Origin: Bacteroidaceae bacterium
GTDB lineage: Bacteria; Bacteroidota; Bacteroidia; Bacteroidales; Bacteroidaceae
NCBI GenBank assembly: GCA_017428785.1
Contig: JAFRQD010000063.1
Span: 17,071 to 81,070, forward strand
Direction: 5' to 3'
Length of the DNA stretch: 64,000 nt
Numbering within the stretch: position 1 is the first letter of the stretch; every line of letters begins with the position of its first letter. The notes beneath the pieces were generated by a model. The model made no database searches, was not told where the DNA came from, and saw only the letters and a program-made list of their open reading frames with translations. This document shows positions 1 through 64,000 of the stretch, piece after piece. The translations under genes and the position numbers were made by a program.

Positions 1-2
1 TC

Positions 3-59
3 ATCACAGACGCACCAAAGCAAGCCAAGCAATACATCAATGTAGAGGTGAAAAGTTGA
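3..59 (+). CDS. 3' end of an upstream gene (partial, low confidence)
   Basis: Frame 3 is open from the window edge and stops at a TGA at 57-59, giving a tail ending INVEVKS. The stop lies where the intergenic CCTTTTCA/TGAAAAGG repeat begins, as at several other gene ends in this window. Only 18 codons are visible, so neither reality nor identity can be established. A methylmalonyl-CoA mutase subunit would be a natural neighbour of the MeaB gene that follows, but nothing in these residues shows that. Confidence 0.3.
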   Translation: MTDAPKQAKQYINVEVKS

Positions 60-143
60 AAAATTAAAAAATAAACCCTTAACCTTTTCACCTTTTAATC
101 TTTTCAATTTTACACCTTTTCACCTTTTCAATTATTCACCTTT
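60..143. repeat. Tandem CACCTTTT / CAATTTTT-type short repeat
   Basis: The gap before meaB consists almost wholly of short imperfect units related to CACCTTTT and CAATCTTTT. The same unit type recurs in frame inside ispH (1717-1762) and, as GAAAAGTTGAAAAG, before the SIMPL gene (50482-50508). Confidence 0.7.
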
Positions 144-146
144 TAT

Positions 147-1244
147 ATGGAGCATCCTGAAAACAATCCCGAATATGCAGGCTTGACTGTGAACAGTGGC
201 GTAGGTCCTGTCTCTATCGTCAATCCTCACCTCAACCGCAATCGTTTTGCACGTCGTCGCCTCACCGCTTCCGACTATGTGGAGGGCATCCTAAAAGGAA
301 ACATCACGATTCTGGGACAAGCCGTCACTCTCGTCGAAAGCACGATTCCCGAGCATCAAGTCATTGCTCAGGAAGTCATCGAGAAGTGCTTGCCGCACTC
401 CGGCAACAGCGTGCGCATCGGCATAAGCGGCGTGCCTGGTGCAGGCAAGAGCACAAGTATCGACGAGTTCGGCATTCATGTCCTCAAGCAGTACGGCGGA
501 CGACTTGCAGTTCTCGCAATCGACCCCAGTAGTGAGCGCTCGAAAGGCAGCATCCTTGGCGACAAGACACGCATGGAGAAGCTTGCCGTTCATCCTGACT
601 CTTTCATTCGTCCCAGCCCGTCGGCAGGCAGTCTGGGCGGTGTGGCCCGCAAGACTCGCGAGACCATCATCCTTTGTGAAGCGGCAGGTTTCGACAAGAT
701 TTTCGTAGAGACAGTTGGCGTGGGACAGAGCGAGACGGCTTGCCACTCGATGGTCGATTTCTTCCTCCTCATCCAGCTTGCAGGCACAGGCGACGAGCTG
801 CAAGGCATCAAGCGAGGCATCATGGAGATGGCCGACGGCATCATCATCAACAAATGCGACGGAAACAACGTGGACAAGTGCCAGCTTGCAGCCACTCATT
901 TCCGCAATGCACTCCAGCTCTTCCCGCTTCCTGAGAGCGGCTGGGCTCCGCAAGTGCTGACCTATAGCGGCTTCTACGGTTACGGCATCAAGGAGGTCTG
1001 GGATATGGTTTACAGCTATCTCGACTTCGTGAAGAAGAGCGGCTACTTCGATTATCGTCGTGCTGAACAGGCTAAGTACTGGATGTATGAAAGCATCAAC
1101 GAGCAGCTGATGGGCAATTTCTACCACAATCCCACTATTGCCGACATGCTCCAGGCTGCCGAACAAGGCGTGCTTAATGGGGAAAGAACCTCATTTGTGG
1201 CTGCCAAGCAGTTGCTCGACTCTTACTTTGCACTCCTCCATTAG
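147..1244 (+). CDS. meaB: Methylmalonyl-CoA mutase-associated GTPase MeaB (ArgK family)
   Basis: G3E-family GTPase that chaperones adenosylcobalamin-dependent methylmalonyl-CoA mutase, protecting it and gating cofactor loading; cytoplasmic. The 365-residue product has a Walker A motif GVPGAGKS at about residues 95-102, the family motif IDPSS near 126, ETVGVGQSE near 188-196 and the base-specificity motif NKCD at 236-239. Length fits the family. The start is the first ATG after a repeat-filled gap. The 3' end overlaps the convergent ispH gene by 54 bases. The mutase genes would be expected just upstream, outside the window. Identification is firm. Confidence 0.95.
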   Translation: MEHPENNPEYAGLTVNSGVGPVSIVNPHLNRNRFARRRLTASDYVEGILKGNITILGQAVTLVESTIPEHQVIAQEVIEKCLPHSGNSVRIGISGVPGAGKSTSIDEFGIHVLKQYGGRLAVLAIDPSSERSKGSILGDKTRMEKLAVHPDSFIRPSPSAGSLGGVARKTRETIILCEAAGFDKIFVETVGVGQSETACHSMVDFFLLIQLAGTGDELQGIKRGIMEMADGIIINKCDGNNVDKCQLAATHFRNALQLFPLPESGWAPQVLTYSGFYGYGIKEVWDMVYSYLDFVKKSGYFDYRRAEQAKYWMYESINEQLMGNFYHNPTIADMLQAAEQGVLNGERTSFVAAKQLLDSYFALLH

Positions 1245-2084
1245 CCATTTGGGAGTGCTTGTGGCACCACAAATGCCTATCGATTCACATCCTTGCAGCC
1301 AGCGGACATCAATCTCGCTGGCTGTGTCTATCATATAAGAACGGGAATTGGCCTCAAGGCATTTATTGAAAAGGACGCGGCCATTACTGCTCTTCTTGCC
1401 GCAAACGAAGAGGACGGCATCATGTCTTAGAGCAAAGTTGCGGATGTTCGGCATACGGTTTGCCACCTGTCGGCAAATGGTGTCGTAGTAGGTAAAGGTG
1501 GCATTCGGACTGATGTGTTGCTCAACGTACTCCACAATCTTGCGGAACTCATCGAGCGGCATAGTCGTCTGGGAGTAGAGACAGATGTCGCGATTGAAGT
1601 CGAGCTTTCCGGCATCGTCGGCCGATTCGATAATGATGGCGGTTTCCTCTGTCTGTCCCACCAGGCCTATCACCTCGGCATGACCTTTCTTGCCGAAGAT
1701 GACTATCTGCTTCTCTTTAACCTTTTCACCATTTGACCCTTTCACCTTTTCATCGTATTCCTTCTTGATGCGTTCCTGCAAGTGCAAGACCACAGGACAC
1801 GTGGCGTCAATCAGGTTGATGGAATGCTCTCGGGCCAAAGCATAAGTGGAAGGCGGTTCGCCATGAGCTCGGAGCAGAACCTTTGCATCATGAATGTCGC
1901 GCATCTGTTCGTGGTTGATGGTCACAAGCCCCAACTGCTGAAGGCGGTCGCACTCTTTTCCATTATGGACAATATCGCCCAGGCAATAAAGCAGTTCCTC
2001 CTTTGCGAGTTCCTCCTCTGCCTTACCGATGGCTCGTGTCACACCATGACAGAAACCGCTGCTGCTATCAATTTCGATGGTCAT
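1191..2084 (-). CDS. ispH: 4-hydroxy-3-methylbut-2-enyl diphosphate reductase (LytB)
   Basis: Last enzyme of the MEP isoprenoid pathway: reduces HMBPP to IPP and DMAPP with a [4Fe-4S] cluster. The cluster cysteines lie in GFCHG (C12), DATCP and DTICR; SSNG and STPKWL are also present. I start at the ATG at 2084, giving MTIEIDSSSGFCHG at the usual N-terminus; an upstream in-frame ATG at 2147 would add 21 unrelated residues inside the preceding gene. Oddity: after the RIKKEYD segment there is an extra stretch, EKVKGSNGEKVKEK, encoded by a copy of the intergenic CCTTTTCA repeat (1717-1762). The start overlaps the acyltransferase gene by 17 bases, suggesting co-transcription. Confidence 0.93.
   Translation of the reverse strand: MTIEIDSSSGFCHGVTRAIGKAEEELAKEELLYCLGDIVHNGKECDRLQQLGLVTINHEQMRDIHDAKVLLRAHGEPPSTYALAREHSINLIDATCPVVLHLQERIKKEYDEKVKGSNGEKVKEKQIVIFGKKGHAEVIGLVGQTEETAIIIESADDAGKLDFNRDICLYSQTTMPLDEFRKIVEYVEQHISPNATFTYYDTICRQVANRMPNIRNFALRHDAVLFVCGKKSSNGRVLFNKCLEANSRSYMIDTASEIDVRWLQGCESIGICGATSTPKWLMEECKVRVEQLLGSHK
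1717..1762 (-). repeat. Intergenic-type repeat inserted in frame in ispH
   Basis: CCTTTTCACC-type units identical in kind to those at 60-143, here read in frame without stops and lengthening a surface loop of IspH. Confidence 0.75.
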
Positions 2085-3132
2085 TGCTGATATAGTTCTT
2101 AAACGATGAATATCCTTTGTTATATATGTATGAGATGACAAAAACACTCAGCATCGTGAGGCTAAAGACCATAGCAGGATTGAACTGGAAAGGCAAAGCC
2201 CATAAGACGGCAAGCTGAATGATGGGGAAGTGGAACAGGTACATTTCATAAGAGCAGTTGCCGATGCGCTGAATTGTCGATGCCAGCACAGGTTTGCTAA
2301 TGCTTATGACCAGTGCAACACATACGGCAGCAATAGGTTGGACGAGATTGAACAGCATAGATTGCCAGTGGCTTGACGGCAGGTTGCCTTCCATGCATTT
2401 CGCGAGAGCCAGAGCCACGATGCAGAGGCAAGAGACCTGCAACCGGTGAGCGCTTACCCAAGTCAGATGCCGGAAGACCAATACCCCTGTATAGAAATAC
2501 ACCATCTGTCCGGCGAACTGATACGAGAGGATGTGATACAGTTCGTCGCCCGTCGATTCATAGCACATCTGCATGAATTGCCTATAAAGCACCGAGAGCA
2601 GGAAGATGCCCGCAATGACATAGTCGAACGCCCCGCGAAAACAACGCACAACACAGCAAAAGATCGGAATACTGAGGTATAGCATCCATTCCACCTTCAA
2701 TGTCCACAAAGAGCCATTCACCGCAGAAGTCACAGAATGCTCGAACACACCAGGCAGCTCCGGCTGCAGGAAATTGAGGAAAGCAAGATTCGAGACCAGA
2801 TACCTCCAGAATGCGATGTCTGAGAAGTATTGCCCGATGGACAGCGTGGATATGAAGGCAAAGCCGACCGCACAGCCTACTACGATAAAGATGTATGGCG
2901 GCAGGATGCGACGGGCACGATTGGCAATGTACTGTTTCAGGTTGCTGGCACGCTCATAACTGGCATACACCAAGAACCCGCTTAACCCGAAGAAGATGCC
3001 AACGGCAGAGCCTGAACTTATCGGGAAGACGAGATGCTGACCAGTCAGGAAACTGTAGTGTGCCACCACAACCGCAGTAGCGAGCACATACCTGACCCAG
3101 TCCATGTTCAGGTATCTGTTAGCTTGCGACAT
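2068..3132 (-). CDS. Acyltransferase 3 family integral membrane protein (OafA/YrhL-like)
   Basis: Polytopic inner-membrane protein of the acyltransferase-3 family, which transfers acetyl or other acyl groups to surface polysaccharides, lipids or peptides. Visible marks: N-terminal MDWVRYVLATAVVVAH (family Arg and His in TM1), GIFFGLSGFLVYASY, RRILPPY, and about ten hydrophobic segments ending near SYIYNKGY. I start at 3132 (MSQANRYLNMDW); an in-frame ATG at 3252 would add 40 residues with no family character. A minus-strand TACCTTTG box lies at 3270-3277. The 3' end overlaps ispH by 17 bases. The acceptor substrate cannot be told. Confidence 0.85.
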   Translation of the reverse strand: MSQANRYLNMDWVRYVLATAVVVAHYSFLTGQHLVFPISSGSAVGIFFGLSGFLVYASYERASNLKQYIANRARRILPPYIFIVVGCAVGFAFISTLSIGQYFSDIAFWRYLVSNLAFLNFLQPELPGVFEHSVTSAVNGSLWTLKVEWMLYLSIPIFCCVVRCFRGAFDYVIAGIFLLSVLYRQFMQMCYESTGDELYHILSYQFAGQMVYFYTGVLVFRHLTWVSAHRLQVSCLCIVALALAKCMEGNLPSSHWQSMLFNLVQPIAAVCVALVISISKPVLASTIQRIGNCSYEMYLFHFPIIQLAVLWALPFQFNPAMVFSLTMLSVFVISYIYNKGYSSFKNYISNDHRN

Positions 3133-3269
3133 TAAGTGCCATATTACGCCGTATGTTCCTTGAAGCACTACAGCAGTCCGACATTCGCATAAGGCTTCCA
3201 CGACTGCGACGACTACGCGTCGCTTCATGACAGAAACCCGAACCCAGCTCAATCTCTGTTTTCATGTGA

Positions 3270-3277
3270 CAAAGGTA
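3270..3277 (-). promoter_or_regulatory. Bacteroidetes -7 box TACCTTTG (acyltransferase-ispH)
   Basis: CAAAGGTA on the plus strand reads TACCTTTG on the minus strand, about 140 bases before the chosen start. The -33 element is weak. Confidence 0.55.
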
Positions 3278-3737
3278 AGAAGAAAAAACGAAAACGGAAA
3301 ATGAAAAAAGAAAAATATATGAAAAGCAACAAGAAATAGGGTGATTGCAAACCGGCCCCAGACAAATCTCCCATATCGCATGAGCATTTTGCAGATCTAA
3401 TGCTGGGCTTCATTCCAACCCCACCCCTACACCTCGCCTTTCAAGGAATGGGAGGGGAGTTGAACTATCTGTCCTTTTAAGAGAAAGACTGGCCGAAGGC
3501 CGAGGTGGGGTGCATTCGAGGCGATGTGCGCATTTTTAATTTTTCCCCTTTCATTTTTTATTTTTAATTTTTAATTTTGTAAACTTTCTTTCCGGGCGGA
3601 CGCTTTCTGGCGCATTATTTTTTTCTCGGTGGCACTTTCCTACCCTAAAGGCAAAATATGGGCTTAAATCGCGTTTTCCTTTATGGATGGTGGTTTGCGA
3701 GGTGGCTTTTTGACGAGACAAGCAAAGAAAGTACAAC
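3278..3737. other. Intergenic region without a gene
   Basis: A-rich stretch (3280-3340), a C-rich dispersed repeat (3413-3512), a T-rich stretch (3535-3580) and about 150 bases of unassigned sequence. A 61-codon minus-strand open frame at 3551-3736 has no recognisable features and was not called. Confidence 0.6.
3413..3512. repeat. C-rich dispersed repeat, long form
   Basis: Contains CCAACCCCACCC, ATTCCTTGAA-type sequence as AAGGAATGGGAGG, and GGCCGAAGGCCGAGGTGGGG. The counterpart at 41500-41640 lies in the opposite orientation (CCCCACCTCGGCCTTCG and CCATTCCTTGAACGGGAG). Confidence 0.6.
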
Positions 3738-3913
3738 TGTCACGCATTAAATTGCAAAACGGAGCATGTTTTCGGGCCGATTTCCTTGTAGAGCGTTTGG
3801 CAACTCCACAGGGGACGATTGCAAACTTCGCGTGTTAAGTTGGCAAACTTCACGTGTTAAGTTGACAAAGTTGACGTGTGGCGTTTGGAATCTTCTCATG
3901 TGGAGTTCCCGTT
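3738..3913 (+). repeat. 22-base tandem array 1 (about eight units)
   Basis: Units start at 3738, 3760, 3782, 3804, 3826, 3848, 3870 and 3892, an exact 22-base step. The best preserved read CTTCACGTGTTAAGTT followed by GACAAA. The core is CACGTG or CGTGTTAAGTT, with a CAAA near the unit end. The outer units are diverged. The array ends 128 bases before the -7 box of the LRR gene. Confidence 0.8.
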
Positions 3914-4040
3914 TGTCTCGTTTGGCGGTCGGTTTTTTGTAAAGGATTTTTCACTTCTTTTTCTGTTGACAAACGATAACCTCAGGCAAAGAAAGTGTTT
4001 TTTTTTACTTATAGTCTTTCTTTTTTCATGGAAAAAATCG

Positions 4041-4048
4041 TAACTTTG
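4041..4048 (+). promoter_or_regulatory. -7 box TAACTTTG of the LRR gene
   Basis: Bacteroidetes-type -7 element 43 bases before the chosen ATG at 4091; it lies inside a longer open frame that begins at 3995, which argues for the later start. Confidence 0.7.
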
Positions 4049-4090
4049 TGGCGGAAACATGTGCTAATGAACTCAAAAAACTCAAATATT

Positions 4091-7063
4091 ATGAAAAAAC
4101 TATTACTCCTCAACTTGCTCCTTGCAATGATCTTTGGAGCAACAAGTCTTAGGGCTGCTGAAGGCGATGTGGTCTTTAACTCCACCAACTTCCCTGATGA
4201 TGCGTTCCGTCAGTATCTTTATCAAGAGTTTTACTTCTATGAGGGCGAAACCCTTACTCAAAAGGACCTTGACAAAGTTAGGTCACTTTATCTAACAGAT
4301 AAGGGCATTTCTTCGCTCAAGGGTGTTGAATATTTCAAACAACTACGATGGTTGTATTGCAGCTACAATAACCTTACGACTTTAGATCTTTCCCAGAATC
4401 ATGCAATAGTAACTCTGAATTGTAGTTACAACAAGCTAAAAAACTTGATTTTTTCAAGTACCCCACATGACATAGGAGAAGAAAAACATCTAAATTGCTC
4501 CCACAATAACCTTACTTCGCTTGAAGTTCCAATCTACGCAGATTATGGAACCATTTTGAATTGTAGCCATAACAACTTAACTTCACTAAAGATTTTTCAA
4601 ACACGCGAGAATAATGCTGATTATTTAGCAGTAAATTGTTCCTACAATAATCTTTCGTCGTTGAATTTGGGAAACGCCCTAAATCCTTATGTGTGGAGTG
4701 TAGAATGTAGTCATAATAACATTACCCAGTTGGAAGATTTGTGGCGCTGGACTTTCCTTAGGAAGTTGGACTGCTCTTACAACAAACTGAATGGCAACCT
4801 TCCTTTGGCTGCAGGCCTTACCTCGCTCGAGGACTTGAATTGTGGCGGTAACGACTTCACATATATTAATCTGCAATACCTGACCGGCCTTAAGCGCTTT
4901 ACGATGACCGACAGCAAGGTCACATCGCTCGACCTTTCCAATAACACCGAACTGCATTACCTGAAGCTGAACTACAGTAAATTCGACGAGTTAAGGCTCT
5001 TGAAAAATACAGAGCTTGATACGGTTATCGTCAACCATTGCGACCTAAACAAGTTGCTTTTCACGAGCGCGGCAACAAACTTGATGCATCTGGAATGCAA
5101 ATACAACTCGCTGACGTCGCTTTGGCTATACGACCAGCCCAACATGAAGTATCTCGATTGTTCACACAACAAACTGACGACATTGAATTATAACTCAATG
5201 CCCCAATTGGAAACTTTCGATTGCTCCTACAATGAGTTTGACTTCCTCGACATCGCGAAACTCACAAACTTGAAACAGTTCTATGCTCATCACAACAAAC
5301 TCATATCGATTGCAGGCGTTGAATATGTAGATGGGCCGACTTGGATAAACTATGATGCCAATGCCTTCACTCCACAGGAACCGACGACCCGTCGCTTCGA
5401 GCGTATTGACTATAATGGTGGCAAAGCTTGGGCACTTTATCTTGGCACAAGTGATGCAAGCCGCATCTTGAACTACAAGACGGACGATGTTTCAGCAACT
5501 CCTGTTCTCTATAAAAAGTACTTAATCATTTCCGAAGACTTGAGCCAAATCCCCAGTAAAGTGGAATACGACTTCAAGCCTTTTGCCACAAAGAATGCCT
5601 TCAATGTGGTCGTGAACTATGATGTGAAGAACTACAACATCTTGATTGACGGCAAGCAGATGACTTCGCTCAACTTCTTTGACATTCCCGGACTGGTGAG
5701 CGGCAAGGCATACTTTGAAGACAAGCCCGAAGGCCTCGGCTGGGCAGGTGAGCCGACACTTGTCCTTGATAATGCAGCCCTTGAGTGGGACGGGACTAAT
5801 TATGGCATCTATAATAATAACAACTATTATTTCACCATCAAAGTCATTGGTGACTGCTCTATAACAAATAAGGAACTTGCCGCGCTTGAACTTGACGCCG
5901 TTACCAGTACAACGATAGAAGGCGGAGGAACACTAAACATTACCTCTGAAGAATATTGTGCTATTAGAACTTGGGCTGTTACTAAGCTAAATATACAAGA
6001 CAATACAAAGGTAATAGCACGAAGCCTTAACTATAATTATGGTTATTACGACGAAGATGGGGCCAATTTAGAAATCAAAGATGGAGCTATGTTCGCAGTT
6101 AAAAGTAAGTATGCACCGCTCTCTCTCGACAGGAACTTACCCGTCTTTGGCGAAGGCATCGACATCCGTTATCCAGAAGGTGCTTATTTTGGCGATTACA
6201 ATAATCTTTATTATGCTGACGGCACAAAAGTACAAAACGATTGGGCTATCATCGGACCTAGCAGTCTTAAAGAAAGCCTCGGCTTCAGTATCAACGGCAA
6301 GATAATGACCCGAATGGATGCGCATGATTTGCTGGATGATGTGCCGGGAGTGGTAAGCGGAGAAGCCTATATCGAAGTAGATAAATACCACATACCGACA
6401 CTCGTACTTGATAATGCCACATTGGAGTTGGAAGCAATTTTGGGCATGAATTATTACGGCGCGACCCACTGGAATTATATCAAAGTCTTGGGCGACTGTA
6501 CGATTAAGAATCCCAATGGCGTTGTTTTTGTGCTGAATCCTAACACACTAACCTCCATAGAAGGCGGAGGAACCCTCAACGTCTTTTCCGAAACACTTGC
6601 TCCCATCGGGTCGAATAATTCTCGTCTTAAGATAGAAGACAACACGACTATAATAGCAGAGAGCAAAAAAGCGGATGTTGCCCTTTGGTGTCAAGACGGT
6701 GCAAAATTAGAAATCACGAATGGAGGCGCGATTGCCGCACACAGCAAGTCCAATCCAATTCTCGTGTTAGATAGCGAGTTCATCTTGGGCGAAGGTACCG
6801 CTTTGCGCTATCCTTTAGGGGCTTATATAGGAAGCGATAACATTATCTATAATGCTGACGACACAATAGTGGAAGACGATTGGATTGTCATCGGTCCGGA
6901 TAATGAGAAGACAAAGGATTTGATAACAGGAGTCCACGAGATTGACAACAGTCAACAGACAACAGACAACGGATTTATCTATAATATAGCCGGTCAGCAA
7001 ATGTCAAATGGCAAATTGCCTCGTGGCATCTACATCCAGAACGGCAAGAAAGTTTTAAGATAA
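4091..7063 (+). CDS. Secreted leucine-rich-repeat protein with type IX-like C-terminal tail
   Basis: 990 residues from the ATG at 4091, which gives a signal peptide (MKKLLLLNLLLAMIFGATSLRAA). An in-frame ATG at 3995 would place the promoter inside the gene. Residues about 50-410 are LRR units of about 21 residues built on LxCSxNxLTSLxL. Then follow two copies of a roughly 200-residue module (DGKQMTSLNFFDIPGLVSG...; second copy NGKIMTRMDAHDLLDDVPG...), each containing TLVLDNA, EGGGTLN and a LEI(K/T)(D/N)GA motif that suggests beta-helix rungs. The tail YNIAGQQMSNGKLPRGIYI plus KKVLR resembles type IX sorting tails. The paralogue at 51307-53658 has one module copy. The tail is joined by residues DNSQQTTDNG encoded by a heptanucleotide repeat. 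Role unknown; surface exposure or adhesion is inference. Confidence 0.85.
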   Translation: MKKLLLLNLLLAMIFGATSLRAAEGDVVFNSTNFPDDAFRQYLYQEFYFYEGETLTQKDLDKVRSLYLTDKGISSLKGVEYFKQLRWLYCSYNNLTTLDLSQNHAIVTLNCSYNKLKNLIFSSTPHDIGEEKHLNCSHNNLTSLEVPIYADYGTILNCSHNNLTSLKIFQTRENNADYLAVNCSYNNLSSLNLGNALNPYVWSVECSHNNITQLEDLWRWTFLRKLDCSYNKLNGNLPLAAGLTSLEDLNCGGNDFTYINLQYLTGLKRFTMTDSKVTSLDLSNNTELHYLKLNYSKFDELRLLKNTELDTVIVNHCDLNKLLFTSAATNLMHLECKYNSLTSLWLYDQPNMKYLDCSHNKLTTLNYNSMPQLETFDCSYNEFDFLDIAKLTNLKQFYAHHNKLISIAGVEYVDGPTWINYDANAFTPQEPTTRRFERIDYNGGKAWALYLGTSDASRILNYKTDDVSATPVLYKKYLIISEDLSQIPSKVEYDFKPFATKNAFNVVVNYDVKNYNILIDGKQMTSLNFFDIPGLVSGKAYFEDKPEGLGWAGEPTLVLDNAALEWDGTNYGIYNNNNYYFTIKVIGDCSITNKELAALELDAVTSTTIEGGGTLNITSEEYCAIRTWAVTKLNIQDNTKVIARSLNYNYGYYDEDGANLEIKDGAMFAVKSKYAPLSLDRNLPVFGEGIDIRYPEGAYFGDYNNLYYADGTKVQNDWAIIGPSSLKESLGFSINGKIMTRMDAHDLLDDVPGVVSGEAYIEVDKYHIPTLVLDNATLELEAILGMNYYGATHWNYIKVLGDCTIKNPNGVVFVLNPNTLTSIEGGGTLNVFSETLAPIGSNNSRLKIEDNTTIIAESKKADVALWCQDGAKLEITNGGAIAAHSKSNPILVLDSEFILGEGTALRYPLGAYIGSDNIIYNADDTIVEDDWIVIGPDNEKTKDLITGVHEIDNSQQTTDNGFIYNIAGQQMSNGKLPRGIYIQNGKKVLR
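6944..6972 (+). repeat. CAACAGA heptanucleotide repeat inside the LRR gene
   Basis: About four 7-base units (CAACAGT, CAACAGA, CAACAGA, CAACGGA) in frame, encoding the linker between the last beta-helix-like module and the C-terminal sorting tail. Confidence 0.75.
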
Positions 7064-7080
7064 TAAGGAATGTGGAAAAA

Positions 7081-7117
7081 GCAAAGCCCCGCCGACCAAT
7101 GAGTCAGCGGGGCTTGC
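7081..7117. terminator. Hairpin between convergent genes
   Basis: GCAAAGCCCCGC pairs with GCGGGGCTTGC (one bulge) across a short loop, in the gap between the LRR gene and cmk. It is flanked by A-rich and T-containing sequence, consistent with a bidirectional terminator. Confidence 0.65.
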
Positions 7118-7169
7118 ATTTGTTCCTGTATATCATGCAGACGCCATGTCTGCGCTACCACTTGTTCTT

Positions 7170-7862
7170 TTAATCTTCTGCTGCAACCCTGTAATACTGC
7201 TCCAAGAGCCAAGCCTTTTGCTCTGGAATAGTCATGTTACTGTTATCTAACACAATGGCATCTTCTGCCTGACGAAGCGGACTGATGGCTCGAGTAGAGT
7301 CAATACGGTCGCGCTCTATCACATTGGCACGAATCTCGTCGAAATCACACGCTTCTCCCTTTGCCTTCAGCTCATCATAACGACGCTGTGCACGAACATC
7401 AACACTTGCAGTCACAAAGACTTTCAACTCTGCATCAGGAAAGACAACAGTCCCGATATCGCGCCCGTCCATGATGACACCTTTCGCTTCTCCCATCAGA
7501 CGCTGGAGGTCGACCATGGCTTCGCGTACAAAACCAAGCGTGGCGATGGGGCTGACATACTTCGACACTTCCAGCGTACGTATATCACGCTCCACACAAA
7601 CGCCATTGAGATAGGTGTCAGGACGCCCCGTCTCCTCATTCAACTGGAATGTTATCATGATGTCCGACATGCGCTCGCGAAGCCCTTCTTCGTTAATACC
7701 TGACTCGGAAATCAGGCCGTTCTGCAGGGCAAAGAGCGTCACCGCACGATACATCGCGCCCGTATCTATATATATATAGCCGATTTCCTTGGCGAGATCC
7801 TTCGCCATTGTGCTCTTGCCACATGACGAGTGGCCGTCGATTGCTATCGTTATAAGTTTCAT
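7170..7862 (-). CDS. cmk: Cytidylate kinase
   Basis: Phosphorylates CMP and dCMP with ATP in cytoplasmic pyrimidine salvage. The 230-residue protein carries the P-loop GHSSCGKS at residues 10-17, the substrate motif [37 protein letters not shown] and the lid arginines in RAQRRYDE, as in the Cmk family. The start ATG overlaps the stop of porQ by 4 bases (ATGA), so the two genes are translationally coupled. Confidence 0.96.
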
Positions 7863-8869
7863 TGTTCTTTCTGGAAATTATAAGCTAACGTAAAGGCGAG
7901 GGTCGGAGCGCTGACATGATACTTGGCGTATGCAAGGCCGAACTTCAGCCGCTTCAGGTTGACGCCACCGCCGAAGGAAAGACCTGCGGCATGCGAAGAG
8001 CCTGCGGCAGTCATCTCGTAACCGCGACGGAAGTTGTAACCCATGCCAACATAGAACTTAGTATTGATGAGCCACTCTGCACCAAGCACGAAATGGTTGA
8101 TGATTATGCTGCCTGTCTTGAGTTTGCTGCCGGTAGTGAAGTAGTCGTCCCTTGTCCATCGCGTCATATCAACCATCGTGACAGAGATGCGGATAGGAGC
8201 ATGGCCGAGCGACTTTGTAAAGCCCATCTCGAGGTCGGCTGGCAAATGGTCATGTTGGTTGCCAAAGCTCTTGACCTGTCCACCGAGGTTACGGGCTGCA
8301 AGCGAGAACGAGAAGTCGGTCTCCTCGTTGTAGTAGTTCAGTCCGAGGTCGGCAGCCAAGGCGCAAGAAGTGAACGCGCCATAATGCGAATAGATGAACT
8401 TGGCCGTAACACCGCCCGCCCAGCGTTCGCTGAGAAGGTGGCTGTACTGACCGCCGATGCAAAGGTCAAGAGGCTTAAACGAACCGACCTCCTCGCCCGA
8501 AAGCAGTGTCTCTTTCGTGGAACCGTATCCCACGAACTGCGCATTCACGCCCCAGTTCCCTCGCGCTCCAACTTGTTGAGAATAAGCGGCGGCACCAGTA
8601 TTACAACCTTGCATATAAGTCATAAACGAGAAACCAACCGTCTTGTCACTGACGCCTGTAAGCAAGGCCGGATTCTGTATGGCAAGAGATATGTCGTCCT
8701 CAATGAGGGAGATATTCTTTCCGCCAAGCGCCGTAGAATGCGACGAGACAGGTAAGTTCAGGAAATTGAATACGCTACCGCTCTCCTGTGCCGCCGTACG
8801 AAGCAAGAAGCAAGGGGCAAGGAGCATGAGCAGGAGAAAGATATACTGTATCTTAGTCATTTTATTCAT
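7859..8869 (-). CDS. porQ: Type IX secretion system protein PorQ
   Basis: Outer-membrane beta-barrel-like protein; PorQ belongs to the PorU-PorV-PorQ-PorZ attachment complex of the type IX secretion system. 336 residues with an N-terminal signal peptide ([21 protein letters not shown]). Then comes the PorQ/PorV-type opening ([36 protein letters not shown]) and alternating beta-strand sequence to the end. Being coupled to cmk fits the arrangement I recall in other Bacteroidales. Its presence supports reading the C-terminal tails of the LRR and BspA-like proteins as type IX sorting signals. A minus-strand -7 box at 8880-8887 is so close that the second ATG (8860, MTKIQYIF) may be the true start. 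Confidence 0.85.
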
Positions 8870-8879
8870 AAATCGACTC

Positions 8880-8887
8880 CAAAGGTA
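8880..8887 (-). promoter_or_regulatory. -7 box TACCTTTG for porQ-cmk
   Basis: CAAAGGTA on the plus strand just upstream of porQ; no clear -33 element at the usual distance. Confidence 0.5.
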
Positions 8888-8982
8888 AGGCTTTTTATAT
8901 CAATAACGGACATCATAGGCACAAAATTACATTCAAACGCAAAAAAAAGACTCTTTTTGCACGCAGATTAAAAAAAATGGTG

Positions 8983-8990
8983 TAAATTTG
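8983..8990 (+). promoter_or_regulatory. -7 box TAAATTTG for tonB
   Basis: Matches TAnnTTTG; a TTTG at 8956-8959 lies 23 bases upstream. Divergent from the porQ promoter. Confidence 0.65.
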
Positions 8991-9035
8991 TGGCATGAAT
9001 AATGTTTTTTGACAACAATAACAACGAAATACAAA

Positions 9036-9752
9036 ATGGAAGCTAACAAAACAGTAAACGAAGAGCTGAGAAATCAGAAGTCGACCAACATGCTGATTGG
9101 TTACATTCTGGCACTCGCTGCTATGTTCGTTGCCTTCGAGTACACTCAGCGTGAAGTGAAGGTTGTAGAAGAGGACAAGATTTATGATTTCAGAATGGAA
9201 GAGGACATGATTCCCATCACCCAGCAGCAGGAAGTGATGGCTCCTCCTCCAGCAGCTGCCCCCACTGTAATGGAGTTCATCAACGAGGTTGAGGACGACA
9301 CCGAACTTCCCGAGGAAGAAGTGGAGACCACCGAGGAAATGAACCAGGCTATCACAGCCGTTGTGGGCACAGGTGCTCCAAGTGCAGCCGTCGTGACAGG
9401 TCCCGTTGGTCCTGTTGTCGAAGCCGACGACGATGACCGTATCTACGAAATGGTAGAGGAGAACGCACAGTTCCCCGGCGGTGACGCAGAGTGCTTCAAG
9501 TGGCTGAGCGAACACATCAAGTATCCAAGCATCTGCCAGGAGCAAGGGGTTCAGGGCCGAGTCATCGTGAACTTCGTGGTCAACAAGGACGGTTCAATCG
9601 TCGATGTGAAGACCGTTCGTTCTCCAGACCCCAACCTTACCAAGGAGGCAGAGCGCGTCGTGAAGATGATGCCGAAGTGGAAGCCTGCCCGTCAGGGTAA
9701 CAAGCCCGTGCGCTCACGCTTCACACTGCCCGTCATGTTCAAGCTGAACTAA
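9036..9752 (+). CDS. tonB: Energy transducer TonB family protein
   Basis: Couples the ExbB-ExbD proton-motive-force motor to outer-membrane TonB-dependent receptors. From the ATG at 9036 (MEANKTVNEELRNQKST) the protein has a cytoplasmic N-terminus, one membrane anchor (MLIGYILALAAMFVAFEYT), a Pro/Glu-rich periplasmic region and a TonB C-terminal domain (QFPGGDAECFKWLSEHIKYP, GRVIVNFVVNKDGSIVDVKTVRS, PKWKPARQGNKPVRSRFTLPV). An ATG at 9009 would add nine residues. An exbB-exbD set lies 2 kb downstream. Confidence 0.92.
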   Translation: MEANKTVNEELRNQKSTNMLIGYILALAAMFVAFEYTQREVKVVEEDKIYDFRMEEDMIPITQQQEVMAPPPAAAPTVMEFINEVEDDTELPEEEVETTEEMNQAITAVVGTGAPSAAVVTGPVGPVVEADDDDRIYEMVEENAQFPGGDAECFKWLSEHIKYPSICQEQGVQGRVIVNFVVNKDGSIVDVKTVRSPDPNLTKEAERVVKMMPKWKPARQGNKPVRSRFTLPVMFKLN

Positions 9753-9778
9753 TTTTACTTTAACACTAAAGACAACAA

Positions 9779-9810
9779 CCCCTCCTCCCCCTTAAGGGGG
9801 TCGAGGGGTC
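9779..9810. repeat. C-rich palindromic repeat
   Basis: CCCCTCCTCCCCCTTAAGGG plus GGTCGAGGGG forms a self-complementary unit in the tonB-prenyl synthase gap; same family as copies at 24127, 27827, 28451, 57914 and 58541. Confidence 0.7.
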
Positions 9811-9831
9811 TCTTATATTATATATATAATA

Positions 9832-10806
9832 ATGTATAGTAGCAAACAACTGCTGCAGATGGTGGAAGAAGCCATCACTGCCCTACCCCTTGAGCGCGAA
9901 CCGCAAGGGCTCTACGCCCCCATTCGCTATGTCCTTTCACTTGGCGGCAAACGCATCCGTCCCGTACTCATGCTCATGGCATACAACCTATACCATGATG
10001 ATGTGAAGGCTTGCCTCATGCCGGCAATAGGACTTGAAGTCTTTCATAACTTCACGCTCCTTCACGACGACCTCATGGACAAGGCAGAAGTGCGCAGAGG
10101 CAAAACCTGTGTGCACCTGAAGTGGGACGACAACACCGCCATCCTCAGCGGCGACAACATGCTCGTGCTCTCCTTCCATTATATGATGCAATGCGAGGAG
10201 GCAAAGATGCCTGCCGTGATGCGTCTCTTTACCAAGACCGCCACAGAGATTGACGAAGGGCAGCAGTACGACATCAACTTCGAGACAAGAAATGATGTCA
10301 CGGAGGCTGAATACATCGAGATGATTCGTCTCAAGACTTCCGTCCTGCTGGCTTGTGCCCTGCAGATTGGAGCCACTCTGGCCGGAGCTCCTGAAGAGGA
10401 TGCTCAGGCTCTTTATCGTTATGGAGAATGCCTCGGCCTTGCCTTCCAGCTCCAGGACGACTACCTCGATGTCTATGGCGACCCTGCTGTCTTCGGCAAG
10501 AAGATAGGCGGCGATATTCTTTGCGACAAGAAGACCTTCATGCTCATCAATGCCTTCCTTCATGCCTCTGACGAAGACAGAGCAGTACTGCAGGAATGGA
10601 TAGGGAACAAGGACTGCAACCCCGACGAGAAGATAAAAGCCGTCACGGCTCTCTACACGAAGATCGGAGTTGACCGCATGGCTAAGGAACGCATGAACGC
10701 TTATTATACAGAAGCTAAAGCGTGCCTGGACAAAGTCAGCTTGCCGGAGGAGCGCAAGCAAGTGCTTCGTGAGATTGCCCTTGAACTCATGGGTCGCCAG
10801 AAATGA
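9832..10806 (+). CDS. Polyprenyl synthetase (trans-isoprenyl diphosphate synthase)
   Basis: Condenses IPP with allylic diphosphates to make farnesyl or longer isoprenyl diphosphates. The 324-residue protein shows GGKRIRPVL, the first aspartate-rich motif DDLMD at 79-83 followed by RRGK, the K(T) motif LKTSVLLACALQIGA, and the second motif FQLQDDYLDVYGD near residue 210. The bulky Phe and His upstream of the first motif (FHNFTLLHDD) are of the kind that limits chain length, but product length cannot be fixed by eye. The stop overlaps tatD by 4 bases (ATGA). Confidence 0.92.
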   Translation: MYSSKQLLQMVEEAITALPLEREPQGLYAPIRYVLSLGGKRIRPVLMLMAYNLYHDDVKACLMPAIGLEVFHNFTLLHDDLMDKAEVRRGKTCVHLKWDDNTAILSGDNMLVLSFHYMMQCEEAKMPAVMRLFTKTATEIDEGQQYDINFETRNDVTEAEYIEMIRLKTSVLLACALQIGATLAGAPEEDAQALYRYGECLGLAFQLQDDYLDVYGDPAVFGKKIGGDILCDKKTFMLINAFLHASDEDRAVLQEWIGNKDCNPDEKIKAVTALYTKIGVDRMAKERMNAYYTEAKACLDKVSLPEERKQVLREIALELMGRQK

Positions 10807-11585
10807 TAGATACGCACAGCCACATCTACGAGCCCGTTTTTAGCGCCGACCGCGAAGAGGTCATCATGAGGGCAAAGCAGGCAGGCGTAGAGTACATCCT
10901 TCTGCCCAACATCAATGTTGAAAGCATCGGGCAGATGCTCGACCTCTGCCGTCGCTATCCAGGATATTGTTTCCCCATGCTCGGCTTGCACCCTGAAGAC
11001 ATCGAGGAGAACTACAGGCAAGTATTGGCCGAAATGAAGGCTATGTTGGATGAACCCGACCATCCTTACATCGCAATCGGCGAGGTAGGCCTTGACTACT
11101 ATTGGGACAAGACCAAAGTAAAGGAACAGGACGAGACATTCCGCACACAGATTGAATGGGCCATCGAATATCATTTGCCCCTTATGATTCACTCCCGCTC
11201 TGCTCATCGTCAGCTCGTTGCAGCCATAAGCGAATACAAAGGCGAGGCCCTTTCCGGCGTCTTTCATTGCTTCGGAGGCTCCGCAGAAGAAGCACATGAG
11301 TTGCTCCAGTTCCCAGACTTCATGCTTGGCATCGGAGGCGTCGTGACCTACAAGAACAGTCATCTGGCCAAGACGTTAACCTCAGTACCTTTGGAGCGTA
11401 TCGTGCTCGAGACCGACTCTCCCTACCTCACCCCTGTCCCTTATCGTGGGAAGCGAAATGAGAGTGCCTATGTGGTAGAAGTCTTGCGGAAAGTGGCACA
11501 AATATATAATGTAAGCGAGAAAGAGGCAGAAAGCATTACAAACAACAATGCAAAGCACATATTTCCATGCTTGAACTCTCTATAA
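10803..11585 (+). CDS. tatD: TatD family metal-dependent deoxyribonuclease
   Basis: TIM-barrel metallohydrolase; TatD proteins are 3'-5' exonucleases and AP endonucleases. 260 residues with the metal ligands in DTHSH (3-7), the family signatures GLHPEDIE, IGEVGLDYYWDK, PLMIHSRSAHRQ, GVFHCFGGS and LETDSPYLTPVPYRGKRNES. Translationally coupled to the polyprenyl synthase by ATGA. Confidence 0.93.
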   Translation: MIDTHSHIYEPVFSADREEVIMRAKQAGVEYILLPNINVESIGQMLDLCRRYPGYCFPMLGLHPEDIEENYRQVLAEMKAMLDEPDHPYIAIGEVGLDYYWDKTKVKEQDETFRTQIEWAIEYHLPLMIHSRSAHRQLVAAISEYKGEALSGVFHCFGGSAEEAHELLQFPDFMLGIGGVVTYKNSHLAKTLTSVPLERIVLETDSPYLTPVPYRGKRNESAYVVEVLRKVAQIYNVSEKEAESITNNNAKHIFPCLNSL

Positions 11586-11662
11586 GGCCTTCAAAACAAC
11601 AAAAAACACACTTAAAATGAAACTTTTTAGCCAAAAGCTATGGTAATATAAGAAAAAATAGA

Positions 11663-11670
11663 TATTTTTG
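11663..11670 (+). promoter_or_regulatory. -7 box TATTTTTG before tRNA-Ser
   Basis: Matches TAnnTTTG, about 50 bases before the tRNA; may also serve the exbB operon, for which no closer promoter is seen. Confidence 0.5.
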
Positions 11671-11720
11671 TAACCGAAAAGCGCGAAGTAAGACACAGTT
11701 CTCACTGGCGCGCCGTAAAG

Positions 11721-11808
11721 GGAGAGATGCTCGAGTGGCTGAAGAGGCACGCCTGGAAAGCGTGTGACCGGCAAAACTGGTTCGCGAGTTCGAATCTCGC
11801 TCTCTCCG
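11721..11808 (+). tRNA. tRNA-Ser (GGA anticodon)
   Basis: 88 bases. Acceptor stem GGAGAGA/TCTCTCC with discriminator G, anticodon stem CACGC/GCGTG around loop CTGGAAA (anticodon GGA), long class II variable arm, and T-loop GTTCGAATC. CCA is not encoded. Confidence 0.95.
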
Positions 11809-11859
11809 CAAACAGAAAAGAAACATAACAAAATCATAAACATTTAAACAAACAACACA

Positions 11860-12696
11860 ATGAAAAAGTTATTTGCAATTATTGCAATGGTTGCTGCTTG
11901 CTCATTTGCCGCAACATCATCTGTAATGGCTCAGGAAGACGAAGCTACTGCCGAAGTGGTAGAAGCCGTTGATTCTGTTGCTGAGGACACCACTGCAGTG
12001 GAGGCTGAGACTGTTGAAGCCGCTCCCATCGTAGAGGAAGAGAACGAAGGTGTATTCAAGAACCTCAAGACAAAGTTTATCGAAGGTGGCGCAGGCTTCA
12101 TGTCACTCGTTGCCATCGCCCTCGTACTGGGTCTCGCATTCTGCATCGAGCGCATTGTTTACCTGACTCTCGCTCAGATCAACACCCGCAAGTTCTGTAA
12201 GGAGCTCGCTGACCTCGTTGCCAAGGGCAAGATTGCTGATGCCATTGAGAAGTGCAAAGCCACTCGTGGTCCAGTAGCGCAGGTAAGCCGCAAGGCAATG
12301 GAGTGCCTTGACAGCAATGACCGCAACGACATCGGTACCATCGAGCGCACCATCAACATGGAGGCAGAGGTTCAGGGCACATACCTCGAGGAGAACTGCT
12401 CTTGGATCACACTGTTCATCGCAATGGCTCCGTCACTCGGCTTCTTGGGAACTGTGATTGGTATGGTGATGGCCTTCGACGACATCCAGCGCGCTGGTGA
12501 TATCAGCCCGACAGTCGTTGCAGGCGGTATGAAGGTCGCCCTTATCACAACCATCTTCGGTATCATCGTTGCCCTGGTTCTTCAGGTATTCTACAACTAC
12601 ATCCTTTCCAAGATTGAGTCACTGACCAGTAACATGGAAGAGGCCGCTCAGGAACTGCTCGTAATGTGCGTTAAGAGCGAGAAGTGCAAGAAATAA
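11860..12696 (+). CDS. exbB: ExbB / MotA-TolQ-ExbB proton channel protein
   Basis: Inner-membrane proton channel subunit that energises TonB. 278 residues: signal-like N-terminus (MKKLFAIIAMVAACSFAATSSVMAQ), an acidic Glu/Ala/Val spacer (about 25-65), a TM segment (FMSLVAIALVLGLAFCIERI), a cytoplasmic region, and two further TM segments (ITLFIAMAPSLGFLGTVIGMV; MKVALITTIFGIIVALVLQVF) with the family AP(S)LGFLGTV(I)GM motif. The N-terminal leader plus acidic spacer is longer than in E. coli ExbB. It heads a four-gene set. Confidence 0.93.
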   Translation: MKKLFAIIAMVAACSFAATSSVMAQEDEATAEVVEAVDSVAEDTTAVEAETVEAAPIVEEENEGVFKNLKTKFIEGGAGFMSLVAIALVLGLAFCIERIVYLTLAQINTRKFCKELADLVAKGKIADAIEKCKATRGPVAQVSRKAMECLDSNDRNDIGTIERTINMEAEVQGTYLEENCSWITLFIAMAPSLGFLGTVIGMVMAFDDIQRAGDISPTVVAGGMKVALITTIFGIIVALVLQVFYNYILSKIESLTSNMEEAAQELLVMCVKSEKCKK

Positions 12697-12744
12697 TTTG
12701 TAGGATTAGAAATTAAGGAATAGAGATAGGGATTAGTCATGAAA

Positions 12745-12763
12745 CAGAACTAACAAAGTTCTG
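12745..12763. other. Short inverted repeat in the exbB-membrane protein gap
   Basis: CAGAACT pairs with AGTTCTG across 5 bases (AACAA). No T-run follows; it may be an RNA processing hairpin. It is followed by a TCTTAAC/TCTTAAT heptanucleotide repeat (12793-12822). Confidence 0.35.
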
Positions 12764-12836
12764 CACGACATAAGTCAACTAAGAACTCCTGATTCTTAAC
12801 TCTTAACTCTTAATTCTTAATTAATAGAGTAGTACT

Positions 12837-13322
12837 ATGAAGATTGAGAAAATATCAAGTCGTGTGCTCCTGGCTTGCGTCGCCTTGATTGTAGTATGCT
12901 TTGCAGCGTTCCTGCTCATTGGCTACGACAATCCTGTTGGCGACAACAACGAGCCAAAGCTCACCAACATCATCATGTGGCTCATGTACGGCCTCATCTT
13001 GGTAACGGCAGGTCTCACCGTTTGGTCAGCAATTCGCGGCATGCAGAACAGCAAGGGCACCGACCCTGCTGCCATTACTGGTGTCCCTGGTGGCAAGATT
13101 ACTCTGTTCACCACAGGTCTGACCATCGCATCTCTCATCCTTGGATGGGTTGTAGGACTTGGCGAGAAGGAATTCACTGCCCAGGACGGCACTGTGACAA
13201 GCGCAGGTTGGGTAACCGTAGTCGATGTGTTCATGGTCAGCATGGGCATACTGCTTCTGGCCGCAGCCATCGCAGTAGCTGTCAGCATGACCGGCATTTT
13301 GACAAAGAGTGCAAGTAAGTAA
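12837..13322 (+). CDS. Four-TM membrane protein between exbB and exbD
   Basis: 161 residues with four hydrophobic helices at about 9-31, 43-66, 87-107 and 126-152 and short charged loops; not recognised as a named family. It lies between exbB and the two exbD genes in the same direction, so a role in the same motor or its assembly is likely but unproven. The gap before it holds only the short inverted repeat and the heptanucleotide repeat, with no promoter box. Confidence 0.7.
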   Translation: MKIEKISSRVLLACVALIVVCFAAFLLIGYDNPVGDNNEPKLTNIIMWLMYGLILVTAGLTVWSAIRGMQNSKGTDPAAITGVPGGKITLFTTGLTIASLILGWVVGLGEKEFTAQDGTVTSAGWVTVVDVFMVSMGILLLAAAIAVAVSMTGILTKSASK

Positions 13323-13352
13323 TAAGTAAACGACCTTAAAACAAGAAAGAAT

Positions 13353-13955
13353 ATGGCAAAGACAAAAAAGAAGATGCCGGGGTTGAACACCACTTCTACC
13401 GCCGATATCTCTTTCATGTTGCTCATCTTCTTCCTGGTCACCACATCAATGGATACCGACATGGGTCTGGCACGCCGCCTGCCCAAGCCGCCAGATCCAG
13501 ATCAGGAAGATGCCACCATGGACATCAAGAAGCGTAACATCCTATATGTCCGCCTCAATTTCAACGGACAACTGTGGCTTGAGGACGAGACAACCAGAGG
13601 CTACGCTGAAATGAGTGAGCTTCGTCCGCGCGTCAAAGAGTTCGTAAAGAACGAGCAGAACCTGAGCGTATTGCCAGAAAAGCACGTCAAGAACATCGAC
13701 CTGCTGGGTCAGTGTTTCGTGACAGACAAGCATGTCATCAGTGTTCAGACAGACCGCGCCACACCCTACGATGCCTATTTCCAGGTGCAGAACGAACTTG
13801 TGGCAGCCTACAACGAACTTAGAAACGAACTGTCAAAGCAAAAGTTCGGTCGTGAGTTCCAGTACCTCAAGGACGAAGAGAAAATGGCGATAAAGCAATA
13901 CTATCCCCAGAATATTTCTGAGGCTGAACCTAAAAAGTATGGAGGAGACCAATAA
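13353..13955 (+). CDS. exbD: Biopolymer transporter ExbD (first copy)
   Basis: Single-span ExbD/TolR protein of the TonB motor. 200 residues: N-terminal KKKMPGLNTTSTADISFMLLIFFLVTTSMDTD with the membrane-buried Asp of ExbD (ADISFMLLIFFL), then a long periplasmic domain. It ends with a longer C-terminal extension than the second copy. The stop overlaps the ATG of the next gene by one base (TAATG). Two unequal ExbD proteins are a common Bacteroidetes arrangement. Confidence 0.9.
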   Translation: MAKTKKKMPGLNTTSTADISFMLLIFFLVTTSMDTDMGLARRLPKPPDPDQEDATMDIKKRNILYVRLNFNGQLWLEDETTRGYAEMSELRPRVKEFVKNEQNLSVLPEKHVKNIDLLGQCFVTDKHVISVQTDRATPYDAYFQVQNELVAAYNELRNELSKQKFGREFQYLKDEEKMAIKQYYPQNISEAEPKKYGGDQ

Positions 13956-14413
13956 TGGCAGGATTCAAAAGAAAAGAGCGTCGTGGAATGCCTGAGATGA
14001 ACACCTCATCTCTGCCCGACTTGATTTTTACCATCCTTTTCTTCTTCATGATGGTTACCACGATGCGTGAAGTGACCCTCAAGGTCAAGTTCACCATCCC
14101 CGCAGGTACAGAACTCGAGAAACTGGAGAAGAAGTCGGTAGTATCATTCATCTACGTAGGTCCCCCTACTGATCAGCTGCGCGCCCAGATGGGTAGCGGT
14201 ACGCGCATTCAGCTCAACGACCGCTATGCAGAGGCTCGTGAAGTCATGGACTTCATCGCTGCAGAGCGTCAGGGCATGACCAATCAGGCAGAGCAGATTA
14301 TCAGCATCAAGGCCGACCAGCGCACGCAGATGGGTTACATCATCGACATCAAGGAAGTATTACGTAAATCCTGGGCACTGCGTATCAACTACTCAGCGTC
14401 CCGCAGGAACTAA
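13955..14413 (+). CDS. exbD: Biopolymer transporter ExbD (second copy)
   Basis: 152-residue ExbD: MPEMNTSSLPDLIFTILFFFMMVTTMRE carries the conserved Asp at the start of the single TM helix, followed by a periplasmic domain with the ExbD pattern (ISIKADQRTQMGYIIDIKEVLRK). Coupled to the first exbD by TAATG and followed by a rho-independent terminator. Confidence 0.92.
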   Translation: MAGFKRKERRGMPEMNTSSLPDLIFTILFFFMMVTTMREVTLKVKFTIPAGTELEKLEKKSVVSFIYVGPPTDQLRAQMGSGTRIQLNDRYAEAREVMDFIAAERQGMTNQAEQIISIKADQRTQMGYIIDIKEVLRKSWALRINYSASRRN

Positions 14414-14441
14414 TATCGGCTCGCCCGATCCAACGCTAAGA

Positions 14442-14476
14442 AGCGGCTCCCTCACACCAGAGGAAGCCGTTTTTTA
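14442..14476 (+). terminator. Rho-independent terminator of the exb operon
   Basis: CGGCTCCCTC pairs with GAGGAAGCCG across ACACCA and is followed by six T. Confidence 0.8.
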
Positions 14477-14679
14477 ATATTAACAGGGGTTTGCCCTCTG
14501 TCTGTAGTCTGTCATCACATAGAAACTTTGACAAACCGCATGTGCTTCCACATCAGAAACTCCAACGAATAAGGACGTGGGAGGCATTAGGAGTAACTTG
14601 CTACTGAACAAAAATAGTTGATTATCTGTTTCCTTTAGCCCTATTGTGTGTCTTGCAGAGCATCTGGCAATTCTCGATA

Positions 14680-16935
14680 TTATATAATATTCCCAAACAG
14701 ATCTAATTGAATATCTTTGCTCTTCAACGTCCAGTAGTTGTCGCCCGACTGTTGTCCGATGTCTTCCAATACGCTTAATATCGTTTGGTTCTCTGGTGTG
14801 GTTCCATTCTTCAGAAGCGGCATTATTTCCAGCACAATTTCGTCAAATGTAACGGATCTGTTTTCACGCTCCATGCGACGCAAGAAGCTTGTCAAATAAT
14901 ACTTGATACGAAGCCTCACGTCTATATGTGTTGTGAATTTTGTGTTTTCGCGAATACAGAAAGTCTCCGTCTTTTCATCATAATCAAAATTGTTCATCAG
15001 GATAGGAGTCAGGTCTGTGTATTCCCTTTTGAGCAAGTCTAAGAATCCCAGCTCAAGTCCTTTTACAATCAGCTCATCATTGATTTGTTCGAGTGTTGCT
15101 CCGTTATTCTTTGCAATGACACCTTCGATGGTCTGCATCACCACATCTGCCATTTCCATGCCAAGGTGTGCCTTCATTATTGTTTTGGGATTACGAACCT
15201 TTCTGAAGTTGATAATCAGTTGTCCGCTTAGTACGGTGAATGGATTCTGTCTTTTCTTGAAACTCGACTGTCCGTTCTTTTGCGGTACTGCTCCTACATA
15301 TTCAAACCCACATCTTTCTGCCGTATCAATTATAAGATGCCAGAACTCCGGGTCTTTATGCGCAAAGACAAACGACATCCAACGGTCAAACTTCAAGACG
15401 CGATACATCTCCTGAATGCTTTCTGCAATGAGGGTGTTGTATTCCTTCTTGGATTTAGAATGACCTCCACCTTCTATCGCCTCATTCCTGTAGTCTTCCT
15501 CAGTTACTTCTAAATCCAACCAGGCATTCCACATAGCAGAGAGGTCGAGATATGGAATCTTTGCACCGTATGGTGGGTCGGTATAGATATAGTCTATGCT
15601 TTCTGAAGGAATAAAGTGAAGGTCGGTTGCTGAGCCTTTAATTATCTGAAGACGGCCTTTTGTCTGATCATTAATAAAAGGACTAAGTTCCTTCTTTGCA
15701 TCTATGATTTTCCTCAGGCGTATTTCATAGTACTTCATCACGTCCAACTCTACAGGGTGTGGTGCAATGCGGTATCTGTAATATGCAAATGCGCTTGCAT
15801 TACCTCTACCTTCAGATCTATTAGATGATTGGTGATAAGTCAGGTTGATTTTAGTGAGCAGCCCCGAAAACATTAGCATAAGCGTTTTCTTGATGTTTTC
15901 GTCTTTTTGCTTCTGAATGAGGTGTTTTAACAATCCTAACTGAGCCTTTTGTTTGTCACTAAATAGTAAATCTGCTGTTGGAACGTCAGAACCTCTTGCA
16001 AGCATGATTGGTTTTGGCTGAGGATATTTCATTATGGCCTCCATAATCTCCTCATTCGTTTGAGGTTCTTTCTTTAGATAGCTCGTTTTGATGTCATTGA
16101 AGGCTTTTATCAACTCGTACTGGTTTATTTTTACTGTTAACGCGTCGACCATAAAAATAGCCATTGGATTTATGTCCACATTGATGGCACGTCGATTTGT
16201 CATCATTGCTTCAATTGCGGTAACACCACTCCCTCCGAATGGGTCAAGAACCACATCGCCTGGAAGTGTGAAGTTCTTGATGTAAGTTTGTACGATATCC
16301 CATGCCTGTTTCGTAAAATACCCATGAACTCCAAAATGTCGTTTTGCTGTTTGTTTGTGCGCACGCACCTCTTCTGGCAGCTTTTGGTTTAGGTAATTAA
16401 ATCCCGACTGCTTTGGCGATTCATATATAACCAGTTTCCCCGTTTGGAAGCTATTAGCCGAAAGCAGGTTCTTAAGCTTATCGAAATAGAAATCTATCTC
16501 GTCAAGCTGAAAGTGCAGGATTGGTTCATTATTGCCATCCGTCCGATACAAGGCAAAGTCAATTCCATTGCACAATGCAAAGAAGTTGCTCCTTATTTCC
16601 GGATGTGCAGCATAGCTATATGCTTGCGCTATATAATTATCGTCCAAGAGATTTTCACGGGGTCCTTTAGCGTCAAGAACCCATGCATACCGATTCTCAA
16701 TCTTTAGAACATAGTCGGGGACAAGATGAATAGGAGTTTTCCTGTTTGAGCCAGTCTTCAAGAAAGGATGTTGCAGAGTAAGACTGCGTACAATGTTCTC
16801 CCGCTTATATCCAAGATGCCTAAGCAGCGGCAGGATAATTTCTTCCCGGACACTATCTTCCTTAAATTCGTAGTTATCCCTAAGGCCTTGAATGTCAATC
16901 TTCCCCCAGAGAATCTCTTTTATTGAATCTGCCAT
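14680..16935 (-). CDS. PD-(D/E)XK nuclease - DNA methyltransferase fusion
   Basis: About 751 residues from the ATG at 16935 (MADSIKEIL); an ATG at 16971 would add 12 residues but lies within an inverted repeat. The N-terminal third looks like the type I HsdR N-terminal nuclease fold: VREEIILPLLRHLGY, then PDYVL and AWVLDAKGP (Asp, Asp and Lys of PD-(D/E)XK). Next comes a DNA methyltransferase with motif I DPFGGSG and, about 220 residues later, catalytic DPPY in YIYTDPPYGAKIPYLDLSAMWNAW. The order (motif I before DPPY) and WNAW context recall DUF1156-like adenine/cytosine-N4 methylases. This may be a single-polypeptide restriction-modification (type IIG-like) or defence enzyme. No specificity subunit or second nuclease is nearby. 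Codon use is more AT-rich than in neighbours, suggesting transfer. Confidence 0.8.
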   Translation of the reverse strand: MADSIKEILWGKIDIQGLRDNYEFKEDSVREEIILPLLRHLGYKRENIVRSLTLQHPFLKTGSNRKTPIHLVPDYVLKIENRYAWVLDAKGPRENLLDDNYIAQAYSYAAHPEIRSNFFALCNGIDFALYRTDGNNEPILHFQLDEIDFYFDKLKNLLSANSFQTGKLVIYESPKQSGFNYLNQKLPEEVRAHKQTAKRHFGVHGYFTKQAWDIVQTYIKNFTLPGDVVLDPFGGSGVTAIEAMMTNRRAINVDINPMAIFMVDALTVKINQYELIKAFNDIKTSYLKKEPQTNEEIMEAIMKYPQPKPIMLARGSDVPTADLLFSDKQKAQLGLLKHLIQKQKDENIKKTLMLMFSGLLTKINLTYHQSSNRSEGRGNASAFAYYRYRIAPHPVELDVMKYYEIRLRKIIDAKKELSPFINDQTKGRLQIIKGSATDLHFIPSESIDYIYTDPPYGAKIPYLDLSAMWNAWLDLEVTEEDYRNEAIEGGGHSKSKKEYNTLIAESIQEMYRVLKFDRWMSFVFAHKDPEFWHLIIDTAERCGFEYVGAVPQKNGQSSFKKRQNPFTVLSGQLIINFRKVRNPKTIMKAHLGMEMADVVMQTIEGVIAKNNGATLEQINDELIVKGLELGFLDLLKREYTDLTPILMNNFDYDEKTETFCIRENTKFTTHIDVRLRIKYYLTSFLRRMERENRSVTFDEIVLEIMPLLKNGTTPENQTILSVLEDIGQQSGDNYWTLKSKDIQLDLFGNII

Positions 16936-16938
16936 AAC

Positions 16939-16973
16939 GATTGATAGTTTAGTTCGTGCATTAACTATCAATC
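16939..16973 (-). promoter_or_regulatory. Perfect 11-base inverted repeat at the methyltransferase start
   Basis: GATTGATAGTT (16939-16949) and AACTATCAATC (16963-16973), 13 bases apart, end 3 bases before the ATG at 16935. It could be an operator for autoregulation or an mRNA hairpin controlling translation. Confidence 0.5.
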
Positions 16974-17236
16974 ACGCCAAGGCACAAAAGAAGCGTGATG
17001 CTCCATTGCGCATAGCAAGAGGCGGCGTCGGATGGAGCCTCTGTCTCGTTTGCAGGATGCATCACGCTATGCGTGTGCATCGCTATTTACAACGAGAACA
17101 GAAGAGCCACTATAGCTCGCCTGTCACATATTATTTCTGTGCTTGTTATACCAATTAGAGTTTCCGACGCTCTTGGCTATGCGCGAAATAATAGCAAATG
17201 CTTTCTGTTAGTTCGGATTTCTCCCCGAACATGCTG
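16974..17236 (-). other. Long untranslated leader of the methyltransferase gene
   Basis: About 260 bases between the promoter and the start with no credible gene. It contains near-repeats of the string GCATCACGC / GCGTGATGC, which could form secondary structure. Confidence 0.4.
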
Positions 17237-17267
17237 CAAAGTTAGCGTTTATTTTTGAGACGGCAAA
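17237..17267 (-). promoter_or_regulatory. Promoter of the nuclease-methyltransferase gene
   Basis: On the minus strand TTTG (17267-17264), 19 bases, then TAACTTTG (17244-17237): a full Bacteroidetes promoter. Confidence 0.75.
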
Positions 17268-17352
17268 GAAGAAGCGAGAAAAATTATCACAGCCAGGAGC
17301 CATTTTTTTGTTACATGTTAATTTCCTGGTATATACAAGGGAACCAAGAATA

Positions 17353-17462
17353 GCACGAGGGGAATGAAAAAACGCCGCGTGCGGCGATGGCAAATTCCGC
17401 GTGCGGCGATGGGCAATTCCGCGTGCGGCGATGGGCAATTCCGCGTGCGGCGTTTGAAGGCC
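17353..17462 (+). repeat. 22-base tandem array 2 (five units)
   Basis: Units at 17353, 17375, 17397, 17419 and 17441. The last four are nearly identical and begin CCGCGTGCGGCGATGG; the first is diverged (GCACGAGGGGAATG). The array lies 211 bases before the -7 box of the first ketosynthase gene. Next to it (17463-17610) is unassigned sequence. Confidence 0.85.
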
Positions 17463-17650
17463 TCCCTAAGGAGTGAAATAATCCCCTCATTCCACGCACT
17501 TCACCAGCCCTACCTCGTGCATCGCTTCTCGCCCTCCACTTCACGAATAGGTGGGGAGGCATATCGTGTTCCTTGCCTCTTGTTAGCACATTTTTTTGCA
17601 AAAAATTTCATTAAAAAGTGGCTTTTTGTTTGAAATTCGGCTTAGGTTGC

Positions 17651-17680
17651 TTGTTATCTCAGCAAAAAATCGTAGCTTTG
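17651..17680 (+). promoter_or_regulatory. Promoter of the first ketosynthase gene
   Basis: TTG at 17651-17653, 19 bases, then TAGCTTTG at 17673-17680. An upstream box AAAAAGTGGCTTTTTGTTTG (17614-17633) is almost repeated before the next promoter at 19234-19253. Confidence 0.8.
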
Positions 17681-17702
17681 CATAATAATATCAAATGATG
17701 AA

Positions 17703-18926
17703 ATGGCAAAGAGAGTCGTCATAACGGGCATGGGCATCTGGTCGTGCCTGGGGACAAGTACGGGTGAGGTATGCGAATCGCTTCGCCAGGGCAAGTCTGG
17801 CATTGTGATGGAAAGCGAGAGGCTGAGCTACGGCTATCAGTCTGGTCTGACGGGAATTGTGAAGACTCCCGTGCTGAAGGGATTGCTTGACCGTCATCTC
17901 CGGCGTGGCTTTTCCGAGGAAGCGGAGTATGCCTACATGGCGAGCCTCGAGGCGTTCCGTATGGCTGGCATTGACGATGCTTACCTCACAGCGAATGAGG
18001 TGGGTTGCATCTTCGGCAACGACTCGTCGGCAAAACCTGTCATCGAGGCGGCGAAGATTATGGAGGAGAAACGCGACTCCGAGTTGCTCGGGCAGAACTA
18101 CATCTTCCAGTCCATGAACTCCACCGTGAACATGAACCTCAGCACCGCCTTCCATCTGAAGGGTGTCAACTTCACCATCAGTGCGGCCTGCGCTAGTGGC
18201 AGCCACTCCATCGGCATTGCCTACATGCTCGTCAAGCAGGGGCTGCAGGACATGGTGCTCTGCGGCGGCGCTCAAGAAACGAACTACTACAGCATGGCCT
18301 CGTTTGATGCCATCGGAGCCTTCTCCAAGCGCATGGACGAGCCTACGAAAGCCAGCCGTCCCTTCGACCGCGACCGCGACGGGCTTGTGCCAAGCGGAGG
18401 AGCTGCGGCACTGGTGCTTGAGGACTATGAGCACGCTCTGGCTCGAGGAGCGAACATTCTGGCAGAAGTGAAGGGCTACGGCTTCTCGTCCAACGGAACT
18501 GCCATCATCAGTCAGCCCAGCGACGAAGGCTGCGTCATTGCCATGATGCGGGCCATGAAAGATGCAGGAGTGGACGCCTCAGACATCGATTACATCAACG
18601 CTCATGCCACTTCTACCCTGCAGGGCGACAAGTACGAAGCCATTGCGCTCGACCGTCTCTTTCACGGAAAGCACGCCCTCATCAGCAGTACAAAAGGCAT
18701 GACGGGGCACGAGTGTTGGATGGCAGGAGCCAGCGAGATGGTTTATTCCCTCATCATGATGCAAAACAACTTTGTGGCACCCAACATCAACTTCGAGAAC
18801 CCCGACGAATTCTCTGAGAAGCTCAACATTGCCAAAGTCACCACAGAAGCGGAAATCCAGACAGTCCTGAGCAATTCCTTCGGCTTCGGCGGCACAAACA
18901 GCGCTTTGATAATCAGCAAATTGTAA
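17703..18926 (+). CDS. Beta-ketoacyl-ACP synthase (FabF-like, KS1)
   Basis: Decarboxylative Claisen condensation of malonyl-ACP with an acyl chain; first gene of the polyene-like cluster. 407 residues of thiolase fold with the full Cys-His-His triad: C163 in SAACASGSH, His in NAHATST and His in GMTGHECWMAGA, plus C-terminal SFGFGGTNSALI. Length is that of FabF. It has its own promoter and is separated from the rest by a second promoter. Family is clear; chain-length role is unknown. Confidence 0.93.
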   Translation: MAKRVVITGMGIWSCLGTSTGEVCESLRQGKSGIVMESERLSYGYQSGLTGIVKTPVLKGLLDRHLRRGFSEEAEYAYMASLEAFRMAGIDDAYLTANEVGCIFGNDSSAKPVIEAAKIMEEKRDSELLGQNYIFQSMNSTVNMNLSTAFHLKGVNFTISAACASGSHSIGIAYMLVKQGLQDMVLCGGAQETNYYSMASFDAIGAFSKRMDEPTKASRPFDRDRDGLVPSGGAAALVLEDYEHALARGANILAEVKGYGFSSNGTAIISQPSDEGCVIAMMRAMKDAGVDASDIDYINAHATSTLQGDKYEAIALDRLFHGKHALISSTKGMTGHECWMAGASEMVYSLIMMQNNFVAPNINFENPDEFSEKLNIAKVTTEAEIQTVLSNSFGFGGTNSALIISKL

Positions 18927-18998
18927 AGCCGATTAACAGATTCTGGCATCCGTCAGCCTTGACCTTTTTCCTCCCAACTTGGGAACGACTCTCAACAT
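18927..18998. other. Spacer after KS1
   Basis: The 429-base gap between KS1 and the next gene holds this unassigned stretch, the 22-base array (18999-19108), about 120 unassigned bases, then the promoter region. Confidence 0.4.
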
Positions 18999-19108
18999 AC
19001 ATGCGTCGATGTCAAATAATCCACGTGTGAATTTCAAACTATCCACGCGAGGATTTTCAACTATCCACGTGTGGATTTCAAACTATCCACACGAGGATGG
19101 AGTTAAAG
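18999..19108 (+). repeat. 22-base tandem array 3 (five units)
   Basis: Units at 18999, 19021, 19043, 19065 and 19087. The consensus is CCACGTGTGGATTTCAAACT followed by AT; the first and last units are diverged. It ends 188 bases before the next -7 box. Confidence 0.85.
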
Positions 19109-19273
19109 CCTCTCGAAAGTAAGGTATTTCCTCAGCTAAGAGGGTTGCCCACCTTTGGTTGCAAAGGTTGTCGGGAATGTTATGCTCAGCTCTAAGCAAA
19201 ATAAAACAAATCATTTGCCATGTGAAAACTTAATAAAAATGTCACTTTTTGTTTGAAATATGTACTTCGCCGC

Positions 19274-19303
19274 TTGCTATATCGAAAATAATTTGTAGAT
19301 TTG
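19274..19303 (+). promoter_or_regulatory. Promoter for the main polyene-like operon
   Basis: TTG 19274-19276, 19 bases, TAGATTTG 19296-19303, preceded by the box AAAATGTCACTTTTTGTTTG (19236-19255). Confidence 0.8.
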
Positions 19304-19355
19304 CATTTAAAACGCAAGACAAAGAACTAATGTTAAAACCTTAATGCCAACTATT

Positions 19356-19889
19356 ATGAAAAAAGTATTTTTAGCCTTGATGGCAATGATGTTCAGTGTT
19401 GCAACCTTTGCCGGCAACCCCTTGAAGGTCGTAAGCAGTAGCGTGGCGTTAAAGAGTTTCATGAAGGAACAGGCCACTGCCAATCTGGTGATCGACTGGA
19501 AGAATGCCAAATTTGACAACAAGAAGTCGGCAGCCTCTGAGTTCAATAAAGACGACGACTATGCCTTCATCCAGAAAGACTGCGCCGAGAAGTTCATCGA
19601 AGGCTTCAACGCCAAGTCGAAAGGCATCAAACTGGAGCAAGGAAAGAAAGATGCCGACTATAAGTTTGTTATTACTGTGACCAACCTGGACACTTTCATC
19701 AATGTGATGGGCTGGGGAGCTCCTACAGAAGCCAAGATGTGGGGCAACCTGAAAATCACTAACGCCAAGGGCGAAACCATTGCCGACATAAACATCGACG
19801 AGGCAGAGGACGGCACCGATCATGTTCGACGCGAGGCCTTTGGAAAGACCTTCATGCTCTTGGGAATAAGGGCTGCCAAACTGAAATAA
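19356..19889 (+). CDS. Secreted protein of unknown function in the polyene-like cluster
   Basis: 177 residues from the ATG at 19356: a clear signal peptide (MKKVFLALMAMMFSVATFAG), then a soluble alpha/beta domain with GWGAPTEAKMWGNLKI and a C-terminal FMLLGIRAAKLK. No known catalytic motif was recognised. An earlier ATG at 19344 adds four residues. It lies 18 bases before the methyltransferase gene under the same promoter, so a periplasmic role in the cluster is plausible. Confidence 0.75.
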   Translation: MKKVFLALMAMMFSVATFAGNPLKVVSSSVALKSFMKEQATANLVIDWKNAKFDNKKSAASEFNKDDDYAFIQKDCAEKFIEGFNAKSKGIKLEQGKKDADYKFVITVTNLDTFINVMGWGAPTEAKMWGNLKITNAKGETIADINIDEAEDGTDHVRREAFGKTFMLLGIRAAKLK

Positions 19890-19906
19890 CCTCGTTTTTT
19901 TCTGAC

Positions 19907-21010
19907 ATGAATCTGTCGCCTTCTTTAAAAAGATACACTTCCGAGCAACTCTCTGCCCGTGAGGCACAAAGGCAGGCCGAATTCATCGCTTGGGGGCCTA
20001 TCGTGTTCCAAGCCACAAGGCTCATGCTGAAGTTCGGCATCCTCGAGATGCTGCGAGACAGTGAGAACGGACTGACGGAAGCGGAGGTGGTAGAGAAGAC
20101 TGGGTTCTCGAGGTATGCCGTGAAGTGTCTGCTCGAAGCATCGCTCAGCATCGGCACCGTACTCATCGACACAGACTCCGACCGCTACTCCATCTCCAAG
20201 ACGGGCTGGTTCCTGCTGAACGACCCTGCAACAAAGGTGAACATTGACTTCAACCACGATGTGAACTATCAGGGATGGTTCCATCTGGAGGAAGCACTCA
20301 AGGAAGGAAAACCCGCAGGACTGAAGACTCTTGGCGACTGGCCTACACTCTACGAAGGTCTTTCCTCTTTCCCCGAACAGGCAAAAGAGAGTTGGCTCAA
20401 CTTCGACCACTTCTACAGCGACTCCTCTTTCCCCGAGGCTCTTCAGATTGTCTTTGCCGAACACTTTGTCCGCTCGCTCTACGATGTGGGCGGCAACACA
20501 GGCAAGTGGGCCTTGCAATGCGTAAGGTATGATGAGGAAGTGGAAGTGACCATCCTCGACCTTCCTCAGCAGATAAAGATGATGCAGGAGAACATCAAGG
20601 GCAAGCCAGGAGCGGAACGCATCAAAGGATTCGGCATCGACCTGCTCGACAAAGAGACCGGCTTCCCCAAGAGAGAGGGAGGCCTCGATGCCATCTGGAT
20701 GTCGCAGTTCCTGGATTGTTTCAGCGAAGAGGAAATAGTAAGCATCCTGACTCGTGCGAAGGAAGCAATGGACAAGGACACGCGCCTCTTCATCATGGAA
20801 CTCTTCTGGGATCGTCAACGCTTTGAGCCCGCTGCATTCTGCCTCACGATGACCAGCCTTTACTTCACCGCAATGGCAAACGGAAACAGCAAGATGTACC
20901 ACTCCGACGACATGAGAAGGCTCATCGCTCAGGCAGGACTGGAAATAGAAAGCATCCGCGACGGGCTGGGGCAAGGGCACAGCATTATGGTGTGCAAGAT
21001 TAAAAATTGA
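19907..21010 (+). CDS. SAM-dependent O-methyltransferase
   Basis: 367 residues of the acetylserotonin/hydroxyindole O-methyltransferase type. The N-terminal winged-helix dimerisation domain spans about 20-110 (LKFGILEMLRDSENGLTEAEVVEKTGFS). The Rossmann domain has motif I SLYDVGGNTGKWA and TILDLPQQ. In aryl-polyene and flexirubin clusters such enzymes methylate the aryl head group; here that is inference. The last residues KIKN and the stop come from the start of an ATTGAAA repeat. Confidence 0.88.
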   Translation: MNLSPSLKRYTSEQLSAREAQRQAEFIAWGPIVFQATRLMLKFGILEMLRDSENGLTEAEVVEKTGFSRYAVKCLLEASLSIGTVLIDTDSDRYSISKTGWFLLNDPATKVNIDFNHDVNYQGWFHLEEALKEGKPAGLKTLGDWPTLYEGLSSFPEQAKESWLNFDHFYSDSSFPEALQIVFAEHFVRSLYDVGGNTGKWALQCVRYDEEVEVTILDLPQQIKMMQENIKGKPGAERIKGFGIDLLDKETGFPKREGGLDAIWMSQFLDCFSEEEIVSILTRAKEAMDKDTRLFIMELFWDRQRFEPAAFCLTMTSLYFTAMANGNSKMYHSDDMRRLIAQAGLEIESIRDGLGQGHSIMVCKIKN

Positions 21011-21034
21011 AAATTGAAAATTAAAAATTGAAAG
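21004..21034. repeat. ATTGAAA heptanucleotide repeat
   Basis: About four 7-base units, supplying the stop codon of the methyltransferase gene and filling the gap to the ACP gene. Confidence 0.7.
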
Positions 21035-21041
21035 ATATTAG

Positions 21042-21284
21042 ATGAACAGAACTGAAATTGAAGAAAAGGTAAAGGACTTTCTGATTGAAGACCTGGAAAT
21101 CGACGAAGAAAAGATTTACCCGGAAGCTCGGCTCAAAGAAGACATGGGCATTGACAGTCTTGACTTAGTCGATATTGTGGTTCTTGTGGACAAGAACTTC
21201 GGATTCAAACTTAAGGCAGAAGAGATGGCTGGTGTGGACACCTATGCCAAGTTCTGCGACTATATCGAAAGCAAAGTAGGCTAA
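21042..21284 (+). CDS. Acyl carrier protein (ACP1)
   Basis: 80-residue ACP with phosphopantetheine serine S39 in MGIDSLDLVDIV, a strongly acidic four-helix sequence and typical length. One base separates it from the next acyltransferase. It would carry the growing chain for the cluster ketosynthases. Confidence 0.93.
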   Translation: MNRTEIEEKVKDFLIEDLEIDEEKIYPEARLKEDMGIDSLDLVDIVVLVDKNFGFKLKAEEMAGVDTYAKFCDYIESKVG

Positions 21285-21285
21285 G

Positions 21286-22173
21286 ATGGCAGAACAGGAC
21301 TGGGCAGGGACCACCTACGGCAACGACTGGATGCACAAGTGGCTTATCCGTATGCTTCGCATCATCGACATGCGGATATTGTACCTCTTTGTGGCCGTCT
21401 TTATCATCCCTGTCTGCTTAGTTCTGAACCCAAGCAGGGGCATTGCCTACCGCTATTTCCGACATCGCATCGGATATGGCAGACTGAAGTCCGCATGGAA
21501 GACATATGTCAATCACTGCCTCTTCGGCCAAGTTGTTGTGGATAAGTTCGCGATGTATGCCGGCAAGAAATTCAAGGTGGAGATAGAGAACTACCATGAG
21601 TTCCTCGACCGTGCAGACAGGAAGGAAGGCTTCGTGCAGCTGAGCGCTCACATCGGCAACTACGAGATTGCTGGCTACACACTCGTCTGCGAGAACAAGC
21701 GGCTCAATGCCCTTGTCTTTGCCGGCGAGAAGGCATCCGTTATGAGGAATCGCGGAAAGATGTTCGCAGACACGAATATCAGCATGATTGCCATCAGTCC
21801 CGACATGAGCCATCTCTTCGAGATAGACCAGGCACTGAAGGACGGCGAGATTGTCAGCATGCCTGCCGACCGCATCAACGGCTCGCCAAAGTTCATCGAG
21901 CATAATTTCCTTGGAGCAAAAGCGAAGTTCCCGCTGGGACCTTTCTCCGTTGCCACATTGCGAAGCCTCGATGTGCTTGCTGTAAATGTGATGAAGACCT
22001 CGCTCAGGAGCTACAAGATTTTCGTCACTCCCCTACCCTACAACAAAGAAGCCTCGCGCCAGGAACAGATAAGGCAACTCTCCAGCGCCTATGTGGCAGA
22101 GCTTGAGAAGCGAGTTCGGCAGTTCCCCACACAATGGTATAATTACTTCGAATTCTGGAACAAGAATGATTAG
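21286..22173 (+). CDS. LpxL/HtrB-like lipid acyltransferase
   Basis: 295 residues of the lysophospholipid/lipid A acyltransferase superfamily. A membrane anchor (MRILYLFVAVFIIPVCLVL) is followed by the catalytic H-x4-E in SAHIGNYEIAG, then MPADRINGSPKFIEHNFLGAKAKFPLGPF, as in Kdo-lipid A acyltransferases. Acyltransferases of this type are standard in aryl-polyene clusters and are thought to move the polyene acyl chain onto a membrane lipid. The 3' end overlaps the next ketosynthase gene by 8 bases. Confidence 0.88.
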   Translation: MAEQDWAGTTYGNDWMHKWLIRMLRIIDMRILYLFVAVFIIPVCLVLNPSRGIAYRYFRHRIGYGRLKSAWKTYVNHCLFGQVVVDKFAMYAGKKFKVEIENYHEFLDRADRKEGFVQLSAHIGNYEIAGYTLVCENKRLNALVFAGEKASVMRNRGKMFADTNISMIAISPDMSHLFEIDQALKDGEIVSMPADRINGSPKFIEHNFLGAKAKFPLGPFSVATLRSLDVLAVNVMKTSLRSYKIFVTPLPYNKEASRQEQIRQLSSAYVAELEKRVRQFPTQWYNYFEFWNKND

Positions 22174-23857
22174 CGTAATTGCCACAAATATAACTTCGCC
22201 TCTTGGCTTCACCACAGAGGAGAACTATCAGGCAGTCTTGTCTGGCTGCTCTGCCCTGAAGCGCTATGAGGGTTTGTGGGGATTGCCAGAGCCATTCGCC
22301 GCGTCTCTCTTTACTGAGGAGCAGAAAGCCGCGCTTGCCATTGAAGGGTACACTTTCTTCGAAGCGCTTGCCATTCGCTCCATCCGCAAGGCCCTCACAT
22401 ACACCTCACTTGGCAATGATATATCGAGAATCGTCCTCATATTGAGTACTACGAAAGGCAACATTGAGGCTCTGGGAGAGGCATGTTACTACCCTTCCGA
22501 GGCGGCACAGAGAATTGCCGAGGCCATCGGGCTGACCACAAAGCCCATCGTCGTTTGCAATGCCTGCGTCTCTGGCCTCTCTGCCCAACTTCTTGCAGAC
22601 CGTTTGCTTTCGGAGGGCATTTATGACTACGCCATCGTTGTGGGTGCTGAGGTGCAGAGCAAGTTCATCGTGTCGGGCTTCCAGTGCCTCAAGGCTGTCT
22701 CGGAAGAGCCTTGCCGTCCTTTCGACATAGAGCGGAACGGACTTAATCCAGGCGAAGCAGCTGCCACGATTGTCTTTGCGAGGGATGCCAACAAGGAACG
22801 CTGGAGTTACAGCCAAATGATTGGCAAGAAGGAGCATTGGTGCCTCATCTCCGGTGCCTCATGCAACGATGCCTACCACAACGTATCCCCTTCGCCGCAA
22901 GGTGACGGACTGACAAGCGCCATCAATGCCGTGATGAAAGGCCGAGACAAGTCGCAGCTCGCTACCATCTGCGCTCACGGCACTGCCACCCTCTACAACG
23001 ACCAAATGGAGTCTGTCGCCATTCAAAGAGCAGGACTTTCAGACATCCCTCTCTCTGCCCTCAAAGGTTACTACGGACACACGATGGGAGCGGCTGGTGT
23101 GCTCGAAACCATCCTGACCATGATAGCCACGGGCGACGGCATAATCCTCCCGTCGAAAGGTTTCACAGAGTCTGGAGTAAGCGGTAATGTCAACATCATC
23201 GACGAGCAAAAGAAGACCGACAAGCGTGCTTTCCTGAAGATTATGTCTGGCTTCGGAGGCTGCAATGTCGCGGCGATGTACGAGAGGACAACGGACAACG
23301 GACAAGCTTTAGCTCGACGAAGTCAACAGTCAACAGACAATGTGAAGCTCGTAAAAGCCCATACCATCAGACTTTCCTCGGAGGACGGGAAGACTTTGAC
23401 AGATATCTACAAGCAGCAGATTGGGGATTATCCAAAGTTCTACAAGATGGATCTGCTGACACGGCTGGCCTTCGTGGCAACCGAAAAGACCCTCTCTAAC
23501 TCTCCCTTAAAGGGAGAGGACAAGATGCCTGCTCTCATCCTCTTCAACCACTCGTCGTCTATTGTTGCCGACCGCCAGTTCCTCGACACGATTAAAGATG
23601 CAGAGGACTTCTTCCCGAGCCCTTCCCTCTTCGTTTACACCTTGCCCAACATCACGACGGGCGAGATTGCAATCCGTCATCACCTACAAGGTGAGACATC
23701 ATTCTATATCCTTCCTGACAAAGACGAGGCATTGATGCAGCAGATTCTGGAAGCTTCTCTGGCCGGTACAGACACGACGACTGCCATCTGCGGATGGGTC
23801 GATGCAGAGAGCGAGACCTGCTACGAATGCGAACTATCAGTGTATAACATTATATGA
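22166..23857 (+). CDS. Beta-ketoacyl synthase with extra C-terminal domain (KS2)
   Basis: 563 residues from the ATG at 22166; an ATG at 22091 would extend it well into the acyltransferase gene. The condensing-enzyme part (1 to about 375) has C134 in CNACVSGLSA, His in ICAHGTATLYND and His in KGYYGHTMGAAG. After FGGCNVAAMYER come about 180 residues with the pattern FPSPSLFVYTLPNITTGEIA, which resembles the N-terminal-half ketosynthase domain Ketoacyl-synt_2. Two repeat-derived stretches are in frame at the domain junction: RTTDNGQALARRSQQSTDN (23285-23339) and a SNSPLKGED palindrome (23489-23520). Likely elongating or chain-length partner of KS1. Confidence 0.88.
   Translation: MISVIATNITSPLGFTTEENYQAVLSGCSALKRYEGLWGLPEPFAASLFTEEQKAALAIEGYTFFEALAIRSIRKALTYTSLGNDISRIVLILSTTKGNIEALGEACYYPSEAAQRIAEAIGLTTKPIVVCNACVSGLSAQLLADRLLSEGIYDYAIVVGAEVQSKFIVSGFQCLKAVSEEPCRPFDIERNGLNPGEAAATIVFARDANKERWSYSQMIGKKEHWCLISGASCNDAYHNVSPSPQGDGLTSAINAVMKGRDKSQLATICAHGTATLYNDQMESVAIQRAGLSDIPLSALKGYYGHTMGAAGVLETILTMIATGDGIILPSKGFTESGVSGNVNIIDEQKKTDKRAFLKIMSGFGGCNVAAMYERTTDNGQALARRSQQSTDNVKLVKAHTIRLSSEDGKTLTDIYKQQIGDYPKFYKMDLLTRLAFVATEKTLSNSPLKGEDKMPALILFNHSSSIVADRQFLDTIKDAEDFFPSPSLFVYTLPNITTGEIAIRHHLQGETSFYILPDKDEALMQQILEASLAGTDTTTAICGWVDAESETCYECELSVYNII
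23285..23339 (+). repeat. CAACGGA / CAACAGA heptanucleotide repeats inside KS2
   Basis: Two short blocks (ACAACGGACAACGGACAA and GTCAACAGTCAACAGACAA) in frame at the junction of the KS and C-terminal domains. Confidence 0.75.
23489..23520 (+). repeat. C-rich palindrome inside KS2
   Basis: CCTCTCTAACTCTCCCTTAA plus AGGGAGAGG, in frame, encoding SNSPLKGE. Confidence 0.7.
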
Positions 23858-23864
23858 CATAAGT

Positions 23865-24125
23865 ATGGAACAGTTAATCAACGACCTGAAACTACAGATC
23901 AAGGAAGCCCTCAACCTGGAGGAGCTCTCGATGGAGGAGTTCGACGAGAACGCGCCGCTCTTCGGCGAGGATGGCATCGGGCTCGACTCTATTGATGTGC
24001 TCGAGATTATCGTACTGCTCGAGAAGAATTACGGCATACGCCTGGCCAACCCGAAAGAAGGGCGAGCCATCTTCCAAAGCGTGAAGACGATTGCAGAGTA
24101 CGTTCAGGCAAACAGGAAGAAGTAA
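23865..24125 (+). CDS. Acyl carrier protein (ACP2)
   Basis: 86-residue ACP from the ATG at 23865 (MEQLINDLKLQIKEAL); phosphopantetheine serine S42 in GIGLDSIDVLEIIVLLE. It follows KS2 by 7 bases. A start upstream at 23802 would overlap KS2 in another frame and is unlikely. Confidence 0.92.
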   Translation: MEQLINDLKLQIKEALNLEELSMEEFDENAPLFGEDGIGLDSIDVLEIIVLLEKNYGIRLANPKEGRAIFQSVKTIAEYVQANRKK

Positions 24126-24126
24126 G

Positions 24127-24194
24127 TGCCCCTCTCCACCCCTCCAAAGGAGGGGAGAACAAATGGTAAATAGTAAATCGTCAAATCGCAAATA
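24127..24194. repeat. C-rich palindrome plus GTAAAT heptanucleotide repeat
   Basis: CCCCTCTCCACCCCTCCAAA plus GGAGGGG, then AAATGGTAAATAGTAAAT and CGTCAAATCGCAAAT, filling the ACP2-KS3 gap. Confidence 0.7.
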
Positions 24195-24199
24195 ATTTG

Positions 24200-26068
24200 A
24201 TGGATATCCAAATAGCAGGTTACGGCATAATTTGTGCGATTGGTAATGATGCGCAAAGCGTTCTGCGTTCTCTTCAAGAAGGGAGGACGGGGATTGGACC
24301 GATGCGTTATCTACAGTCGAGCCACAAGGAGTTGCCCGTCGGCGAAGTGAAGCTCTCTAATGAAGAAATGCGGCGGATGCTCGGACAGGACGAGAAGGCA
24401 ATCATCAGCCGCACCGTACTGATGGGAGCCATCGCTATCCGTCAGGCATTGCAGCACGCCCAATGCTCAATGGTCAATGGACAATGGTCAATGAAAGGCA
24501 AGCGTGTGGTCGTCATCAACGGCACAACTGTGGGCGGAATGGACGTCACGGAGCAATACCTGCTACGGATGAAAGAGGAAGACGACCTGCTGCCGCTACT
24601 GGAAAAGCACGACTGCGGCAACTCCACACGCAAGATGGCCGACCTGGCAGGCCTGCAGGATGCTGAAGTCTGCACCATATCGACGGCTTGCTCCTCTGCT
24701 GTCAACGCCATCATCCTCGGCTCGGAGATGCTCAAGACGGGTGAGGCAGACATCGTCATTGCAGGCGGCACAGAGGCTCTGAGCCTGTTCCACCTCAACG
24801 GATTCAACGCCTTGATGATTCTCGACAAGGCACAATGCCGGCCTTTCGACAAGACAAGGGCAGGCTTGAACCTGGGCGAAGGAGCCGCGTTTGTGGTGCT
24901 GAAGGCCCCCTCCCCGCTCCCCCTTTGGGGGAGTGCCGCAGTCTCACTGAAGAGGGAAACCTTAGCGGCAATGAAGCACTCCCCCAAAGGGGGAGCAGGG
25001 AGGGGGCCTTTCATCCGCGGCTACGGCAATCGCTGCGATGCCTTCCACCAGACGGCTTCGTCGGAGAACGGCGAAGGGGCGTATCTCGCCATGACCGACG
25101 CCTTGCAGATGGCCGGGCTGAAGCCGCAGGACATCCACTACATCAATGCTCACGGCACCGGCACTCCCAACAACGATGCCAGCGAGAGTGCGGCCATACG
25201 CCGTGTCTTCGGAGAGAACATCCCGCCTGTCTCGAGCACGAAAGGCTTTACGGGCCACACCACTTCTGCCTCAGGTTCCATAGAGACCGTCATCTCCATC
25301 CTCGCACTTCTCAACGGCTTCGTGCCCGCAAACCTCGGTTGGAAGGAGCAAGACGAGAGTTGTATCGCTCCTATCGGAAATGAAGAATTAAAAATGAAGA
25401 ATGAAGAATTTGCTACCGCACGCAATGTTCTTTGCAATTCCTTCGGCTTTGGAGGGAATGATTCGGCATTGATAATAGGAGTCTCCCCCAGCCCCTCCAA
25501 AGAAGGGGAAAAGCATCAGGAGGCTGAGGCCCGCGTTGTGGGAGAGGCCGTTATTACCGATATCGAGGAACTTGGTGAGCTTCGTGAGTTTGTTTCTGCA
25601 GGCGAGGCTCGAAGGATGGGCAAGCTCTTGAAGGCAGCCACCATCACATCTCTCAAAGCACTGAAAGAGGCAGGCATCGAGACCCCCGATGCCATCATCA
25701 CAGCCACGGCGTTCGGCATGCTCGAGACGAGCGAGAAGTTCCTCGTCGACATGCTGGAGAACGGCGAGGAGACGCTGAGCCCTACCCTCTTCATGCAGAG
25801 CACGCACAACACCATCGGCTCGGCCATCGCCATCCGAACCAAGTGTCATGGCTACAACATGACTTACAGCCAAGGCTCCGACTCACTCGAATGGGCAATG
25901 CGCGACGCCCGCCGGCTGATCGAGACGGGCAAGGCAAGGACAGTCCTCGTGGGCTGCCACGACGAAGCAACCCCGCTGTTCCAGGAGTTCTGCCGCCGCA
26001 TGGGGAAGCCCGTGCCGCAGGACATTTACTCCCGCAGCATCGTGCTAAGCCGTTCTTCGCACGCCTGA
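24200..26068 (+). CDS. Beta-ketoacyl synthase fused to a second KS-like domain, with four repeat insertions (KS3)
   Basis: 622 residues from the ATG at 24200. KS part: C164 in ISTACSSAVNA, His in NAHGTGTPNND, His in STKGFTGHTTSASGS and SFGFGGNDSALI. The C-terminal domain, about 190 residues, has ITATAFGMLETSEKFL and LSPTLFMQSTHNTIGSAIAI, like Ketoacyl-synt_2; such pairs occur in aryl-polyene clusters. Four in-frame stretches look foreign: QCSMVNGQWSMKG (24461-24495); a 35-codon element with 33-base terminal inverted repeats (24904-25008); EELKMKNEEF (25380-25411); and SPSPSKEGEK (25484-25512) between the two domains. All catalytic residues survive, so the enzyme may be active. Confidence 0.88.
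   Translation: MDIQIAGYGIICAIGNDAQSVLRSLQEGRTGIGPMRYLQSSHKELPVGEVKLSNEEMRRMLGQDEKAIISRTVLMGAIAIRQALQHAQCSMVNGQWSMKGKRVVVINGTTVGGMDVTEQYLLRMKEEDDLLPLLEKHDCGNSTRKMADLAGLQDAEVCTISTACSSAVNAIILGSEMLKTGEADIVIAGGTEALSLFHLNGFNALMILDKAQCRPFDKTRAGLNLGEGAAFVVLKAPSPLPLWGSAAVSLKRETLAAMKHSPKGGAGRGPFIRGYGNRCDAFHQTASSENGEGAYLAMTDALQMAGLKPQDIHYINAHGTGTPNNDASESAAIRRVFGENIPPVSSTKGFTGHTTSASGSIETVISILALLNGFVPANLGWKEQDESCIAPIGNEELKMKNEEFATARNVLCNSFGFGGNDSALIIGVSPSPSKEGEKHQEAEARVVGEAVITDIEELGELREFVSAGEARRMGKLLKAATITSLKALKEAGIETPDAIITATAFGMLETSEKFLVDMLENGEETLSPTLFMQSTHNTIGSAIAIRTKCHGYNMTYSQGSDSLEWAMRDARRLIETGKARTVLVGCHDEATPLFQEFCRRMGKPVPQDIYSRSIVLSRSSHA
24461..24495 (+). repeat. TGGTCAA heptanucleotide repeat inside KS3
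   Basis: CAATGCTCAATGGTCAATGG followed by ACAATGGTCAATG: five 7-base units read in frame. Confidence 0.75.
24904..25008 (+). repeat. 105-base element with 33-base inverted ends inside KS3
   Basis: Left arm 24904-24936 and right arm 24976-25008 are inverted copies with one mismatch. Each contains its own smaller palindrome (CTCCCCCTTTGGGGGAG). The 105 bases are exactly 35 codons, without stops. Confidence 0.85.
25380..25411 (+). repeat. GAATGAA-type heptanucleotide repeat inside KS3
   Basis: ATGAAGAATTAAAAATGAAG then AATGAAGAATT, in frame. Confidence 0.65.
25484..25512 (+). repeat. C-rich palindrome inside KS3
   Basis: CCCCCAGCCCCTCCAAAGAA plus GGGG, in frame between the two KS-like domains. 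Confidence 0.65.
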
Positions 26069-26098
26069 TTTCCCTATTCCATACAGACAGCCCTTCAT

Positions 26099-26182
26099 AC
26101 GCAAGCTGCGTACGAAGAAACGCAAGCTGCAAATAAACATACGCAAACTGTGTCTCTCCAGACGCAACTTGCGTATCAAGAA
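26099..26182 (+). repeat. 84-base element copy A (4 x 21 bases)
   Basis: Units start at 26099, 26120, 26141 and 26162, exactly 21 bases apart. The core is ACGCARRCTGCGT, an imperfect palindrome, and the last unit ends TATCAAGAA. Read in its open frame it gives heptads TQAAYEE, TQAANKH, TQTVSLQ, TQLAYQE. It begins 31 bases after KS3. Confidence 0.9.
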
Positions 26183-26243
26183 TCAAGTACGGGTGAAAAC
26201 AGAATTTCCTATGCAGAAATCCCTTTCTCCTGCCCATGGAAGT

Positions 26244-26963
26244 TTACTTCTTCAGCACGGGGCGGACGCTTCGACCAACGTAACGGTCGGAGTAGTTCGT
26301 ATTGAATCTTTCATCATAAAAGAAGTACATGTTTAGCGCGACGTTGGAGTATGACGTGCCACGTGAGCGAGACCAGTAACATCCTTGGTAGGTTTCTTGG
26401 AGAATCGTGTCTGTGCGTAAGCCTGCAGCGGGCAGGAATATGGAGTTGCCGTTGCTCTTGCTCGTTATCTTTCTTCCGTAGACACCATTCATCTTTGTAA
26501 ACTCGTTCGTAGTGTAGTCGCTGTTGCGCAGTTCGTCCATCTGATCGACGCTCGGCATCTGCCAATTGCGGCCCCAGTTTGCAGTTGCGGCATCGTGGTT
26601 AGACATAAGCTCGCTCAAAGGAGACATACTATCATATGTCCTGAAAGTAATGCCGCCATCCATTGTGTCAAAGTATGTGCTCCAGCTGTAGTCATCCTTC
26701 GGCTCCGTCTCGCCCCAAGCGAAGTTGCTGCCGATACCGTCGGGGCTGCTGGCGCCGATGTTGCATGTTGCCCACAGTGTGCCGGAGGGCAAGCCCATGT
26801 CAACCCACTCATACGCATTTTCCAAGAACACTAAGCTGTCCACCGCAGCGACAACATAAGTGACAGCTTTGCCGTTCTGCCAAATCTTCATAACTTGTGC
26901 ATGTGCTGTCTGCAAGCCCGCCATAATCAGGAGCAAGGCTAAGATGTAATTCTTCCTTTTCAT
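26244..26963 (-). CDS. Secreted FISUMP-like protein (Fibrobacter major paralogous domain type)
   Basis: 239 residues with a signal peptide (MKRKNYILALLLIMAGLQTAHAQ). The pattern YEWVDMGLPSGTLWATCNIGASSP, FAWGETEPKDDYSWSTY and the later LPAAGLR and GCYWSRSRG is that of the many Bacteroidetes secreted proteins with a FISUMP/DUF1566-like domain. Its function is unknown. It runs against the polyene-like operon, splits it, has its own promoter (27021-27028), and is flanked by two directly repeated 84-base elements. Confidence 0.82.
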   Translation of the reverse strand: MKRKNYILALLLIMAGLQTAHAQVMKIWQNGKAVTYVVAAVDSLVFLENAYEWVDMGLPSGTLWATCNIGASSPDGIGSNFAWGETEPKDDYSWSTYFDTMDGGITFRTYDSMSPLSELMSNHDAATANWGRNWQMPSVDQMDELRNSDYTTNEFTKMNGVYGRKITSKSNGNSIFLPAAGLRTDTILQETYQGCYWSRSRGTSYSNVALNMYFFYDERFNTNYSDRYVGRSVRPVLKK

Positions 26964-27194
26964 AATCGTAGGTCTTTATGTGTTGATATCGGATTATACA
27001 CAATTTTACTGTTCTGCCCTCAAAGTTACAAGAAATTCACTATTACCTGCAAAATCATCGCAGCTTTTTTCCCTTTATTATGCTCATTTCACATGATTAT
27101 TGCATTTTCCTTATAGGAAAATCGTAAAAGTCACATGGTACATGTTTCTTTCCCTCCTTATATTTTTTTAACTTTTACACTTTCTCTATTTAAT
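26964..27194. other. Intergenic region upstream of the FISUMP-like gene
   Basis: Holds the minus-strand promoter; the rest up to 84-base copy B is AT-rich with no gene I can support. A 69-codon open frame at 27135-27344 only reads through copy B. Confidence 0.5.
27021..27053 (-). promoter_or_regulatory. Promoter of the FISUMP-like gene
   Basis: Minus strand TTTG (27053-27050), 21 bases, TAACTTTG (27028-27021). Confidence 0.7.
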
Positions 27195-27278
27195 TTGCAA
27201 GCTGCGGACGGAGATACGCAAGTTGCGGACGGAAATACGCAGTCTGTGATTCCACGTTCGCAACCTGCGTATGAAGAA
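27195..27278 (+). repeat. 84-base element copy B (4 x 21 bases)
   Basis: Units at 27195, 27216, 27237 and 27258. The open frame gives heptads LQAADGD, TQVADGN, TQSVIPR, SQPAYEE; the last unit ends TATGAAGAA. Confidence 0.88.
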
Positions 27279-27446
27279 TCAGGCATAAAGGAGGGGAAAA
27301 GGCAGAGGGCGGAAAAGGAAAAGAGAAAGGGCGAAAAGGCATAAAGGTGCAGGGGGCAGGAATATTTTTCCTGTCTCATAACTCCAAATTCTTACTTCTT
27401 AACTCTTAATTTTCATTGCTCTTGCTTATTATTCGAGAATTTTATC

Positions 27447-27454
27447 TATATTTG
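27447..27454 (+). promoter_or_regulatory. -7 box TATATTTG before the EamA-like gene
   Basis: Matches TAnnTTTG; TTG at 27422-27424 lies 22 bases upstream. It would restart transcription of the cluster after the opposite-strand gene. Confidence 0.6.
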
Positions 27455-27473
27455 CATCATAATTTAAAAATGT

Positions 27474-27824
27474 ATGCAACTGCTGCCTCTTGCCATCCTC
27501 CAATGCCTGTTGCTTGCAAGCGCACAGGTTTTCCTGAAATTCGCCCTTGCAAGGATGGAGCCATTCGGCTGGAACTGGGAGTTCTTCAAGTCGGTGCTCC
27601 TGAACTGGCAGTTTGCCCTCTGTGGCATTCTCTCCGGTTCAGCCACTCTGCTTTGGTTCTACATCATCAAGCACTTCCCCTTCAGCATGGCCTATCCGAT
27701 GGTGTCGCTCAGCTATGTGTTCGGCATGATAGCCGCGATGCTGGTGTTCCACGAAGAGGTGAGCCTGACAAGATGGCTGGGCGTGCTGCTCATCATGGCA
27801 GGATGCTACTTCATAGCAAAGTAA
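27474..27824 (+). CDS. EamA/SMR-like four-TM membrane protein
   Basis: 116 residues, four hydrophobic helices (about 4-24, 40-60, 66-88, 95-114), with the half-EamA/small multidrug resistance pattern (LKFALARMEPFGWNW; YPMVSLSYVFGMIAAMLVFHEEVSLTRWLGVLLIMAG). Likely a homodimeric transporter or flippase. Its place between a ketosynthase and LolA suggests a part in moving a precursor or product across the inner membrane, as inference. Confidence 0.8.
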   Translation: MQLLPLAILQCLLLASAQVFLKFALARMEPFGWNWEFFKSVLLNWQFALCGILSGSATLLWFYIIKHFPFSMAYPMVSLSYVFGMIAAMLVFHEEVSLTRWLGVLLIMAGCYFIAK

Positions 27825-27826
27825 AG

Positions 27827-27855
27827 ACCCTCTCCCCGCTCCCATAAGGGGTGAG
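27827..27855. repeat. C-rich palindromic repeat
   Basis: CCCTCTCCCCGCTCCCATAA plus GGGGTGAG in the EamA-LolA gap. Confidence 0.65.
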
Positions 27856-27872
27856 CTAAAAAGAACAAAGAA

Positions 27873-28451
27873 ATGAAACGATTGATATTATCTGTTGTCT
27901 GCTGTCTGTTGTCCGTAGTCCTGACTGCACAAGGCCTCAGCGAACAGAAGATGATACAGACGATGACGTCTGCCGCCGAACAGATAAAGACCATCCGCTG
28001 CAACTTCACGCAGACGAAGTACATGAAGATGCTGAGCAAGGAACAGGTTTCGCAAGGCAAGATGTTCTGTCAGCAACCCGACAAGCTCCGATGGGAGTAC
28101 ACGAGCCCCAAGGCAAGCGCTCTTATCCTGGACGGCACGAGTGCCCGCCTGGACAGGGGCAAGGAGCAGGGAACGGGAAGCAAGAAGTTCGTGGGCGAAA
28201 TGGCACGAATGATAATGAACAGCGTGGCCGGCAAATGTCTTACGGACAGCAAGGCCTTCCAGGTCTCGGCAAAGGAGATGCCTACTGAGTATGTTGCCAC
28301 GCTTCTCCCACTAAAGAAGGAGATGAAGCGACTCTACGCAAAGCTGGTCCTTCATTTCGACATCAGACAATCCACAGTAACCGAGGTGGAGCTGCACGAA
28401 AAGAACGGCGACCGAACCGTCATCGAACTGCATGACATCCAAATCAACTGA
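27873..28451 (+). CDS. LolA-like outer-membrane lipoprotein carrier
   Basis: 192 residues: signal peptide (MKRLILSVVCCLLSVVLTAQ), then the LolA half-barrel with IKTIRCNFTQTKYMKMLSKEQVSQGKMFCQQPDKLRWEYTSP. Family members carry acyl-bearing cargo across the periplasm. LolA paralogues are typical of aryl-polyene and flexirubin clusters, where they are thought to carry the product to the outer membrane. The signal-peptide core SVVCCLLSVV is encoded by a TCTGTTGTC heptanucleotide-type repeat (27891-27920). Confidence 0.88.
   Translation: MKRLILSVVCCLLSVVLTAQGLSEQKMIQTMTSAAEQIKTIRCNFTQTKYMKMLSKEQVSQGKMFCQQPDKLRWEYTSPKASALILDGTSARLDRGKEQGTGSKKFVGEMARMIMNSVAGKCLTDSKAFQVSAKEMPTEYVATLLPLKKEMKRLYAKLVLHFDIRQSTVTEVELHEKNGDRTVIELHDIQIN
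27891..27920 (+). repeat. TGTTGTC heptanucleotide repeat forming the LolA signal peptide core
   Basis: TCTGTTGTCTGCTGTCTGTT then GTCCGTAGTC is the reverse complement of the CAACAGA repeat found elsewhere, here read as leucine, valine, serine and cysteine codons. Confidence 0.7.
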
Positions 28452-28520
28452 CCCCCTTTAACGCCCCCTCCATGGGGGAGAAGAAACGGTAAATGGCTAA
28501 ATGGTAAACGGTAAATGGTC
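28451..28520. repeat. C-rich palindrome plus GGTAAAT heptanucleotide repeat
   Basis: CCCCCTCCATGGGGGAG, then ACGGTAAATGGCTAAATGGT and AAACGGTAAATGG. The start codon of the next gene (28501) lies inside the repeat. Confidence 0.7.
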
Positions 28521-30000
28521 TTTGCTTCGCGACAGAGGCATCTGCGTGGTGATTCCCACATATAACAACCAGGGAACCATAGCCGATGTGGTTCGTCGCA
28601 CGCTTGAACAATGCCAGGACGTCATTGCTGTGGCAGACGGCTGCACCGACGGGACACTCGATATCCTGCAAGGCATAGAAGGGATTACCGTCGTTTCGTA
28701 TGAGAAGAATGCAGGCAAGGGAACCGCCCTGAAGCGAGGCTTCAAGAAGGCTCTCGAAATGGGCTTTGCCTACGCCATCACCCTGGATGCCGACGGCCAG
28801 CACTTTCCCGAGGACATCCCTGCGATGCTTCATGCCAACCAAAAGCATCCGGGAGCTCTCATCGTGGGGCAGCGCAAGGGACTGGAGGAGATGGAACGCA
28901 GCAAAGGCAGCAAGTTCGCCAACGCCTTCAGCAACTTCTGGTTCGCCATTCAGACAGGGCATCGCCTCAAGGACACGCAGACCGGCTTCCGGCTCTACCC
29001 CCTGAAGAAACTTTACGGGCTGTCGCTGCTCACATCCCGCTACGAGGCAGAGCTCGAGCTCCTTGTCTTCTCTTCCTGGCACGGCACAGAGATAGTCTCC
29101 ACACCCGTCAATGTCTATTACCCTTCGCCAGAGGAAAGAGTGTCGCACTTCCGCCCTGTCGCCGACTTCTCGCGCATCTTCATCCTCAACACGCTGCTTT
29201 GCATCCTTGCCGTCATATACGGCTTGCCGCTGGCCATATGGCGAAAGCTGATGACATTCCTGCGTACGGCCTACGCCTTGCTCTTCTTCATCATCTCGGT
29301 CTTCCTTGTCGTCACACCAGCGGCCATGCTTTGGCTGACCTTCGTCAAAGACCAGGAGAAGAAACGAATGGGCATCCACAAAATGCTTTGGTACTTCTCG
29401 AAGTTCGTCACCCTGTGGCACGGCATTCCAGGCGTCAAGTTCTCTGTGGGCAATCCCCATGGAGAGGACTTCCGGAAGCCTGCCGTCATCATCTGCAACC
29501 ACCAGTCGCACCTCGACCTGATGACTATGCTCATCCATACCCCCAAGCTCGTCTGCCTCACAAAAGACTGGGTATGGAACAATCCCTTCTATGGCTACAT
29601 CATCCGCAACGCCGAGTTCTATCCCGTCTCCGAAGGCACAAACACCCTGATGCCCAAGCTCAAATCGCTCATCGAAAGAGGCTACAGCATCGCGGTTTAC
29701 CCAGAAGGGACACGCTCGCCGGACTGCTCGATAACACGCTTCCATCAAGGAGCCTTCTACTTGGCCGAGCAGCTGAATGTGGATATCCTGCCCCTTGTCC
29801 TTTACGGAGCAGGCAAGGCTTTGCCCAAGAAAGAGAAGCATCTCCACAAATGGCCCATAAGGATTGAGATTGACAGGCGCATCAGCCCCGAGGAGCTGCA
29901 GGCGTATGGCAGTCTTCCCAGGGAGCAAGCATCAGGACTGCGGAAGTACTACAAAAGGCGATACGCAGTGATGGCAAACCGAATAGAGCAAGATGTCTAA
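28501..30000 (+). CDS. Glycosyltransferase family 2 - acyltransferase fusion
   Basis: 499 residues. GT2 domain at about 14-230: CVVIPTYNNQGTIADVV, VADGCTDGT, GKGTALKRGF, DXD-type TLDADGQHFPED and DTQTGFRLYPL. A membrane segment (about 240-280) leads to a PlsC-type acyltransferase domain with NHQSHLD (H-x4-D) and YPEGTRS. The same GT2-AT fusion is a hallmark of aryl-polyene clusters; it probably builds the glycolipid anchor. The first residues MVNGKWS are encoded by the GGTAAAT repeat; the true start could be a little later. The stop overlaps the next gene by 8 bases. Confidence 0.9.
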   Translation: MVNGKWSLLRDRGICVVIPTYNNQGTIADVVRRTLEQCQDVIAVADGCTDGTLDILQGIEGITVVSYEKNAGKGTALKRGFKKALEMGFAYAITLDADGQHFPEDIPAMLHANQKHPGALIVGQRKGLEEMERSKGSKFANAFSNFWFAIQTGHRLKDTQTGFRLYPLKKLYGLSLLTSRYEAELELLVFSSWHGTEIVSTPVNVYYPSPEERVSHFRPVADFSRIFILNTLLCILAVIYGLPLAIWRKLMTFLRTAYALLFFIISVFLVVTPAAMLWLTFVKDQEKKRMGIHKMLWYFSKFVTLWHGIPGVKFSVGNPHGEDFRKPAVIICNHQSHLDLMTMLIHTPKLVCLTKDWVWNNPFYGYIIRNAEFYPVSEGTNTLMPKLKSLIERGYSIAVYPEGTRSPDCSITRFHQGAFYLAEQLNVDILPLVLYGAGKALPKKEKHLHKWPIRIEIDRRISPEELQAYGSLPREQASGLRKYYKRRYAVMANRIEQDV

Positions 30001-31450
30001 GGTCATTATCATAGGTTCGGGATTCGGCGGCCTGTCCTGCGGCTTCATCCTGCAGAAGAATGGCTACGACGTGACCGTTCTCGAGCAAGGGACGCAAGTG
30101 GGAGGATGCCTGCAATGCTTCTCGCGACAAGGCGTCAAGTTCGAGACGGGCATGCACTTCATTGGGAGCGCCGCAAAGGGACAGACGATGCATCGGATGA
30201 TGGACTACCTCGGTATGGGAGATGTGCAGCTCGATGCCCTCGCCCCTAACGGCTATGATACCGTCGCGCTTGGCGGCGAACACTTTCGCTTCCCTAATGG
30301 TAGAGAGGCATTCATCGAGCAGATGGCCGACTACTTTCCCAAGGAGAAGGACAACCTGCGGCGATATATCGATCTTGTGGCTCGCATAGCATCTGCCTCG
30401 ACACTCAATTCCCTGACTTCTGACGAGCGCGACCTGGCTGCCAGCACGGAGTATCAGACACGGAGCATCAACGAAGTGCTCGACGGCCTCTTCCGCGATG
30501 AAATGCTAAAGAGCGTCCTTGTCGGCAACTTGCCGCTCTATGCAGCAGAACGCGACAAGACGCCTTTCTCGCAACACGCTTTCATCATGGACTTCTACAA
30601 CCAGAGCGCATATCGTGTCGTGGGCGGTAGTGATGCCCTTGCGCAGTCCCTTGCCCGTTCCATCCGTGAGATGGGAGGACAGGTCCTGACAGGCAAGAAG
30701 GTTCGCCGCATTGTCTGCAACGACACCCAAGCCACAGGCGTAGAGACCGCCGAAGAGTGTTTCTATCCTGCCGACACGATAATCAGCACCGTACATCCCG
30801 CCCGTCTCTTGGAGATGCTGGACACCAAACTCATCCGCCCTGCCTTCCGCAATCGCCTGAGCAGCATCCCCAACACCACGGGCTGCTTCTCCCTTTATAT
30901 CAAGTTCAAGGAGAATGCGATGCCCTACATGAACACGAACTATTACGGCTACCGAGCCTCATCGCCCTGGGACTGCGGACAGGATGACTTCCTTTACATG
31001 CATCATTGCCACGAGCCGCAGCCTCGATATGCCCGCAGCGGTGTGGTGCTCTCTTATATGAGCTTCGACGAAGTGGCAAGATGGCAGGGAACAACCGTAG
31101 GCCATCGTGGCAGCGACTACGAAGGCTTCAAGCGTTGTCGGGCAGAGCGGCTCATAGGGGCAGTCGAGAAGCTATGTCCCGGCTTTGCCTCTGCCATTGA
31201 CAGCTACTACACCTCCACGCCTCTCACTTACCTCAATTACACAGGGACGGCGGCGGGTTCGATGTACGGTGTGGCCAAAGACATACATCTCGGTGCAGCA
31301 GGACGCGTGCCCTATCGCACCAAAGTGCCCAACCTCCTGCTTGCCGGACAGAACGTCAACTCTCATGGCATAATGGGTGTCCTCGTGGGCACCATTGTGG
31401 CTTGCAGCGACCTTATTCCCAAAGACTCATGGCTAAACGTGCACTCATAA
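29993..31450 (+). CDS. FAD-dependent oxidoreductase, CrtI/phytoene desaturase-like (first)
   Basis: 485 residues with the dinucleotide-binding motif IIIGSGFGGLSCGFIL at the N-terminus, LEQGTQVGGCLQCF, a middle substrate domain, and a C-terminal FAD motif LLLAGQNVNSHGIMGVLVGT. The family desaturates, saturates or isomerises polyenes and related lipids. Overlaps genes on both sides (8 and 22 bases). Its substrate here is unknown; the adjacent paralogue suggests paired or sequential reactions. Confidence 0.88.
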   Translation: MSKVIIIGSGFGGLSCGFILQKNGYDVTVLEQGTQVGGCLQCFSRQGVKFETGMHFIGSAAKGQTMHRMMDYLGMGDVQLDALAPNGYDTVALGGEHFRFPNGREAFIEQMADYFPKEKDNLRRYIDLVARIASASTLNSLTSDERDLAASTEYQTRSINEVLDGLFRDEMLKSVLVGNLPLYAAERDKTPFSQHAFIMDFYNQSAYRVVGGSDALAQSLARSIREMGGQVLTGKKVRRIVCNDTQATGVETAEECFYPADTIISTVHPARLLEMLDTKLIRPAFRNRLSSIPNTTGCFSLYIKFKENAMPYMNTNYYGYRASSPWDCGQDDFLYMHHCHEPQPRYARSGVVLSYMSFDEVARWQGTTVGHRGSDYEGFKRCRAERLIGAVEKLCPGFASAIDSYYTSTPLTYLNYTGTAAGSMYGVAKDIHLGAAGRVPYRTKVPNLLLAGQNVNSHGIMGVLVGTIVACSDLIPKDSWLNVHS

Positions 31451-32901
31451 TAGGCGGCGGACTTGGCGGCCTCTTCTGCGGAGCCATCCTGGCAAAGGAA
31501 GGCCTGCAGGTCACCATTCTCGAGAAGAATGCCACGATAGGCGGCGGTCTGCAGAGCTTCACGCGATTTGGTGAGGTGTATGATACAGGCATGCACGTCG
31601 TAGGCGGCCTGCAAGAGGGCGGCAACATCAGGCGGCTCTGCCAGTGGCTCGGTATATGGGACAAGGTGCATGTCCGCCCCATCCCTACGGAGTGCACCGA
31701 CCGCCTCTACTTTGCCGAGGACAGACAATACTACGATATCGCATCCGGCAAGGAGGGTTTTGCGGCCTCTCTTTCCAAGCACTTCCCCCGGCAGCACGAC
31801 AACCTGAAAGCATATGTGGAGGCCATGTATCGCATCTGCGACGAGATGGATCTCTTCCATCTTCGGCCGTCCACTCGCGACATCTTCTCGCATTCCGAGG
31901 AGTTTACCATGCCTGCAGGCAGCTTCATCCGCCAGTATATCAGCGACGAGCGCCTGCAACAGATAGTGGCCTACGTCAATCCCCTCTATGGCGGTCGCAA
32001 GGAAGTGACGCCTGCCTTCATCCACGCCACCATTTCCGTGCTCCACATCAATGGCCTGAGCCGCTTTGCAGGAGGGAGCCAGCTGTTTGCCGAGACGCTC
32101 GGCAGCGTCGTGAAAGAACACGGCGGAGAGGTCATATCGGGCGACGGCGTACAGCGCATCCATACCGAAGGCAGGAGCATCACCGGCATTACGACCCGGA
32201 AGGGAAAGCACTACGCTGCCGACCTTTACATCTCCGACATACATCCCTGCGCTCTCCTCCCCCTCTTCGACGAAGCGTCGGCCTTGCCAAAAGCCTACAG
32301 GACACGCATGCAGGAAATCCCCAACACCTATTCCGCCTTCCTCCTCTATCTGAAACTCAAGCCCGAGGCGTTCCGCTACCTCGACTACACCGGCTACTAT
32401 GTGCAAGGCTACGACAAAGTGTGGAATCCCATGGGCTCCGCTTTCCTCTACATGACGCCGCCCGAGATAGAACAAGGCGAGTTCAGCCGGAAGATGATAA
32501 TCGCGGCACCGACGGAATGGCAGGAAGTGAAGAGATGGGCAGGCACCGCCATCGGCCATCGCAGCGAAGACTACAAGGCATGGAAGCAGAGGAAAGCCGA
32601 GTTCCTGCTCTCGAGGATGGAGGAGATGTTCCCCCGTTTCAAGGACTGCATAGAGGACCTCGACACCGCATCGCCGCTGACGATCCGCGACTACTACGGA
32701 GCGAAGGAGGGCACAATGTTCGGCTACGCCAAAGACTGCACGAACATGGCACTCTCGCAGGTGCCCGTCGTCACCAAGATTCCCAACCTCCTGCTCACGG
32801 GACAATGCGTCAACCTGCACGGCTTCTGTGGCGTACCGCTCACCGCCATCAACACCTGCGAAGCCATTCTCGGCCCAAACCATGTGATTAACAAGCTATG
32901 A
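31429..32901 (+). CDS. FAD-dependent oxidoreductase, CrtI-like (second)
   Basis: 490 residues from the ATG at 31429 (MAKRALIIGGGLGGLFCG). An ATG at 31402 adds nine residues. GxGxxG, LEKNATIGGGLQSF, a conserved middle region (GMHVVGGLQEGGNIRR) and C-terminal LLLTGQCVNLHGFCGVPLTA. It is a diverged paralogue of the gene before it. No phytoene synthase is present, so a carotenoid pathway is not indicated. Confidence 0.88.
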   Translation: MAKRALIIGGGLGGLFCGAILAKEGLQVTILEKNATIGGGLQSFTRFGEVYDTGMHVVGGLQEGGNIRRLCQWLGIWDKVHVRPIPTECTDRLYFAEDRQYYDIASGKEGFAASLSKHFPRQHDNLKAYVEAMYRICDEMDLFHLRPSTRDIFSHSEEFTMPAGSFIRQYISDERLQQIVAYVNPLYGGRKEVTPAFIHATISVLHINGLSRFAGGSQLFAETLGSVVKEHGGEVISGDGVQRIHTEGRSITGITTRKGKHYAADLYISDIHPCALLPLFDEASALPKAYRTRMQEIPNTYSAFLLYLKLKPEAFRYLDYTGYYVQGYDKVWNPMGSAFLYMTPPEIEQGEFSRKMIIAAPTEWQEVKRWAGTAIGHRSEDYKAWKQRKAEFLLSRMEEMFPRFKDCIEDLDTASPLTIRDYYGAKEGTMFGYAKDCTNMALSQVPVVTKIPNLLLTGQCVNLHGFCGVPLTAINTCEAILGPNHVINKL

Positions 32902-32975
32902 AAGAGATACTTCGCAAGGCGGAAAACCATTTCGAGGCAAGGGAGAAACCATTCCCCGAAAGCCAGAAAGACGAG

Positions 32976-33059
32976 ACGCAAGTTGCGTACCGACCTACGC
33001 AGCCTGCATCTGCCTTTTCGCAGACAGCGCACCTCCATACGCAGCCTGCGTTTCAAGAA
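32976..33059 (+). repeat. 84-base element copy C (4 x 21 bases)
   Basis: Units at 32976, 32997, 33018 and 33039. The open frame gives heptads TQVAYRP, TQPASAF, SQTAHLH, TQPAFQE. It lies between the second oxidoreductase and the hydrophobic leader of the hydrolase. Confidence 0.9.
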
Positions 33060-33119
33060 CCGAGCGCAGGCTCCGAAAGATCTCAAGATGCTAAAACAAA
33101 AAATATCGAACAAGGAATT

Positions 33120-33965
33120 GTGATTCGCTGGCTGGCAATCATACTGATATGCTGCAGCATGCAGTCCCGTGCCGAAGAGGACATACGGCTTTGGAACGGC
33201 ACAGAGACCAAAGCGAAGTCTGTCACGCTGACGCCGTTTCCGGCAACAGGCGATTCGCCCTCCTCGGCCGTCATCGTCTGCCCAGGGGGCGCGTATTGCT
33301 GGCTCGCAAAGAAGACGGAGGGAACCGAGGTGGCAAAATGGCTGCAAGCGAACGGCATCTCCGCTTTCGTGCTGAAGTACCGCGTGCAAGGCTTTGTGCC
33401 CTACATCACACATTCGCGGCTACTCTTCAGAGGCCATCAGTATCCCGATGCCCAGAACGACCTGCAAAGGGCTGTCCAGTATGTGCGCGAATATGCCGAC
33501 GAGTATGGCATCAATCCGAATCGCATAGGTGTGATGGGCTTCTCGGCAGGAGGACATCTGGCCATGATGTCGGGAATTCAGAATTGCCCTCCCGACTTTG
33601 TGGCAGCCATCTACCCTGTGGTAAGCATGTCGCACCCCTGCAGCCACAAGCGCTCCAGGCGGGCCTTGCTGGGCGAATACACGAAGTATAGCCGCACGAT
33701 GCGCGACTCGCTTTCCATCGAACGGCATGTGTCGAGCGACTGCCCGCCGGTCTTCCTCGTCAACTGCAAGGACGACCACGTCGTGAAATGCCACAACTCG
33801 GAGCTCCTCGACTCGGCCCTCACCGCTCAAGGCGTCCCCCATCGCTACATCCAATATCAGACAGGCGGACACGGCTTCGGGGCATCCGAGACTAAGGGAA
33901 CTGCCGAGTGCCGCGCCTGGAAGGGAGAGTTCCTCAAATGGCTTCGACGGCTGGAAGGTTTTTGA
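33120..33965 (+). CDS. Alpha/beta hydrolase (BD-FAE-like esterase)
   Basis: I start at the GTG at 33120, giving a signal peptide (VIRWLAIILICCSMQSRAEE) and 281 residues. An in-frame ATG at 32898 overlaps the previous stop (ATGA) and would give 355 residues, but then the N-terminus would consist of unrelated sequence and the 84-base repeat, leaving the signal peptide internal. The hydrolase has CPGGAY (oxyanion hole), nucleophile Ser in GVMGFSAGGHLA, Asp in NCKDDHVV and His in TGGHGFG. Relatives remove acyl groups from carbohydrates. A periplasmic role in trimming or transferring the cluster product is possible. Family sure, start uncertain. Confidence 0.8.
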   Translation: MIRWLAIILICCSMQSRAEEDIRLWNGTETKAKSVTLTPFPATGDSPSSAVIVCPGGAYCWLAKKTEGTEVAKWLQANGISAFVLKYRVQGFVPYITHSRLLFRGHQYPDAQNDLQRAVQYVREYADEYGINPNRIGVMGFSAGGHLAMMSGIQNCPPDFVAAIYPVVSMSHPCSHKRSRRALLGEYTKYSRTMRDSLSIERHVSSDCPPVFLVNCKDDHVVKCHNSELLDSALTAQGVPHRYIQYQTGGHGFGASETKGTAECRAWKGEFLKWLRRLEGF

Positions 33966-34030
33966 TTGAAAATTGAAAATTGAAAGGTTTTTGATTGAAT
34001 ATTGAAAATTGAAAATTGAAAGGTTGAAAG
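33964..34030. repeat. ATTGAAA heptanucleotide repeat
   Basis: About eight 7-base units (GAAAATTGAAAATTGAAAGG and variants) filling the gap between the hydrolase and acyltransferase genes. Confidence 0.8.
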
Positions 34031-35173
34031 ATGGTAAGCGGTAAGTTCGAAGACATACGTCCGTACAACGAGGCGGAGATACCTGCGGCGATGCATCGCA
34101 TTGCCTGTAGCAAGGAGTTCGCTCTGCTTGCCTCGTTTGTCTTTCCCGACAGACCGACGGAAGAGGTGGCGAGAGAGGTGATGGGCTACAAGACGGTGCG
34201 CGAGTTCCAGCTCGGCGTGATGTATCATGCCAACAAGCAGATTCTCGGGAGAAGCACGACTGGCTTCACCTACTCGGGCATCGAACGGCTTACACCAGAG
34301 AAGAGCTACCTGTTTGTCTCCAACCATCGCGACATCATGCTCGATGCATCGCTCATGCAGAACATATTGACCGACAACGGCTTCGACACCTGCGAGATAA
34401 CCTTCGGAGAAAACCTGATGCGAGGCGAGCTGGTCATAGATGTGGGCAAGAGCAACAAGATGTTCAAGGTGGCACGCCCCGGAAAGAATGCGCGTGAGTT
34501 CTACAAGAACTCGCTCCTGCTCTCAGAATACATCCGCCAGACACTCGTCGAGAAACGCCAGTCTGTCTGGATTGCACAACGCAACGGCAGAACCAAAGAC
34601 GGCAAGGACCGCACAGACCAGGGCATCATCAAGATGTTCGGGATGTCGGAAACGAAGGACAGAATCGCTTCTCTTGCCGAACTGAACATCGTGCCGGTCG
34701 CCATCTCGTACGAATGGGAGTCGTGCGACGTGCTGAAGGCTATCGAGCTTTACGAGCGCCGCAGAGGTCCATACACGAAAAAGCCAGGCGAGGACCTGAA
34801 CAGCATCCTGACTGGCATCACTCAACAGAAAGGACGCGTGCACCTCGCTTTCTGCGAGCCCCTCACCGCTGCTCATCTCCGAAACCTGCCCAACACAACA
34901 GCCAACGAGTTTCACAAGCAAGTGGCAAGCCTGCTCGACAAGCGAATCTGTTCGGCATATCGGCTCACGCCCAACAACTTCATCGCCCACGACCTCCGCA
35001 GCGGGAAGGACACATATCGGGAGATGTATGGCAAGGAAGAGAAAGCGGCATTTGTCCGCCACATGTCAGGCCTCGCCCGTTTCGAGGGGGAATACGATAC
35101 GAAGGAACTGAGGGACATTCTCCTCGGCATCTATGCCAACCCCATTGACAGCAAAAGACTATTCGAGAAATGA
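34031..35173 (+). CDS. Glycerol-3-phosphate/lysophosphatidate-type acyltransferase
   Basis: 380 residues with the PlsC/PlsB motif SNHRDIMLDA (H-x4-D), GENLMRG and QRNGRTKDGKDRTDQG. The domain is preceded by about 75 residues and followed by a long helical C-terminus. It is the third or fourth acyltransferase in the cluster and may load the product onto a glycerolipid. The stop overlaps the MMPL start by 4 bases (ATGA). Confidence 0.85.
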   Translation: MVSGKFEDIRPYNEAEIPAAMHRIACSKEFALLASFVFPDRPTEEVAREVMGYKTVREFQLGVMYHANKQILGRSTTGFTYSGIERLTPEKSYLFVSNHRDIMLDASLMQNILTDNGFDTCEITFGENLMRGELVIDVGKSNKMFKVARPGKNAREFYKNSLLLSEYIRQTLVEKRQSVWIAQRNGRTKDGKDRTDQGIIKMFGMSETKDRIASLAELNIVPVAISYEWESCDVLKAIELYERRRGPYTKKPGEDLNSILTGITQQKGRVHLAFCEPLTAAHLRNLPNTTANEFHKQVASLLDKRICSAYRLTPNNFIAHDLRSGKDTYREMYGKEEKAAFVRHMSGLARFEGEYDTKELRDILLGIYANPIDSKRLFEK

Positions 35174-37614
35174 TACTGAAGATATACGATTACCTCCGCC
35201 GACATGCCCTTGCCCGTTGGGCATCGCTTCTCGCCATAGCGCTCGCCATGATAGCGTCCGTCATGCGTCTCTCCTATAAAGAGGACATCCAGGACTTCCT
35301 TCCTCTCAGCGAAACAGACAGGCAGCGGATGGCAGTCTATCAAGACATCTCGGGCATGAACCGCCTTTTTGTTGTCTTCGAGAGCGACGGAGATGCAGAG
35401 CAAACCACGCAGGCAATAGATGGTTTCGTAGAGGCCTTGGAGGAGAGCGATACGGCAGGCTGGTGCCAGAACCTGCAAGCGACATTCGACCTCGAGAGCA
35501 TCTCCGAGACGATGGATTTCGTCTATCAGAACATCCCCCTCTTCCTCAAAGAGAAAGACTACACACGGATGGACAGCCTGCTCGCTTTGCCTGATTTCAT
35601 GGACGAAAAGCTCGAAGACGACTTAAACGCCCTGATGCTCCCTTCGGGCAGTATGCTGAGCGAAAACATAGCTCGTGACCCCCTCGGACTCTTTGCGCCG
35701 GTCTTGCAGGAACTGCAGCAATCACAGCGGCAAATGCACTTTGAGATGTACGACGGCTACATCTTTACGCCCGACATGTCCAAGGCTATTGTGATGCTCT
35801 CCTCGCCCTTCGGAAGCAGCGAAACAAAGAGGAACGCCCAACTCGTCGCCTTGCTCGACAAGGCTATTAACACCATGCAAGCAGACTTCCCAGAGATAAA
35901 GGCGCACGTCATTGGCGGGCCGCAAGTGGCTGTGGGCAACGCAAGGCAGATTATGCACGACAGCATCCTGGCCGTGTCCTTGGCTGCCATACTCATCTTA
36001 GCCTTGCTGCTTTATGCTTTCCGCAGGTTCAGGGACATCCTGCTCATCGCCTTGTCCGTCTTTGGAGGCTGGCTCTTTGCGCTTGGCGGCATGGCTCTTG
36101 TGCACGACAGCGTCTCGATGATAGTCGTTGGCATATCGAGCATCATCATCGGCATTGCGGTCAACTATCCGTTGCACCTCATCAGCCATGTGCAGCACCA
36201 GCCCGACATTCGGCAAGCACTTCGCGAAATAACCACGCCGCTCCTTGTAGGCAACATCACGACTGTCGGAGCTTTCCTCGCTCTCGTGCCGCTGAAGTCC
36301 ATCGCCTTGCGCGACCTCGGCTTGTTTGCTTCCTTCCTGCTTATCGGCACGATATTGTTTGTGCTCGTTTGGCTCCCGCACTTAGTGACCTCCTCCACGG
36401 AAAACGAAACAGTAAACGGTAAATGGTCAAATGATAAATGTCCTGATATCCTAAGCCGTCTTGCCTCCGTGCAGATAGAGAGAAAGCGATGGCTGGTCGT
36501 CTTGGTGGCTGTGCTTACGCTTGTCTTTGCCTACTTCAGCCTTTCCACAGAATTTGATCCAGATGTATCGAACATCAACTACATGACCGAGGAGCAGAAA
36601 GCCGACATGAACAGTCCCCTCCTCACCTCCATCAAGGGAGAGGGTGACCTTATCTCTCTCTACACATTCTCCACAGGAAAGGACTTCGACGAAGCTCTTA
36701 TACTCTCAGAAGCCAAACAAACTGCTCTCGACTCCTTGAAAGAAGCAGGGCTTATCGTGAGCAACCAAGGCGTAAGCCGCTTCCTGCCTTCGGAAGCAGA
36801 GCAGGCAAAGCGCATCAACCGATGGAACGAATGGCTCGGCAGACATCCCAGGCTCCTTAGCGACCTCGATGCGGCATCGGGAAAGCATGGATTCTCCACC
36901 GAAGCATTCTCTGAATTCAGCAACATCATTGAGGCAGGACATACGGCACATGCCTTTGATTACTTCCTTCCCTTGACTTCCAAAGTCCTTGCAGGGAATG
37001 TCTCGGGCAAAGCGAACGCCACGATAGTAGATGTCCTTACCGTTAGGAAAGAAGATACCGAACGCGTCAAGGAGGCTTTGCCCGAAGCTTTCGACATCGC
37101 TGCCCTCAACTCCTCGGTTGCCAACTCCCTTTCCAATGACTTCAATTATATAGGCTGGGCTTGTTCGTTGATTGTCTTCCTTTTCCTGTGGCTATCGTTC
37201 CGACGCATCGAGCTGGCCGTCATATCCTTCATCCCGATGGCTGTCAGCTGGATATGGATTCTGGGCATCATGTCGTTGCTGGGCATCAAGTTCAACATCG
37301 TCAACATCATCCTCGCCACCTTCATCTTCGGCCAAGGCGACGACTACACCATCTTCATGACGGAGGGCTGCATCTCGGAATATATTCACAAACGCCCTAT
37401 CCTTGCTCCCTACAAACGGAGCATCATCCTCTCTGCCCTGATAATGTTCATCGGCATCGGCACACTCATCTTTGCCAAGCATCCTGCCCTCCACTCGCTG
37501 GCAGAGGTCACCATCATTGGCATGTTCTCTGTCGTGCTGATGGCTTACCTCATACCGCCGCTTCTCTTCAAATGGATGATGAGGCGGTTCCCAAAACGAT
37601 TTGAAACGCTATAG
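35170..37614 (+). CDS. MMPL/RND family exporter
   Basis: 814 residues with the repeated RND half-transporter layout: TM1, a periplasmic domain, five TM helices (about 255-420), then a repeat of the same from about 440. NIVNIILATFIFGQGDDYTIFM near residue 710 carries the charged residues of the proton path. Predicted exporters of this type are constant members of aryl-polyene and flexirubin clusters. At the boundary between the halves (ENETVNGKWSNDKCP) a GGTAAAT repeat is inserted in frame (36409-36440). Confidence 0.9.
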   Translation: MILKIYDYLRRHALARWASLLAIALAMIASVMRLSYKEDIQDFLPLSETDRQRMAVYQDISGMNRLFVVFESDGDAEQTTQAIDGFVEALEESDTAGWCQNLQATFDLESISETMDFVYQNIPLFLKEKDYTRMDSLLALPDFMDEKLEDDLNALMLPSGSMLSENIARDPLGLFAPVLQELQQSQRQMHFEMYDGYIFTPDMSKAIVMLSSPFGSSETKRNAQLVALLDKAINTMQADFPEIKAHVIGGPQVAVGNARQIMHDSILAVSLAAILILALLLYAFRRFRDILLIALSVFGGWLFALGGMALVHDSVSMIVVGISSIIIGIAVNYPLHLISHVQHQPDIRQALREITTPLLVGNITTVGAFLALVPLKSIALRDLGLFASFLLIGTILFVLVWLPHLVTSSTENETVNGKWSNDKCPDILSRLASVQIERKRWLVVLVAVLTLVFAYFSLSTEFDPDVSNINYMTEEQKADMNSPLLTSIKGEGDLISLYTFSTGKDFDEALILSEAKQTALDSLKEAGLIVSNQGVSRFLPSEAEQAKRINRWNEWLGRHPRLLSDLDAASGKHGFSTEAFSEFSNIIEAGHTAHAFDYFLPLTSKVLAGNVSGKANATIVDVLTVRKEDTERVKEALPEAFDIAALNSSVANSLSNDFNYIGWACSLIVFLFLWLSFRRIELAVISFIPMAVSWIWILGIMSLLGIKFNIVNIILATFIFGQGDDYTIFMTEGCISEYIHKRPILAPYKRSIILSALIMFIGIGTLIFAKHPALHSLAEVTIIGMFSVVLMAYLIPPLLFKWMMRRFPKRFETL
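36409..36440 (+). repeat. GGTAAAT heptanucleotide repeat inside the MMPL gene
   Basis: CAGTAAACGGTAAATGGTCA and AATGATAAATG, in frame, in the cytoplasmic linker between the two RND halves. Confidence 0.75.
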
Positions 37615-37617
37615 ATT

Positions 37618-37842
37618 ATGAAAGAACACATTATTGAATTGCTGTCGGGGGCGCTCCCCATGGTCAATCTCGAATCGGACTTCCTTTTCAGCGAGCTCGA
37701 CTCTCTTGGCGTCACAACCATCCTGATGCTCCTCTCCGAAGAATACGGCATCCAGTTGGAGGCAAGGGACGCAACGCCGAAGAACCTCAAGACCATCGAC
37801 TCTATCGTTAAGATGGTGGAAGAAAAACTTGCGAAGGAATGA
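37618..37842 (+). CDS. Acyl carrier protein (ACP3)
   Basis: 74-residue carrier protein with serine S29 in FSELDSLGVTTILMLL and ACP-like helices. Coupled to the AMP ligase gene by ATGA, which suggests that the ligase loads this carrier with the starter acid. Confidence 0.88.
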   Translation: MKEHIIELLSGALPMVNLESDFLFSELDSLGVTTILMLLSEEYGIQLEARDATPKNLKTIDSIVKMVEEKLAKE

Positions 37843-39152
37843 CGCTTGAGCAACAAATCGAACGCTTTGCCAAGACGACGCCGGACAAAGCGGCGGTCAT
37901 AACCGGCAACGAGACGCTCTCCTACTCGTCTTTATGGGGACGCGTTCAGGAGGAGGCACTACGGTTGGGGCTCAAGGAGGGCCAGCCGCATGTGTTCGTC
38001 GCTACGCAAGACACCGACTTCATCGTGACCTATCTGGCCGTTCATGTCTGCGGAGCCGTTGCCGTTCCTCTCGAAGCCTCAACGCCCAAGGAACGTCAGC
38101 AGCAAATCCGCGACGAGGTCAATCTTCAATCTTCAATCTTCAATGTCTCCGACATCCTCTACACCACAGGTACGACCGGCAAGGCAAAAGGCGTGATGAT
38201 TTCGTCGAGAGCATGGACGGCCAATGCCGAGAACCTGATAGACAGGCTTGGCTTCACCTCCGACTTGCTCTTCATCATTTGCGGTCCGCTCAACCATCTT
38301 GGCAGCCTCTCCAAGATATATCCCACGCTCATGACCGGCGCTACATTATATATATTGGAGAGTCTGAAGGACATGAACGCCTTCTTCTCCGTCTTCGAGC
38401 TGCCTTTCCAGAAGTTCGCCACATTCCTTGTCCCCTCGAGCATCAGGATGCTTCTGCAGGTTGCCTCAAAGGACTTGGCCGCTGTCGCCTCAAAGATTGA
38501 CTTCATCGAGACGGGAGCCGCTGCCATCTCACAAAGCGATATGGAAAGCCTCTGCCGCATACTGCCTTCTTCCCGCCTCTTCAATACATACGCTTCGACA
38601 GAGACGGGCATCGTTTGCAGCTACGAGTACAGCAAGTACGGCTGCGAGCCTGGGCTCTTGGGAAAGCCGATGAAGCATTCTTCTGTTCGCATCGACGAGG
38701 ATGGCAGGGTGATTTGTTCGGGCCTGACCATCATGTCGGGCTATGTAGGCGCTCCCGAACTGACGGCTGATGTCCTTCGAGACGGAGAAGTCTTCACTTC
38801 TGACATCGGCATCCTGGACGGGCAAGGCATGCTGCACCTGAAGGGACGGCAGGACGACGTCATCAATGTGGGCGGATACAAGGTGAACCCTGCGGAGGTG
38901 GAAGACGCAGTCAACGGCTTCGAGCCCATCGCCGACTGCATCTGCATTCCTGCCCGCCACATCCTGCTCGGCACGGTGCCCAAGCTGCTTTATGTGCCCA
39001 AGCAAGGGCATGAGGTCAGGCCAAAGGACATTGCCGGCTTCCTCCGAGGACACCTCGAAAACTACAAAATACCCCTACTCTATGAGGCCGTCGATGCCAT
39101 CAGGCACACCTACAACGGCAAACTCGACCGAAAATCTTACCAAAAGTATTAG
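37839..39152 (+). CDS. AMP-dependent acyl/aryl-ACP ligase
   Basis: 437-residue adenylate-forming enzyme, shorter than typical acyl-CoA synthetases. P-loop LYTTGTTGKAKGVMIS, NTYASTETGIV, hinge LKGRQDDVINVGGYKVNPAEVE and C-terminal catalytic Lys in NGKLDRK. It probably activates an aryl or acyl starter and loads ACP3. A block of AATCTTC repeats (38119-38146), encoding LQSSIFN just before the P-loop strand, is inserted in frame. Confidence 0.88.
   Translation: MTLEQQIERFAKTTPDKAAVITGNETLSYSSLWGRVQEEALRLGLKEGQPHVFVATQDTDFIVTYLAVHVCGAVAVPLEASTPKERQQQIRDEVNLQSSIFNVSDILYTTGTTGKAKGVMISSRAWTANAENLIDRLGFTSDLLFIICGPLNHLGSLSKIYPTLMTGATLYILESLKDMNAFFSVFELPFQKFATFLVPSSIRMLLQVASKDLAAVASKIDFIETGAAAISQSDMESLCRILPSSRLFNTYASTETGIVCSYEYSKYGCEPGLLGKPMKHSSVRIDEDGRVICSGLTIMSGYVGAPELTADVLRDGEVFTSDIGILDGQGMLHLKGRQDDVINVGGYKVNPAEVEDAVNGFEPIADCICIPARHILLGTVPKLLYVPKQGHEVRPKDIAGFLRGHLENYKIPLLYEAVDAIRHTYNGKLDRKSYQKY
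38119..38146 (+). repeat. AATCTTC heptanucleotide repeat inside the AMP ligase gene
   Basis: Three and a half 7-base units in frame (CAATCTTCAATCTTCAATC...). One 21-base turn equals seven codons, so frame is kept. Confidence 0.75.
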
Positions 39153-39156
39153 TAAT

Positions 39157-41208
39157 ATGTCTAAACAAAACCTTTTTAATGCGAAATGGGTGCTTCTGCC
39201 CATGCTTCTTCTGCCTCTCTGCATGATGGCGAAGAAAGAGAGAATCCTGTCACCTGACGGTCTTACCTATCTCGATGTGAAACTCGAGGACGGCCGCCTC
39301 ACCTACTCTGCCGGCTATCGCCAACTCGTGAAAGCCAAGAAGAAAGGTGCCGTGCCCGACACGCTCGATGTGCCGATGCTCCTCGACTCGCCCCTCGGCC
39401 TCTACACCAATGTGGGCGACCTGAGCAAAGACCTTGAGTACATCCGGCAGGAAACGCCGGAAAACATATCTCACAAGACAGAATATCGTCTGCGACAAGG
39501 CAAGCAGAGCGAGATAAGTGCCGAGGAGAACAGCCTCGTCCTCGTTTTCACCAATCCCGAAGCAAAGAAGCGCAAACTGATGATGATGGTCGCCTTCCGA
39601 GTCTTCAACAATAACATCGCCTACAGCTACCGCCTCTTACAGGGCGGCGAGACCACGGCAATCGTTGTGACGGGCGAGGCCTCGGGCTTCCGTCTGCCCA
39701 CCGATGCCACAGCCTTCATCTGTCCGCAGAGCGACCCGATGGTGGGATGGATGCAAACAAAGCCCAGCTACGAAGAGGGATACATCTGGGACGAACCCAT
39801 CACGAAACGCAGTCAGTACGGACACGGCTGGACCTTCCCCTGCCTCTTCCACGAGGGTGACAAGGGTTGGCTCTTGATAAGCGAGACGGGCGTCAGCAGC
39901 AACTACTGCGGCAGTCATCTCAGCGATGCCACATCCGACGGCCTCTTCACCATCGCCTTCCCCATGGAGGGAGAAAACAACGGCTTCGGCAGCACGGGCG
40001 CTCAACTGGGGCTGGCCGACTGCAACATCTCTCCCTACGACTGGATGACGCAATGGACGCCCTATCGCACCATTACCTTCGGCCCGACGCTGAAGCCCAT
40101 CGTGGAGACCACCATCACCTGGGACGTCGTGGAGCAACTCTATGAGCCAAGCATCGACTATAAGGGCTCGCGCAACACTTGGTCGTGGATCATCTGGCAA
40201 GACGCGAGCATCAACTACGACGACCAGGTGAAGTACATCGACCTGGCTGCCAGCCTCGGATGGGAAGGCTGCCTCATCGACGGCGGCTGGTACGAGAACA
40301 TCGGACGCACGGGCATGGAGAAGCTCTTTGCCTACTGCAAGGAGAAAGGCGTGCGCCCCTGGGTGTGGTACAACTCGAACGGCGGCTGGAACAACGCTCC
40401 GCAGAGTGCCCGCCAATGCATGCACAACTCCATCGTCCGCAAGAAGGAGATGAAGTGGCTGCGCGATGGTGGTGTGGCCGGCATCAAGGTGGACTTCTTC
40501 GGTGGCGACAAGCAGGAGACCATGCGACTCTACGAAGCCATCCTCTCCGACGCTAACGACTTCGGCATTCAGGTCATCTTCCACGGCTGCACGATGCCGC
40601 GAGGATGGGAGAAGATGTATCCCAACTATTGCAGCTCGGAAGCCGTCCTGGCCAGTGAGAACCTATACTTCAGCCAAGGTTTCTGCGAGATGGAAGCCCG
40701 CCACGCATGCCTTCATCCCTTTGTCCGCAACACAACCGGCTCGATGGAATATGGCGGCACAGTCCTCCAGAAGCGCCTCCACAAAGACCCAGACAAGGGC
40801 AATACGCGCCGCACCTCCGATGCCTTTGAGCTCGCCACAGCCATCGTCTTCCAGTCGAGCGGCCAGAACTTCGCCCTCACGCCTCGCAACCTCACCGAAC
40901 AGCCTCAGTTCGAGATTGACTTCATGAAGCAGGTGCCGACCACTTGGGACGAGACGTGCTTCATCGACGGCTACCCGGGGAAGTATGTTGTCTTGGCTCG
41001 CAGACACGCCGGCCAGTGGTACATCGCCGCTCTCAATGCTCAGAAAGAGCCGCTCACCTTGTCGCTCGACATCAAGGGCTACAACGTGAAGAGCCTCATC
41101 ACGGATGAAGCCGACATCACAAACACCGTATCTCTTCCTCTAAAAGCCGACAAGAAGGGCAACGTGAAGCTGACCGTCCTGCCCAACGGCGGAGCTGTCC
41201 TCTTCTGA
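39157..41208 (+). CDS. Glycoside hydrolase family 97
   Basis: 683 residues from the ATG at 39157 (MSKQNLFNAKWVLLPMLLLPLCMMAKKE, a signal peptide), four bases after the ligase stop. Family marks: LSPDGLTYLDVKLEDGRLTYSAGY, NTWSWIIWQD, WEGCLIDGGWYEN and GIKVDFFGGDKQETM, then TTGSMEYG. The Asp in KVDFFGGD is at the position of the nucleophile in retaining (alpha-galactosidase type) GH97 members. Likely periplasmic. Being cotranscribed with the polyene-like cluster is unexpected. Confidence 0.9.
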   Translation: MSKQNLFNAKWVLLPMLLLPLCMMAKKERILSPDGLTYLDVKLEDGRLTYSAGYRQLVKAKKKGAVPDTLDVPMLLDSPLGLYTNVGDLSKDLEYIRQETPENISHKTEYRLRQGKQSEISAEENSLVLVFTNPEAKKRKLMMMVAFRVFNNNIAYSYRLLQGGETTAIVVTGEASGFRLPTDATAFICPQSDPMVGWMQTKPSYEEGYIWDEPITKRSQYGHGWTFPCLFHEGDKGWLLISETGVSSNYCGSHLSDATSDGLFTIAFPMEGENNGFGSTGAQLGLADCNISPYDWMTQWTPYRTITFGPTLKPIVETTITWDVVEQLYEPSIDYKGSRNTWSWIIWQDASINYDDQVKYIDLAASLGWEGCLIDGGWYENIGRTGMEKLFAYCKEKGVRPWVWYNSNGGWNNAPQSARQCMHNSIVRKKEMKWLRDGGVAGIKVDFFGGDKQETMRLYEAILSDANDFGIQVIFHGCTMPRGWEKMYPNYCSSEAVLASENLYFSQGFCEMEARHACLHPFVRNTTGSMEYGGTVLQKRLHKDPDKGNTRRTSDAFELATAIVFQSSGQNFALTPRNLTEQPQFEIDFMKQVPTTWDETCFIDGYPGKYVVLARRHAGQWYIAALNAQKEPLTLSLDIKGYNVKSLITDEADITNTVSLPLKADKKGNVKLTVLPNGGAVLF

Positions 41209-41291
41209 CCGGCGGAAAACCCTAGGCCAAGCAGCAGGAAAGACAATCGCCCCGCGCAGCGTTCTTCCGTCTGCCTCGCCTGAAACTTCAT

Positions 41292-41375
41292 ACACAGTCT
41301 GCGTATGCACATCTGCAAGTTGCGTTTGTCCATTCGCAGGCTGTGTTTGTAGATACGCAGCTTGCGTATCAAGAA
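41292..41375 (+). repeat. 84-base element copy D (4 x 21 bases)
   Basis: Units at 41292, 41313, 41334 and 41355. The open frame gives heptads TQSAYAH, LQVAFVH, SQAVFVD, TQLAYQE. The first unit has one base change (ACACAG for ACGCAG). The last unit again ends TATCAAGAA. Confidence 0.9.
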
Positions 41376-41499
41376 TTAAATGTGAGCATCGGGGAAATGT
41401 AATACGAAAAAAACAATAATCCGACACAAGCTGAGGACTTTATTCCGCAGACCAAATATCCCTTCGGACATCGTCCTCTGGTAGAGAACACTGCATCCT

Positions 41500-41640
41500 C
41501 ACTCCCATCCCATTCCTTGAACGGGAGAGGAAGAGCAAAGCGATGAGCGGAGTAAGAATGGAGGCTTGGTCACCCCACCTCGGCCTTCGCCCACTCCTCT
41601 CCTATAAGGACCGAGAGCCCCTCCAAGCCCGCAGGCCGTC
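41500..41640. repeat. C-rich dispersed repeat, long form, second copy
   Basis: CCATCCCATTCCTTGAACGG and CCCCACCTCGGCCTTCGCC match, in opposite orientation, the element at 3413-3512. Confidence 0.55.
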
Positions 41641-41702
41641 TTTAGCGGAGAGCAATAAAACAAAATAAGGCTGGCAACCTGAGTTACCAGCCTTAACATT
41701 TG

Positions 41703-41783
41703 TGCCCAGAACAGGAATCGAACCTGCACGCCTCGCGGCACGCGCACCTGAAACGCGCGCGTCTACCATTCCGCCACCTGGGC
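41703..41783 (-). tRNA. tRNA-Leu (CAG anticodon)
   Basis: Reverse strand: acceptor GCCCAGG/TCTGGGC, anticodon loop TTCAGGT within GCGCG/CGCGC-type stem, class II variable arm, T-loop GTTCGATTC. No encoded CCA. Confidence 0.92.
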
Positions 41784-41895
41784 AATCTTTAGTTAAGAGT
41801 TAAGAGTTAAGAGTTTATAGTTTATCTCTTCACTCATCACTAATCTCTAATCAAAATAAAACGAGACTCAGCGCAAAGCACCTTAATCTCGTTCG

Positions 41896-41968
<73 letters not shown>

Positions 41969-41979
41969 CTGATACAATG

Positions 41980-42061
41980 TGAAGAGGAGGAGACTCGAAC
42001 TCCCACGCCTCGCGGCACTACCACCTCAAAGTAGCGCGTCTACCAATTCCGCCACCTCTCC
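41980..42061 (-). tRNA. tRNA-Leu (GAG anticodon)
   Basis: Reverse strand: 82 bases, acceptor GGAGAGG/CCTCTTC (one G-U pair), anticodon loop TTTGAGG, class II variable arm, T-loop GTTCGAGTC. Transcribed first of the three. Confidence 0.92.
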
Positions 42062-42136
42062 AACAATGTGTCTCTTCAGTAATTTCGGTGCCTCTTTCAA
42101 GGCTGCCTTGAGTGCGCTTCCTCCGAAACGCGAGTG

Positions 42137-42168
42137 CAAAGGTACATCTTTTTTTGAAACTGACAAAA
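42137..42168 (-). promoter_or_regulatory. Promoter of the tRNA cluster
   Basis: Minus strand TTTG (42067-equivalent position 42167-42164), 19 bases, TACCTTTG (42144-42137), 76 bases before tRNA-Leu(GAG). Confidence 0.7.
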
Positions 42169-42228
42169 CTTTCCGACACTTTTTTACTTTTTTCCTCATT
42201 TTTTGTTCGTTCTCTTTGGAAAGAAAGC

Positions 42229-42261
42229 AAAAAAAGGGGCACCTCAGTAGCGAGATGCCCC
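42229..42261 (-). terminator. Rho-independent terminator of the BspA-like gene
   Basis: On the minus strand GGGGCATCTC pairs with GAGGTGCCCC across GCTACT and is followed by seven T. Confidence 0.85.
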
Positions 42262-42283
42262 ACATGAATGGAGTAAGTTAAAC

Positions 42284-45200
42284 TCACTTTATTACAACCT
42301 TCTTGCCTTTCCTGATATAGATACCGGCCTTTGTGGGGCGTGCGCCGAACTTGCGGCCGCTCAGGTCGTACCAGGCATGGTCAATGGTCAATGGCGAATG
42401 GCCAATGGTTCCTATGCCGTCGGGATCGGGAGCGATGCCCGAGCCGAACCAATAGTTCCAGGGATAGATGTCATATAACTCCTCGCAGCCATAAGGCACA
42501 TAGAGCGTTGCACCGCTCATCTCGGTACCTGCCGGCACACCGATGCTCTCGAAGGCGAAGTTGTTCTCATTCGTCAGGAAACCGTCTTGGTCGAGCAGAA
42601 CGGGCGGATAGTCGCAGTCGATATAAACGTCAGCCACATTCTCGCAATAGCCAAAGGCGTTGGCGCCGATGGTGCGGATGCTCATGGGCAGCGTGATGCT
42701 CTGCAGGCTCGACAGACTGCTGAAGGCATCGGCAGCAATGCCCGTCACTACGTAGCCGTCGGCAATGAACGGCACCTTCACCACGCTTACGTCGCTTGCA
42801 ACAGCCTGGCTTGTATCGCCGTTCGGGTCAGCCTTTACCTCGCAGGTCTTCTTCTGGAGGTCGAGCACACGATAGGTGATGTCGATGCCGTCCTCGTTCC
42901 TTGCCGTGAAGTAGATGTCGGTCTTTGCCGTCGATTCGGGGAAGATGATGGTGGCAGCCTTGAAGAGGCGGATGTTCTCGCCTGCAGTGTACGCCATCTC
43001 GTCGTAGTCCGACTGCTTGAAGGTGTAGAGGATGTTGTCGGCAGGGCTTACGCCGTCGAATATGTTGATGTTGCCGTCATCGTCGATATAGAAGAGCCTC
43101 TTGTGAGCCTTGTTGTAATAGACATCGCCATAGATGTCGTCCCAGAATCCGCCGTAGGGCTCCCACACGCGGCCTACCACTTCGTTCTCGTATGTGAGTT
43201 GCCCCACTTGTATCAAGGCCTGGATGCACATGTACTCTTCGTCGTTACTATAGTAGTCGTTGAAGTATGCACCGGGCTTCACCTTGTAGGTCAGCGTGTT
43301 CGGGTTGTCCTTGTCGATGATGGTGAACCAGAGGTTCCAGGGAGCCACGTTCCATGCATCCTTTGTACCGCCGGGCACGAGCAGGATGGGATGCGGGCTA
43401 TAGCCAGGTTCCCAGTAGGTATTGATGGCATTGGCGTCGGTGATGGGCGGTTCTTGTCCAAGCACTGTCAGGCGGTGCAAGTCTATCCACGCATCGAAGG
43501 CATTCTCTGCGATGAACTTCACGCTGGCAGGCAGGGTGAAGTCGCTGATGTGCATGCCGTTGGTGCTGGCGAAGGCTTTCACGCCGATGCTCTCGAGAGT
43601 CTCGGGCAGGATGAAGTTCTTGAAGTTCGTGCAAGCATAGAACGAGTTGTCGCCAATGCCCGTCACGGTGTAGGTCGAGCCATTGTACTGCACGGTCGAT
43701 GGGATGGTTAGCTTGTCGTACTGCGTGTAGTAGTTCCTCTCCACGGCGCTGCCAACTGTCTCGTTGACATATGTCTCGCAAGTCTTAGCCGCTTCGTCGG
43801 TTACGCGGAACCATATCTCGAGTCCCTCGACGCTTGTGACATGGAAGATGCCTGCGGGCAAGCGGCTCTCGAGGTCGGCCACGATGTTGGGGAACTTGCT
43901 CCATGTCTTGCTTGCCTGGAAGCGTGCCAGCACGCCGGGCGACGTCACGACGTGCAGCGTGGCATTGTTCCTTTCAATGGCTTCCCAGTCGAAGGACTTG
44001 CTGTAAGCCACGGGGCAGCTCTCGGCATAGCAATAGACGTCCTGCAGTCCGCTGTAGTTCAGCGAGCCTTCGGCCACAGAAGTGATGTGTGAGCCAAGCT
44101 CCACGCTCTTCACGCCAACACTGTGCTCGGGGTTGTGCTCGCCGACCATGTAGGCAGGCGTATGGTTTACGCGTTCGCTGATGACGACATGTTTGATGAA
44201 CGGCAGCCAGGAAACCAGCACGTCGTGCCACTTCATGTTAGAGCCGTCCACATTCACCGAATATGCTTTGCCATCGAAGTCGAGCGTGAGCGTGCCGTCA
44301 GAGTCGATGAACCATGTGCCGTCCTCGCCGACAGCGCCGCCCGTGGGCAACAGGATATCTTCATACTCTGTATCGGTCTCGATGGTCATATCTTTCCAGA
44401 CATTTGCCTTGCGGTACTGAACGGCCATGTCGGCAGGCACAAAGAGATGGATGTTCTTCAGGGTGCGGCCATAGAATGCCTGTGCAGGATATTCTGTTCC
44501 GCTTATCACACGCTTGCCCCACGGCAAGGCGGGAGGTGTCGGTGTGGCACAATAGATGGTGTCGATTTTTCCGCAGCCTCGGAAGGCATTGGCATCGATG
44601 GAGTCGAGGTTCTCGCCCAATTCGACATATGTCAGGTCGAAGCAGTTGGAGAAGATGTCCTTGGGCAGATACCTGCCCGAGAACTTCACGCCCTTCAGCT
44701 TGTAGCAGCTGCTGAAGCAGTTCGTTGCCTCCTCGAGATTAGCCTCGGACAGGTTGATGGACTCGAGCTTGTCGCAATAGAAGAAGGCTTGGCTCTTTAT
44801 CTCGCAAGGCTGACCGAGCGTCACTATCAGCAGGTTCTTGCAGTTGCTGAAGGCGCCGCGGCCTATGTGCTTCACATTGGGCATGTCGATGATGTTCAAG
44901 GCGGTACGAACGAAGGTGAACTCGCCGATGGTATCGACGTTCTCTAAGTTGATGCTCCTCAGATTGGGGCAGTCGCCGAACGAGCCGTCGAGTGTCTTGA
45001 TGGACGGACAGAGGCTGACGCTCTCCAGGTTGGGGAAGTTGGAGAAGCCGCCCTCAAGACGCTTTATGTTGCCTGTGAACTCGACGCGTCTGGTGCGATT
45101 GACGATAGAGTTCGGGTCGCTCTTGCGTCCGAAGCCGAGCTTCACGGGGTTGCTTTCTTCCCAGCCTTTGCCGGGTCCCTTGTCGGCAGCCACAAGCATT

Positions 45201-47659
45201 ACGCTGTCCTCGTAGAGAATCCATGTGCCGTCGCCAAAGCGTCCGGCAGCAACCCATGTGCCACGTCCGTCGGCAATTTTGATGTGGAACTTGCCCCAGT
45301 TCTTATCGACGATGTAGTTTGTGACATGTTCATCATCCACATTGAGCGTCACGGCAGATTGTCCGTTGCTGCCTGATGCCTTTCTCGGGCCACCGGGTCT
45401 GGGTGTATGATAAGCCTGAGAGTTTATATCGGCAAATGTGAAGTCGTTCACTTCGGCAGGGGTGTTGTCTTTGTTGTCGATGACCTTCAGGCTTGTGCAA
45501 TACTTGAAGATGTAGTTGCCGGCCTTCTTCAGTCCCATGCCGAGGCTGATGTACTCCAGTCCTGTACAGTTCATGAAGACACAACTGCCCAGCTCTTCCA
45601 CGCCTGTGATTTGTATGTCCTTCAGTTGCGGGCAGTCGCTGAAGGCAAAGCTGCCAATCTTCTTGCAGCTTTGGGGGATGCGGATGCTTATACAGTTTGG
45701 CAAGTCGGCAAACTCATAGTCGCTTATATTTGTGATGCCATAGTCTATGTCAACTGTTCTTATAAACTCGCGGTAGTCATGCCAAGGCTGTTTATTTGCG
45801 CTGGTAAAGTTGTCGAAAGTTTTGTAGATTCTCAGCACGCCTTGTTCCTTGTCTTGGCCGCTGATGAGTTCCCAACCCCGGTCCGGGCTGCCCACAGGCC
45901 AATCGAACTCTAAGCTTGCCTTCATCTGTCCAAACAAAGGATGATTCTCATAGCTGCCCCCATAAATTACCGGGCCTGCATGCAGGGTGACGTCGGAAAG
46001 CGTTATGCCATCGAACATATTGCCGGGGATGACGGCATTGGGGAAGATGTAGTTATTTACATATACATCTGTCAACTGGTTGCAGAAGGCGAAGCAGTTA
46101 CTGCCGAACTTGCCATGTAAGGTTGAGCCAGCGAATGTTATTTTTTTGAGGCTGCTTCCGAAAAAAGCATTGTCACCGACTGTCTCTGCATTGGCTATGT
46201 TGATTTCCTTCAAGCCTGAGTATTTGAAGGCGTTTGGGCCGATGGTTTTAACATAAAAGAGGTCGAGCTCGTCGAGAGACTCACAGTTTTCGAAGGCACA
46301 TTCGGGAATATCGGTTGCTTCTAAACGCATTGTGTTGCTTATCCAGAGTTTTTTGCAGCCATAGAAGGCAAAGGTACCCAGACGCTTTATATTTATGTAG
46401 CTTAAACCGACGAGGCTTTCGCATTCTTGGAAGGCGACATCGCCGGCTATGAGACTTAGTCTTTCATTGTCTTCCCCCTCATATTCCAAAACCTGCAGTT
46501 CTTTGCAGAAGCGGAAGCCACCTCTGCCGACAACAAGTTCTCCCATATTCTTGAAGTATATCTCCTTTATGCCTCGGATGGATTCGCTTGCCCTTGTGCC
46601 GTGGGTGAAGCATTCGTTGGGAATGGTAAACCTTACATTATCCTTACTACCGACGTATTCTATGTGCATCTCCTCCACGCTGCCGAGCACACTTTTCCAT
46701 GGGGCGTTGTCACCGAAATCAGGCATTGTGTCGGTGGACAGAACTACATACAGTTTAGAGTCTTCTACGAACCAGCCACCAACAAACTTGCCGTCATCAT
46801 AAATAGGTTCTCCTTCAACAAGTTTACCACTGGGTTCTGTTGACCATGCACCAGTATGAGTAATATCAGTACGTTCATGATTCAACGGATCCCAATCAAA
46901 ATAAGCACACATATAGCCTCTTTTTACCTCAGGGTGCTTTGGCGGATAGAAATCGATGTAAGTCTGCAAATATTCTTTTGGCACGATGACATGTGAATCT
47001 TTTTCATATGATAAAGGGTAACAATAGCGATCAAATGGGTTCCATAAACGCCAAAAGCCCGTAGGCTCTTCGTAATGGCGTTCCCAGTCTGGTGGGGTTG
47101 GGTTCTGTATAAAGATATAATCTGGCCCCAATAACGAGCCAGCCCTCAGCATCTTCACTTTTTTCCCAAGGTCTATCATCCTACAATCTTCTTCTGTATC
47201 AATGGAAAATTTCTTGTAGGTTTCCACCAATGGAAGAGATATATTTACGACATGAACGCCTTCAAAGGAAGAGTCTCCCACATAGTCGCACTTAGGGAAA
47301 CTGATTAATGGAATAGGGTTATGCATAGAACCGCATGCGTAAAAAGAATACATGGCGCATGCTTCGACGTTCTCGCCGCCCGTCACTGACTCGACATTAT
47401 CTAGGCAGAAGAAGGCGTGGCGGCCGATGTTCGTACAGTCCGAGCTGATGTGGATAGCCTTGATTTTGTCAGCATAGTCGTACCAAGGGGCTTTTCGCTC
47501 GCCGTAGTCGGCCATGTCGCCATCGATGTTGACGAATAATGTGCCGTCATCGTCAATCACCCATGAGCCTCTCTTGCAGTTGCCATGGGCAATCTCTGCC
47601 CAGGCCGCACTCCCCGCCATCGCCATCAGGCAAAGGAGCAAAAGTAATCGTTTCTTCAT
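42284..47659 (-). CDS. Giant BspA-like leucine-rich-repeat surface protein
   Basis: 1791 residues. Signal peptide MKKRLLLLLCLMAMAGSAAWA. The rest is many BspA/LRR_5 repeats (for example VTGIGDNSFYACTNFKNFILPETLESIG, ITLPMSIRTIGANAFGYC), broken by spacer domains that restate DGTWxIDxDGTLxxxxDG. BspA-type proteins bind host matrix proteins or other bacteria in oral and gut Bacteroidales. The C-terminus YDLSGRKFGARPTKAGIYI plus KKVVIK is a type IX-like tail, joined by TIGHSPLTIDH encoded by a TGGTCAA repeat (42376-42410). It follows the TPR/AraC gene on the same strand, with no promoter box seen in the 75-base gap. Confidence 0.88.
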   Translation of the reverse strand: MKKRLLLLLCLMAMAGSAAWAEIAHGNCKRGSWVIDDDGTLFVNIDGDMADYGERKAPWYDYADKIKAIHISSDCTNIGRHAFFCLDNVESVTGGENVEACAMYSFYACGSMHNPIPLISFPKCDYVGDSSFEGVHVVNISLPLVETYKKFSIDTEEDCRMIDLGKKVKMLRAGSLLGPDYIFIQNPTPPDWERHYEEPTGFWRLWNPFDRYCYPLSYEKDSHVIVPKEYLQTYIDFYPPKHPEVKRGYMCAYFDWDPLNHERTDITHTGAWSTEPSGKLVEGEPIYDDGKFVGGWFVEDSKLYVVLSTDTMPDFGDNAPWKSVLGSVEEMHIEYVGSKDNVRFTIPNECFTHGTRASESIRGIKEIYFKNMGELVVGRGGFRFCKELQVLEYEGEDNERLSLIAGDVAFQECESLVGLSYINIKRLGTFAFYGCKKLWISNTMRLEATDIPECAFENCESLDELDLFYVKTIGPNAFKYSGLKEINIANAETVGDNAFFGSSLKKITFAGSTLHGKFGSNCFAFCNQLTDVYVNNYIFPNAVIPGNMFDGITLSDVTLHAGPVIYGGSYENHPLFGQMKASLEFDWPVGSPDRGWELISGQDKEQGVLRIYKTFDNFTSANKQPWHDYREFIRTVDIDYGITNISDYEFADLPNCISIRIPQSCKKIGSFAFSDCPQLKDIQITGVEELGSCVFMNCTGLEYISLGMGLKKAGNYIFKYCTSLKVIDNKDNTPAEVNDFTFADINSQAYHTPRPGGPRKASGSNGQSAVTLNVDDEHVTNYIVDKNWGKFHIKIADGRGTWVAAGRFGDGTWILYEDSVMLVAADKGPGKGWEESNPVKLGFGRKSDPNSIVNRTRRVEFTGNIKRLEGGFSNFPNLESVSLCPSIKTLDGSFGDCPNLRSINLENVDTIGEFTFVRTALNIIDMPNVKHIGRGAFSNCKNLLIVTLGQPCEIKSQAFFYCDKLESINLSEANLEEATNCFSSCYKLKGVKFSGRYLPKDIFSNCFDLTYVELGENLDSIDANAFRGCGKIDTIYCATPTPPALPWGKRVISGTEYPAQAFYGRTLKNIHLFVPADMAVQYRKANVWKDMTIETDTEYEDILLPTGGAVGEDGTWFIDSDGTLTLDFDGKAYSVNVDGSNMKWHDVLVSWLPFIKHVVISERVNHTPAYMVGEHNPEHSVGVKSVELGSHITSVAEGSLNYSGLQDVYCYAESCPVAYSKSFDWEAIERNNATLHVVTSPGVLARFQASKTWSKFPNIVADLESRLPAGIFHVTSVEGLEIWFRVTDEAAKTCETYVNETVGSAVERNYYTQYDKLTIPSTVQYNGSTYTVTGIGDNSFYACTNFKNFILPETLESIGVKAFASTNGMHISDFTLPASVKFIAENAFDAWIDLHRLTVLGQEPPITDANAINTYWEPGYSPHPILLVPGGTKDAWNVAPWNLWFTIIDKDNPNTLTYKVKPGAYFNDYYSNDEEYMCIQALIQVGQLTYENEVVGRVWEPYGGFWDDIYGDVYYNKAHKRLFYIDDDGNINIFDGVSPADNILYTFKQSDYDEMAYTAGENIRLFKAATIIFPESTAKTDIYFTARNEDGIDITYRVLDLQKKTCEVKADPNGDTSQAVASDVSVVKVPFIADGYVVTGIAADAFSSLSSLQSITLPMSIRTIGANAFGYCENVADVYIDCDYPPVLLDQDGFLTNENNFAFESIGVPAGTEMSGATLYVPYGCEELYDIYPWNYWFGSGIAPDPDGIGTIGHSPLTIDHAWYDLSGRKFGARPTKAGIYIRKGKKVVIK
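42376..42410 (-). repeat. TGGTCAA heptanucleotide repeat inside the BspA-like gene
   Basis: CATGGTCAATGGTCAATGGC then GAATGGCCAATGG: five 7-base units in frame, just before the C-terminal sorting tail. Confidence 0.75.
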
Positions 47660-47734
47660 AGTTTTTGTAATTTAAGTTTATGTATAAAGGTTAATTGTTG
47701 TTTATTGAACATTTTCAGCCGTCGGTCTTTTCAT

Positions 47735-49450
47735 TCATTCTTTCTTGCTTCGTATATCAGATGGTGTGATGCCATAAAAGCGTGTGAAGGCTCTTGTGAA
47801 GTTAGGCACTTGCGAATAGCCGCACTTGTCGGCCACCTCGGCGATGGTGATGTCGCGGTAGTTCTGCAGCAAGTACTTGGCCTTATTCATTCGCACCTGC
47901 AGGATAAAGCTTTTGGGAGTAACGGACAAGGTTTGTGACAGGCGCCGGTGCAGGCTGGCGGAACTGATATGCATACGTTCGGCTATCGATTCGATGTCGA
48001 TGATGCCCTTTTCGGCTGCGGCGTTAATGACATCGGTCAGCGTGGAAAGGAACGCCTTGTCGTCGTCGGTCAATTCTGCGAGATTCTGCATTGTGTCCGA
48101 CACCACATTCTGGTAGCGCCGGTTTATTTCGCTGAACTGGTTCTGCAACGAGTTGATGTCCTGCTCATAGTTCCTTACTTTTTTCTTGTAGCGGCGGTAG
48201 GAGTACGCTACTGCAAAGCCGATGAGGACGAGCGACAGGACGGCCAGGATGGTGAATGTCAGGATGATGAGACGGCTCCGACGCTCTGACTGTTCCTTTT
48301 CTTTCTGTAAGATGTCGTTGAAGTAAATGGCGTTGTACCTGCTCAGGGCTTCTCCCGTTTCGAGCTGATAGATGGAGCCCTGCAGTTGTTTTGCTCTTTC
48401 CAGATGCATCATTGCCTCGTTCGGCGACGATTTCTTGGTTACCTCATACAATCCCTCACGCGCGTGCAATTCATTATATTTATCGCCTTGTTTGAGGAAG
48501 AGCATGGCAGCCTCGAGATAGCATCGGGCAGCTTCGTCGTTGTTGCCTTCGCTTGCGAGGATGTCGCCCATCTGGTTCTGACATATTCCCCATGAATGCA
48601 GGTTGCTGCTTCGGTGGAGCAAGGGAATGGCTTCCTGGAGGGAACGTCGTGCGGCAGCTATTTTCGAGAGTGCCAGCTGCGCACTGGCCAACTGTGAGAG
48701 GCGGACGCCAATCCTTACACTATCGCCCAGCTGGCGTTCTGTGTCGAGTGCCTTCTGGGCATACTCCAGCGACTGTTGCGCATCGTCCAGCGAACGGTAC
48801 AGCTCAGAGGCTGTGCCGTAGAGCACGGCGCGGCGCGAAAGGTTCGCGGTGAGGCTGTTGGCTGCGATGGCTTCCTGGATGTATTTCTCGGCCTCCTTGG
48901 GCTTACCTGCTGCCACAAAGACGCTGGCTATGCTGTTCAGCGTGGAGCTCATGCGGTCGAAGTCGCCTATATTCTTGTCCAGCTCGTAGCACTTATTCAG
49001 GGCGGCAACAGCCTTGTCGAATGCGCTCTGACGGAAATAGGCAGCCCCCAGGAGGGCATAGACGTCGCTCTTCGACTGGTTGTCCACCTCGCCCATGCAC
49101 TGCGTTGCCCGAGTGCAATAGTCAACAGTCGCCTGGAAGTCGCCCTCGCCATAGAAATATTCAGCGATGTAGTAGTACACATTGACATCGACGGAGTCGA
49201 TATGGGAATCGGCAGGGAAGGCGATGGGAGCGTCTATATATTCGGTTTCGAGGAGATACGAAAAGAAGTTGTTTGCAATTGTCAGTCGCCTCCGGACGTT
49301 ATCGCAGCCTGCATATTCGTCGGCATAGTGCTTCATTTTCTCGACGTCGGTGGTCTGTCCTTGCAGCGGCACTGCCAAGGCAAAGCACAGCAACGGGATG
49401 ACGCAAAACATCTTTTTTGCCAGACTATTGATGATGAATCTAATTTTCAT
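47735..49450 (-). CDS. TPR - transmembrane - AraC-type hybrid regulator
   Basis: 571 residues. Signal/anchor at the N-terminus (IPLLCFALAVPLQGQ), tetratricopeptide repeats at about 60-390 (YALLGAAYFRQSAFDKAVAALNKCYELDKN and others), a TM helix (LIILTFTILAVLSLVLIGFAVAYSY, about 395-420), a short coiled coil, then an AraC helix-turn-helix domain (SSASLHRRLSQTLSVTPKSFILQVRMNKAKYLLQ; VADKCGYSQVPNFTRAFTRFYGITPSDIR). The layout places sensing in the periplasm and DNA binding in the cytoplasm. It is the likely regulator of the BspA-like gene behind it, as inference. Confidence 0.88.
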   Translation of the reverse strand: MKIRFIINSLAKKMFCVIPLLCFALAVPLQGQTTDVEKMKHYADEYAGCDNVRRRLTIANNFFSYLLETEYIDAPIAFPADSHIDSVDVNVYYYIAEYFYGEGDFQATVDYCTRATQCMGEVDNQSKSDVYALLGAAYFRQSAFDKAVAALNKCYELDKNIGDFDRMSSTLNSIASVFVAAGKPKEAEKYIQEAIAANSLTANLSRRAVLYGTASELYRSLDDAQQSLEYAQKALDTERQLGDSVRIGVRLSQLASAQLALSKIAAARRSLQEAIPLLHRSSNLHSWGICQNQMGDILASEGNNDEAARCYLEAAMLFLKQGDKYNELHAREGLYEVTKKSSPNEAMMHLERAKQLQGSIYQLETGEALSRYNAIYFNDILQKEKEQSERRSRLIILTFTILAVLSLVLIGFAVAYSYRRYKKKVRNYEQDINSLQNQFSEINRRYQNVVSDTMQNLAELTDDDKAFLSTLTDVINAAAEKGIIDIESIAERMHISSASLHRRLSQTLSVTPKSFILQVRMNKAKYLLQNYRDITIAEVADKCGYSQVPNFTRAFTRFYGITPSDIRSKKE

Positions 49451-49475
49451 GCTATAGTTAGTAAGGTTCCGATTG

Positions 49476-49483
49476 CAAATTTA
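49476..49483 (-). promoter_or_regulatory. -7 box TAAATTTG for the TPR/AraC gene
   Basis: CAAATTTA on the plus strand, 26 bases before the start; no good -33 element seen. Confidence 0.55.
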
Positions 49484-49612
49484 CTATTATTTGCCCACTT
49501 ATCATTTATCATTTCTGACGAAAGATTTATCATTTTCTGTAAACATTCCTTAAAATATATCATTTCATGTTTTTATAACATAATGTGTGGATTCTTATTG
49601 GGAAATAAATAG

Positions 49613-49620
49613 TAACTTTG
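49613..49620 (+). promoter_or_regulatory. -7 box TAACTTTG for the flavodoxin gene
   Basis: Exact TAnnTTTG match 31 bases before the ATG at 49651; the -33 region is not clear. Confidence 0.6.
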
Positions 49621-49650
49621 TCCTGCAATAAACACCTAAAACGAATATCT

Positions 49651-50481
49651 ATGAAAGCTTTGTCATTGACTTTAGGACTTGCGGTTGCAGCCATGATGGC
49701 TATTTCGTGCGAGCCGAAACAGGAGCCGCAGAAATCATTGGTGCTCTACTACTCACAGACATCGAACACGAAGGTTGTGGCCGAAGAGATAGCATCGAAA
49801 CTTGGTGCAGACATCGAAGAGATTGTACTCGCAGAACCTTACGGCGGTGACTTCCAGGCGACCATCGAGCGTTGTCTGAAAGAGCGCGAAGAGGGTGTCG
49901 TTCCAGAGATTCAACCGATCAAGGCCGACCTTTCTGCCTATGATGTTATCTTCCTCGGTTATCCCATTTGGTTCGGAACCTACGCTCCTCCCGTGAATGC
50001 CTTCCTTGCTCAGGCGGATTTGAGCGGAAAGAAGGTTGTGCCTTTCTGCACTTTCGGCAGCGGCGGACTTGAGTCGAGCGTCAAGGACTTGGCAGAGAAG
50101 CAGCCGAATGCCGAGATTCTGCCCGGCTATGGTGTTCGTGCAGCCCGTTTGGAGGCAGTACCTGCAGAGGTTGACCGTTTCCTGAAGGCCGGCGGATTCA
50201 TTGATGGAGAGTATGTTGCGCCTGACGACTTCCCCGAACAACATGAAGCAAGCGAGGAAGAGGCAGCCATCTTCGATGCTGCAGTCGGCGACTATTCCAT
50301 GATACATGCCAAAGCTAAGACGGTAGCGGCTCGAGCCGTTCCTGAAGGCACAGAATATCTCTTCACGGCAGAAGACCTTCCTCGCGATGCTGACGGCAAG
50401 TTGCCTCCAGCAGGAGAATTGAAAGTTTATGTGCTTGTGGCCGAAGGTGAAGCTCCGGTCTTCACACGCGTAGTAAGATAA
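49651..50481 (+). CDS. Lipoprotein flavodoxin
   Basis: 276 residues from the ATG at 49651: lipoprotein signal MKALSLTLGLAVAAMMAISC (lipobox AISC), then a flavodoxin-like FMN domain with YYSQTSNTKVVAEEIA (phosphate loop), FLGYPIWFGTYAPPVNAFL and PFCTFGSGG. A C-terminal segment of about 80 residues follows after a Glu/Ala-rich linker. A membrane-anchored extracytoplasmic flavodoxin is unusual since most are cytoplasmic. The upstream ATG-like start at 49618 would place the promoter within the gene. Probably cotranscribed with the SIMPL gene. Confidence 0.87.
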   Translation: MKALSLTLGLAVAAMMAISCEPKQEPQKSLVLYYSQTSNTKVVAEEIASKLGADIEEIVLAEPYGGDFQATIERCLKEREEGVVPEIQPIKADLSAYDVIFLGYPIWFGTYAPPVNAFLAQADLSGKKVVPFCTFGSGGLESSVKDLAEKQPNAEILPGYGVRAARLEAVPAEVDRFLKAGGFIDGEYVAPDDFPEQHEASEEEAAIFDAAVGDYSMIHAKAKTVAARAVPEGTEYLFTAEDLPRDADGKLPPAGELKVYVLVAEGEAPVFTRVVR

Positions 50482-50508
50482 TGTGAAAAGTTGAAAAGAA
50501 GAAAAGAC

Positions 50509-51228
50509 ATGAAGAACCAGTTTAAGTATTGGGGCGAGGCGCTGATTCTCGCCATCGGTCTCTTCCTGGCAGGAGGAGCCATCAGTAAAGGTATCGTGAA
50601 GTTCAAGGAGATGGACCGCACCGTAACGGCCAAAGGTCTCTCGGAGAAAGAGGTGAAGGCCGACAAGGTGACGTGGCCATTGAAGTTCAAAGAGCTGGGC
50701 AACGACCCGGCTGAGCTCTACGAAACCATCGCGAAGGACACTCGCACCATCGTGGACTTCCTGAAAGCAAACGGCATCAACGACGAGGAAATCACACAAG
50801 CTCCTCCACAGATGGTTGACCAGCAGGCCAACATGAGCTACAGCAGCGAGACGGTTCGCTATCGCTATAAAGCAAACTGTGTGGTGACCGTCGTGAGCAA
50901 GAACGTGGACCTCGTACGCAAACTTGTCAACAAGCAGGCCGACCTGATGCGGCAAGGCGTCACCATCATCGGCAATGAATACGATGACGATGGAAATGTG
51001 AGCTACGAATTCACGGGCCTCAACGAGATTAAGCCTGAGATGATTGCCGAAGCCACAAAGAACGCTCGCAAGACAGCAGAACGCTTTGCAGAAGACTCCA
51101 ACAGCAAGCTCGGCAAGATTCGTACTGCCGACCAAGGTCAGTTCAGCATCGAGAGCCGCGACCAGAACACACCTTGGCTCAAGAACGTCCGCGTCGTCAC
51201 AACTGTCGTCTATTACCTGAAGGACTGA
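50509..51228 (+). CDS. SIMPL domain (DUF541) protein
   Basis: 239 residues from the ATG at 50509 (MKNQFKYWGEALILAIGLFLAGGAI, one membrane anchor). The SIMPL domain follows: TVTAKGLSEKEVKADKVTWPLKF, GINDEEITQAPPQMVDQQ and a C-terminal AEATKNARKTAERFAEDSNSKLGKI. SIMPL proteins are periplasmic or envelope-associated oligomers of poorly known function, some linked to oxidative stress. The GAAAAGTTGAAAAGAAGAAA repeat lies just before the start. Confidence 0.87.
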   Translation: MKNQFKYWGEALILAIGLFLAGGAISKGIVKFKEMDRTVTAKGLSEKEVKADKVTWPLKFKELGNDPAELYETIAKDTRTIVDFLKANGINDEEITQAPPQMVDQQANMSYSSETVRYRYKANCVVTVVSKNVDLVRKLVNKQADLMRQGVTIIGNEYDDDGNVSYEFTGLNEIKPEMIAEATKNARKTAERFAEDSNSKLGKIRTADQGQFSIESRDQNTPWLKNVRVVTTVVYYLKD

Positions 51229-51261
51229 ATCCGATTAGAGATTAAAGATTAATGATTAAAG

Positions 51262-51295
51262 CAAAGGCCTGCCACTTCATTGTGGCAGGCCTTTG
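51262..51295. terminator. Bidirectional terminator
   Basis: CAAAGGCCTGCCAC and GTGGCAGGCCTTTG, a perfect 14-base stem with a 6-base loop, in the gap between convergent genes. Confidence 0.85.
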
Positions 51296-51306
51296 TTCGT
51301 TTTATC

Positions 51307-53658
51307 CTATTTCTTAATTATCTTTTTGCCGTCTTTGATGTAAATGCCACGAGGCAATTTACCATTTACGATTTGCTGACCGGCAAGGTTATAGATAAAT
51401 CCGTTGTCTGTTGTCCGTTGTCCGTTGTCAATCTCGTCCACGCCATCTATCAAGTCATGTGTTGCCTGCGTGTCGGGGCCGATGACAACCCAGTCGTTCT
51501 TAACTTCTGTGCCGTCGGCATAATAAAGATAATTGTAAGTGCCAGAAAAATAAGCACCTTCAGGATAGCGTATGTCGATGCCTTCGCCAAAGACGGGTTT
51601 GTCCTTGTCGAGATAGAGCGGCTCATACTTACTGTTAACTGCGAACACAGCTCCGTCCTTTATCTCAAGTTTTGCGACATCTCCCTCGTAATAGCCTCTG
51701 CCATCTGTGCTCCGCCCTATTATCTTAGTATTGTCCTGAATGGTCAGTTCCGCAAGGACAAAGCTTTGAATACAAGTATTTTTAGAAAATATGTTGAGTG
51801 TTCCTCCGCCTTCTACCGTTGTACGCGTAACGGCGTCAAGTTCAATTCCGACACCGTTCTTGCTTGTGATAGAGCAGTTGCCAATGACTTTGATGGTGAA
51901 ATAGTAGTTGTTATTATTGTAGATGCCATAAGCAAAAGTTTTCTCGTCACACTCGAGCGTGGCATTGTCGAGGACAAGTGTCGGCTCGCCTGCCCAGCCG
52001 AGGTCTTCGGGCTTGTCTTCAAAGTATGCCTTGCCGCTCACCAGTCCGGGAATGTCAAAGAAGTTGAGCGACGTCATCTTCTGGCCGTCAACAAAGATGT
52101 TGTAGTCCTTCACGTCATAGTTCACGACCACATGGAAGGCATTCTTTGTGGCATAGGGCTTGAAGTCGTATTCCACTTTCTGCGGGATTTGACTCAGGTT
52201 GTCGGAAACAATCAAATACTTGTTGCTGATAACAGGACTTGCCGAAACGCCGTCCTTCTTGAAGTTCAGGATACGGCTGGCATCACTTATGCCGAGGTAA
52301 AGAGCCCATGCTTCGCCGCCATTATATGAGACACGTTCGAAGCGGCGTGTCGTCGGTTCCTGTGGCGTGAAGGCATCGGCATCATAGTTTTCCCAAGTCG
52401 GTCCATCTGCTACTTCAACGCCTTCAATCGATATGAGCCTGTTGTGATGAGCATAGAACCATTTCAGACTTTTGCAACTCGTAATGTCGAGGGATGGCAA
52501 CTGATTGTTTGAGCAATCAAGGTACAATAGTTCCGGCATATTGCTTAGCGACAATGCTCCGATGTTGTTGTTGCTGCAATCCAGATGCTTCATTTTGTTG
52601 ATGCCATCTGAAAGTGTCAACACATCGAGGCTGCAATTCTTGACGATAAGCGTATCCATCTCTTTATTGTTGTTAAATATCCTTAGGCGGCCCAAAGGTG
52701 TGCCCTCGCAATTCATGTAGTGCAGGTCGGGACAGAAAGACTGGTCGAGCGATGTGACCTTACTGTTCTTCATCGTCAAACGCTGCAGTTTCGTGTTGTA
52801 GGAGATATCGAGCGACGTGAAGCTATTTCCGCTACAATCCAAGTCCTCGAGATTAGGAAGATTGGTTACGTCCAGCGATGGAATGTCGTTATTGGCACAG
52901 TACAGATTTATTATGTATGTGTTATTTTTAAGATATAAAAACGTAAGTTGATTATCGGAACAATCTACATAAACAAGCCTACTATTTATTCCCACATTAA
53001 GGTTTTTCAGTTTATTGTTCGCACATTGTAATTTTTTGAGTTTGGGGCAATATGACAAGTTCAGCGTTGAAAGATTGTTGTTTGAACAATATACGGTATG
53101 AATTTCAGGACAATTAGTCAAGTCCAGCGTTGAAAGATTATTGTTTGAACAATTCAAGCCAGTGAGATCATGGCAACTGCTCAAGTCCAGCGTTGAGATA
53201 CTGTTGTTTTGACAACTAAAGCCATACAATAGGGGTTGCTGACCAAGTACTAATGATGTTAATTTGTTGTCGGAACAATTCATAATTCCCATACGTAACA
53301 TACTAATATCTAAACTGGTAAGATTATTCCCAGCACAATATAATTCATTTATATTTTTATTATTGGACAAGTCTAATACTGAAATGTGATTATAATTACA
53401 AAATAAAAGTGAAATACTCGTAAAGTATTCTATACCTTTTAGTGAATAAATATCCAAACGATCCATATTAAGCGACTTAACTTTATCGCAATCGGCTTTC
53501 TTAAGTGTTTGGCCTTCTCGGAAATCAAATCTATCACGAAGATATTTCCGGAACGCGGGGTCAGGAAAGTTTGTAGAGTTAAAGACAACATCTGCTTTAA
53601 CGGACTGTACTCCAAAGAGCATTGCAAGGAGCAAGTTAAGAAGTAGAATCTTTTTCAT
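51307..53658 (-). CDS. Secreted leucine-rich-repeat protein (paralogue of the 4 kb gene)
   Basis: 783 residues: signal peptide MKKILLLNLLLAMLFGVQSVKA, then LxCSxNxLxxLDL-type LRR units to about residue 420. One copy of the roughly 200-residue DGQKMTSLNFFDIPGLVSG / EGGGTLN / LEIKDGA module follows, then the tail YNLAGQQIVNGKLPRGIYI plus KKIIKK. The middle and C-terminus are near-copies of 4091-7063 (shared PTWxNYDAxAFTPQEPTTRR). The linker DNGQRTTDNG before the tail is repeat-encoded. Surface localisation by type IX secretion is inferred. Confidence 0.85.
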   Translation of the reverse strand: MKKILLLNLLLAMLFGVQSVKADVVFNSTNFPDPAFRKYLRDRFDFREGQTLKKADCDKVKSLNMDRLDIYSLKGIEYFTSISLLFCNYNHISVLDLSNNKNINELYCAGNNLTSLDISMLRMGIMNCSDNKLTSLVLGQQPLLYGFSCQNNSISTLDLSSCHDLTGLNCSNNNLSTLDLTNCPEIHTVYCSNNNLSTLNLSYCPKLKKLQCANNKLKNLNVGINSRLVYVDCSDNQLTFLYLKNNTYIINLYCANNDIPSLDVTNLPNLEDLDCSGNSFTSLDISYNTKLQRLTMKNSKVTSLDQSFCPDLHYMNCEGTPLGRLRIFNNNKEMDTLIVKNCSLDVLTLSDGINKMKHLDCSNNNIGALSLSNMPELLYLDCSNNQLPSLDITSCKSLKWFYAHHNRLISIEGVEVADGPTWENYDADAFTPQEPTTRRFERVSYNGGEAWALYLGISDASRILNFKKDGVSASPVISNKYLIVSDNLSQIPQKVEYDFKPYATKNAFHVVVNYDVKDYNIFVDGQKMTSLNFFDIPGLVSGKAYFEDKPEDLGWAGEPTLVLDNATLECDEKTFAYGIYNNNNYYFTIKVIGNCSITSKNGVGIELDAVTRTTVEGGGTLNIFSKNTCIQSFVLAELTIQDNTKIIGRSTDGRGYYEGDVAKLEIKDGAVFAVNSKYEPLYLDKDKPVFGEGIDIRYPEGAYFSGTYNYLYYADGTEVKNDWVVIGPDTQATHDLIDGVDEIDNGQRTTDNGFIYNLAGQQIVNGKLPRGIYIKDGKKIIKK
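51401..51431 (-). repeat. GTTGTC heptanucleotide repeat inside the second LRR gene
   Basis: CCGTTGTCTGTTGTCCGTTG then TCCGTTGTC, in frame, joining the body of the protein to its sorting tail, exactly as in the paralogue. Confidence 0.75.
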
Positions 53659-53710
53659 AACCTTATAATTTTAGATGATTGTTATTCGATACCGCTTTGA
53701 TTAGGATAAC

Positions 53711-53738
53711 AAAAAAACGTGGACTTTATCCGTCTACG
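53711..53738 (-). terminator. Rho-independent terminator
   Basis: On the minus strand CGTAGAC pairs with GTCCACG (one mismatch) and is followed by seven T. It ends the structured RNA candidate or the toxin-antitoxin transcript. Confidence 0.65.
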
Positions 53739-53861
53739 CTTTCTGATGGTATTGGGGATAACCTTTTGCCGCATCTACGAGTAAAAGCCCACGCCAAACG
53801 ACGTGAGCATTAGTCTTTTACTCTTGCGGCTTTCTTCTAAATTCCCCAATTCGTCAGAAAG
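53739..53861 (-). ncRNA. Candidate structured RNA (rod with internal loop)
   Basis: Nested pairings on one axis: CTTTCTGA/TCAGAAAG (53739-53746 with 53854-53861), TTGGGGA/TCCCCAA, a wide internal loop, CCGCA/TGCGG, GAGTAAAAG/CTTTTACTC and apical CACG/CGTG. A terminator follows on the minus strand. The shape, a rod with a central bubble, recalls 6S RNA, but I cannot match it to a family, and no promoter box was found for it. It may instead be a processed 3' part of the toxin-antitoxin mRNA. Confidence 0.45.
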
Positions 53862-53942
53862 CAAGATTCAAGCTAACGCTTCTTTGTCTATTATGTCTTT
53901 AGTTACTTATATCATTGAAGATTGAATATTGAAAATGTTTGG

Positions 53943-54236
53943 TTATTTCTTTTTATATTTCTTACTGAACAAATCTGAATGCGTGCCTGTGTTCAACATT
54001 ATAAGGATTAGTTCTTGGTCGTGTTGCTCCCAGACAAGAAGCCAATTGGGCTGTATGTGGCATCCCCATTGCCCCTTTCGATCGCCATGAAGAACATGCG
54101 GAAGATAGCTGTCCGGCAATTTGCCTTCAATGGAAAGAATACGTATCGCTTTTCGAAGCAAGTCCATATTATAGCCTCGCCGTTCGCACAACTTCATTTG
54201 GCGTTTGAACTCACCAGTAAATCGAATTGTGTACAT
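53943..54236 (-). CDS. YafQ-type mRNA interferase toxin
   Basis: 97 residues from the ATG at 54236 (MYTIRFTGEFKRQMKLCERRGYN). Typical YafQ/RelE-superfamily pattern: KAIRILSIEGKLPDSYLPHVLHGDRKGQWGCHIQPNWLLVWEQHDQELILIMLNTGTHSDLF, including the catalytic-region His residues and the terminal HSDLF. YafQ cleaves mRNA on the ribosome. It begins 2 bases after the antitoxin stop. Confidence 0.9.
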   Translation of the reverse strand: MYTIRFTGEFKRQMKLCERRGYNMDLLRKAIRILSIEGKLPDSYLPHVLHGDRKGQWGCHIQPNWLLVWEQHDQELILIMLNTGTHSDLFSKKYKKK

Positions 54237-54238
54237 AA

Positions 54239-54478
54239 TTAATCCTCCAGGCATTGTCGGAATAAGTCATCAACGTCCTTTGCTTCATATACTCTACCTT
54301 CTTCAAGATCTCGAAGCGAAAGTTCATAGGAAGAGAAGAGTCTGCGACGGCGAGGAACGGTAATCTTTCCCACGCCTTTCAGCATGCTGATGGCTTTCTT
54401 AATATCCTTCAGCATCGAAATATCATCGATGTTTACCAGTATTTGCCCTTGTGCAGGCATTGTCGCTACGTTTGCCAT
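54239..54478 (-). CDS. Antitoxin of the YafQ pair
   Basis: About 79 residues from the ATG near 54478 (MANVATMPAQGQILVNIDD). The N-terminal half has a helix-rich sequence (SMLKDIKKAISMLKGVGKITVPRRRR); the C-terminal half is acidic (DLEEGRVYEAKDVDDLFRQ) as expected for toxin binding. It is not an obvious DinJ/RelB sequence and belongs to the short antitoxins seen in Bacteroidetes. An upstream GTG would place its promoter inside the gene. Confidence 0.75.
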   Translation of the reverse strand: MANVATMPAQGQILVNIDDISMLKDIKKAISMLKGVGKITVPRRRRLFSSYELSLRDLEEGRVYEAKDVDDLFRQCLED

Positions 54479-54507
54479 AATGATATGTATGTCTTGTTTT
54501 CTGCCTG

Positions 54508-54537
54508 CAAAGTTAGCATTTAATTCTATAACGACAA
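54508..54537 (-). promoter_or_regulatory. Promoter of the toxin-antitoxin operon
   Basis: Minus strand CTTTG, about 19 bases, TAACTTTG (54515-54508), 30 bases before the antitoxin start. Confidence 0.7.
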
Positions 54538-54589
54538 AGGAATTGCAGGGAAATGTTGAATTGCAAATGAAATCAAAATAACTCGTCAC

Positions 54590-54816
54590 TCGTCAGGATT
54601 ATGGGTTAATGCAAAGAGTATCAGCAACATAGAACCTGATAAGTGACCTGATGAGTGATGATGAGTCGTCAGGCACTCATCATCTCTGTCACATATGATT
54701 AATAGGGGGATTCAGGCCTATTGGTGATGAGTGACGAGTAAAATGCAAAACACACCATAGGTAAATCGCACTCCGCACTTTGGGGGTGCGCCTTGGTGCT
54801 AAAGCTTCCAAGAACT
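54590..54816. other. Intergenic spacer before the trp control region
   Basis: Contains several near-repeats of TGATGAGTGATGAGT / ACTCGTCACTCGTCA (54583-54740), another short-unit repeat. No gene. Confidence 0.45.
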
Positions 54817-54948
54817 TAACACGTTAAGTTGGCAAACATGGCACATGATGTCGGCAAAATCCACACGTGGATTTGATGAAATCCACACGTGAACTTCGGC
54901 AAATCCACACGTGAACTTTGACAACATCACACGAGATGTTTTTCAAGC
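54817..54948 (+). repeat. 22-base tandem array 4 (six units)
   Basis: Units at 54817, 54839, 54861, 54883, 54905 and 54927. The consensus is CCACACGTGAACTTCGGCAA followed by AT. It ends 95 bases before the -7 box of the trp operon. Confidence 0.88.
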
Positions 54949-55020
54949 CTTCGTGTCTCGTCTTTTTTCCCAAAAAGTGACAGAAAAGATAATTTCCTTG
55001 AAAAAAATTGAAGAAAATGT

Positions 55021-55050
55021 TTTGCGAAATGAAATAAAAGCGTAACTTTG
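55021..55050 (+). promoter_or_regulatory. trp operon promoter
   Basis: TTTG 55021-55024, 18 bases, TAACTTTG 55043-55050; transcription should begin near 55056, leaving about 23 bases before the leader peptide. Confidence 0.8.
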
Positions 55051-55078
55051 CAGCAGAAAACAACAAAAAAGTACAAGT

Positions 55079-55126
55079 ATGATGACAATTAACAATTGGT
55101 GGTGGCGTGATTCGAGATTACTATAG
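55079..55126 (+). CDS. trpL: trp leader peptide MMTINNWWWRDSRLL
   Basis: Fifteen codons with three consecutive TGG (Trp) codons at 55097-55105, between the trp promoter and a terminator hairpin. Stalling at these codons when Trp-tRNA is scarce would free the downstream strand to form the antiterminator. Too short for most gene finders. Confidence 0.85.
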   Translation: MMTINNWWWRDSRLL

Positions 55127-55201
55127 TCGCGAAGCACGAAGCCGTTGTATATTGTCAAAAACATAAGAAAGAGGCTCGTCGATAGCGACGGGCCTCTTTT
55201 C
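55106..55201 (+). promoter_or_regulatory. trp attenuator
   Basis: Strand 1 CGTGATTCG (55106-55114) pairs with strand 2 CGAAGCACG (55130-55138). Strand 2 can instead pair as ACGAAGCC (55136-55143, one bulge) with strand 3 GGCTCGT (55173-55179). Strand 3 otherwise joins strand 4 in the terminator. This is the classical three-way arrangement. Confidence 0.8.
55169..55201 (+). terminator. Attenuator terminator
   Basis: AAGAGGCTCGTCG pairs with CGACGGGCCTCTT around ATAG (one T-G pair) and runs into T. Confidence 0.85.
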
Positions 55202-55231
55202 TGTATATAATGTCAAACTATAAATATAATA

Positions 55232-56416
55232 ATGTATATGAGCTATCACGTTGACAAAAAAGGTTATTACGGAGAGTTCGGCGGGGCATATGTGCCTGAG
55301 ATTCTGTATGGTACGCTCGAGGCGCTGCGCGAGCAGTATCAGGAAATCATAGACAGCGAGGAGTTTCTGCAGGAGTATTACAGCCTGCTGCGCGACTATG
55401 TGGGGCGTCCGAGCCCTCTCTATTACGCGAAACGCATGAGTGAGAAGTACGGCTGCCAGCTCTATCTGAAGCGAGAAGACCTGAACCATACAGGCGCTCA
55501 CAAGATTAACAATGCGATTGGACAAATCCTCTTGGCCCAAAGAATGGGCAAGAAGCGCATCATTGCCGAGACGGGAGCAGGTCAGCACGGCGTGGCAACA
55601 GCTACCGTCTGCGCATTGATGGGAATGCCTTGCCGTGTGTATATGGGAGCTTTGGATGTAGAACGTCAGCACATTAACGTGGAGCGGATGAAGATGCTTG
55701 GTGCCGAAGTCTATCCCGTAGAGAGCGGCAACAAGACACTCAAAGACGCAACAAACGAGGCGATTCGCGACTGGTGCTGCCATCCAAGCGATACCTTTTA
55801 TATAATAGGCAGTACAGTCGGGCCGCATCCCTACCCCGAGATGGTTGCCAAGCTGCAGAGCGTCATCAGCAAGGAAATAAAGTTCCAGCTTCAGGAAAAG
55901 GTGGGACGCGACTGGCCGGACTATCTCATCGCCTGTGTTGGCGGCGGAAGTAATGCGGCAGGCACCATCTACCACTATCTCGACGACGAGCGTGTGAAGA
56001 TTGTTCTCGGCGAGGCTGGCGGCAAAGGCATGGAGACGGAGATGACTGCGGCGTCGCTCAACATCGGTACTGTCGGCATCCTGCACGGCAGCCGCATCAA
56101 GGTGATGCAGACCGACGACGGCCAAATCATCGAGCCTTACAGCATCAGCGCCGGCCTGGACTACCCAGGAACGGGCCCCATGCATTGCAACCTCTTCGAG
56201 ACAGGCCGGGCGAAAGTGCTCGCAGTCAACGATGACGAGGCACTCGCAGCTGCTTTCGAGCTCACTCGACTCGAAGGAATCATCCCCGCCCTCGAAAGCA
56301 GCCACGCACTCGCGCTACTCTCTAAGATGACATTCAAGCCTGAAGATGTGGTCGTGCTTACCGTCAGCGGCCGCGGCGACAAAGACCTGAACACATATCT
56401 TAAAATTAAGAATTAA
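55232..56416 (+). CDS. trpB: Tryptophan synthase beta chain
   Basis: PLP enzyme joining indole and serine; first structural gene of the operon. 394 residues: [18 protein letters not shown] lysine in [28 protein letters not shown], phosphate-binding [10 protein letters not shown] and C-terminal [11 protein letters not shown]. The start may be 55232 or the second ATG at 55238 (MSYHVDKKG). The last residues KIKN and the stop come from an AAGAATT-type repeat. Confidence 0.96.
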
Positions 56417-56520
56417 AAAAGGAGAAAGAAGAATTAACAGCTAAGGATTAAGGACGAAAAGGATATGGGGATGTAACAATTCTTAATTCTTCTTTCTTAA
56501 TTCTTAATTATGAAAAAGCC
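56417..56520. repeat. TTCTTAA heptanucleotide repeats in the trpB-trpE gap
   Basis: AAGAATTAACAGCTAAGGAT on the left and TTCTTAATTCTTCTTTCTTA on the right form a loose inverted repeat of short units. Confidence 0.55.
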
Positions 56521-56523
56521 ATT

Positions 56524-57960
56524 ATGTATAAATTCCACACTGCAAGCAAGAAGGTCCTTGGCGACCTCATCACGCCCGTCAGCGCTTATCTGAAGGTGCG
56601 CGACGCTTATCCGCAAAGCGCACTCATGGAGAGCAGCGACTATCACGGCGGCGAGAACGCAAAGTCGTTCATCGCGCTCCACCCCATCGCCAGTGTCAGC
56701 ATTGAGCACGGCATAGGTTTCTGCCGCTTCCCCGACGGCGCAGAGGAGCATCACAAAATCGGCAAGAACTACGGCACCGCTCGTCTCATCAATGAATTCC
56801 TCAGCAGTTTCAGCATCGAGGGCAACGATGTGGGCTACTGCGGTCTGTATGGCTACACGACGTTCAACGCGGTCCGCTACTTCGAGAACATCGCCGTCAA
56901 GGACGAGACGCAAGAGGAAAACGACGCGCCCGACATGCTCTACATATTATATAAAGATGTAGTGGTGTTCGACCACTTCCGTAACGAGCTGACGCTTATC
57001 GAGCTGCTTGCCGACGGGGAACAGGACGACCTCGACCAACTGGAGCGTGACCTCGCCAGCCGCAACTATCAGGCGTTCGACTTCCATCCCGTCGGCGAAT
57101 GCACAAGCACGTTGACCGACGACGAACATCGCGAGAACATCCGTCGCGGCATACAGCATTGCCTGCGTGGCGATGTGTTTCAAATCGTCCTCTCTCGCCG
57201 TTTCAAGCAGCGCTATGAAGGCGACGACTTCAAGCTTTATCGTGCCTTGCGAAGCATCAACCCCAGTCCCTACCTCTTCTACTTCGACTTCGGCGGCTTC
57301 CGCATCTTCGGTTCGTCGCCCGAAACGCATTGCCGCATCGAGAACCGTCACGCTTATATCGACCCGATTGCAGGCACGACGAAGCGTACCGGCAACAGCG
57401 AAACCGACCGCAAGAATGCTGAGTACCTGCGCAACGACCCGAAGGAGAATGCCGAACACGTCATGCTGGTGGACCTGGCTCGCAACGATTTGAGTCGCAA
57501 CTGCCACAATGTGAAGGTCGATTTCTACAAGGACATGCAGTTCTACAGCCACGTCATCCATCTCGTCAGCCGCGTTAGCGGAGAGCTCGACAACGAGGCA
57601 GACCCCATCAAGACATTTATCGACACGTTCCCCGCAGGCACTTTGTCGGGCGCTCCGAAAGTGCGGGCCATGCAACTTATTTCTGAATACGAGCCGCACA
57701 ATCGCGGTGCTTATGGCGGTTGCATCGGGTTCATCGGCTTCGAGGGCAACCTCAACCAAGCCATCACGATACGCACCTTCGTCAGCCGCAACAACGAACT
57801 TTGGTTCCAGGCAGGCGGAGGCATCGTCGCCAAGAGCAACGTCGAGTACGAACTTCAAGAGGTTAACAACAAGCTTGGGGCACTTCGCCGAGCCATCGAA
57901 ATAGCAGGAGGAGCCTCCCCTAACCCCTCCAAAGGAGGGGAAACAAATGGTAAATGGTAA
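56524..57960 (+). CDS. trpE: Anthranilate synthase component I
   Basis: Makes anthranilate from chorismate with TrpG. 478 residues: N-terminal ALMESSDYHG corresponds to the LLESS Trp-feedback site. The chorismate-binding domain has QIVLSRRF, SPETHCRIENRHAYIDPIAGTTKR, LVDLARNDLSR, GTLSGAPKVRAM and GGCIGFIGFEG. The C-terminus runs into repeat DNA: the last residues (ASPNPSKGGETNGKW) are encoded by a C-rich palindrome followed by a GGTAAAT repeat that also supplies the stop. Confidence 0.96.
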   Translation: MYKFHTASKKVLGDLITPVSAYLKVRDAYPQSALMESSDYHGGENAKSFIALHPIASVSIEHGIGFCRFPDGAEEHHKIGKNYGTARLINEFLSSFSIEGNDVGYCGLYGYTTFNAVRYFENIAVKDETQEENDAPDMLYILYKDVVVFDHFRNELTLIELLADGEQDDLDQLERDLASRNYQAFDFHPVGECTSTLTDDEHRENIRRGIQHCLRGDVFQIVLSRRFKQRYEGDDFKLYRALRSINPSPYLFYFDFGGFRIFGSSPETHCRIENRHAYIDPIAGTTKRTGNSETDRKNAEYLRNDPKENAEHVMLVDLARNDLSRNCHNVKVDFYKDMQFYSHVIHLVSRVSGELDNEADPIKTFIDTFPAGTLSGAPKVRAMQLISEYEPHNRGAYGGCIGFIGFEGNLNQAITIRTFVSRNNELWFQAGGGIVAKSNVEYELQEVNNKLGALRRAIEIAGGASPNPSKGGETNGKW

Positions 57961-57978
57961 ATGATTAAATGGTAAATG
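57914..57978 (+). repeat. C-rich palindrome plus GGTAAAT repeat at the trpE end
   Basis: CCTCCCCTAACCCCTCCAAA plus GGAGGGG, then AAATGGTAAATGGTAAATGA and TTAAATGGTAAATG; codes for the TrpE tail and fills the gap to trpG. Confidence 0.75.
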
Positions 57979-57982
57979 TGAT

Positions 57983-58549
57983 ATGAAGATAGTAATCATA
58001 GACAACTACGACTCGTTCACCTACAACTTGAGCCATTTAGTAAAGGAACTCGGGGCTGAGGTGACGGTCTATCGCAACGACCAGTTCGAGATGTCCTGGC
58101 TCGAGGCGTTCGACAAAATCATACTTTCCCCCGGTCCTGGCATCCCGAGCGAAGCAGGACTGCTGCTCGATGTCATCAAGATCTACGCTGGTCGGAAGCC
58201 CATCCTCGGTGTGTGTCTTGGACATCAGGCTATTGGCGAAGTGTTCGGCGGCACATTGACAAACCTCAGCGACGTCTATCATGGCGTGGCCACGCCCGTC
58301 ACCATAACGGCCGACGACTATCTGTTCGAAGGCTTAGGCAAGACGTTCGAAGTGGGCCGCTACCACTCGTGGGTGGTCGATACGAAAGGTTTCCCCGACT
58401 GCCTCGAAGTGACAAGCGTGAGCGAAGAGGGCTTCATCATGTCCCTCAGACATCGCGAGTACGACATCCGCGGCATTCAATATCATCCCGAAAGCGTGCT
58501 AACGCCTGGCGGAAAGACGATAATAAAGAACTGGTTAGAGACCCCCTAA
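57983..58549 (+). CDS. trpG: Anthranilate synthase component II (glutamine amidotransferase)
   Basis: 188 residues; class I amidotransferase with IDNYDSFTYNL, SPGPGIPSEAG, nucleophile Cys in LGVCLGHQAIGEVFGG and His-Glu in IQYHPESVLTPGG. Supplies ammonia to TrpE. The stop codon lies at the start of a C-rich palindrome. Confidence 0.96.
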   Translation: MKIVIIDNYDSFTYNLSHLVKELGAEVTVYRNDQFEMSWLEAFDKIILSPGPGIPSEAGLLLDVIKIYAGRKPILGVCLGHQAIGEVFGGTLTNLSDVYHGVATPVTITADDYLFEGLGKTFEVGRYHSWVVDTKGFPDCLEVTSVSEEGFIMSLRHREYDIRGIQYHPESVLTPGGKTIIKNWLETP

Positions 58550-58604
58550 CCCCCTTTAGGGGGAACAAAAAATGTTCAATGTTCAATATTCAATGTTCAA
58601 TGAT
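58541..58604 (+). repeat. C-rich palindrome plus TTCAATG heptanucleotide repeat
   Basis: ACCCCCTAACCCCCTTTAGG plus GGG, then AATGTTCAATGTTCAATATT and CAATGTTCAATG in the trpG-trpD gap. Confidence 0.7.
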
Positions 58605-59600
58605 ATGAAGCAGTATTTACAACGACTCATTGCCGGCGAGACACTTTCGCGGCAAGACACACATAATATATTAGTAGGCATCACATGTCAAGCCTACCCT
58701 GCCGAGCAGATTGCGGCTTTGCTGATGGCGATGCAGACACGCGGCGCGACGGTGGATGAAATGCTTGGCTTCCGCGACGGACTGCTCGAGACGGGCAAGC
58801 ACGTTAACCTCGATGACTTCGACACGCTGGACATCGTGGGCACAGGAGGCGATGGGAAGAACACTTTCAACATCAGCACTTGCGCTTGCTTCGTGGTGGC
58901 CGGAGCGGGATATAAAGTGAGCAAGCACGGCAACGGCGCAAGCACGAGCGTGAGCGGCGCAAGTAATGTGCTGATGGCGCACGGCGTGAAGTTCACCGAC
59001 GACGAGAGCGTGCTCCGTCGCTCCATAGAGAAAGCCGGCATCTGCTACCTGCACGCGCCCCTCTTTGCTACGGGCATGAAGTTTGTCGGCCCTGTTCGCA
59101 AGGCATTGAGCGTGCCGACGTGCTTCAACCTGCTTGGTCCCTTCATCAATCCCTGCACACCAAAGAACTCGCTCCACGGCACCGCGACGCCCACCCAGCT
59201 ACGCCTCTATGCCAGCATGCACCAGCGTATCGGCGACAACTTCGGCGTCATCTCGAGCTACGACGGCTACGACGAAATCTCGCTCACCAGCGGTTTCAAG
59301 TTCGTGACACGTCACTTCGAGAAGGTCTATACGCCCCTCGATATGGGTCTTGCCTATGTGAAGCCCGAAGAGATATTCGGCGGAACGACTGCCGAGCAGG
59401 CCAAACGCATCTTCGACGATGTGCTGGAGAACAAAGCGACTCAAGCCCAGACGGATGTCGTAGTTGCCAATGCCGCCTGTGGCATCAGCCTGATGAACCC
59501 GAACCTGCCTATCTCGGACACCGTCGCAATGGCCCGTGAGAGCATAGAAAGCGGCAAAGCCCTGCAATGCCTCAAAGCGTTCATCGAGATAAACAGCTAA
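58605..59600 (+). CDS. trpD: Anthranilate phosphoribosyltransferase
   Basis: 331 residues from the ATG at 58605 (MKQYLQRLIAGETLSRQD). An ATG at 58572 would add residues encoded only by the TTCAATG repeat. Family marks: DIVGTGGDGKNTFNIST (PRPP loop), KHGNGASTSVSGASNVL, FNLLGPFINPC and ISLTSGFKF. Transfers phosphoribose to anthranilate. Confidence 0.95.
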   Translation: MKQYLQRLIAGETLSRQDTHNILVGITCQAYPAEQIAALLMAMQTRGATVDEMLGFRDGLLETGKHVNLDDFDTLDIVGTGGDGKNTFNISTCACFVVAGAGYKVSKHGNGASTSVSGASNVLMAHGVKFTDDESVLRRSIEKAGICYLHAPLFATGMKFVGPVRKALSVPTCFNLLGPFINPCTPKNSLHGTATPTQLRLYASMHQRIGDNFGVISSYDGYDEISLTSGFKFVTRHFEKVYTPLDMGLAYVKPEEIFGGTTAEQAKRIFDDVLENKATQAQTDVVVANAACGISLMNPNLPISDTVAMARESIESGKALQCLKAFIEINS

Positions 59601-59610
59601 GGAAATCCTC

Positions 59611-59645
59611 GTTATAACGTCATAACGTGATAACGAGATAACGAC
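59611..59645 (+). repeat. ATAACGTC octanucleotide repeat
   Basis: Four 8-base units (ATAACGTC, ATAACGTG, ATAACGAG, ATAACGAC) in the trpD-trpC gap; the same unit recurs at 60454-60482 after trpC. Confidence 0.75.
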
Positions 59646-59655
59646 AATTGAAGCA

Positions 59656-60456
59656 ATGAAAGATATCTTAGAAGAAATCGTTGCGCACAAGCGCATCGAA
59701 GTGGCCGCGCAGAAGGAGCAGACGCCGCCTCGCAAACTCTATGCCGAGGTGGAGCGAATGATGGCTGAAGGCGTGGCGAAGCGCAGTTTGAGCCAGACTT
59801 TGACAGAGAACGACTTTGGCATCATCGCCGAGTTCAAGCGCAGAAGTCCGTCGAAGGGATGGATTAAGGAGGATGGCAAGCCTGAGGAGATTCCCCTTTC
59901 TTACGAGCAAAACGGTGCCGCAGCCCTCAGCATCCTGACCGACGAGATGTACTTCGGCGGCTCGCTCGACTTCATAAGAAAGGCGCGACCGCTCGTCAGT
60001 CGCCCCATCCTCCGCAAGGACTTCATCATAGACGAATACCAACTTCTTCAGGCGCGACACGTAGGAGCCGACGCCGTACTGCTCATCGCTGCCGACCTCA
60101 GCAAGCAGGAAGTCCGCTCGCTTACAGCCACTGCCCATGAGTTGGCACTCGAAGTCCTGCTGGAACTGCATTCAGAGCACGAATTGGACTACGCCGATAT
60201 CGATGTCGATGCACTTGGCGTAAACAATCGCAACCTGGGAACTTTCGTCACGGATGTGCAAAACTCGTTCCGCCTGGCTGCCCGTCTGCCCGAAGATAAA
60301 GTGCTTGTCAGCGAGAGCGGCATCGCTGGTCCGGACACCATCCGCTTGCTGCGAGAGGCTGGCTACAGGGGTTTCCTCATCGGAGAGACCTTCATGAAGA
60401 CCGACGACCCAGGCCTCGCGCTGCAAGAGTTCATTAAGGAATTGGCATCGAAATAA
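59656..60456 (+). CDS. trpC: Indole-3-glycerol-phosphate synthase
   Basis: 266-residue TIM barrel: ILEEIVAHKRIEV, IIAEFKRRSPSKGWI, LTDEMYFGGSLDFI, RKDFIIDEYQL, ALGVNNRNLGTF, VSESGIAG and GFLIGETFMKTDDPG. Separate from TrpF, unlike the E. coli fusion. Confidence 0.96.
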   Translation: MKDILEEIVAHKRIEVAAQKEQTPPRKLYAEVERMMAEGVAKRSLSQTLTENDFGIIAEFKRRSPSKGWIKEDGKPEEIPLSYEQNGAAALSILTDEMYFGGSLDFIRKARPLVSRPILRKDFIIDEYQLLQARHVGADAVLLIAADLSKQEVRSLTATAHELALEVLLELHSEHELDYADIDVDALGVNNRNLGTFVTDVQNSFRLAARLPEDKVLVSESGIAGPDTIRLLREAGYRGFLIGETFMKTDDPGLALQEFIKELASK

Positions 60457-60482
60457 CGATATAACGTCATAACGACATAACA
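60454..60482 (+). repeat. ATAACGTC octanucleotide repeat, second block
   Basis: ATATAACGTCATAACGACAT then AAC; overlaps the trpC stop codon. Confidence 0.7.
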
Positions 60483-60487
60483 AAACA

Positions 60488-61165
60488 ATGATAATCAAAG
60501 TTTGTGGAATGCGAGATGCCGAGAACATTCGGGAAGTGGAACGTTTGGGCATCGACATGATGGGCTTTATCTGTTGGGAGCGCTCGCCGAGATATGTGCG
60601 CGAAGTGCCTGCCTATCTGCCTAAGTGTCCGCGTGTTGGCGTCTTCGTCAACCAGTCTCTTGATGAGATACAGAAGCGGATGGAAGCCTTCGACTTCAGT
60701 TATATTCAACTTCACGGCAGCGAATCGCCTGAGTTTTGCAAGGAGGTTCGAGAGAAGACGGGGTGCAAGGTCATCAAGGCAATTAGCATAAACCGCCCTA
60801 CACACCTACAGACCTCCTCTAGCTCCCCCTTAAAGGGGGAGGAATCAGGCAAGGAAGCCTCCCCTTTAAGGGGAGGTTTGGTAGGGTCTTTTGAGGGCTG
60901 CGCGAATCTTCTTCTCTTCGACACCAAGTGCTCGACTATGGGTGGAAGCGGCAAGCAGTTCAATTGGGACATCCTTTCCGACTACCGAGGAGACTTACCC
61001 TTTCTGCTTTCGGGAGGCATCGGACCTGAGGATGCCGAGCGACTCAGGCAGTTTCACCACCCCAAATGCCTCGGCTTCGACATCAACTCGCGCTTCGAAA
61101 TCGAGCCGGGCATCAAGGATACAGAAAAGATAAAACAGTTCATAACAGCCATCCGAGAGGACTAG
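60488..61165 (+). CDS. trpF: Phosphoribosylanthranilate isomerase with repeat insertion
   Basis: TIM-barrel isomerase, 225 residues. IIKVCGMRDAENIREVE, FICWERSPRYV, GVFVNQSLDEI, YIQLHGSESPEFC, LFDTKC with SGGIGPEDAERL and LGFDINSRFEIEPGIKD identify it. Between KAISINRPTH and FEGCANLLLFDTKC sits an insertion of about 27-30 residues (SSSSPLKGEESGKEASPLRG...) encoded by two C-rich palindromes (60810-60889). It extends a barrel loop and leaves all catalytic residues intact. The stop codon lies at the edge of an ACTAGTAAA repeat. Confidence 0.93.
   Translation: MIIKVCGMRDAENIREVERLGIDMMGFICWERSPRYVREVPAYLPKCPRVGVFVNQSLDEIQKRMEAFDFSYIQLHGSESPEFCKEVREKTGCKVIKAISINRPTHLQTSSSSPLKGEESGKEASPLRGGLVGSFEGCANLLLFDTKCSTMGGSGKQFNWDILSDYRGDLPFLLSGGIGPEDAERLRQFHHPKCLGFDINSRFEIEPGIKDTEKIKQFITAIRED
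60810..60889 (+). repeat. C-rich inverted-repeat element inside trpF
   Basis: Left part AGACCTCCTCTAGCTCCCCC... and right part ...GGTAGGGTCT are imperfect inverted copies, each with its own palindrome (CTCCCCCTTAAAGGGGGAG; CCTCCCCTTTAAGGGGAGG). Read in frame without stops. Confidence 0.8.
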
Positions 61166-61200
61166 TTATACTAGTAAAACTAGTTAAACTAGCAAAACCA
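61161..61200 (+). repeat. ACTAGTAAA nonanucleotide repeat
   Basis: Units ACTAGTTAT, ACTAGTAAA, ACTAGTTAA, ACTAGCAAA in the trpF-trpA gap; the first contains the trpF stop codon. Confidence 0.75.
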
Positions 61201-61226
61201 GAACACAAAACAGACAGAAATACAAG

Positions 61227-62006
61227 ATGAACAGGATTAATAAACTATTTCAAGAGAAGAGCAAAGGCTTGCTCTCGCTCTACTTTTGTGCCGGTCATCC
61301 GACCCTCGACAGCACCGCCGACATCATCCGCACCTTGGAACAGAAGGGCATAGACTTCATCGAAGTGGGCATTCCCTTTAGTGATCCGATGGCCGACGGC
61401 CCAGTTATTCAGGACGCAGCCACTAAAGCGTTGCGCAACGGAATGACCCTCCAGAAACTCTTTTCCCAGTTGGAACCGCTTCGAGGGCAAGGTATCCGGC
61501 TCCCCCTCATACTGATGGGCTACATGAATCCCATTTATCACATGGGCTACGAAGCTTTCTTCCGTCGTTGCAAGGAAGTGGATATCGACGGCGTCATCAT
61601 CCCAGACCTGCCATTCTCGGACTACATGAACGAGGTGAAGCTCATCGCCGACAAGTATGACATCCGCGTCATCATGCTCATCACACCCGAGACGAGCGAC
61701 GAACGCATACGCTTCATCGACGAACATACCGACGGCTTCATCTATATGGTGAGTTCTGCGGCCACGACCGGAGCACAGAAAGAGTTCGACGAGGCCAAGC
61801 AGGCTTACTTCTCGCGAATCGACAAGATGGGGCTCAAGCACCCTCGCATGATTGGATTCGGCATTAGTAATCGCCAGACTCTCGAAAGCGCCCAAGCCAA
61901 TGCAGCAGGCGCCATCATCGGAAGCAAGTTCGTAACTCTACTCGAGAAGCACAAAGCACCGCTCCCCGCGATTGAGGAACTCTTCAAAGCACTCGAGCAT
62001 AACTAA
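61227..62006 (+). CDS. trpA: Tryptophan synthase alpha chain
   Basis: 259-residue TIM barrel that cleaves indole-3-glycerol phosphate. Catalytic Glu and Asp in DFIEVGIPFSDPMADGPVIQDA, LILMGYMNPIYHMG, DGVIIPDLPFSD, FIYMVSSAATTGA and GFGISNRQT. Last gene of the operon. Confidence 0.96.
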   Translation: MNRINKLFQEKSKGLLSLYFCAGHPTLDSTADIIRTLEQKGIDFIEVGIPFSDPMADGPVIQDAATKALRNGMTLQKLFSQLEPLRGQGIRLPLILMGYMNPIYHMGYEAFFRRCKEVDIDGVIIPDLPFSDYMNEVKLIADKYDIRVIMLITPETSDERIRFIDEHTDGFIYMVSSAATTGAQKEFDEAKQAYFSRIDKMGLKHPRMIGFGISNRQTLESAQANAAGAIIGSKFVTLLEKHKAPLPAIEELFKALEHN

Positions 62007-62008
62007 TC

Positions 62009-62070
62009 AACTAAGCGTGGCAAATTCGCAAATTAGAAACGGCTAATTGCTCAACTAACCACGCTTAGTT
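62009..62070. terminator. 12-base inverted repeat between trpA and the GH35 gene
   Basis: AACTAAGCGTGG (62009-62020) and CCACGCTTAGTT (62059-62070), perfect, 38-base loop, no strong T-run. It sits where both convergent transcripts should end, but may instead be another mobile palindrome. Confidence 0.45.
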
Positions 62071-62072
62071 TC

Positions 62073-64000
62073 TCAATAGACAAAGACTCGCAAGTTCTTG
62101 ATGCTGCCCGGTGCGCCTTGCTCGGCACGCGGCAGGTACTCGATGCCTTTGATTAGCTTCTCGGAACCGAGGTCGATGACCAGCAGATGCGGAAGCGTAG
62201 CTGCCTTTTCTGTTTGCCAATAAGTGCTTTCCTGAAGGTCATAGACTTTGTCGCCGAGATGGTTGCCGTTCTCGTCCTCGCTGTCAGCATACTTCACTGT
62301 CCACGGCTCGCGGCTCAGGCGTTTGCCATCGTTGCCGAGAGCATAAAGCTCTGCTATGGCCGTCACATCGCCTTCTTTTTGTGTGCTCTGCGCTTCAATG
62401 GCAAGATAACGTCCGCGACTATTCCTCTTGAAATTGACCGTCTGCCAGCCGTTGCCTGCCTTCAGCTCGCCCTCGAACGCAGGAGATTTCGAATTGAGGT
62501 CGGGCTTGTCGCCTGGGTTGTTGTGCTTGTTGTTCTTTTCCAATTGCAGCTTGTTCAGCTCGGGTTCTGCCTGTCCCCATACGACACGCTCTGTAGGACC
62601 TGCAATGTCGAGGACGATCACCTCGTTCTTGCCCTTCTTGAGCCAGCAGCCAGGCACATAAAGCGTCTGCTGCGGCCCAATCGACCAGATGCGCCCCATG
62701 GCATGGCCGTTCACCCAAACCTGTCCCTTACCCCAATTTTCGAAGTTGAGGAACGTGTCGCCCACCTTCTTCAGGTCAAAGTAGCCGCGATAGTAACCGC
62801 GTCCGAAGATGAGGTCTTCGCTGTCCTTGGCATAACGCATGGTGCGGCCGAGGCGCATCATGCTGATGGACTCGCGAGTGTTAGGCTTCTCCTTCTGCCA
62901 CTCAAATGCCCTGACAGCTACCTCGTAGTCATCAGGGATGCGCATGTTCTCCCACATCGTCGGGGTGTATACAATCTCCGTTCCGTCGATGCCGAAATGT
63001 GACTTCACGTTGACCGTGATAGTAGGTTTGCTGACTAATCCTTTAAAGTCCTTGATGGCTCGACCAAAGTTGATGCGCCCCATGCCTTCGACGAGGATTT
63101 GCAGTTCCTGCCCCCGACTGACAGGTGGCAAGGAGAGCGACTTCTCGTTCTTCACGCGGTCAATCTTGCCGATGTACTTGCCGTCGATAAAGACCTGAGC
63201 AAAGTCGTGGGCGTCAATCGTGAGCGTGGCAGTCCAATCCGCTTCTTCTGGCTTCGCAATCTCAGGCAGACGGGTACTGTAGAGCATAGCTCCCCATCCC
63301 ATGTCGAGTTCTTCAAATGTCAGGGGTGCGCCAACGGTACGGAGATCTTGATCATGATCAACATAGTACCTAAAGTCGAAACCATTGTAGAGCGGTGCGA
63401 ACTCCGTCAGCTCGAACTTTGGCACCGTAATGATAGGATTAGGAGCCTTGGGAACAGAAGGCATCTTCTTGCCGTCGTTATACTTCTCCATCATCTTGCG
63501 GAGTTCCCAGAACTTAGGCGTAGGCAAGCCCCATTCGTTGATGGGAGCGTCGTAGTCGTAGCTCGTCACATCGGGCGCAAAGCCTGGACTATTGGCACCT
63601 GCCCAATGGCCGAAAGAGGTGCCGCCGTGGGTCATGTAGAGCGAGAAGCTGATGCCTTTGCTGAGCATCTCGTCCATCCCTTCCACCATGTCCTTGGCGG
63701 GGCGCGTCTCGTGCTGAGCTCCCCACTTGTCGAACCATCCGCTCCAGAACTCGGAGCACATCTTCGGGGCATCGGGTCGCAGTTCACCGAGGCGGCGGAA
63801 CTGCTGGTCGATGTTGGCGCCCGTACCGAAGTTCATCGTCCAAGTGAGGTCGTCGAGACCGTTCTTCTCGAAGTTGGAAGACCAGTCGCACTGGAATAAA
63901 GCCAACTCCTTACCGTAGATGCCACGCAAGCAGTCGCGAATCTCGCTGACATACGGCTTGTCCTCGCCATACGAGCCGTACTCGTTCTCCACCTGCATCA
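62073..64000 (-). CDS. Glycoside hydrolase family 35 beta-galactosidase (5' end outside window)
   Basis: At least 641 residues, running off the right edge on its N-terminal side. Catalytic motifs: acid/base Glu in QVENEYGSYG and nucleophile Glu in CSEFWSGWFDKWG, with MTHGGTSFGHWAGAN. Beta-sandwich domains follow (YRGYFDLKKVGDTFLNFENWGKGQVWVNG, IWSIGPQQTLYVPGCWL), then a discoidin/CBM32-like C-terminal domain (NSRGRYLAIEAQS, YWQTEKAATLPHLLVIDLGSEKLIKGIEYLPR). Probably a secreted or periplasmic beta-galactosidase acting on plant or host glycans. Confidence 0.92.
   Translation of the reverse strand, partial: MQVENEYGSYGEDKPYVSEIRDCLRGIYGKELALFQCDWSSNFEKNGLDDLTWTMNFGTGANIDQQFRRLGELRPDAPKMCSEFWSGWFDKWGAQHETRPAKDMVEGMDEMLSKGISFSLYMTHGGTSFGHWAGANSPGFAPDVTSYDYDAPINEWGLPTPKFWELRKMMEKYNDGKKMPSVPKAPNPIITVPKFELTEFAPLYNGFDFRYYVDHDQDLRTVGAPLTFEELDMGWGAMLYSTRLPEIAKPEEADWTATLTIDAHDFAQVFIDGKYIGKIDRVKNEKSLSLPPVSRGQELQILVEGMGRINFGRAIKDFKGLVSKPTITVNVKSHFGIDGTEIVYTPTMWENMRIPDDYEVAVRAFEWQKEKPNTRESISMMRLGRTMRYAKDSEDLIFGRGYYRGYFDLKKVGDTFLNFENWGKGQVWVNGHAMGRIWSIGPQQTLYVPGCWLKKGKNEVIVLDIAGPTERVVWGQAEPELNKLQLEKNNKHNNPGDKPDLNSKSPAFEGELKAGNGWQTVNFKRNSRGRYLAIEAQSTQKEGDVTAIAELYALGNDGKRLSREPWTVKYADSEDENGNHLGDKVYDLQESTYWQTEKAATLPHLLVIDLGSEKLIKGIEYLPRAEQGAPGSIKNLRVFVY

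What the first reader, a model, noticed from the sequence alone, without database searches (positions are those of the whole stretch)
1..64000. Short-unit intergenic repeats also lie in frame inside conserved enzymes
Sequence shows: blocks of mostly 7-base tandem units (CAACAGA, GGTAAAT, TGGTCAA, ATTGAAA, AATCTTC, TTCTTAA, TTCAATG) and C-rich palindromes fill many gaps. The same units occur in frame, without stops, inside ispH, KS2, KS3, lolA, the MMPL gene, the AMP ligase gene, trpE and trpF, mostly at loops or domain borders. Three 7-base units make 21 bases, which keeps the frame. Inference: an ongoing process spreads these blocks and tolerates coding landings, as palindromic elements do in Rickettsia. 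I know of no described mechanism in Bacteroidales.
Basis: partly seen in the sequence, partly recalled or inferred. Interest (0 to 1): 0.88.

Follow-up and report, generated by a model that had tools for sequence, protein, structure and literature searches.

The report
Repeats inserted in-frame into essential enzymes
In a little-studied group of gut bacteria, short tandem repeats and hairpin-forming repeats have spread through the genome and repeatedly landed, without breaking the reading frame, inside genes for core enzymes, a habit best known from Rickettsia.

Summary
In 461 kb of this genome there are 89 tandem arrays of 7-base units, against 0 in a Markov shuffle; 30 lie in genes, against 0-1 per synonymous-codon shuffle. 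Arrays are frequent in close relatives (IspH >=80% identical: 25 in 155 kb) and rare in more distant ones (1 in 376 kb). At ten window sites identity to orthologues is 17%, against 78% elsewhere in the gene. Species often carry different repeats at the same protein loop (IspH, LolA, KS3, TsaD, HisRS). Some heptamers are arms of palindromes. One such family, "R1", matched 7 of 25 genomes of the genus and 0 of 16 from other families. Of 59 copies examined, 50 lie inside genes, 48 in the gene's orientation; hosts include LeuRS, HisRS, ArgRS, TsaD, PurL and MutL. Closest known: Rickettsia/Wolbachia protein-coding palindromes and bacterial heptamer repeats. The "21 bases" argument is not general. 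How the repeats move is unknown; a RAYT transposase does not track R1. Translation of the inserts is inferred.

The parts
1714..1752 (-). 8-base-unit array (AAAAGGTG) in frame in ispH (LytB); +7 aa against the G008 orthologue
   Evidence: 7 of 24 close relatives (this genome included) carry an insert at this loop
6946..6970 (+). CAACAGA array, in frame in the linker about 31 aa before the C-terminus of an LRR protein
8800..8826 (-). heptamer array coding the N-terminal hydrophobic stretch of a FadL/TodX-like protein (Pfam match below its cut-off); differs in G008 and G013
20999..21033 (+). ATTGAAA array that supplies the last codons and stop of an O-methyltransferase gene
23286..23340 (+). two heptamer arrays (GGACAAC, AGTCAAC) around a spacer in KS2, after the ketoacyl synthase domains; other sequences in G005, G008 and G013
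24461..24493 (+). CAATGGT array in KS3; +7 aa against G005, G008 and G013
24920..24992 (+). C-rich palindrome pair in KS3; +22 aa against three orthologues; G020 has an R1 element at this loop
25379..25409 (+). AATGAAG array in KS3; G005 has a C-rich palindrome here, G008 a GACAACA array
27891..27921 (+). TCTGTTG array coding the hydrophobic core of the LolA N-terminus (signal peptide by inspection); G005 and G008 have TTTACTG arrays of the same length
36411..36439 (+). GGTAAAT-type array in the MMPL-family gene 35170-37614; G005 peptide here is DNRQQTTDK
38119..38144 (+). TCAATCT array in the AMP-binding ligase; same loop length in G005, which has an AAATGGT-type array
42377..42408 (-). CAATGGT-family array in the linker before the C-terminal tail of a BspA-type LRR protein
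51403..51429 (-). GGACAAC array in the linker before the C-terminal tail of an LRR protein
57910..57963 (+). C-rich palindrome plus AAATGGT array extending the C-terminus of trpE by about 14 aa; absent in G008
58571..58602 (+). TTCAATG array over the start of trpD; the true start may lie further downstream
60812..60890 (+). C-rich palindrome pair inside trpF; +22 aa against G008
12794..12822 (.). intergenic TCTTAAC array
33965..34021 (.). intergenic double ATTGAAA array
41791..41852 (.). intergenic AGTTAAG array followed by related units
56478..56509 (.). intergenic AATTCTT array

Best explanation
The genome carries several families of short non-autonomous repeats: tandem arrays of a limited set of 7-base (sometimes 8-base) units, palindromes whose arms are such arrays, and C-rich palindromes. 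They have dispersed in a clade of gut Bacteroidaceae. Copies land in genes and gaps; selection keeps the genic ones only where the frame stays open, no stop is read, and the peptide falls in a tolerant place (surface loop, linker, C-terminal tail, signal peptide). A unit not divisible by three gives the same repeated peptide in all three frames, so a perfect array open in one frame is open in all. Tolerant loops are hit again and again, so related species carry different repeats at the same codons. Shown: dispersal, concentration in close relatives, in-frame presence, site recurrence, orientation and stop bias. Inferred: that the inserts are translated, that the process is ongoing, and that they are near-neutral. 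The movement mechanism is not known; hairpin-mediated template switching or mobilisation in trans are guesses.
For: Enrichment over shuffles, coding included. Limited unit dictionary, 37 classes against about 101. 25 arrays in 155 kb of close relatives, in 13 of 23 loci; 1 in 376 kb of more distant ones, in 1 of 57 loci. C-rich motif: 10 in 155 kb against 0 in 376 kb. Site identity 17% in genes otherwise 78% identical, 26 comparisons. IspH: loop segment of 25 residues in 17 of 24 close relatives, 29-63 in the other 7, with inserts of at least four kinds. TsaD: 24 of 28 sequences have a loop of identical length, 4 carry inserts (R1 in G000 and G013, C-rich in G018, mixed in G016). HisRS: R1 in G000 and G020, heptamer arrays in G008 and G014, at the same loop. 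R1: 50 of 59 copies in genes, 48 of 50 in gene orientation, 45 of 50 more than 30 aa from both ends. Hosts by NCBIfam. One TsaD hit in G000 at E <= 1e-30 and one HisRS hit at E <= 1e-60. Coding arrays stop-free by unit consensus in sense in 45 of 53, intergenic ones in 61 of 176 strand readings.
Against: No expression or protein data. Genomes are metagenome assemblies; those of the genus are 61-92% complete, so a second intact copy of a host gene could be missing. Gene calls are from my own simple caller. R1 copies were picked by score. At LolA and the AMP ligase the loop length is mostly unchanged, and the heptamer-bearing HisRS segments of G008 and G014 (26 and 28 residues) are no longer than many others (23-33): this looks like replacement rather than insertion. 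Neighbouring arrays do not share units more than distant ones. Only 27 of 154 arrays have an inverted partner within 130 bases (control 5; direct partners 26 against 15), so most are not visibly palindrome arms. No target-site duplication was established. 8 of 53 coding arrays have a stop in the sense-frame unit consensus. R1 is patchy: 0 matches in G008, a close relative, and in the further genomes of the genus listed.
Confidence: 0.8

Rival explanations
1. Local polymerase slippage: each array arises in place from a chance heptamer, with no dispersal (as proposed for long simple sequence repeats).
For: Period 7 dominates, as in other bacterial genomes rich in long repeats (Mrazek work as told in PMC4679880). 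Arrays are short and vary in unit number.
Against: The same few units recur at unlinked loci and are partly shared between species; palindromes with conserved inner sequence recur in three species. Local slippage does not make inverted partners, seen for 27 of 154 arrays against 5 in the control.
Confidence: 0.1
2. Ordinary low-complexity protein loops: hydrophilic or hydrophobic segments whose codon bias mimics repeats.
For: Inserts lie in loops, tails and signal peptides, where low complexity is common.
Against: Synonymous-codon shuffles that keep the protein give 0-1 arrays against 30; some of the same DNA units lie in gaps between genes (6 of 16 coding unit classes, 15 of 37 coding arrays); period 7 is not a codon period.
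Confidence: 0.02
3. REP/RAYT-type mobilisation: a Y1 transposase of the RAYT kind moves the palindromes.
For: G000 and G013 each have one full-length Y1_Tnp hit and are rich in R1.
Against: No hit in R1-rich G020 (62% complete), in G005, or in G138 and G180 (97-98% complete, with R1-like copies); present in G022, where the R1 search found nothing. The two Y1 genes read are flanked by other palindromes, with no period-7 arrays in the 9 kb and 7 kb around them (R1 was not searched there separately).
Confidence: 0.05
4. Domesticated function: the arrays are kept because they supply useful linkers, signal-peptide cores or mRNA structures.
For: Arrays starting within 30 aa of the N-terminus read in the more hydrophobic orientation in 13 of 17, others in 17 of 55 (Fisher p = 0.0015; among six-frame-open units 3 of 4 against 8 of 39, p = 0.045). 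The rows include orthologous sites and one record twice, so they are not independent. R1 in genes is read from the strand with the weaker predicted hairpin in 47 of 48 same-orientation copies (mean -37 against -50 kcal/mol).
Against: Both patterns are also expected from selection against harmful orientations alone; 8 of 9 non-genic R1 copies show the same strand asymmetry, and the two opposite-orientation genic copies expose the stronger hairpin.
Confidence: 0.15
5. Assembly artefact of metagenome binning.
For: The genomes are metagenome assemblies; in G005 the HisRS gene is split between two contigs near the site.
Against: G000 and G020 share R1 at the same HisRS, HMP-P kinase-like and PrmA codons with diverged element sequence; different species have different but in-frame inserts.
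Confidence: 0.02

Closest known systems
Rickettsia palindromic elements (RPE) and Wolbachia protein-coding palindromes
   Same: Palindromes of 105-146 bp, several families, in frame inside unrelated conserved enzyme genes and in gaps; one such enzyme was shown to be translated and active (passages of PMC2229807 and PMC10969869; Ogata 2002 itself not held; the Wolbachia case seen only as a reference title).
   Different: Host is a clade of gut Bacteroidaceae, not an obligate intracellular alphaproteobacterium; arms are tandem heptamers; shared sequence with RPE not tested; several unrelated repeat types meet at the same loops.
TAACTGA heptamer direct repeats (Beggiatoaceae, Cyanobacteria, five Bacteroidetes)
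   Same: Tandem 7-base units, mostly in gaps, some inside reading frames, mainly near protein ends; patchy distribution; reported in Bacteroidetes including Paludibacter (sections of PMC4679880 read).
   Different: Here many units, none of them TAACTGA (list); about a third of arrays are in genes, among them catalytic enzymes; some are arms of palindromes; units differ between species at fixed sites.
Long simple sequence repeats and cyanobacterial STRR heptamers
   Same: Period 7 dominates (LSSR as told; STRR recalled).
   Different: Dispersal of a shared dictionary and palindromic families is shown here.
Enterobacterial ERIC/RU and Neisseria Correia MITEs with open frames
   Same: Short mobile palindromes fused in frame inside genes (passages of PMC2229807; PMC2759123 seen in a listing).
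   Different: Bacterial MITEs are described there as primarily intergenic; R1 copies examined are mainly genic (50 of 59).
PARCEL (palindromic amphipathic repeat coding elements)
   Same: Protein-coding repeats with dyad symmetry, patchy distribution (abstract of PMC2996958).
   Different: PARCELs are 25-residue tandem domains in ORFs without assigned function, not single inserts in core enzymes.
REP/RAYT
   Same: Short, palindromic, non-autonomous, many copies.
   Different: No tracking transposase found; R1 mainly in genes.

Membership tests
Protein-coding palindromes (RPE-like) | palindrome of about 100-150 bp with terminal inverted arms | tested here: met
   R1 model 72 positions, 21 base pairs; copies with outer arm units are about 80-105 bases by reading, at or below the low end of RPE
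Protein-coding palindromes (RPE-like) | inserted in frame in unrelated conserved genes | tested here: met
   50 of 59 copies in genes; hosts include LeuRS, HisRS, ArgRS, TsaD, PurL, MutL, LpxB, MiaB, RNase R, YbeY and a PcrA/UvrD-type helicase
Protein-coding palindromes (RPE-like) | preferred frame with a conserved peptide | tested here: met
   codon phases 2/0/1 used 34/12/2 times in 48 same-strand copies, although phase 1 would be open in 44 of 48
Protein-coding palindromes (RPE-like) | host gene still translated and active | not testable with these tools
   only indirect: conserved open reading frame, one hit per genome for TsaD and HisRS in G000
Rickettsia RPE proper | sequence homology to RPE families, Rickettsiales host | not tested
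   no RPE sequence was compared; related records are Bacteroidaceae/Prevotellaceae, so not filed as an RPE
TAACTGA heptamer system | unit TAACTGA | tested here: not met
   canonical class AACTGAT is absent from the 48 classes of 154 arrays in 771 kb
Bacterial heptamer simple-sequence repeats | tandem arrays of 7-base units far above chance | tested here: met
REP/RAYT | co-occurring Y1 transposase of RAYT type | tested here: not met
   (genomes incomplete)
MITE | target-site duplication at the ends | tested here: inconclusive
   empty sites too diverged; one insert in L078 flanked by TTCATAG inside an array could be a unit rather than a duplication

The most novel reading that the evidence does not exclude
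A genome-wide insertion process in free-living Bacteroidales acts as a steady source of new protein segments: heptamer-armed palindromes and arrays that are frame-blind by construction insert into genes, are accepted in the orientation whose mRNA hairpin is weaker and whose peptide suits the place (hydrophobic in signal peptides, hydrophilic in loops and linkers), and are exchanged for one another at fixed loops of essential enzymes.
Probability: 0.35. Interest if true: 0.9.

Novelty: new variant of a known kind. Interest (0 to 1): 0.8.

Why it matters
In-frame palindromic inserts have been taken furthest in Rickettsia, and one review calls it conceivable that similar events shaped proteins elsewhere. 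A comparable system in gut Bacteroidaceae, with dozens of related genomes already held, makes this comparable, datable and testable: which loops of which essential enzymes accept foreign peptides, how often, and whether inserts ever become useful. The same loop hit by unrelated repeats in different species is a natural insertion scan of essential proteins. It also warns annotators that such peptides in these genomes are recent DNA, not conserved domains.

Tried and rejected
Genus restriction: I first took L070-L092 (IspH 80-88%) as the genus and L093-L149 (66-75%) as other genera.

Cis-seeding: inspection of the ispH loci suggested that neighbouring arrays share units; a permutation test over 132 pairs 150-3000 bases apart gave 0.136 observed against 0.140 expected, p = 0.57. 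Rejected.

RAYT as the driver: full-length Y1_Tnp hits in G000, G013 and G022, weak partial ones in G003, G007, G010 and G017, none in G005, G008, G020, G138 or G180; the Y1 genes in G000 and G013 sit among a different palindrome family. Rejected as explanation for R1.

A shared central core (GCTTTAGCTCGACG) seen in KS2: 2 exact copies in 771 kb plus one in L078; not a family worth modelling.

Phage vehicle: 0 matches of one exact R1 inner pattern in the viral collection.

A 21-base rule for coding copies: not general.

Structure prediction of IspH with its insert: tool switched off; loop placement rests on alignment to solved structures.

Literature: nine searches (heptamer/Bacteroidetes; STRR/cyanobacteria; palindromic elements in Rickettsia/Wolbachia, four; SSR/heptanucleotide; tandem/Prevotella/in-frame; heptamer/Bacteroidales/rumen) listed no paper that I recognised as describing this in Bacteroidales. 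Only open-licence full texts are held, and I saw listings, the outline and sections 3, 10 and 15 of PMC4679880, passages of two reviews and the abstract of PMC2996958.
Full report
1. The observation. The window is 64 kb of contig C58 of G000, a 2.98-Mb genome in 71 contigs, 84% complete. Records found with IspH are mostly metagenome genomes of Bacteroidaceae/Prevotellaceae, many titled as rumen or hindgut. Period-7 runs stand out: 23 in the window against 0.0 in shuffles, and 89 in 461 kb against 0. Of the 89, 30 are more than 90% inside a called gene and 51 are intergenic. Genes shuffled among synonymous codons give 0-1. Period 22 is the second peak (72 arrays), but only 1 is in a gene, so it is a different, intergenic class. 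In 771 kb, 154 arrays pass a slightly lower threshold: 53 coding, 88 intergenic, 13 on borders.

2. Not local slippage alone. 109 arrays fall in 37 unit classes; random intergenic heptamers would give about 101. Many units recur at unlinked loci, and several in related species. Arrays have an inverted partner within 130 bases in 27 of 154 cases against 5 for flanks of other arrays (direct partners 26 against 15); in genes 12 of 53 have an inverted partner. Neighbouring arrays do not share units beyond chance, so I see no sign of local copying.

3. Distribution. In ispH loci of 23 relatives with IspH 80% or more identical there are 25 arrays in 155 kb, in 13 of the 23 loci; in 57 loci of more distant relatives (66-75%) there is 1 in 376 kb. 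Same-genus genomes span 65-89% IspH identity, so many of the distant ones may belong to the genus: the contrast is between a close clade and the rest, not between genera. Two distant same-genus genomes, G016 and G017, have 1 and 2 arrays in 40 kb each. A C-rich palindrome motif shows the same contrast: 10 in 155 kb against 0 in 376 kb, with 71 per Mb in G000, where 21 of 41 merged loci are coding. L081 and L086 appear to be the same records as G013 and G008.

4. Orthologues. Where the fetched stretches cover it, G008 and G013, and for the middle part G005, are collinear with the window. At ten window sites the mean identity is 17% at the site and 78% in the rest of the gene, over 26 comparisons. 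Net length differences: +7 aa in 7, zero in 6, +22 in 4, and +2, +2, -2, +3, +6, +6, +6, +8, +11 in the other nine. Loops often carry different repeats in different species: KS3 has an AATGAAG array in G000, a C-rich palindrome in G005 and a GACAACA array in G008; the LolA N-terminus is TCTGTTG in G000 and TTTACTG in G005 and G008, at equal length; the AMP ligase has TCAATCT against AAATGGT-type, also at equal length.

5. IspH. Among 81 aligned sequences the segment around the loop before QIVIFGK has 25 residues in 17 of 24 close relatives and in 51 of 57 distant ones; the other six distant ones have 24 (three), 23, 27 and 37, the last (L146) without a repeat. Seven of 24 close relatives carry inserts there (segments of 29-63 residues): an 8-base array in G000, an AGGGGCA array in L081, a TCTTCAC-armed hairpin in L085 and C-rich elements in L080, L088, L090 and L092.

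6. The R1 family. Six copies in G000 of [AGGAGCA]n-AGAGAATAC-N-CAATCCTCT-[TGCCCCT]n gave a covariance model. Over 41 genomes it matched 7 of the 25 of the genus (G000 39, G005 8, G013 60, G014 4, G017 1, G020 79, G021 2 matches, palindromes counting on both strands) and none of 16 from other families. In a sample of 151 genomes of the family, at E <= 1e-6, it matched G000 and two genomes of another genus (G138, G180); the other same-genus genomes listed there had none. I examined 59 copies: 19 in G000 and 20 of the best-scoring in each of G013 and G020. 50 lie more than 90% in a gene (15 of 19, 19 of 20, 16 of 20; 85% together, while 86% of the 771 kb is called coding, so there is no depletion in genes), 48 of 50 in the gene's orientation, codon phases 2/0/1 used 34/12/2 times. 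Dropping four copies at sites shared between species leaves 44 of 46 and 30/12/2. 45 of 50 are more than 30 aa from both ends. Nine copies were not in genes by this measure, and two genic ones are in the opposite sense.

7. Hosts. Twenty host proteins were named with NCBIfam: TsaD, FGAM synthase (PurL), MutL, HisH, shikimate dehydrogenase, LeuRS, LpxB, HisRS, HMP-P kinase-like, PrmA; N-acetylornithine carbamoyltransferase, biotin ligase, PcrA/UvrD helicase, a peptidase, ArgRS, MiaB, RNase R, YbeY, SurE, CCA-adding enzyme; not all reach the curated cut-off, and the match is often split in two stretches. G000 has one TsaD hit at E <= 1e-30 and one HisRS hit at E <= 1e-60. TsaD: of 28 sequences, 24 have a loop of identical length; G000 and G013 carry R1, G018 a C-rich palindrome, G016 a long mixed insert. 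HisRS (29 sequences): R1 in G000 and G020, heptamer arrays in G008 and G014 without clear lengthening; segment lengths elsewhere 23-33. In alignments to solved structures the HisRS insert falls in a gap of 6nhi and the IspH insert in a gap of 3dnf.

8. Filters. In genes 45 of 53 arrays are stop-free by unit consensus in the sense frame; intergenic arrays are stop-free in 61 of 176 strand readings. A unit not divisible by three is read in all phases, so all three frames give the same circular peptide (a consequence of the code). Units in genes are richer in G+C (0.44 against 0.25), which confounds comparisons of unit types. Arrays starting in the first 30 residues read in the more hydrophobic sense in 13 of 17, others in 17 of 55; these rows include orthologous sites, so the p-value of 0.0015 is too small. 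R1 in genes is read from the strand with the weaker predicted hairpin in 47 of 48 same-orientation copies; eight of nine non-genic copies show the same asymmetry and the two opposite-sense copies expose the stronger hairpin, so the asymmetry belongs to the element and the orientation in genes follows it.

9. Mechanism. The best-supported account is dispersal of non-autonomous repeats plus purifying selection. How they move is open: one exact R1 pattern had no match in the viral collection and RAYT presence does not track R1. A pair 94% identical differs by 111 bases holding a heptamer-armed palindrome between a stop and a start codon (L074/L076); I read it as an insertion because several relatives have short gaps there, but a deletion is not excluded.

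10. Comparison with the known. It works like Rickettsia protein-coding palindromes and shares period 7 with bacterial heptamer repeats, but is not a member of the TAACTGA group by unit, and homology with RPE was not tested. I rate it a new variant of a known kind.

Noticed in passing
window 3821-3879, 17375-17452, 19008-19090, 54857-54933: Arrays of 22-base units with palindromic cores (CACGTG, CCGCGTGCGG), almost only intergenic: 72 in 461 kb, 1 in a gene. Likely a separate repeat class.
   Followed up: partly
window 6946-6970, 42377-42408, 51403-51429; also C42 13018-13050, C42 83584-83610 and C40 11216-11247: Heptamer arrays recur in the linker about 30 aa before the C-terminus of large proteins (the three in the window have LRR repeats) whose tails mostly carry NLAGQ-like motifs; units differ between them.
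   Followed up: no
L214 (G000:C63): HisH carries six tandem copies of an R1 5'-arm peptide (GARSKEQEN/GAWSKEQEN) before the closing arm.
   Followed up: no
L323 and L324: The Y1 transposase genes of G000 and G013 are flanked by other palindromes (GCCCTGAAAGGGC, CCCAGGGC..GCCCTGGG), perhaps a REP family of their own.
   Followed up: partly
L250 (G020): In the carbamoyltransferase gene the R1 element appears nested inside a C-rich insert.
   Followed up: no
G138 and G180 (another genus of the family): A few R1-like copies outside the genus: horizontal transfer or independent use of similar arms.
   Followed up: no
window 22835-22886: KS2 has a 12-aa insertion without a clear repeat, absent from G005, G008, G016 and G017; G013 has a shorter one.
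   Followed up: no
L070, L078, L082, L083, L086, L089, L090 near 6.0 kb: N-terminus (signal peptide by inspection) of a neighbouring gene is coded by TCTGTTG-type arrays in some species and TTCAATG arrays in others.
   Followed up: partly
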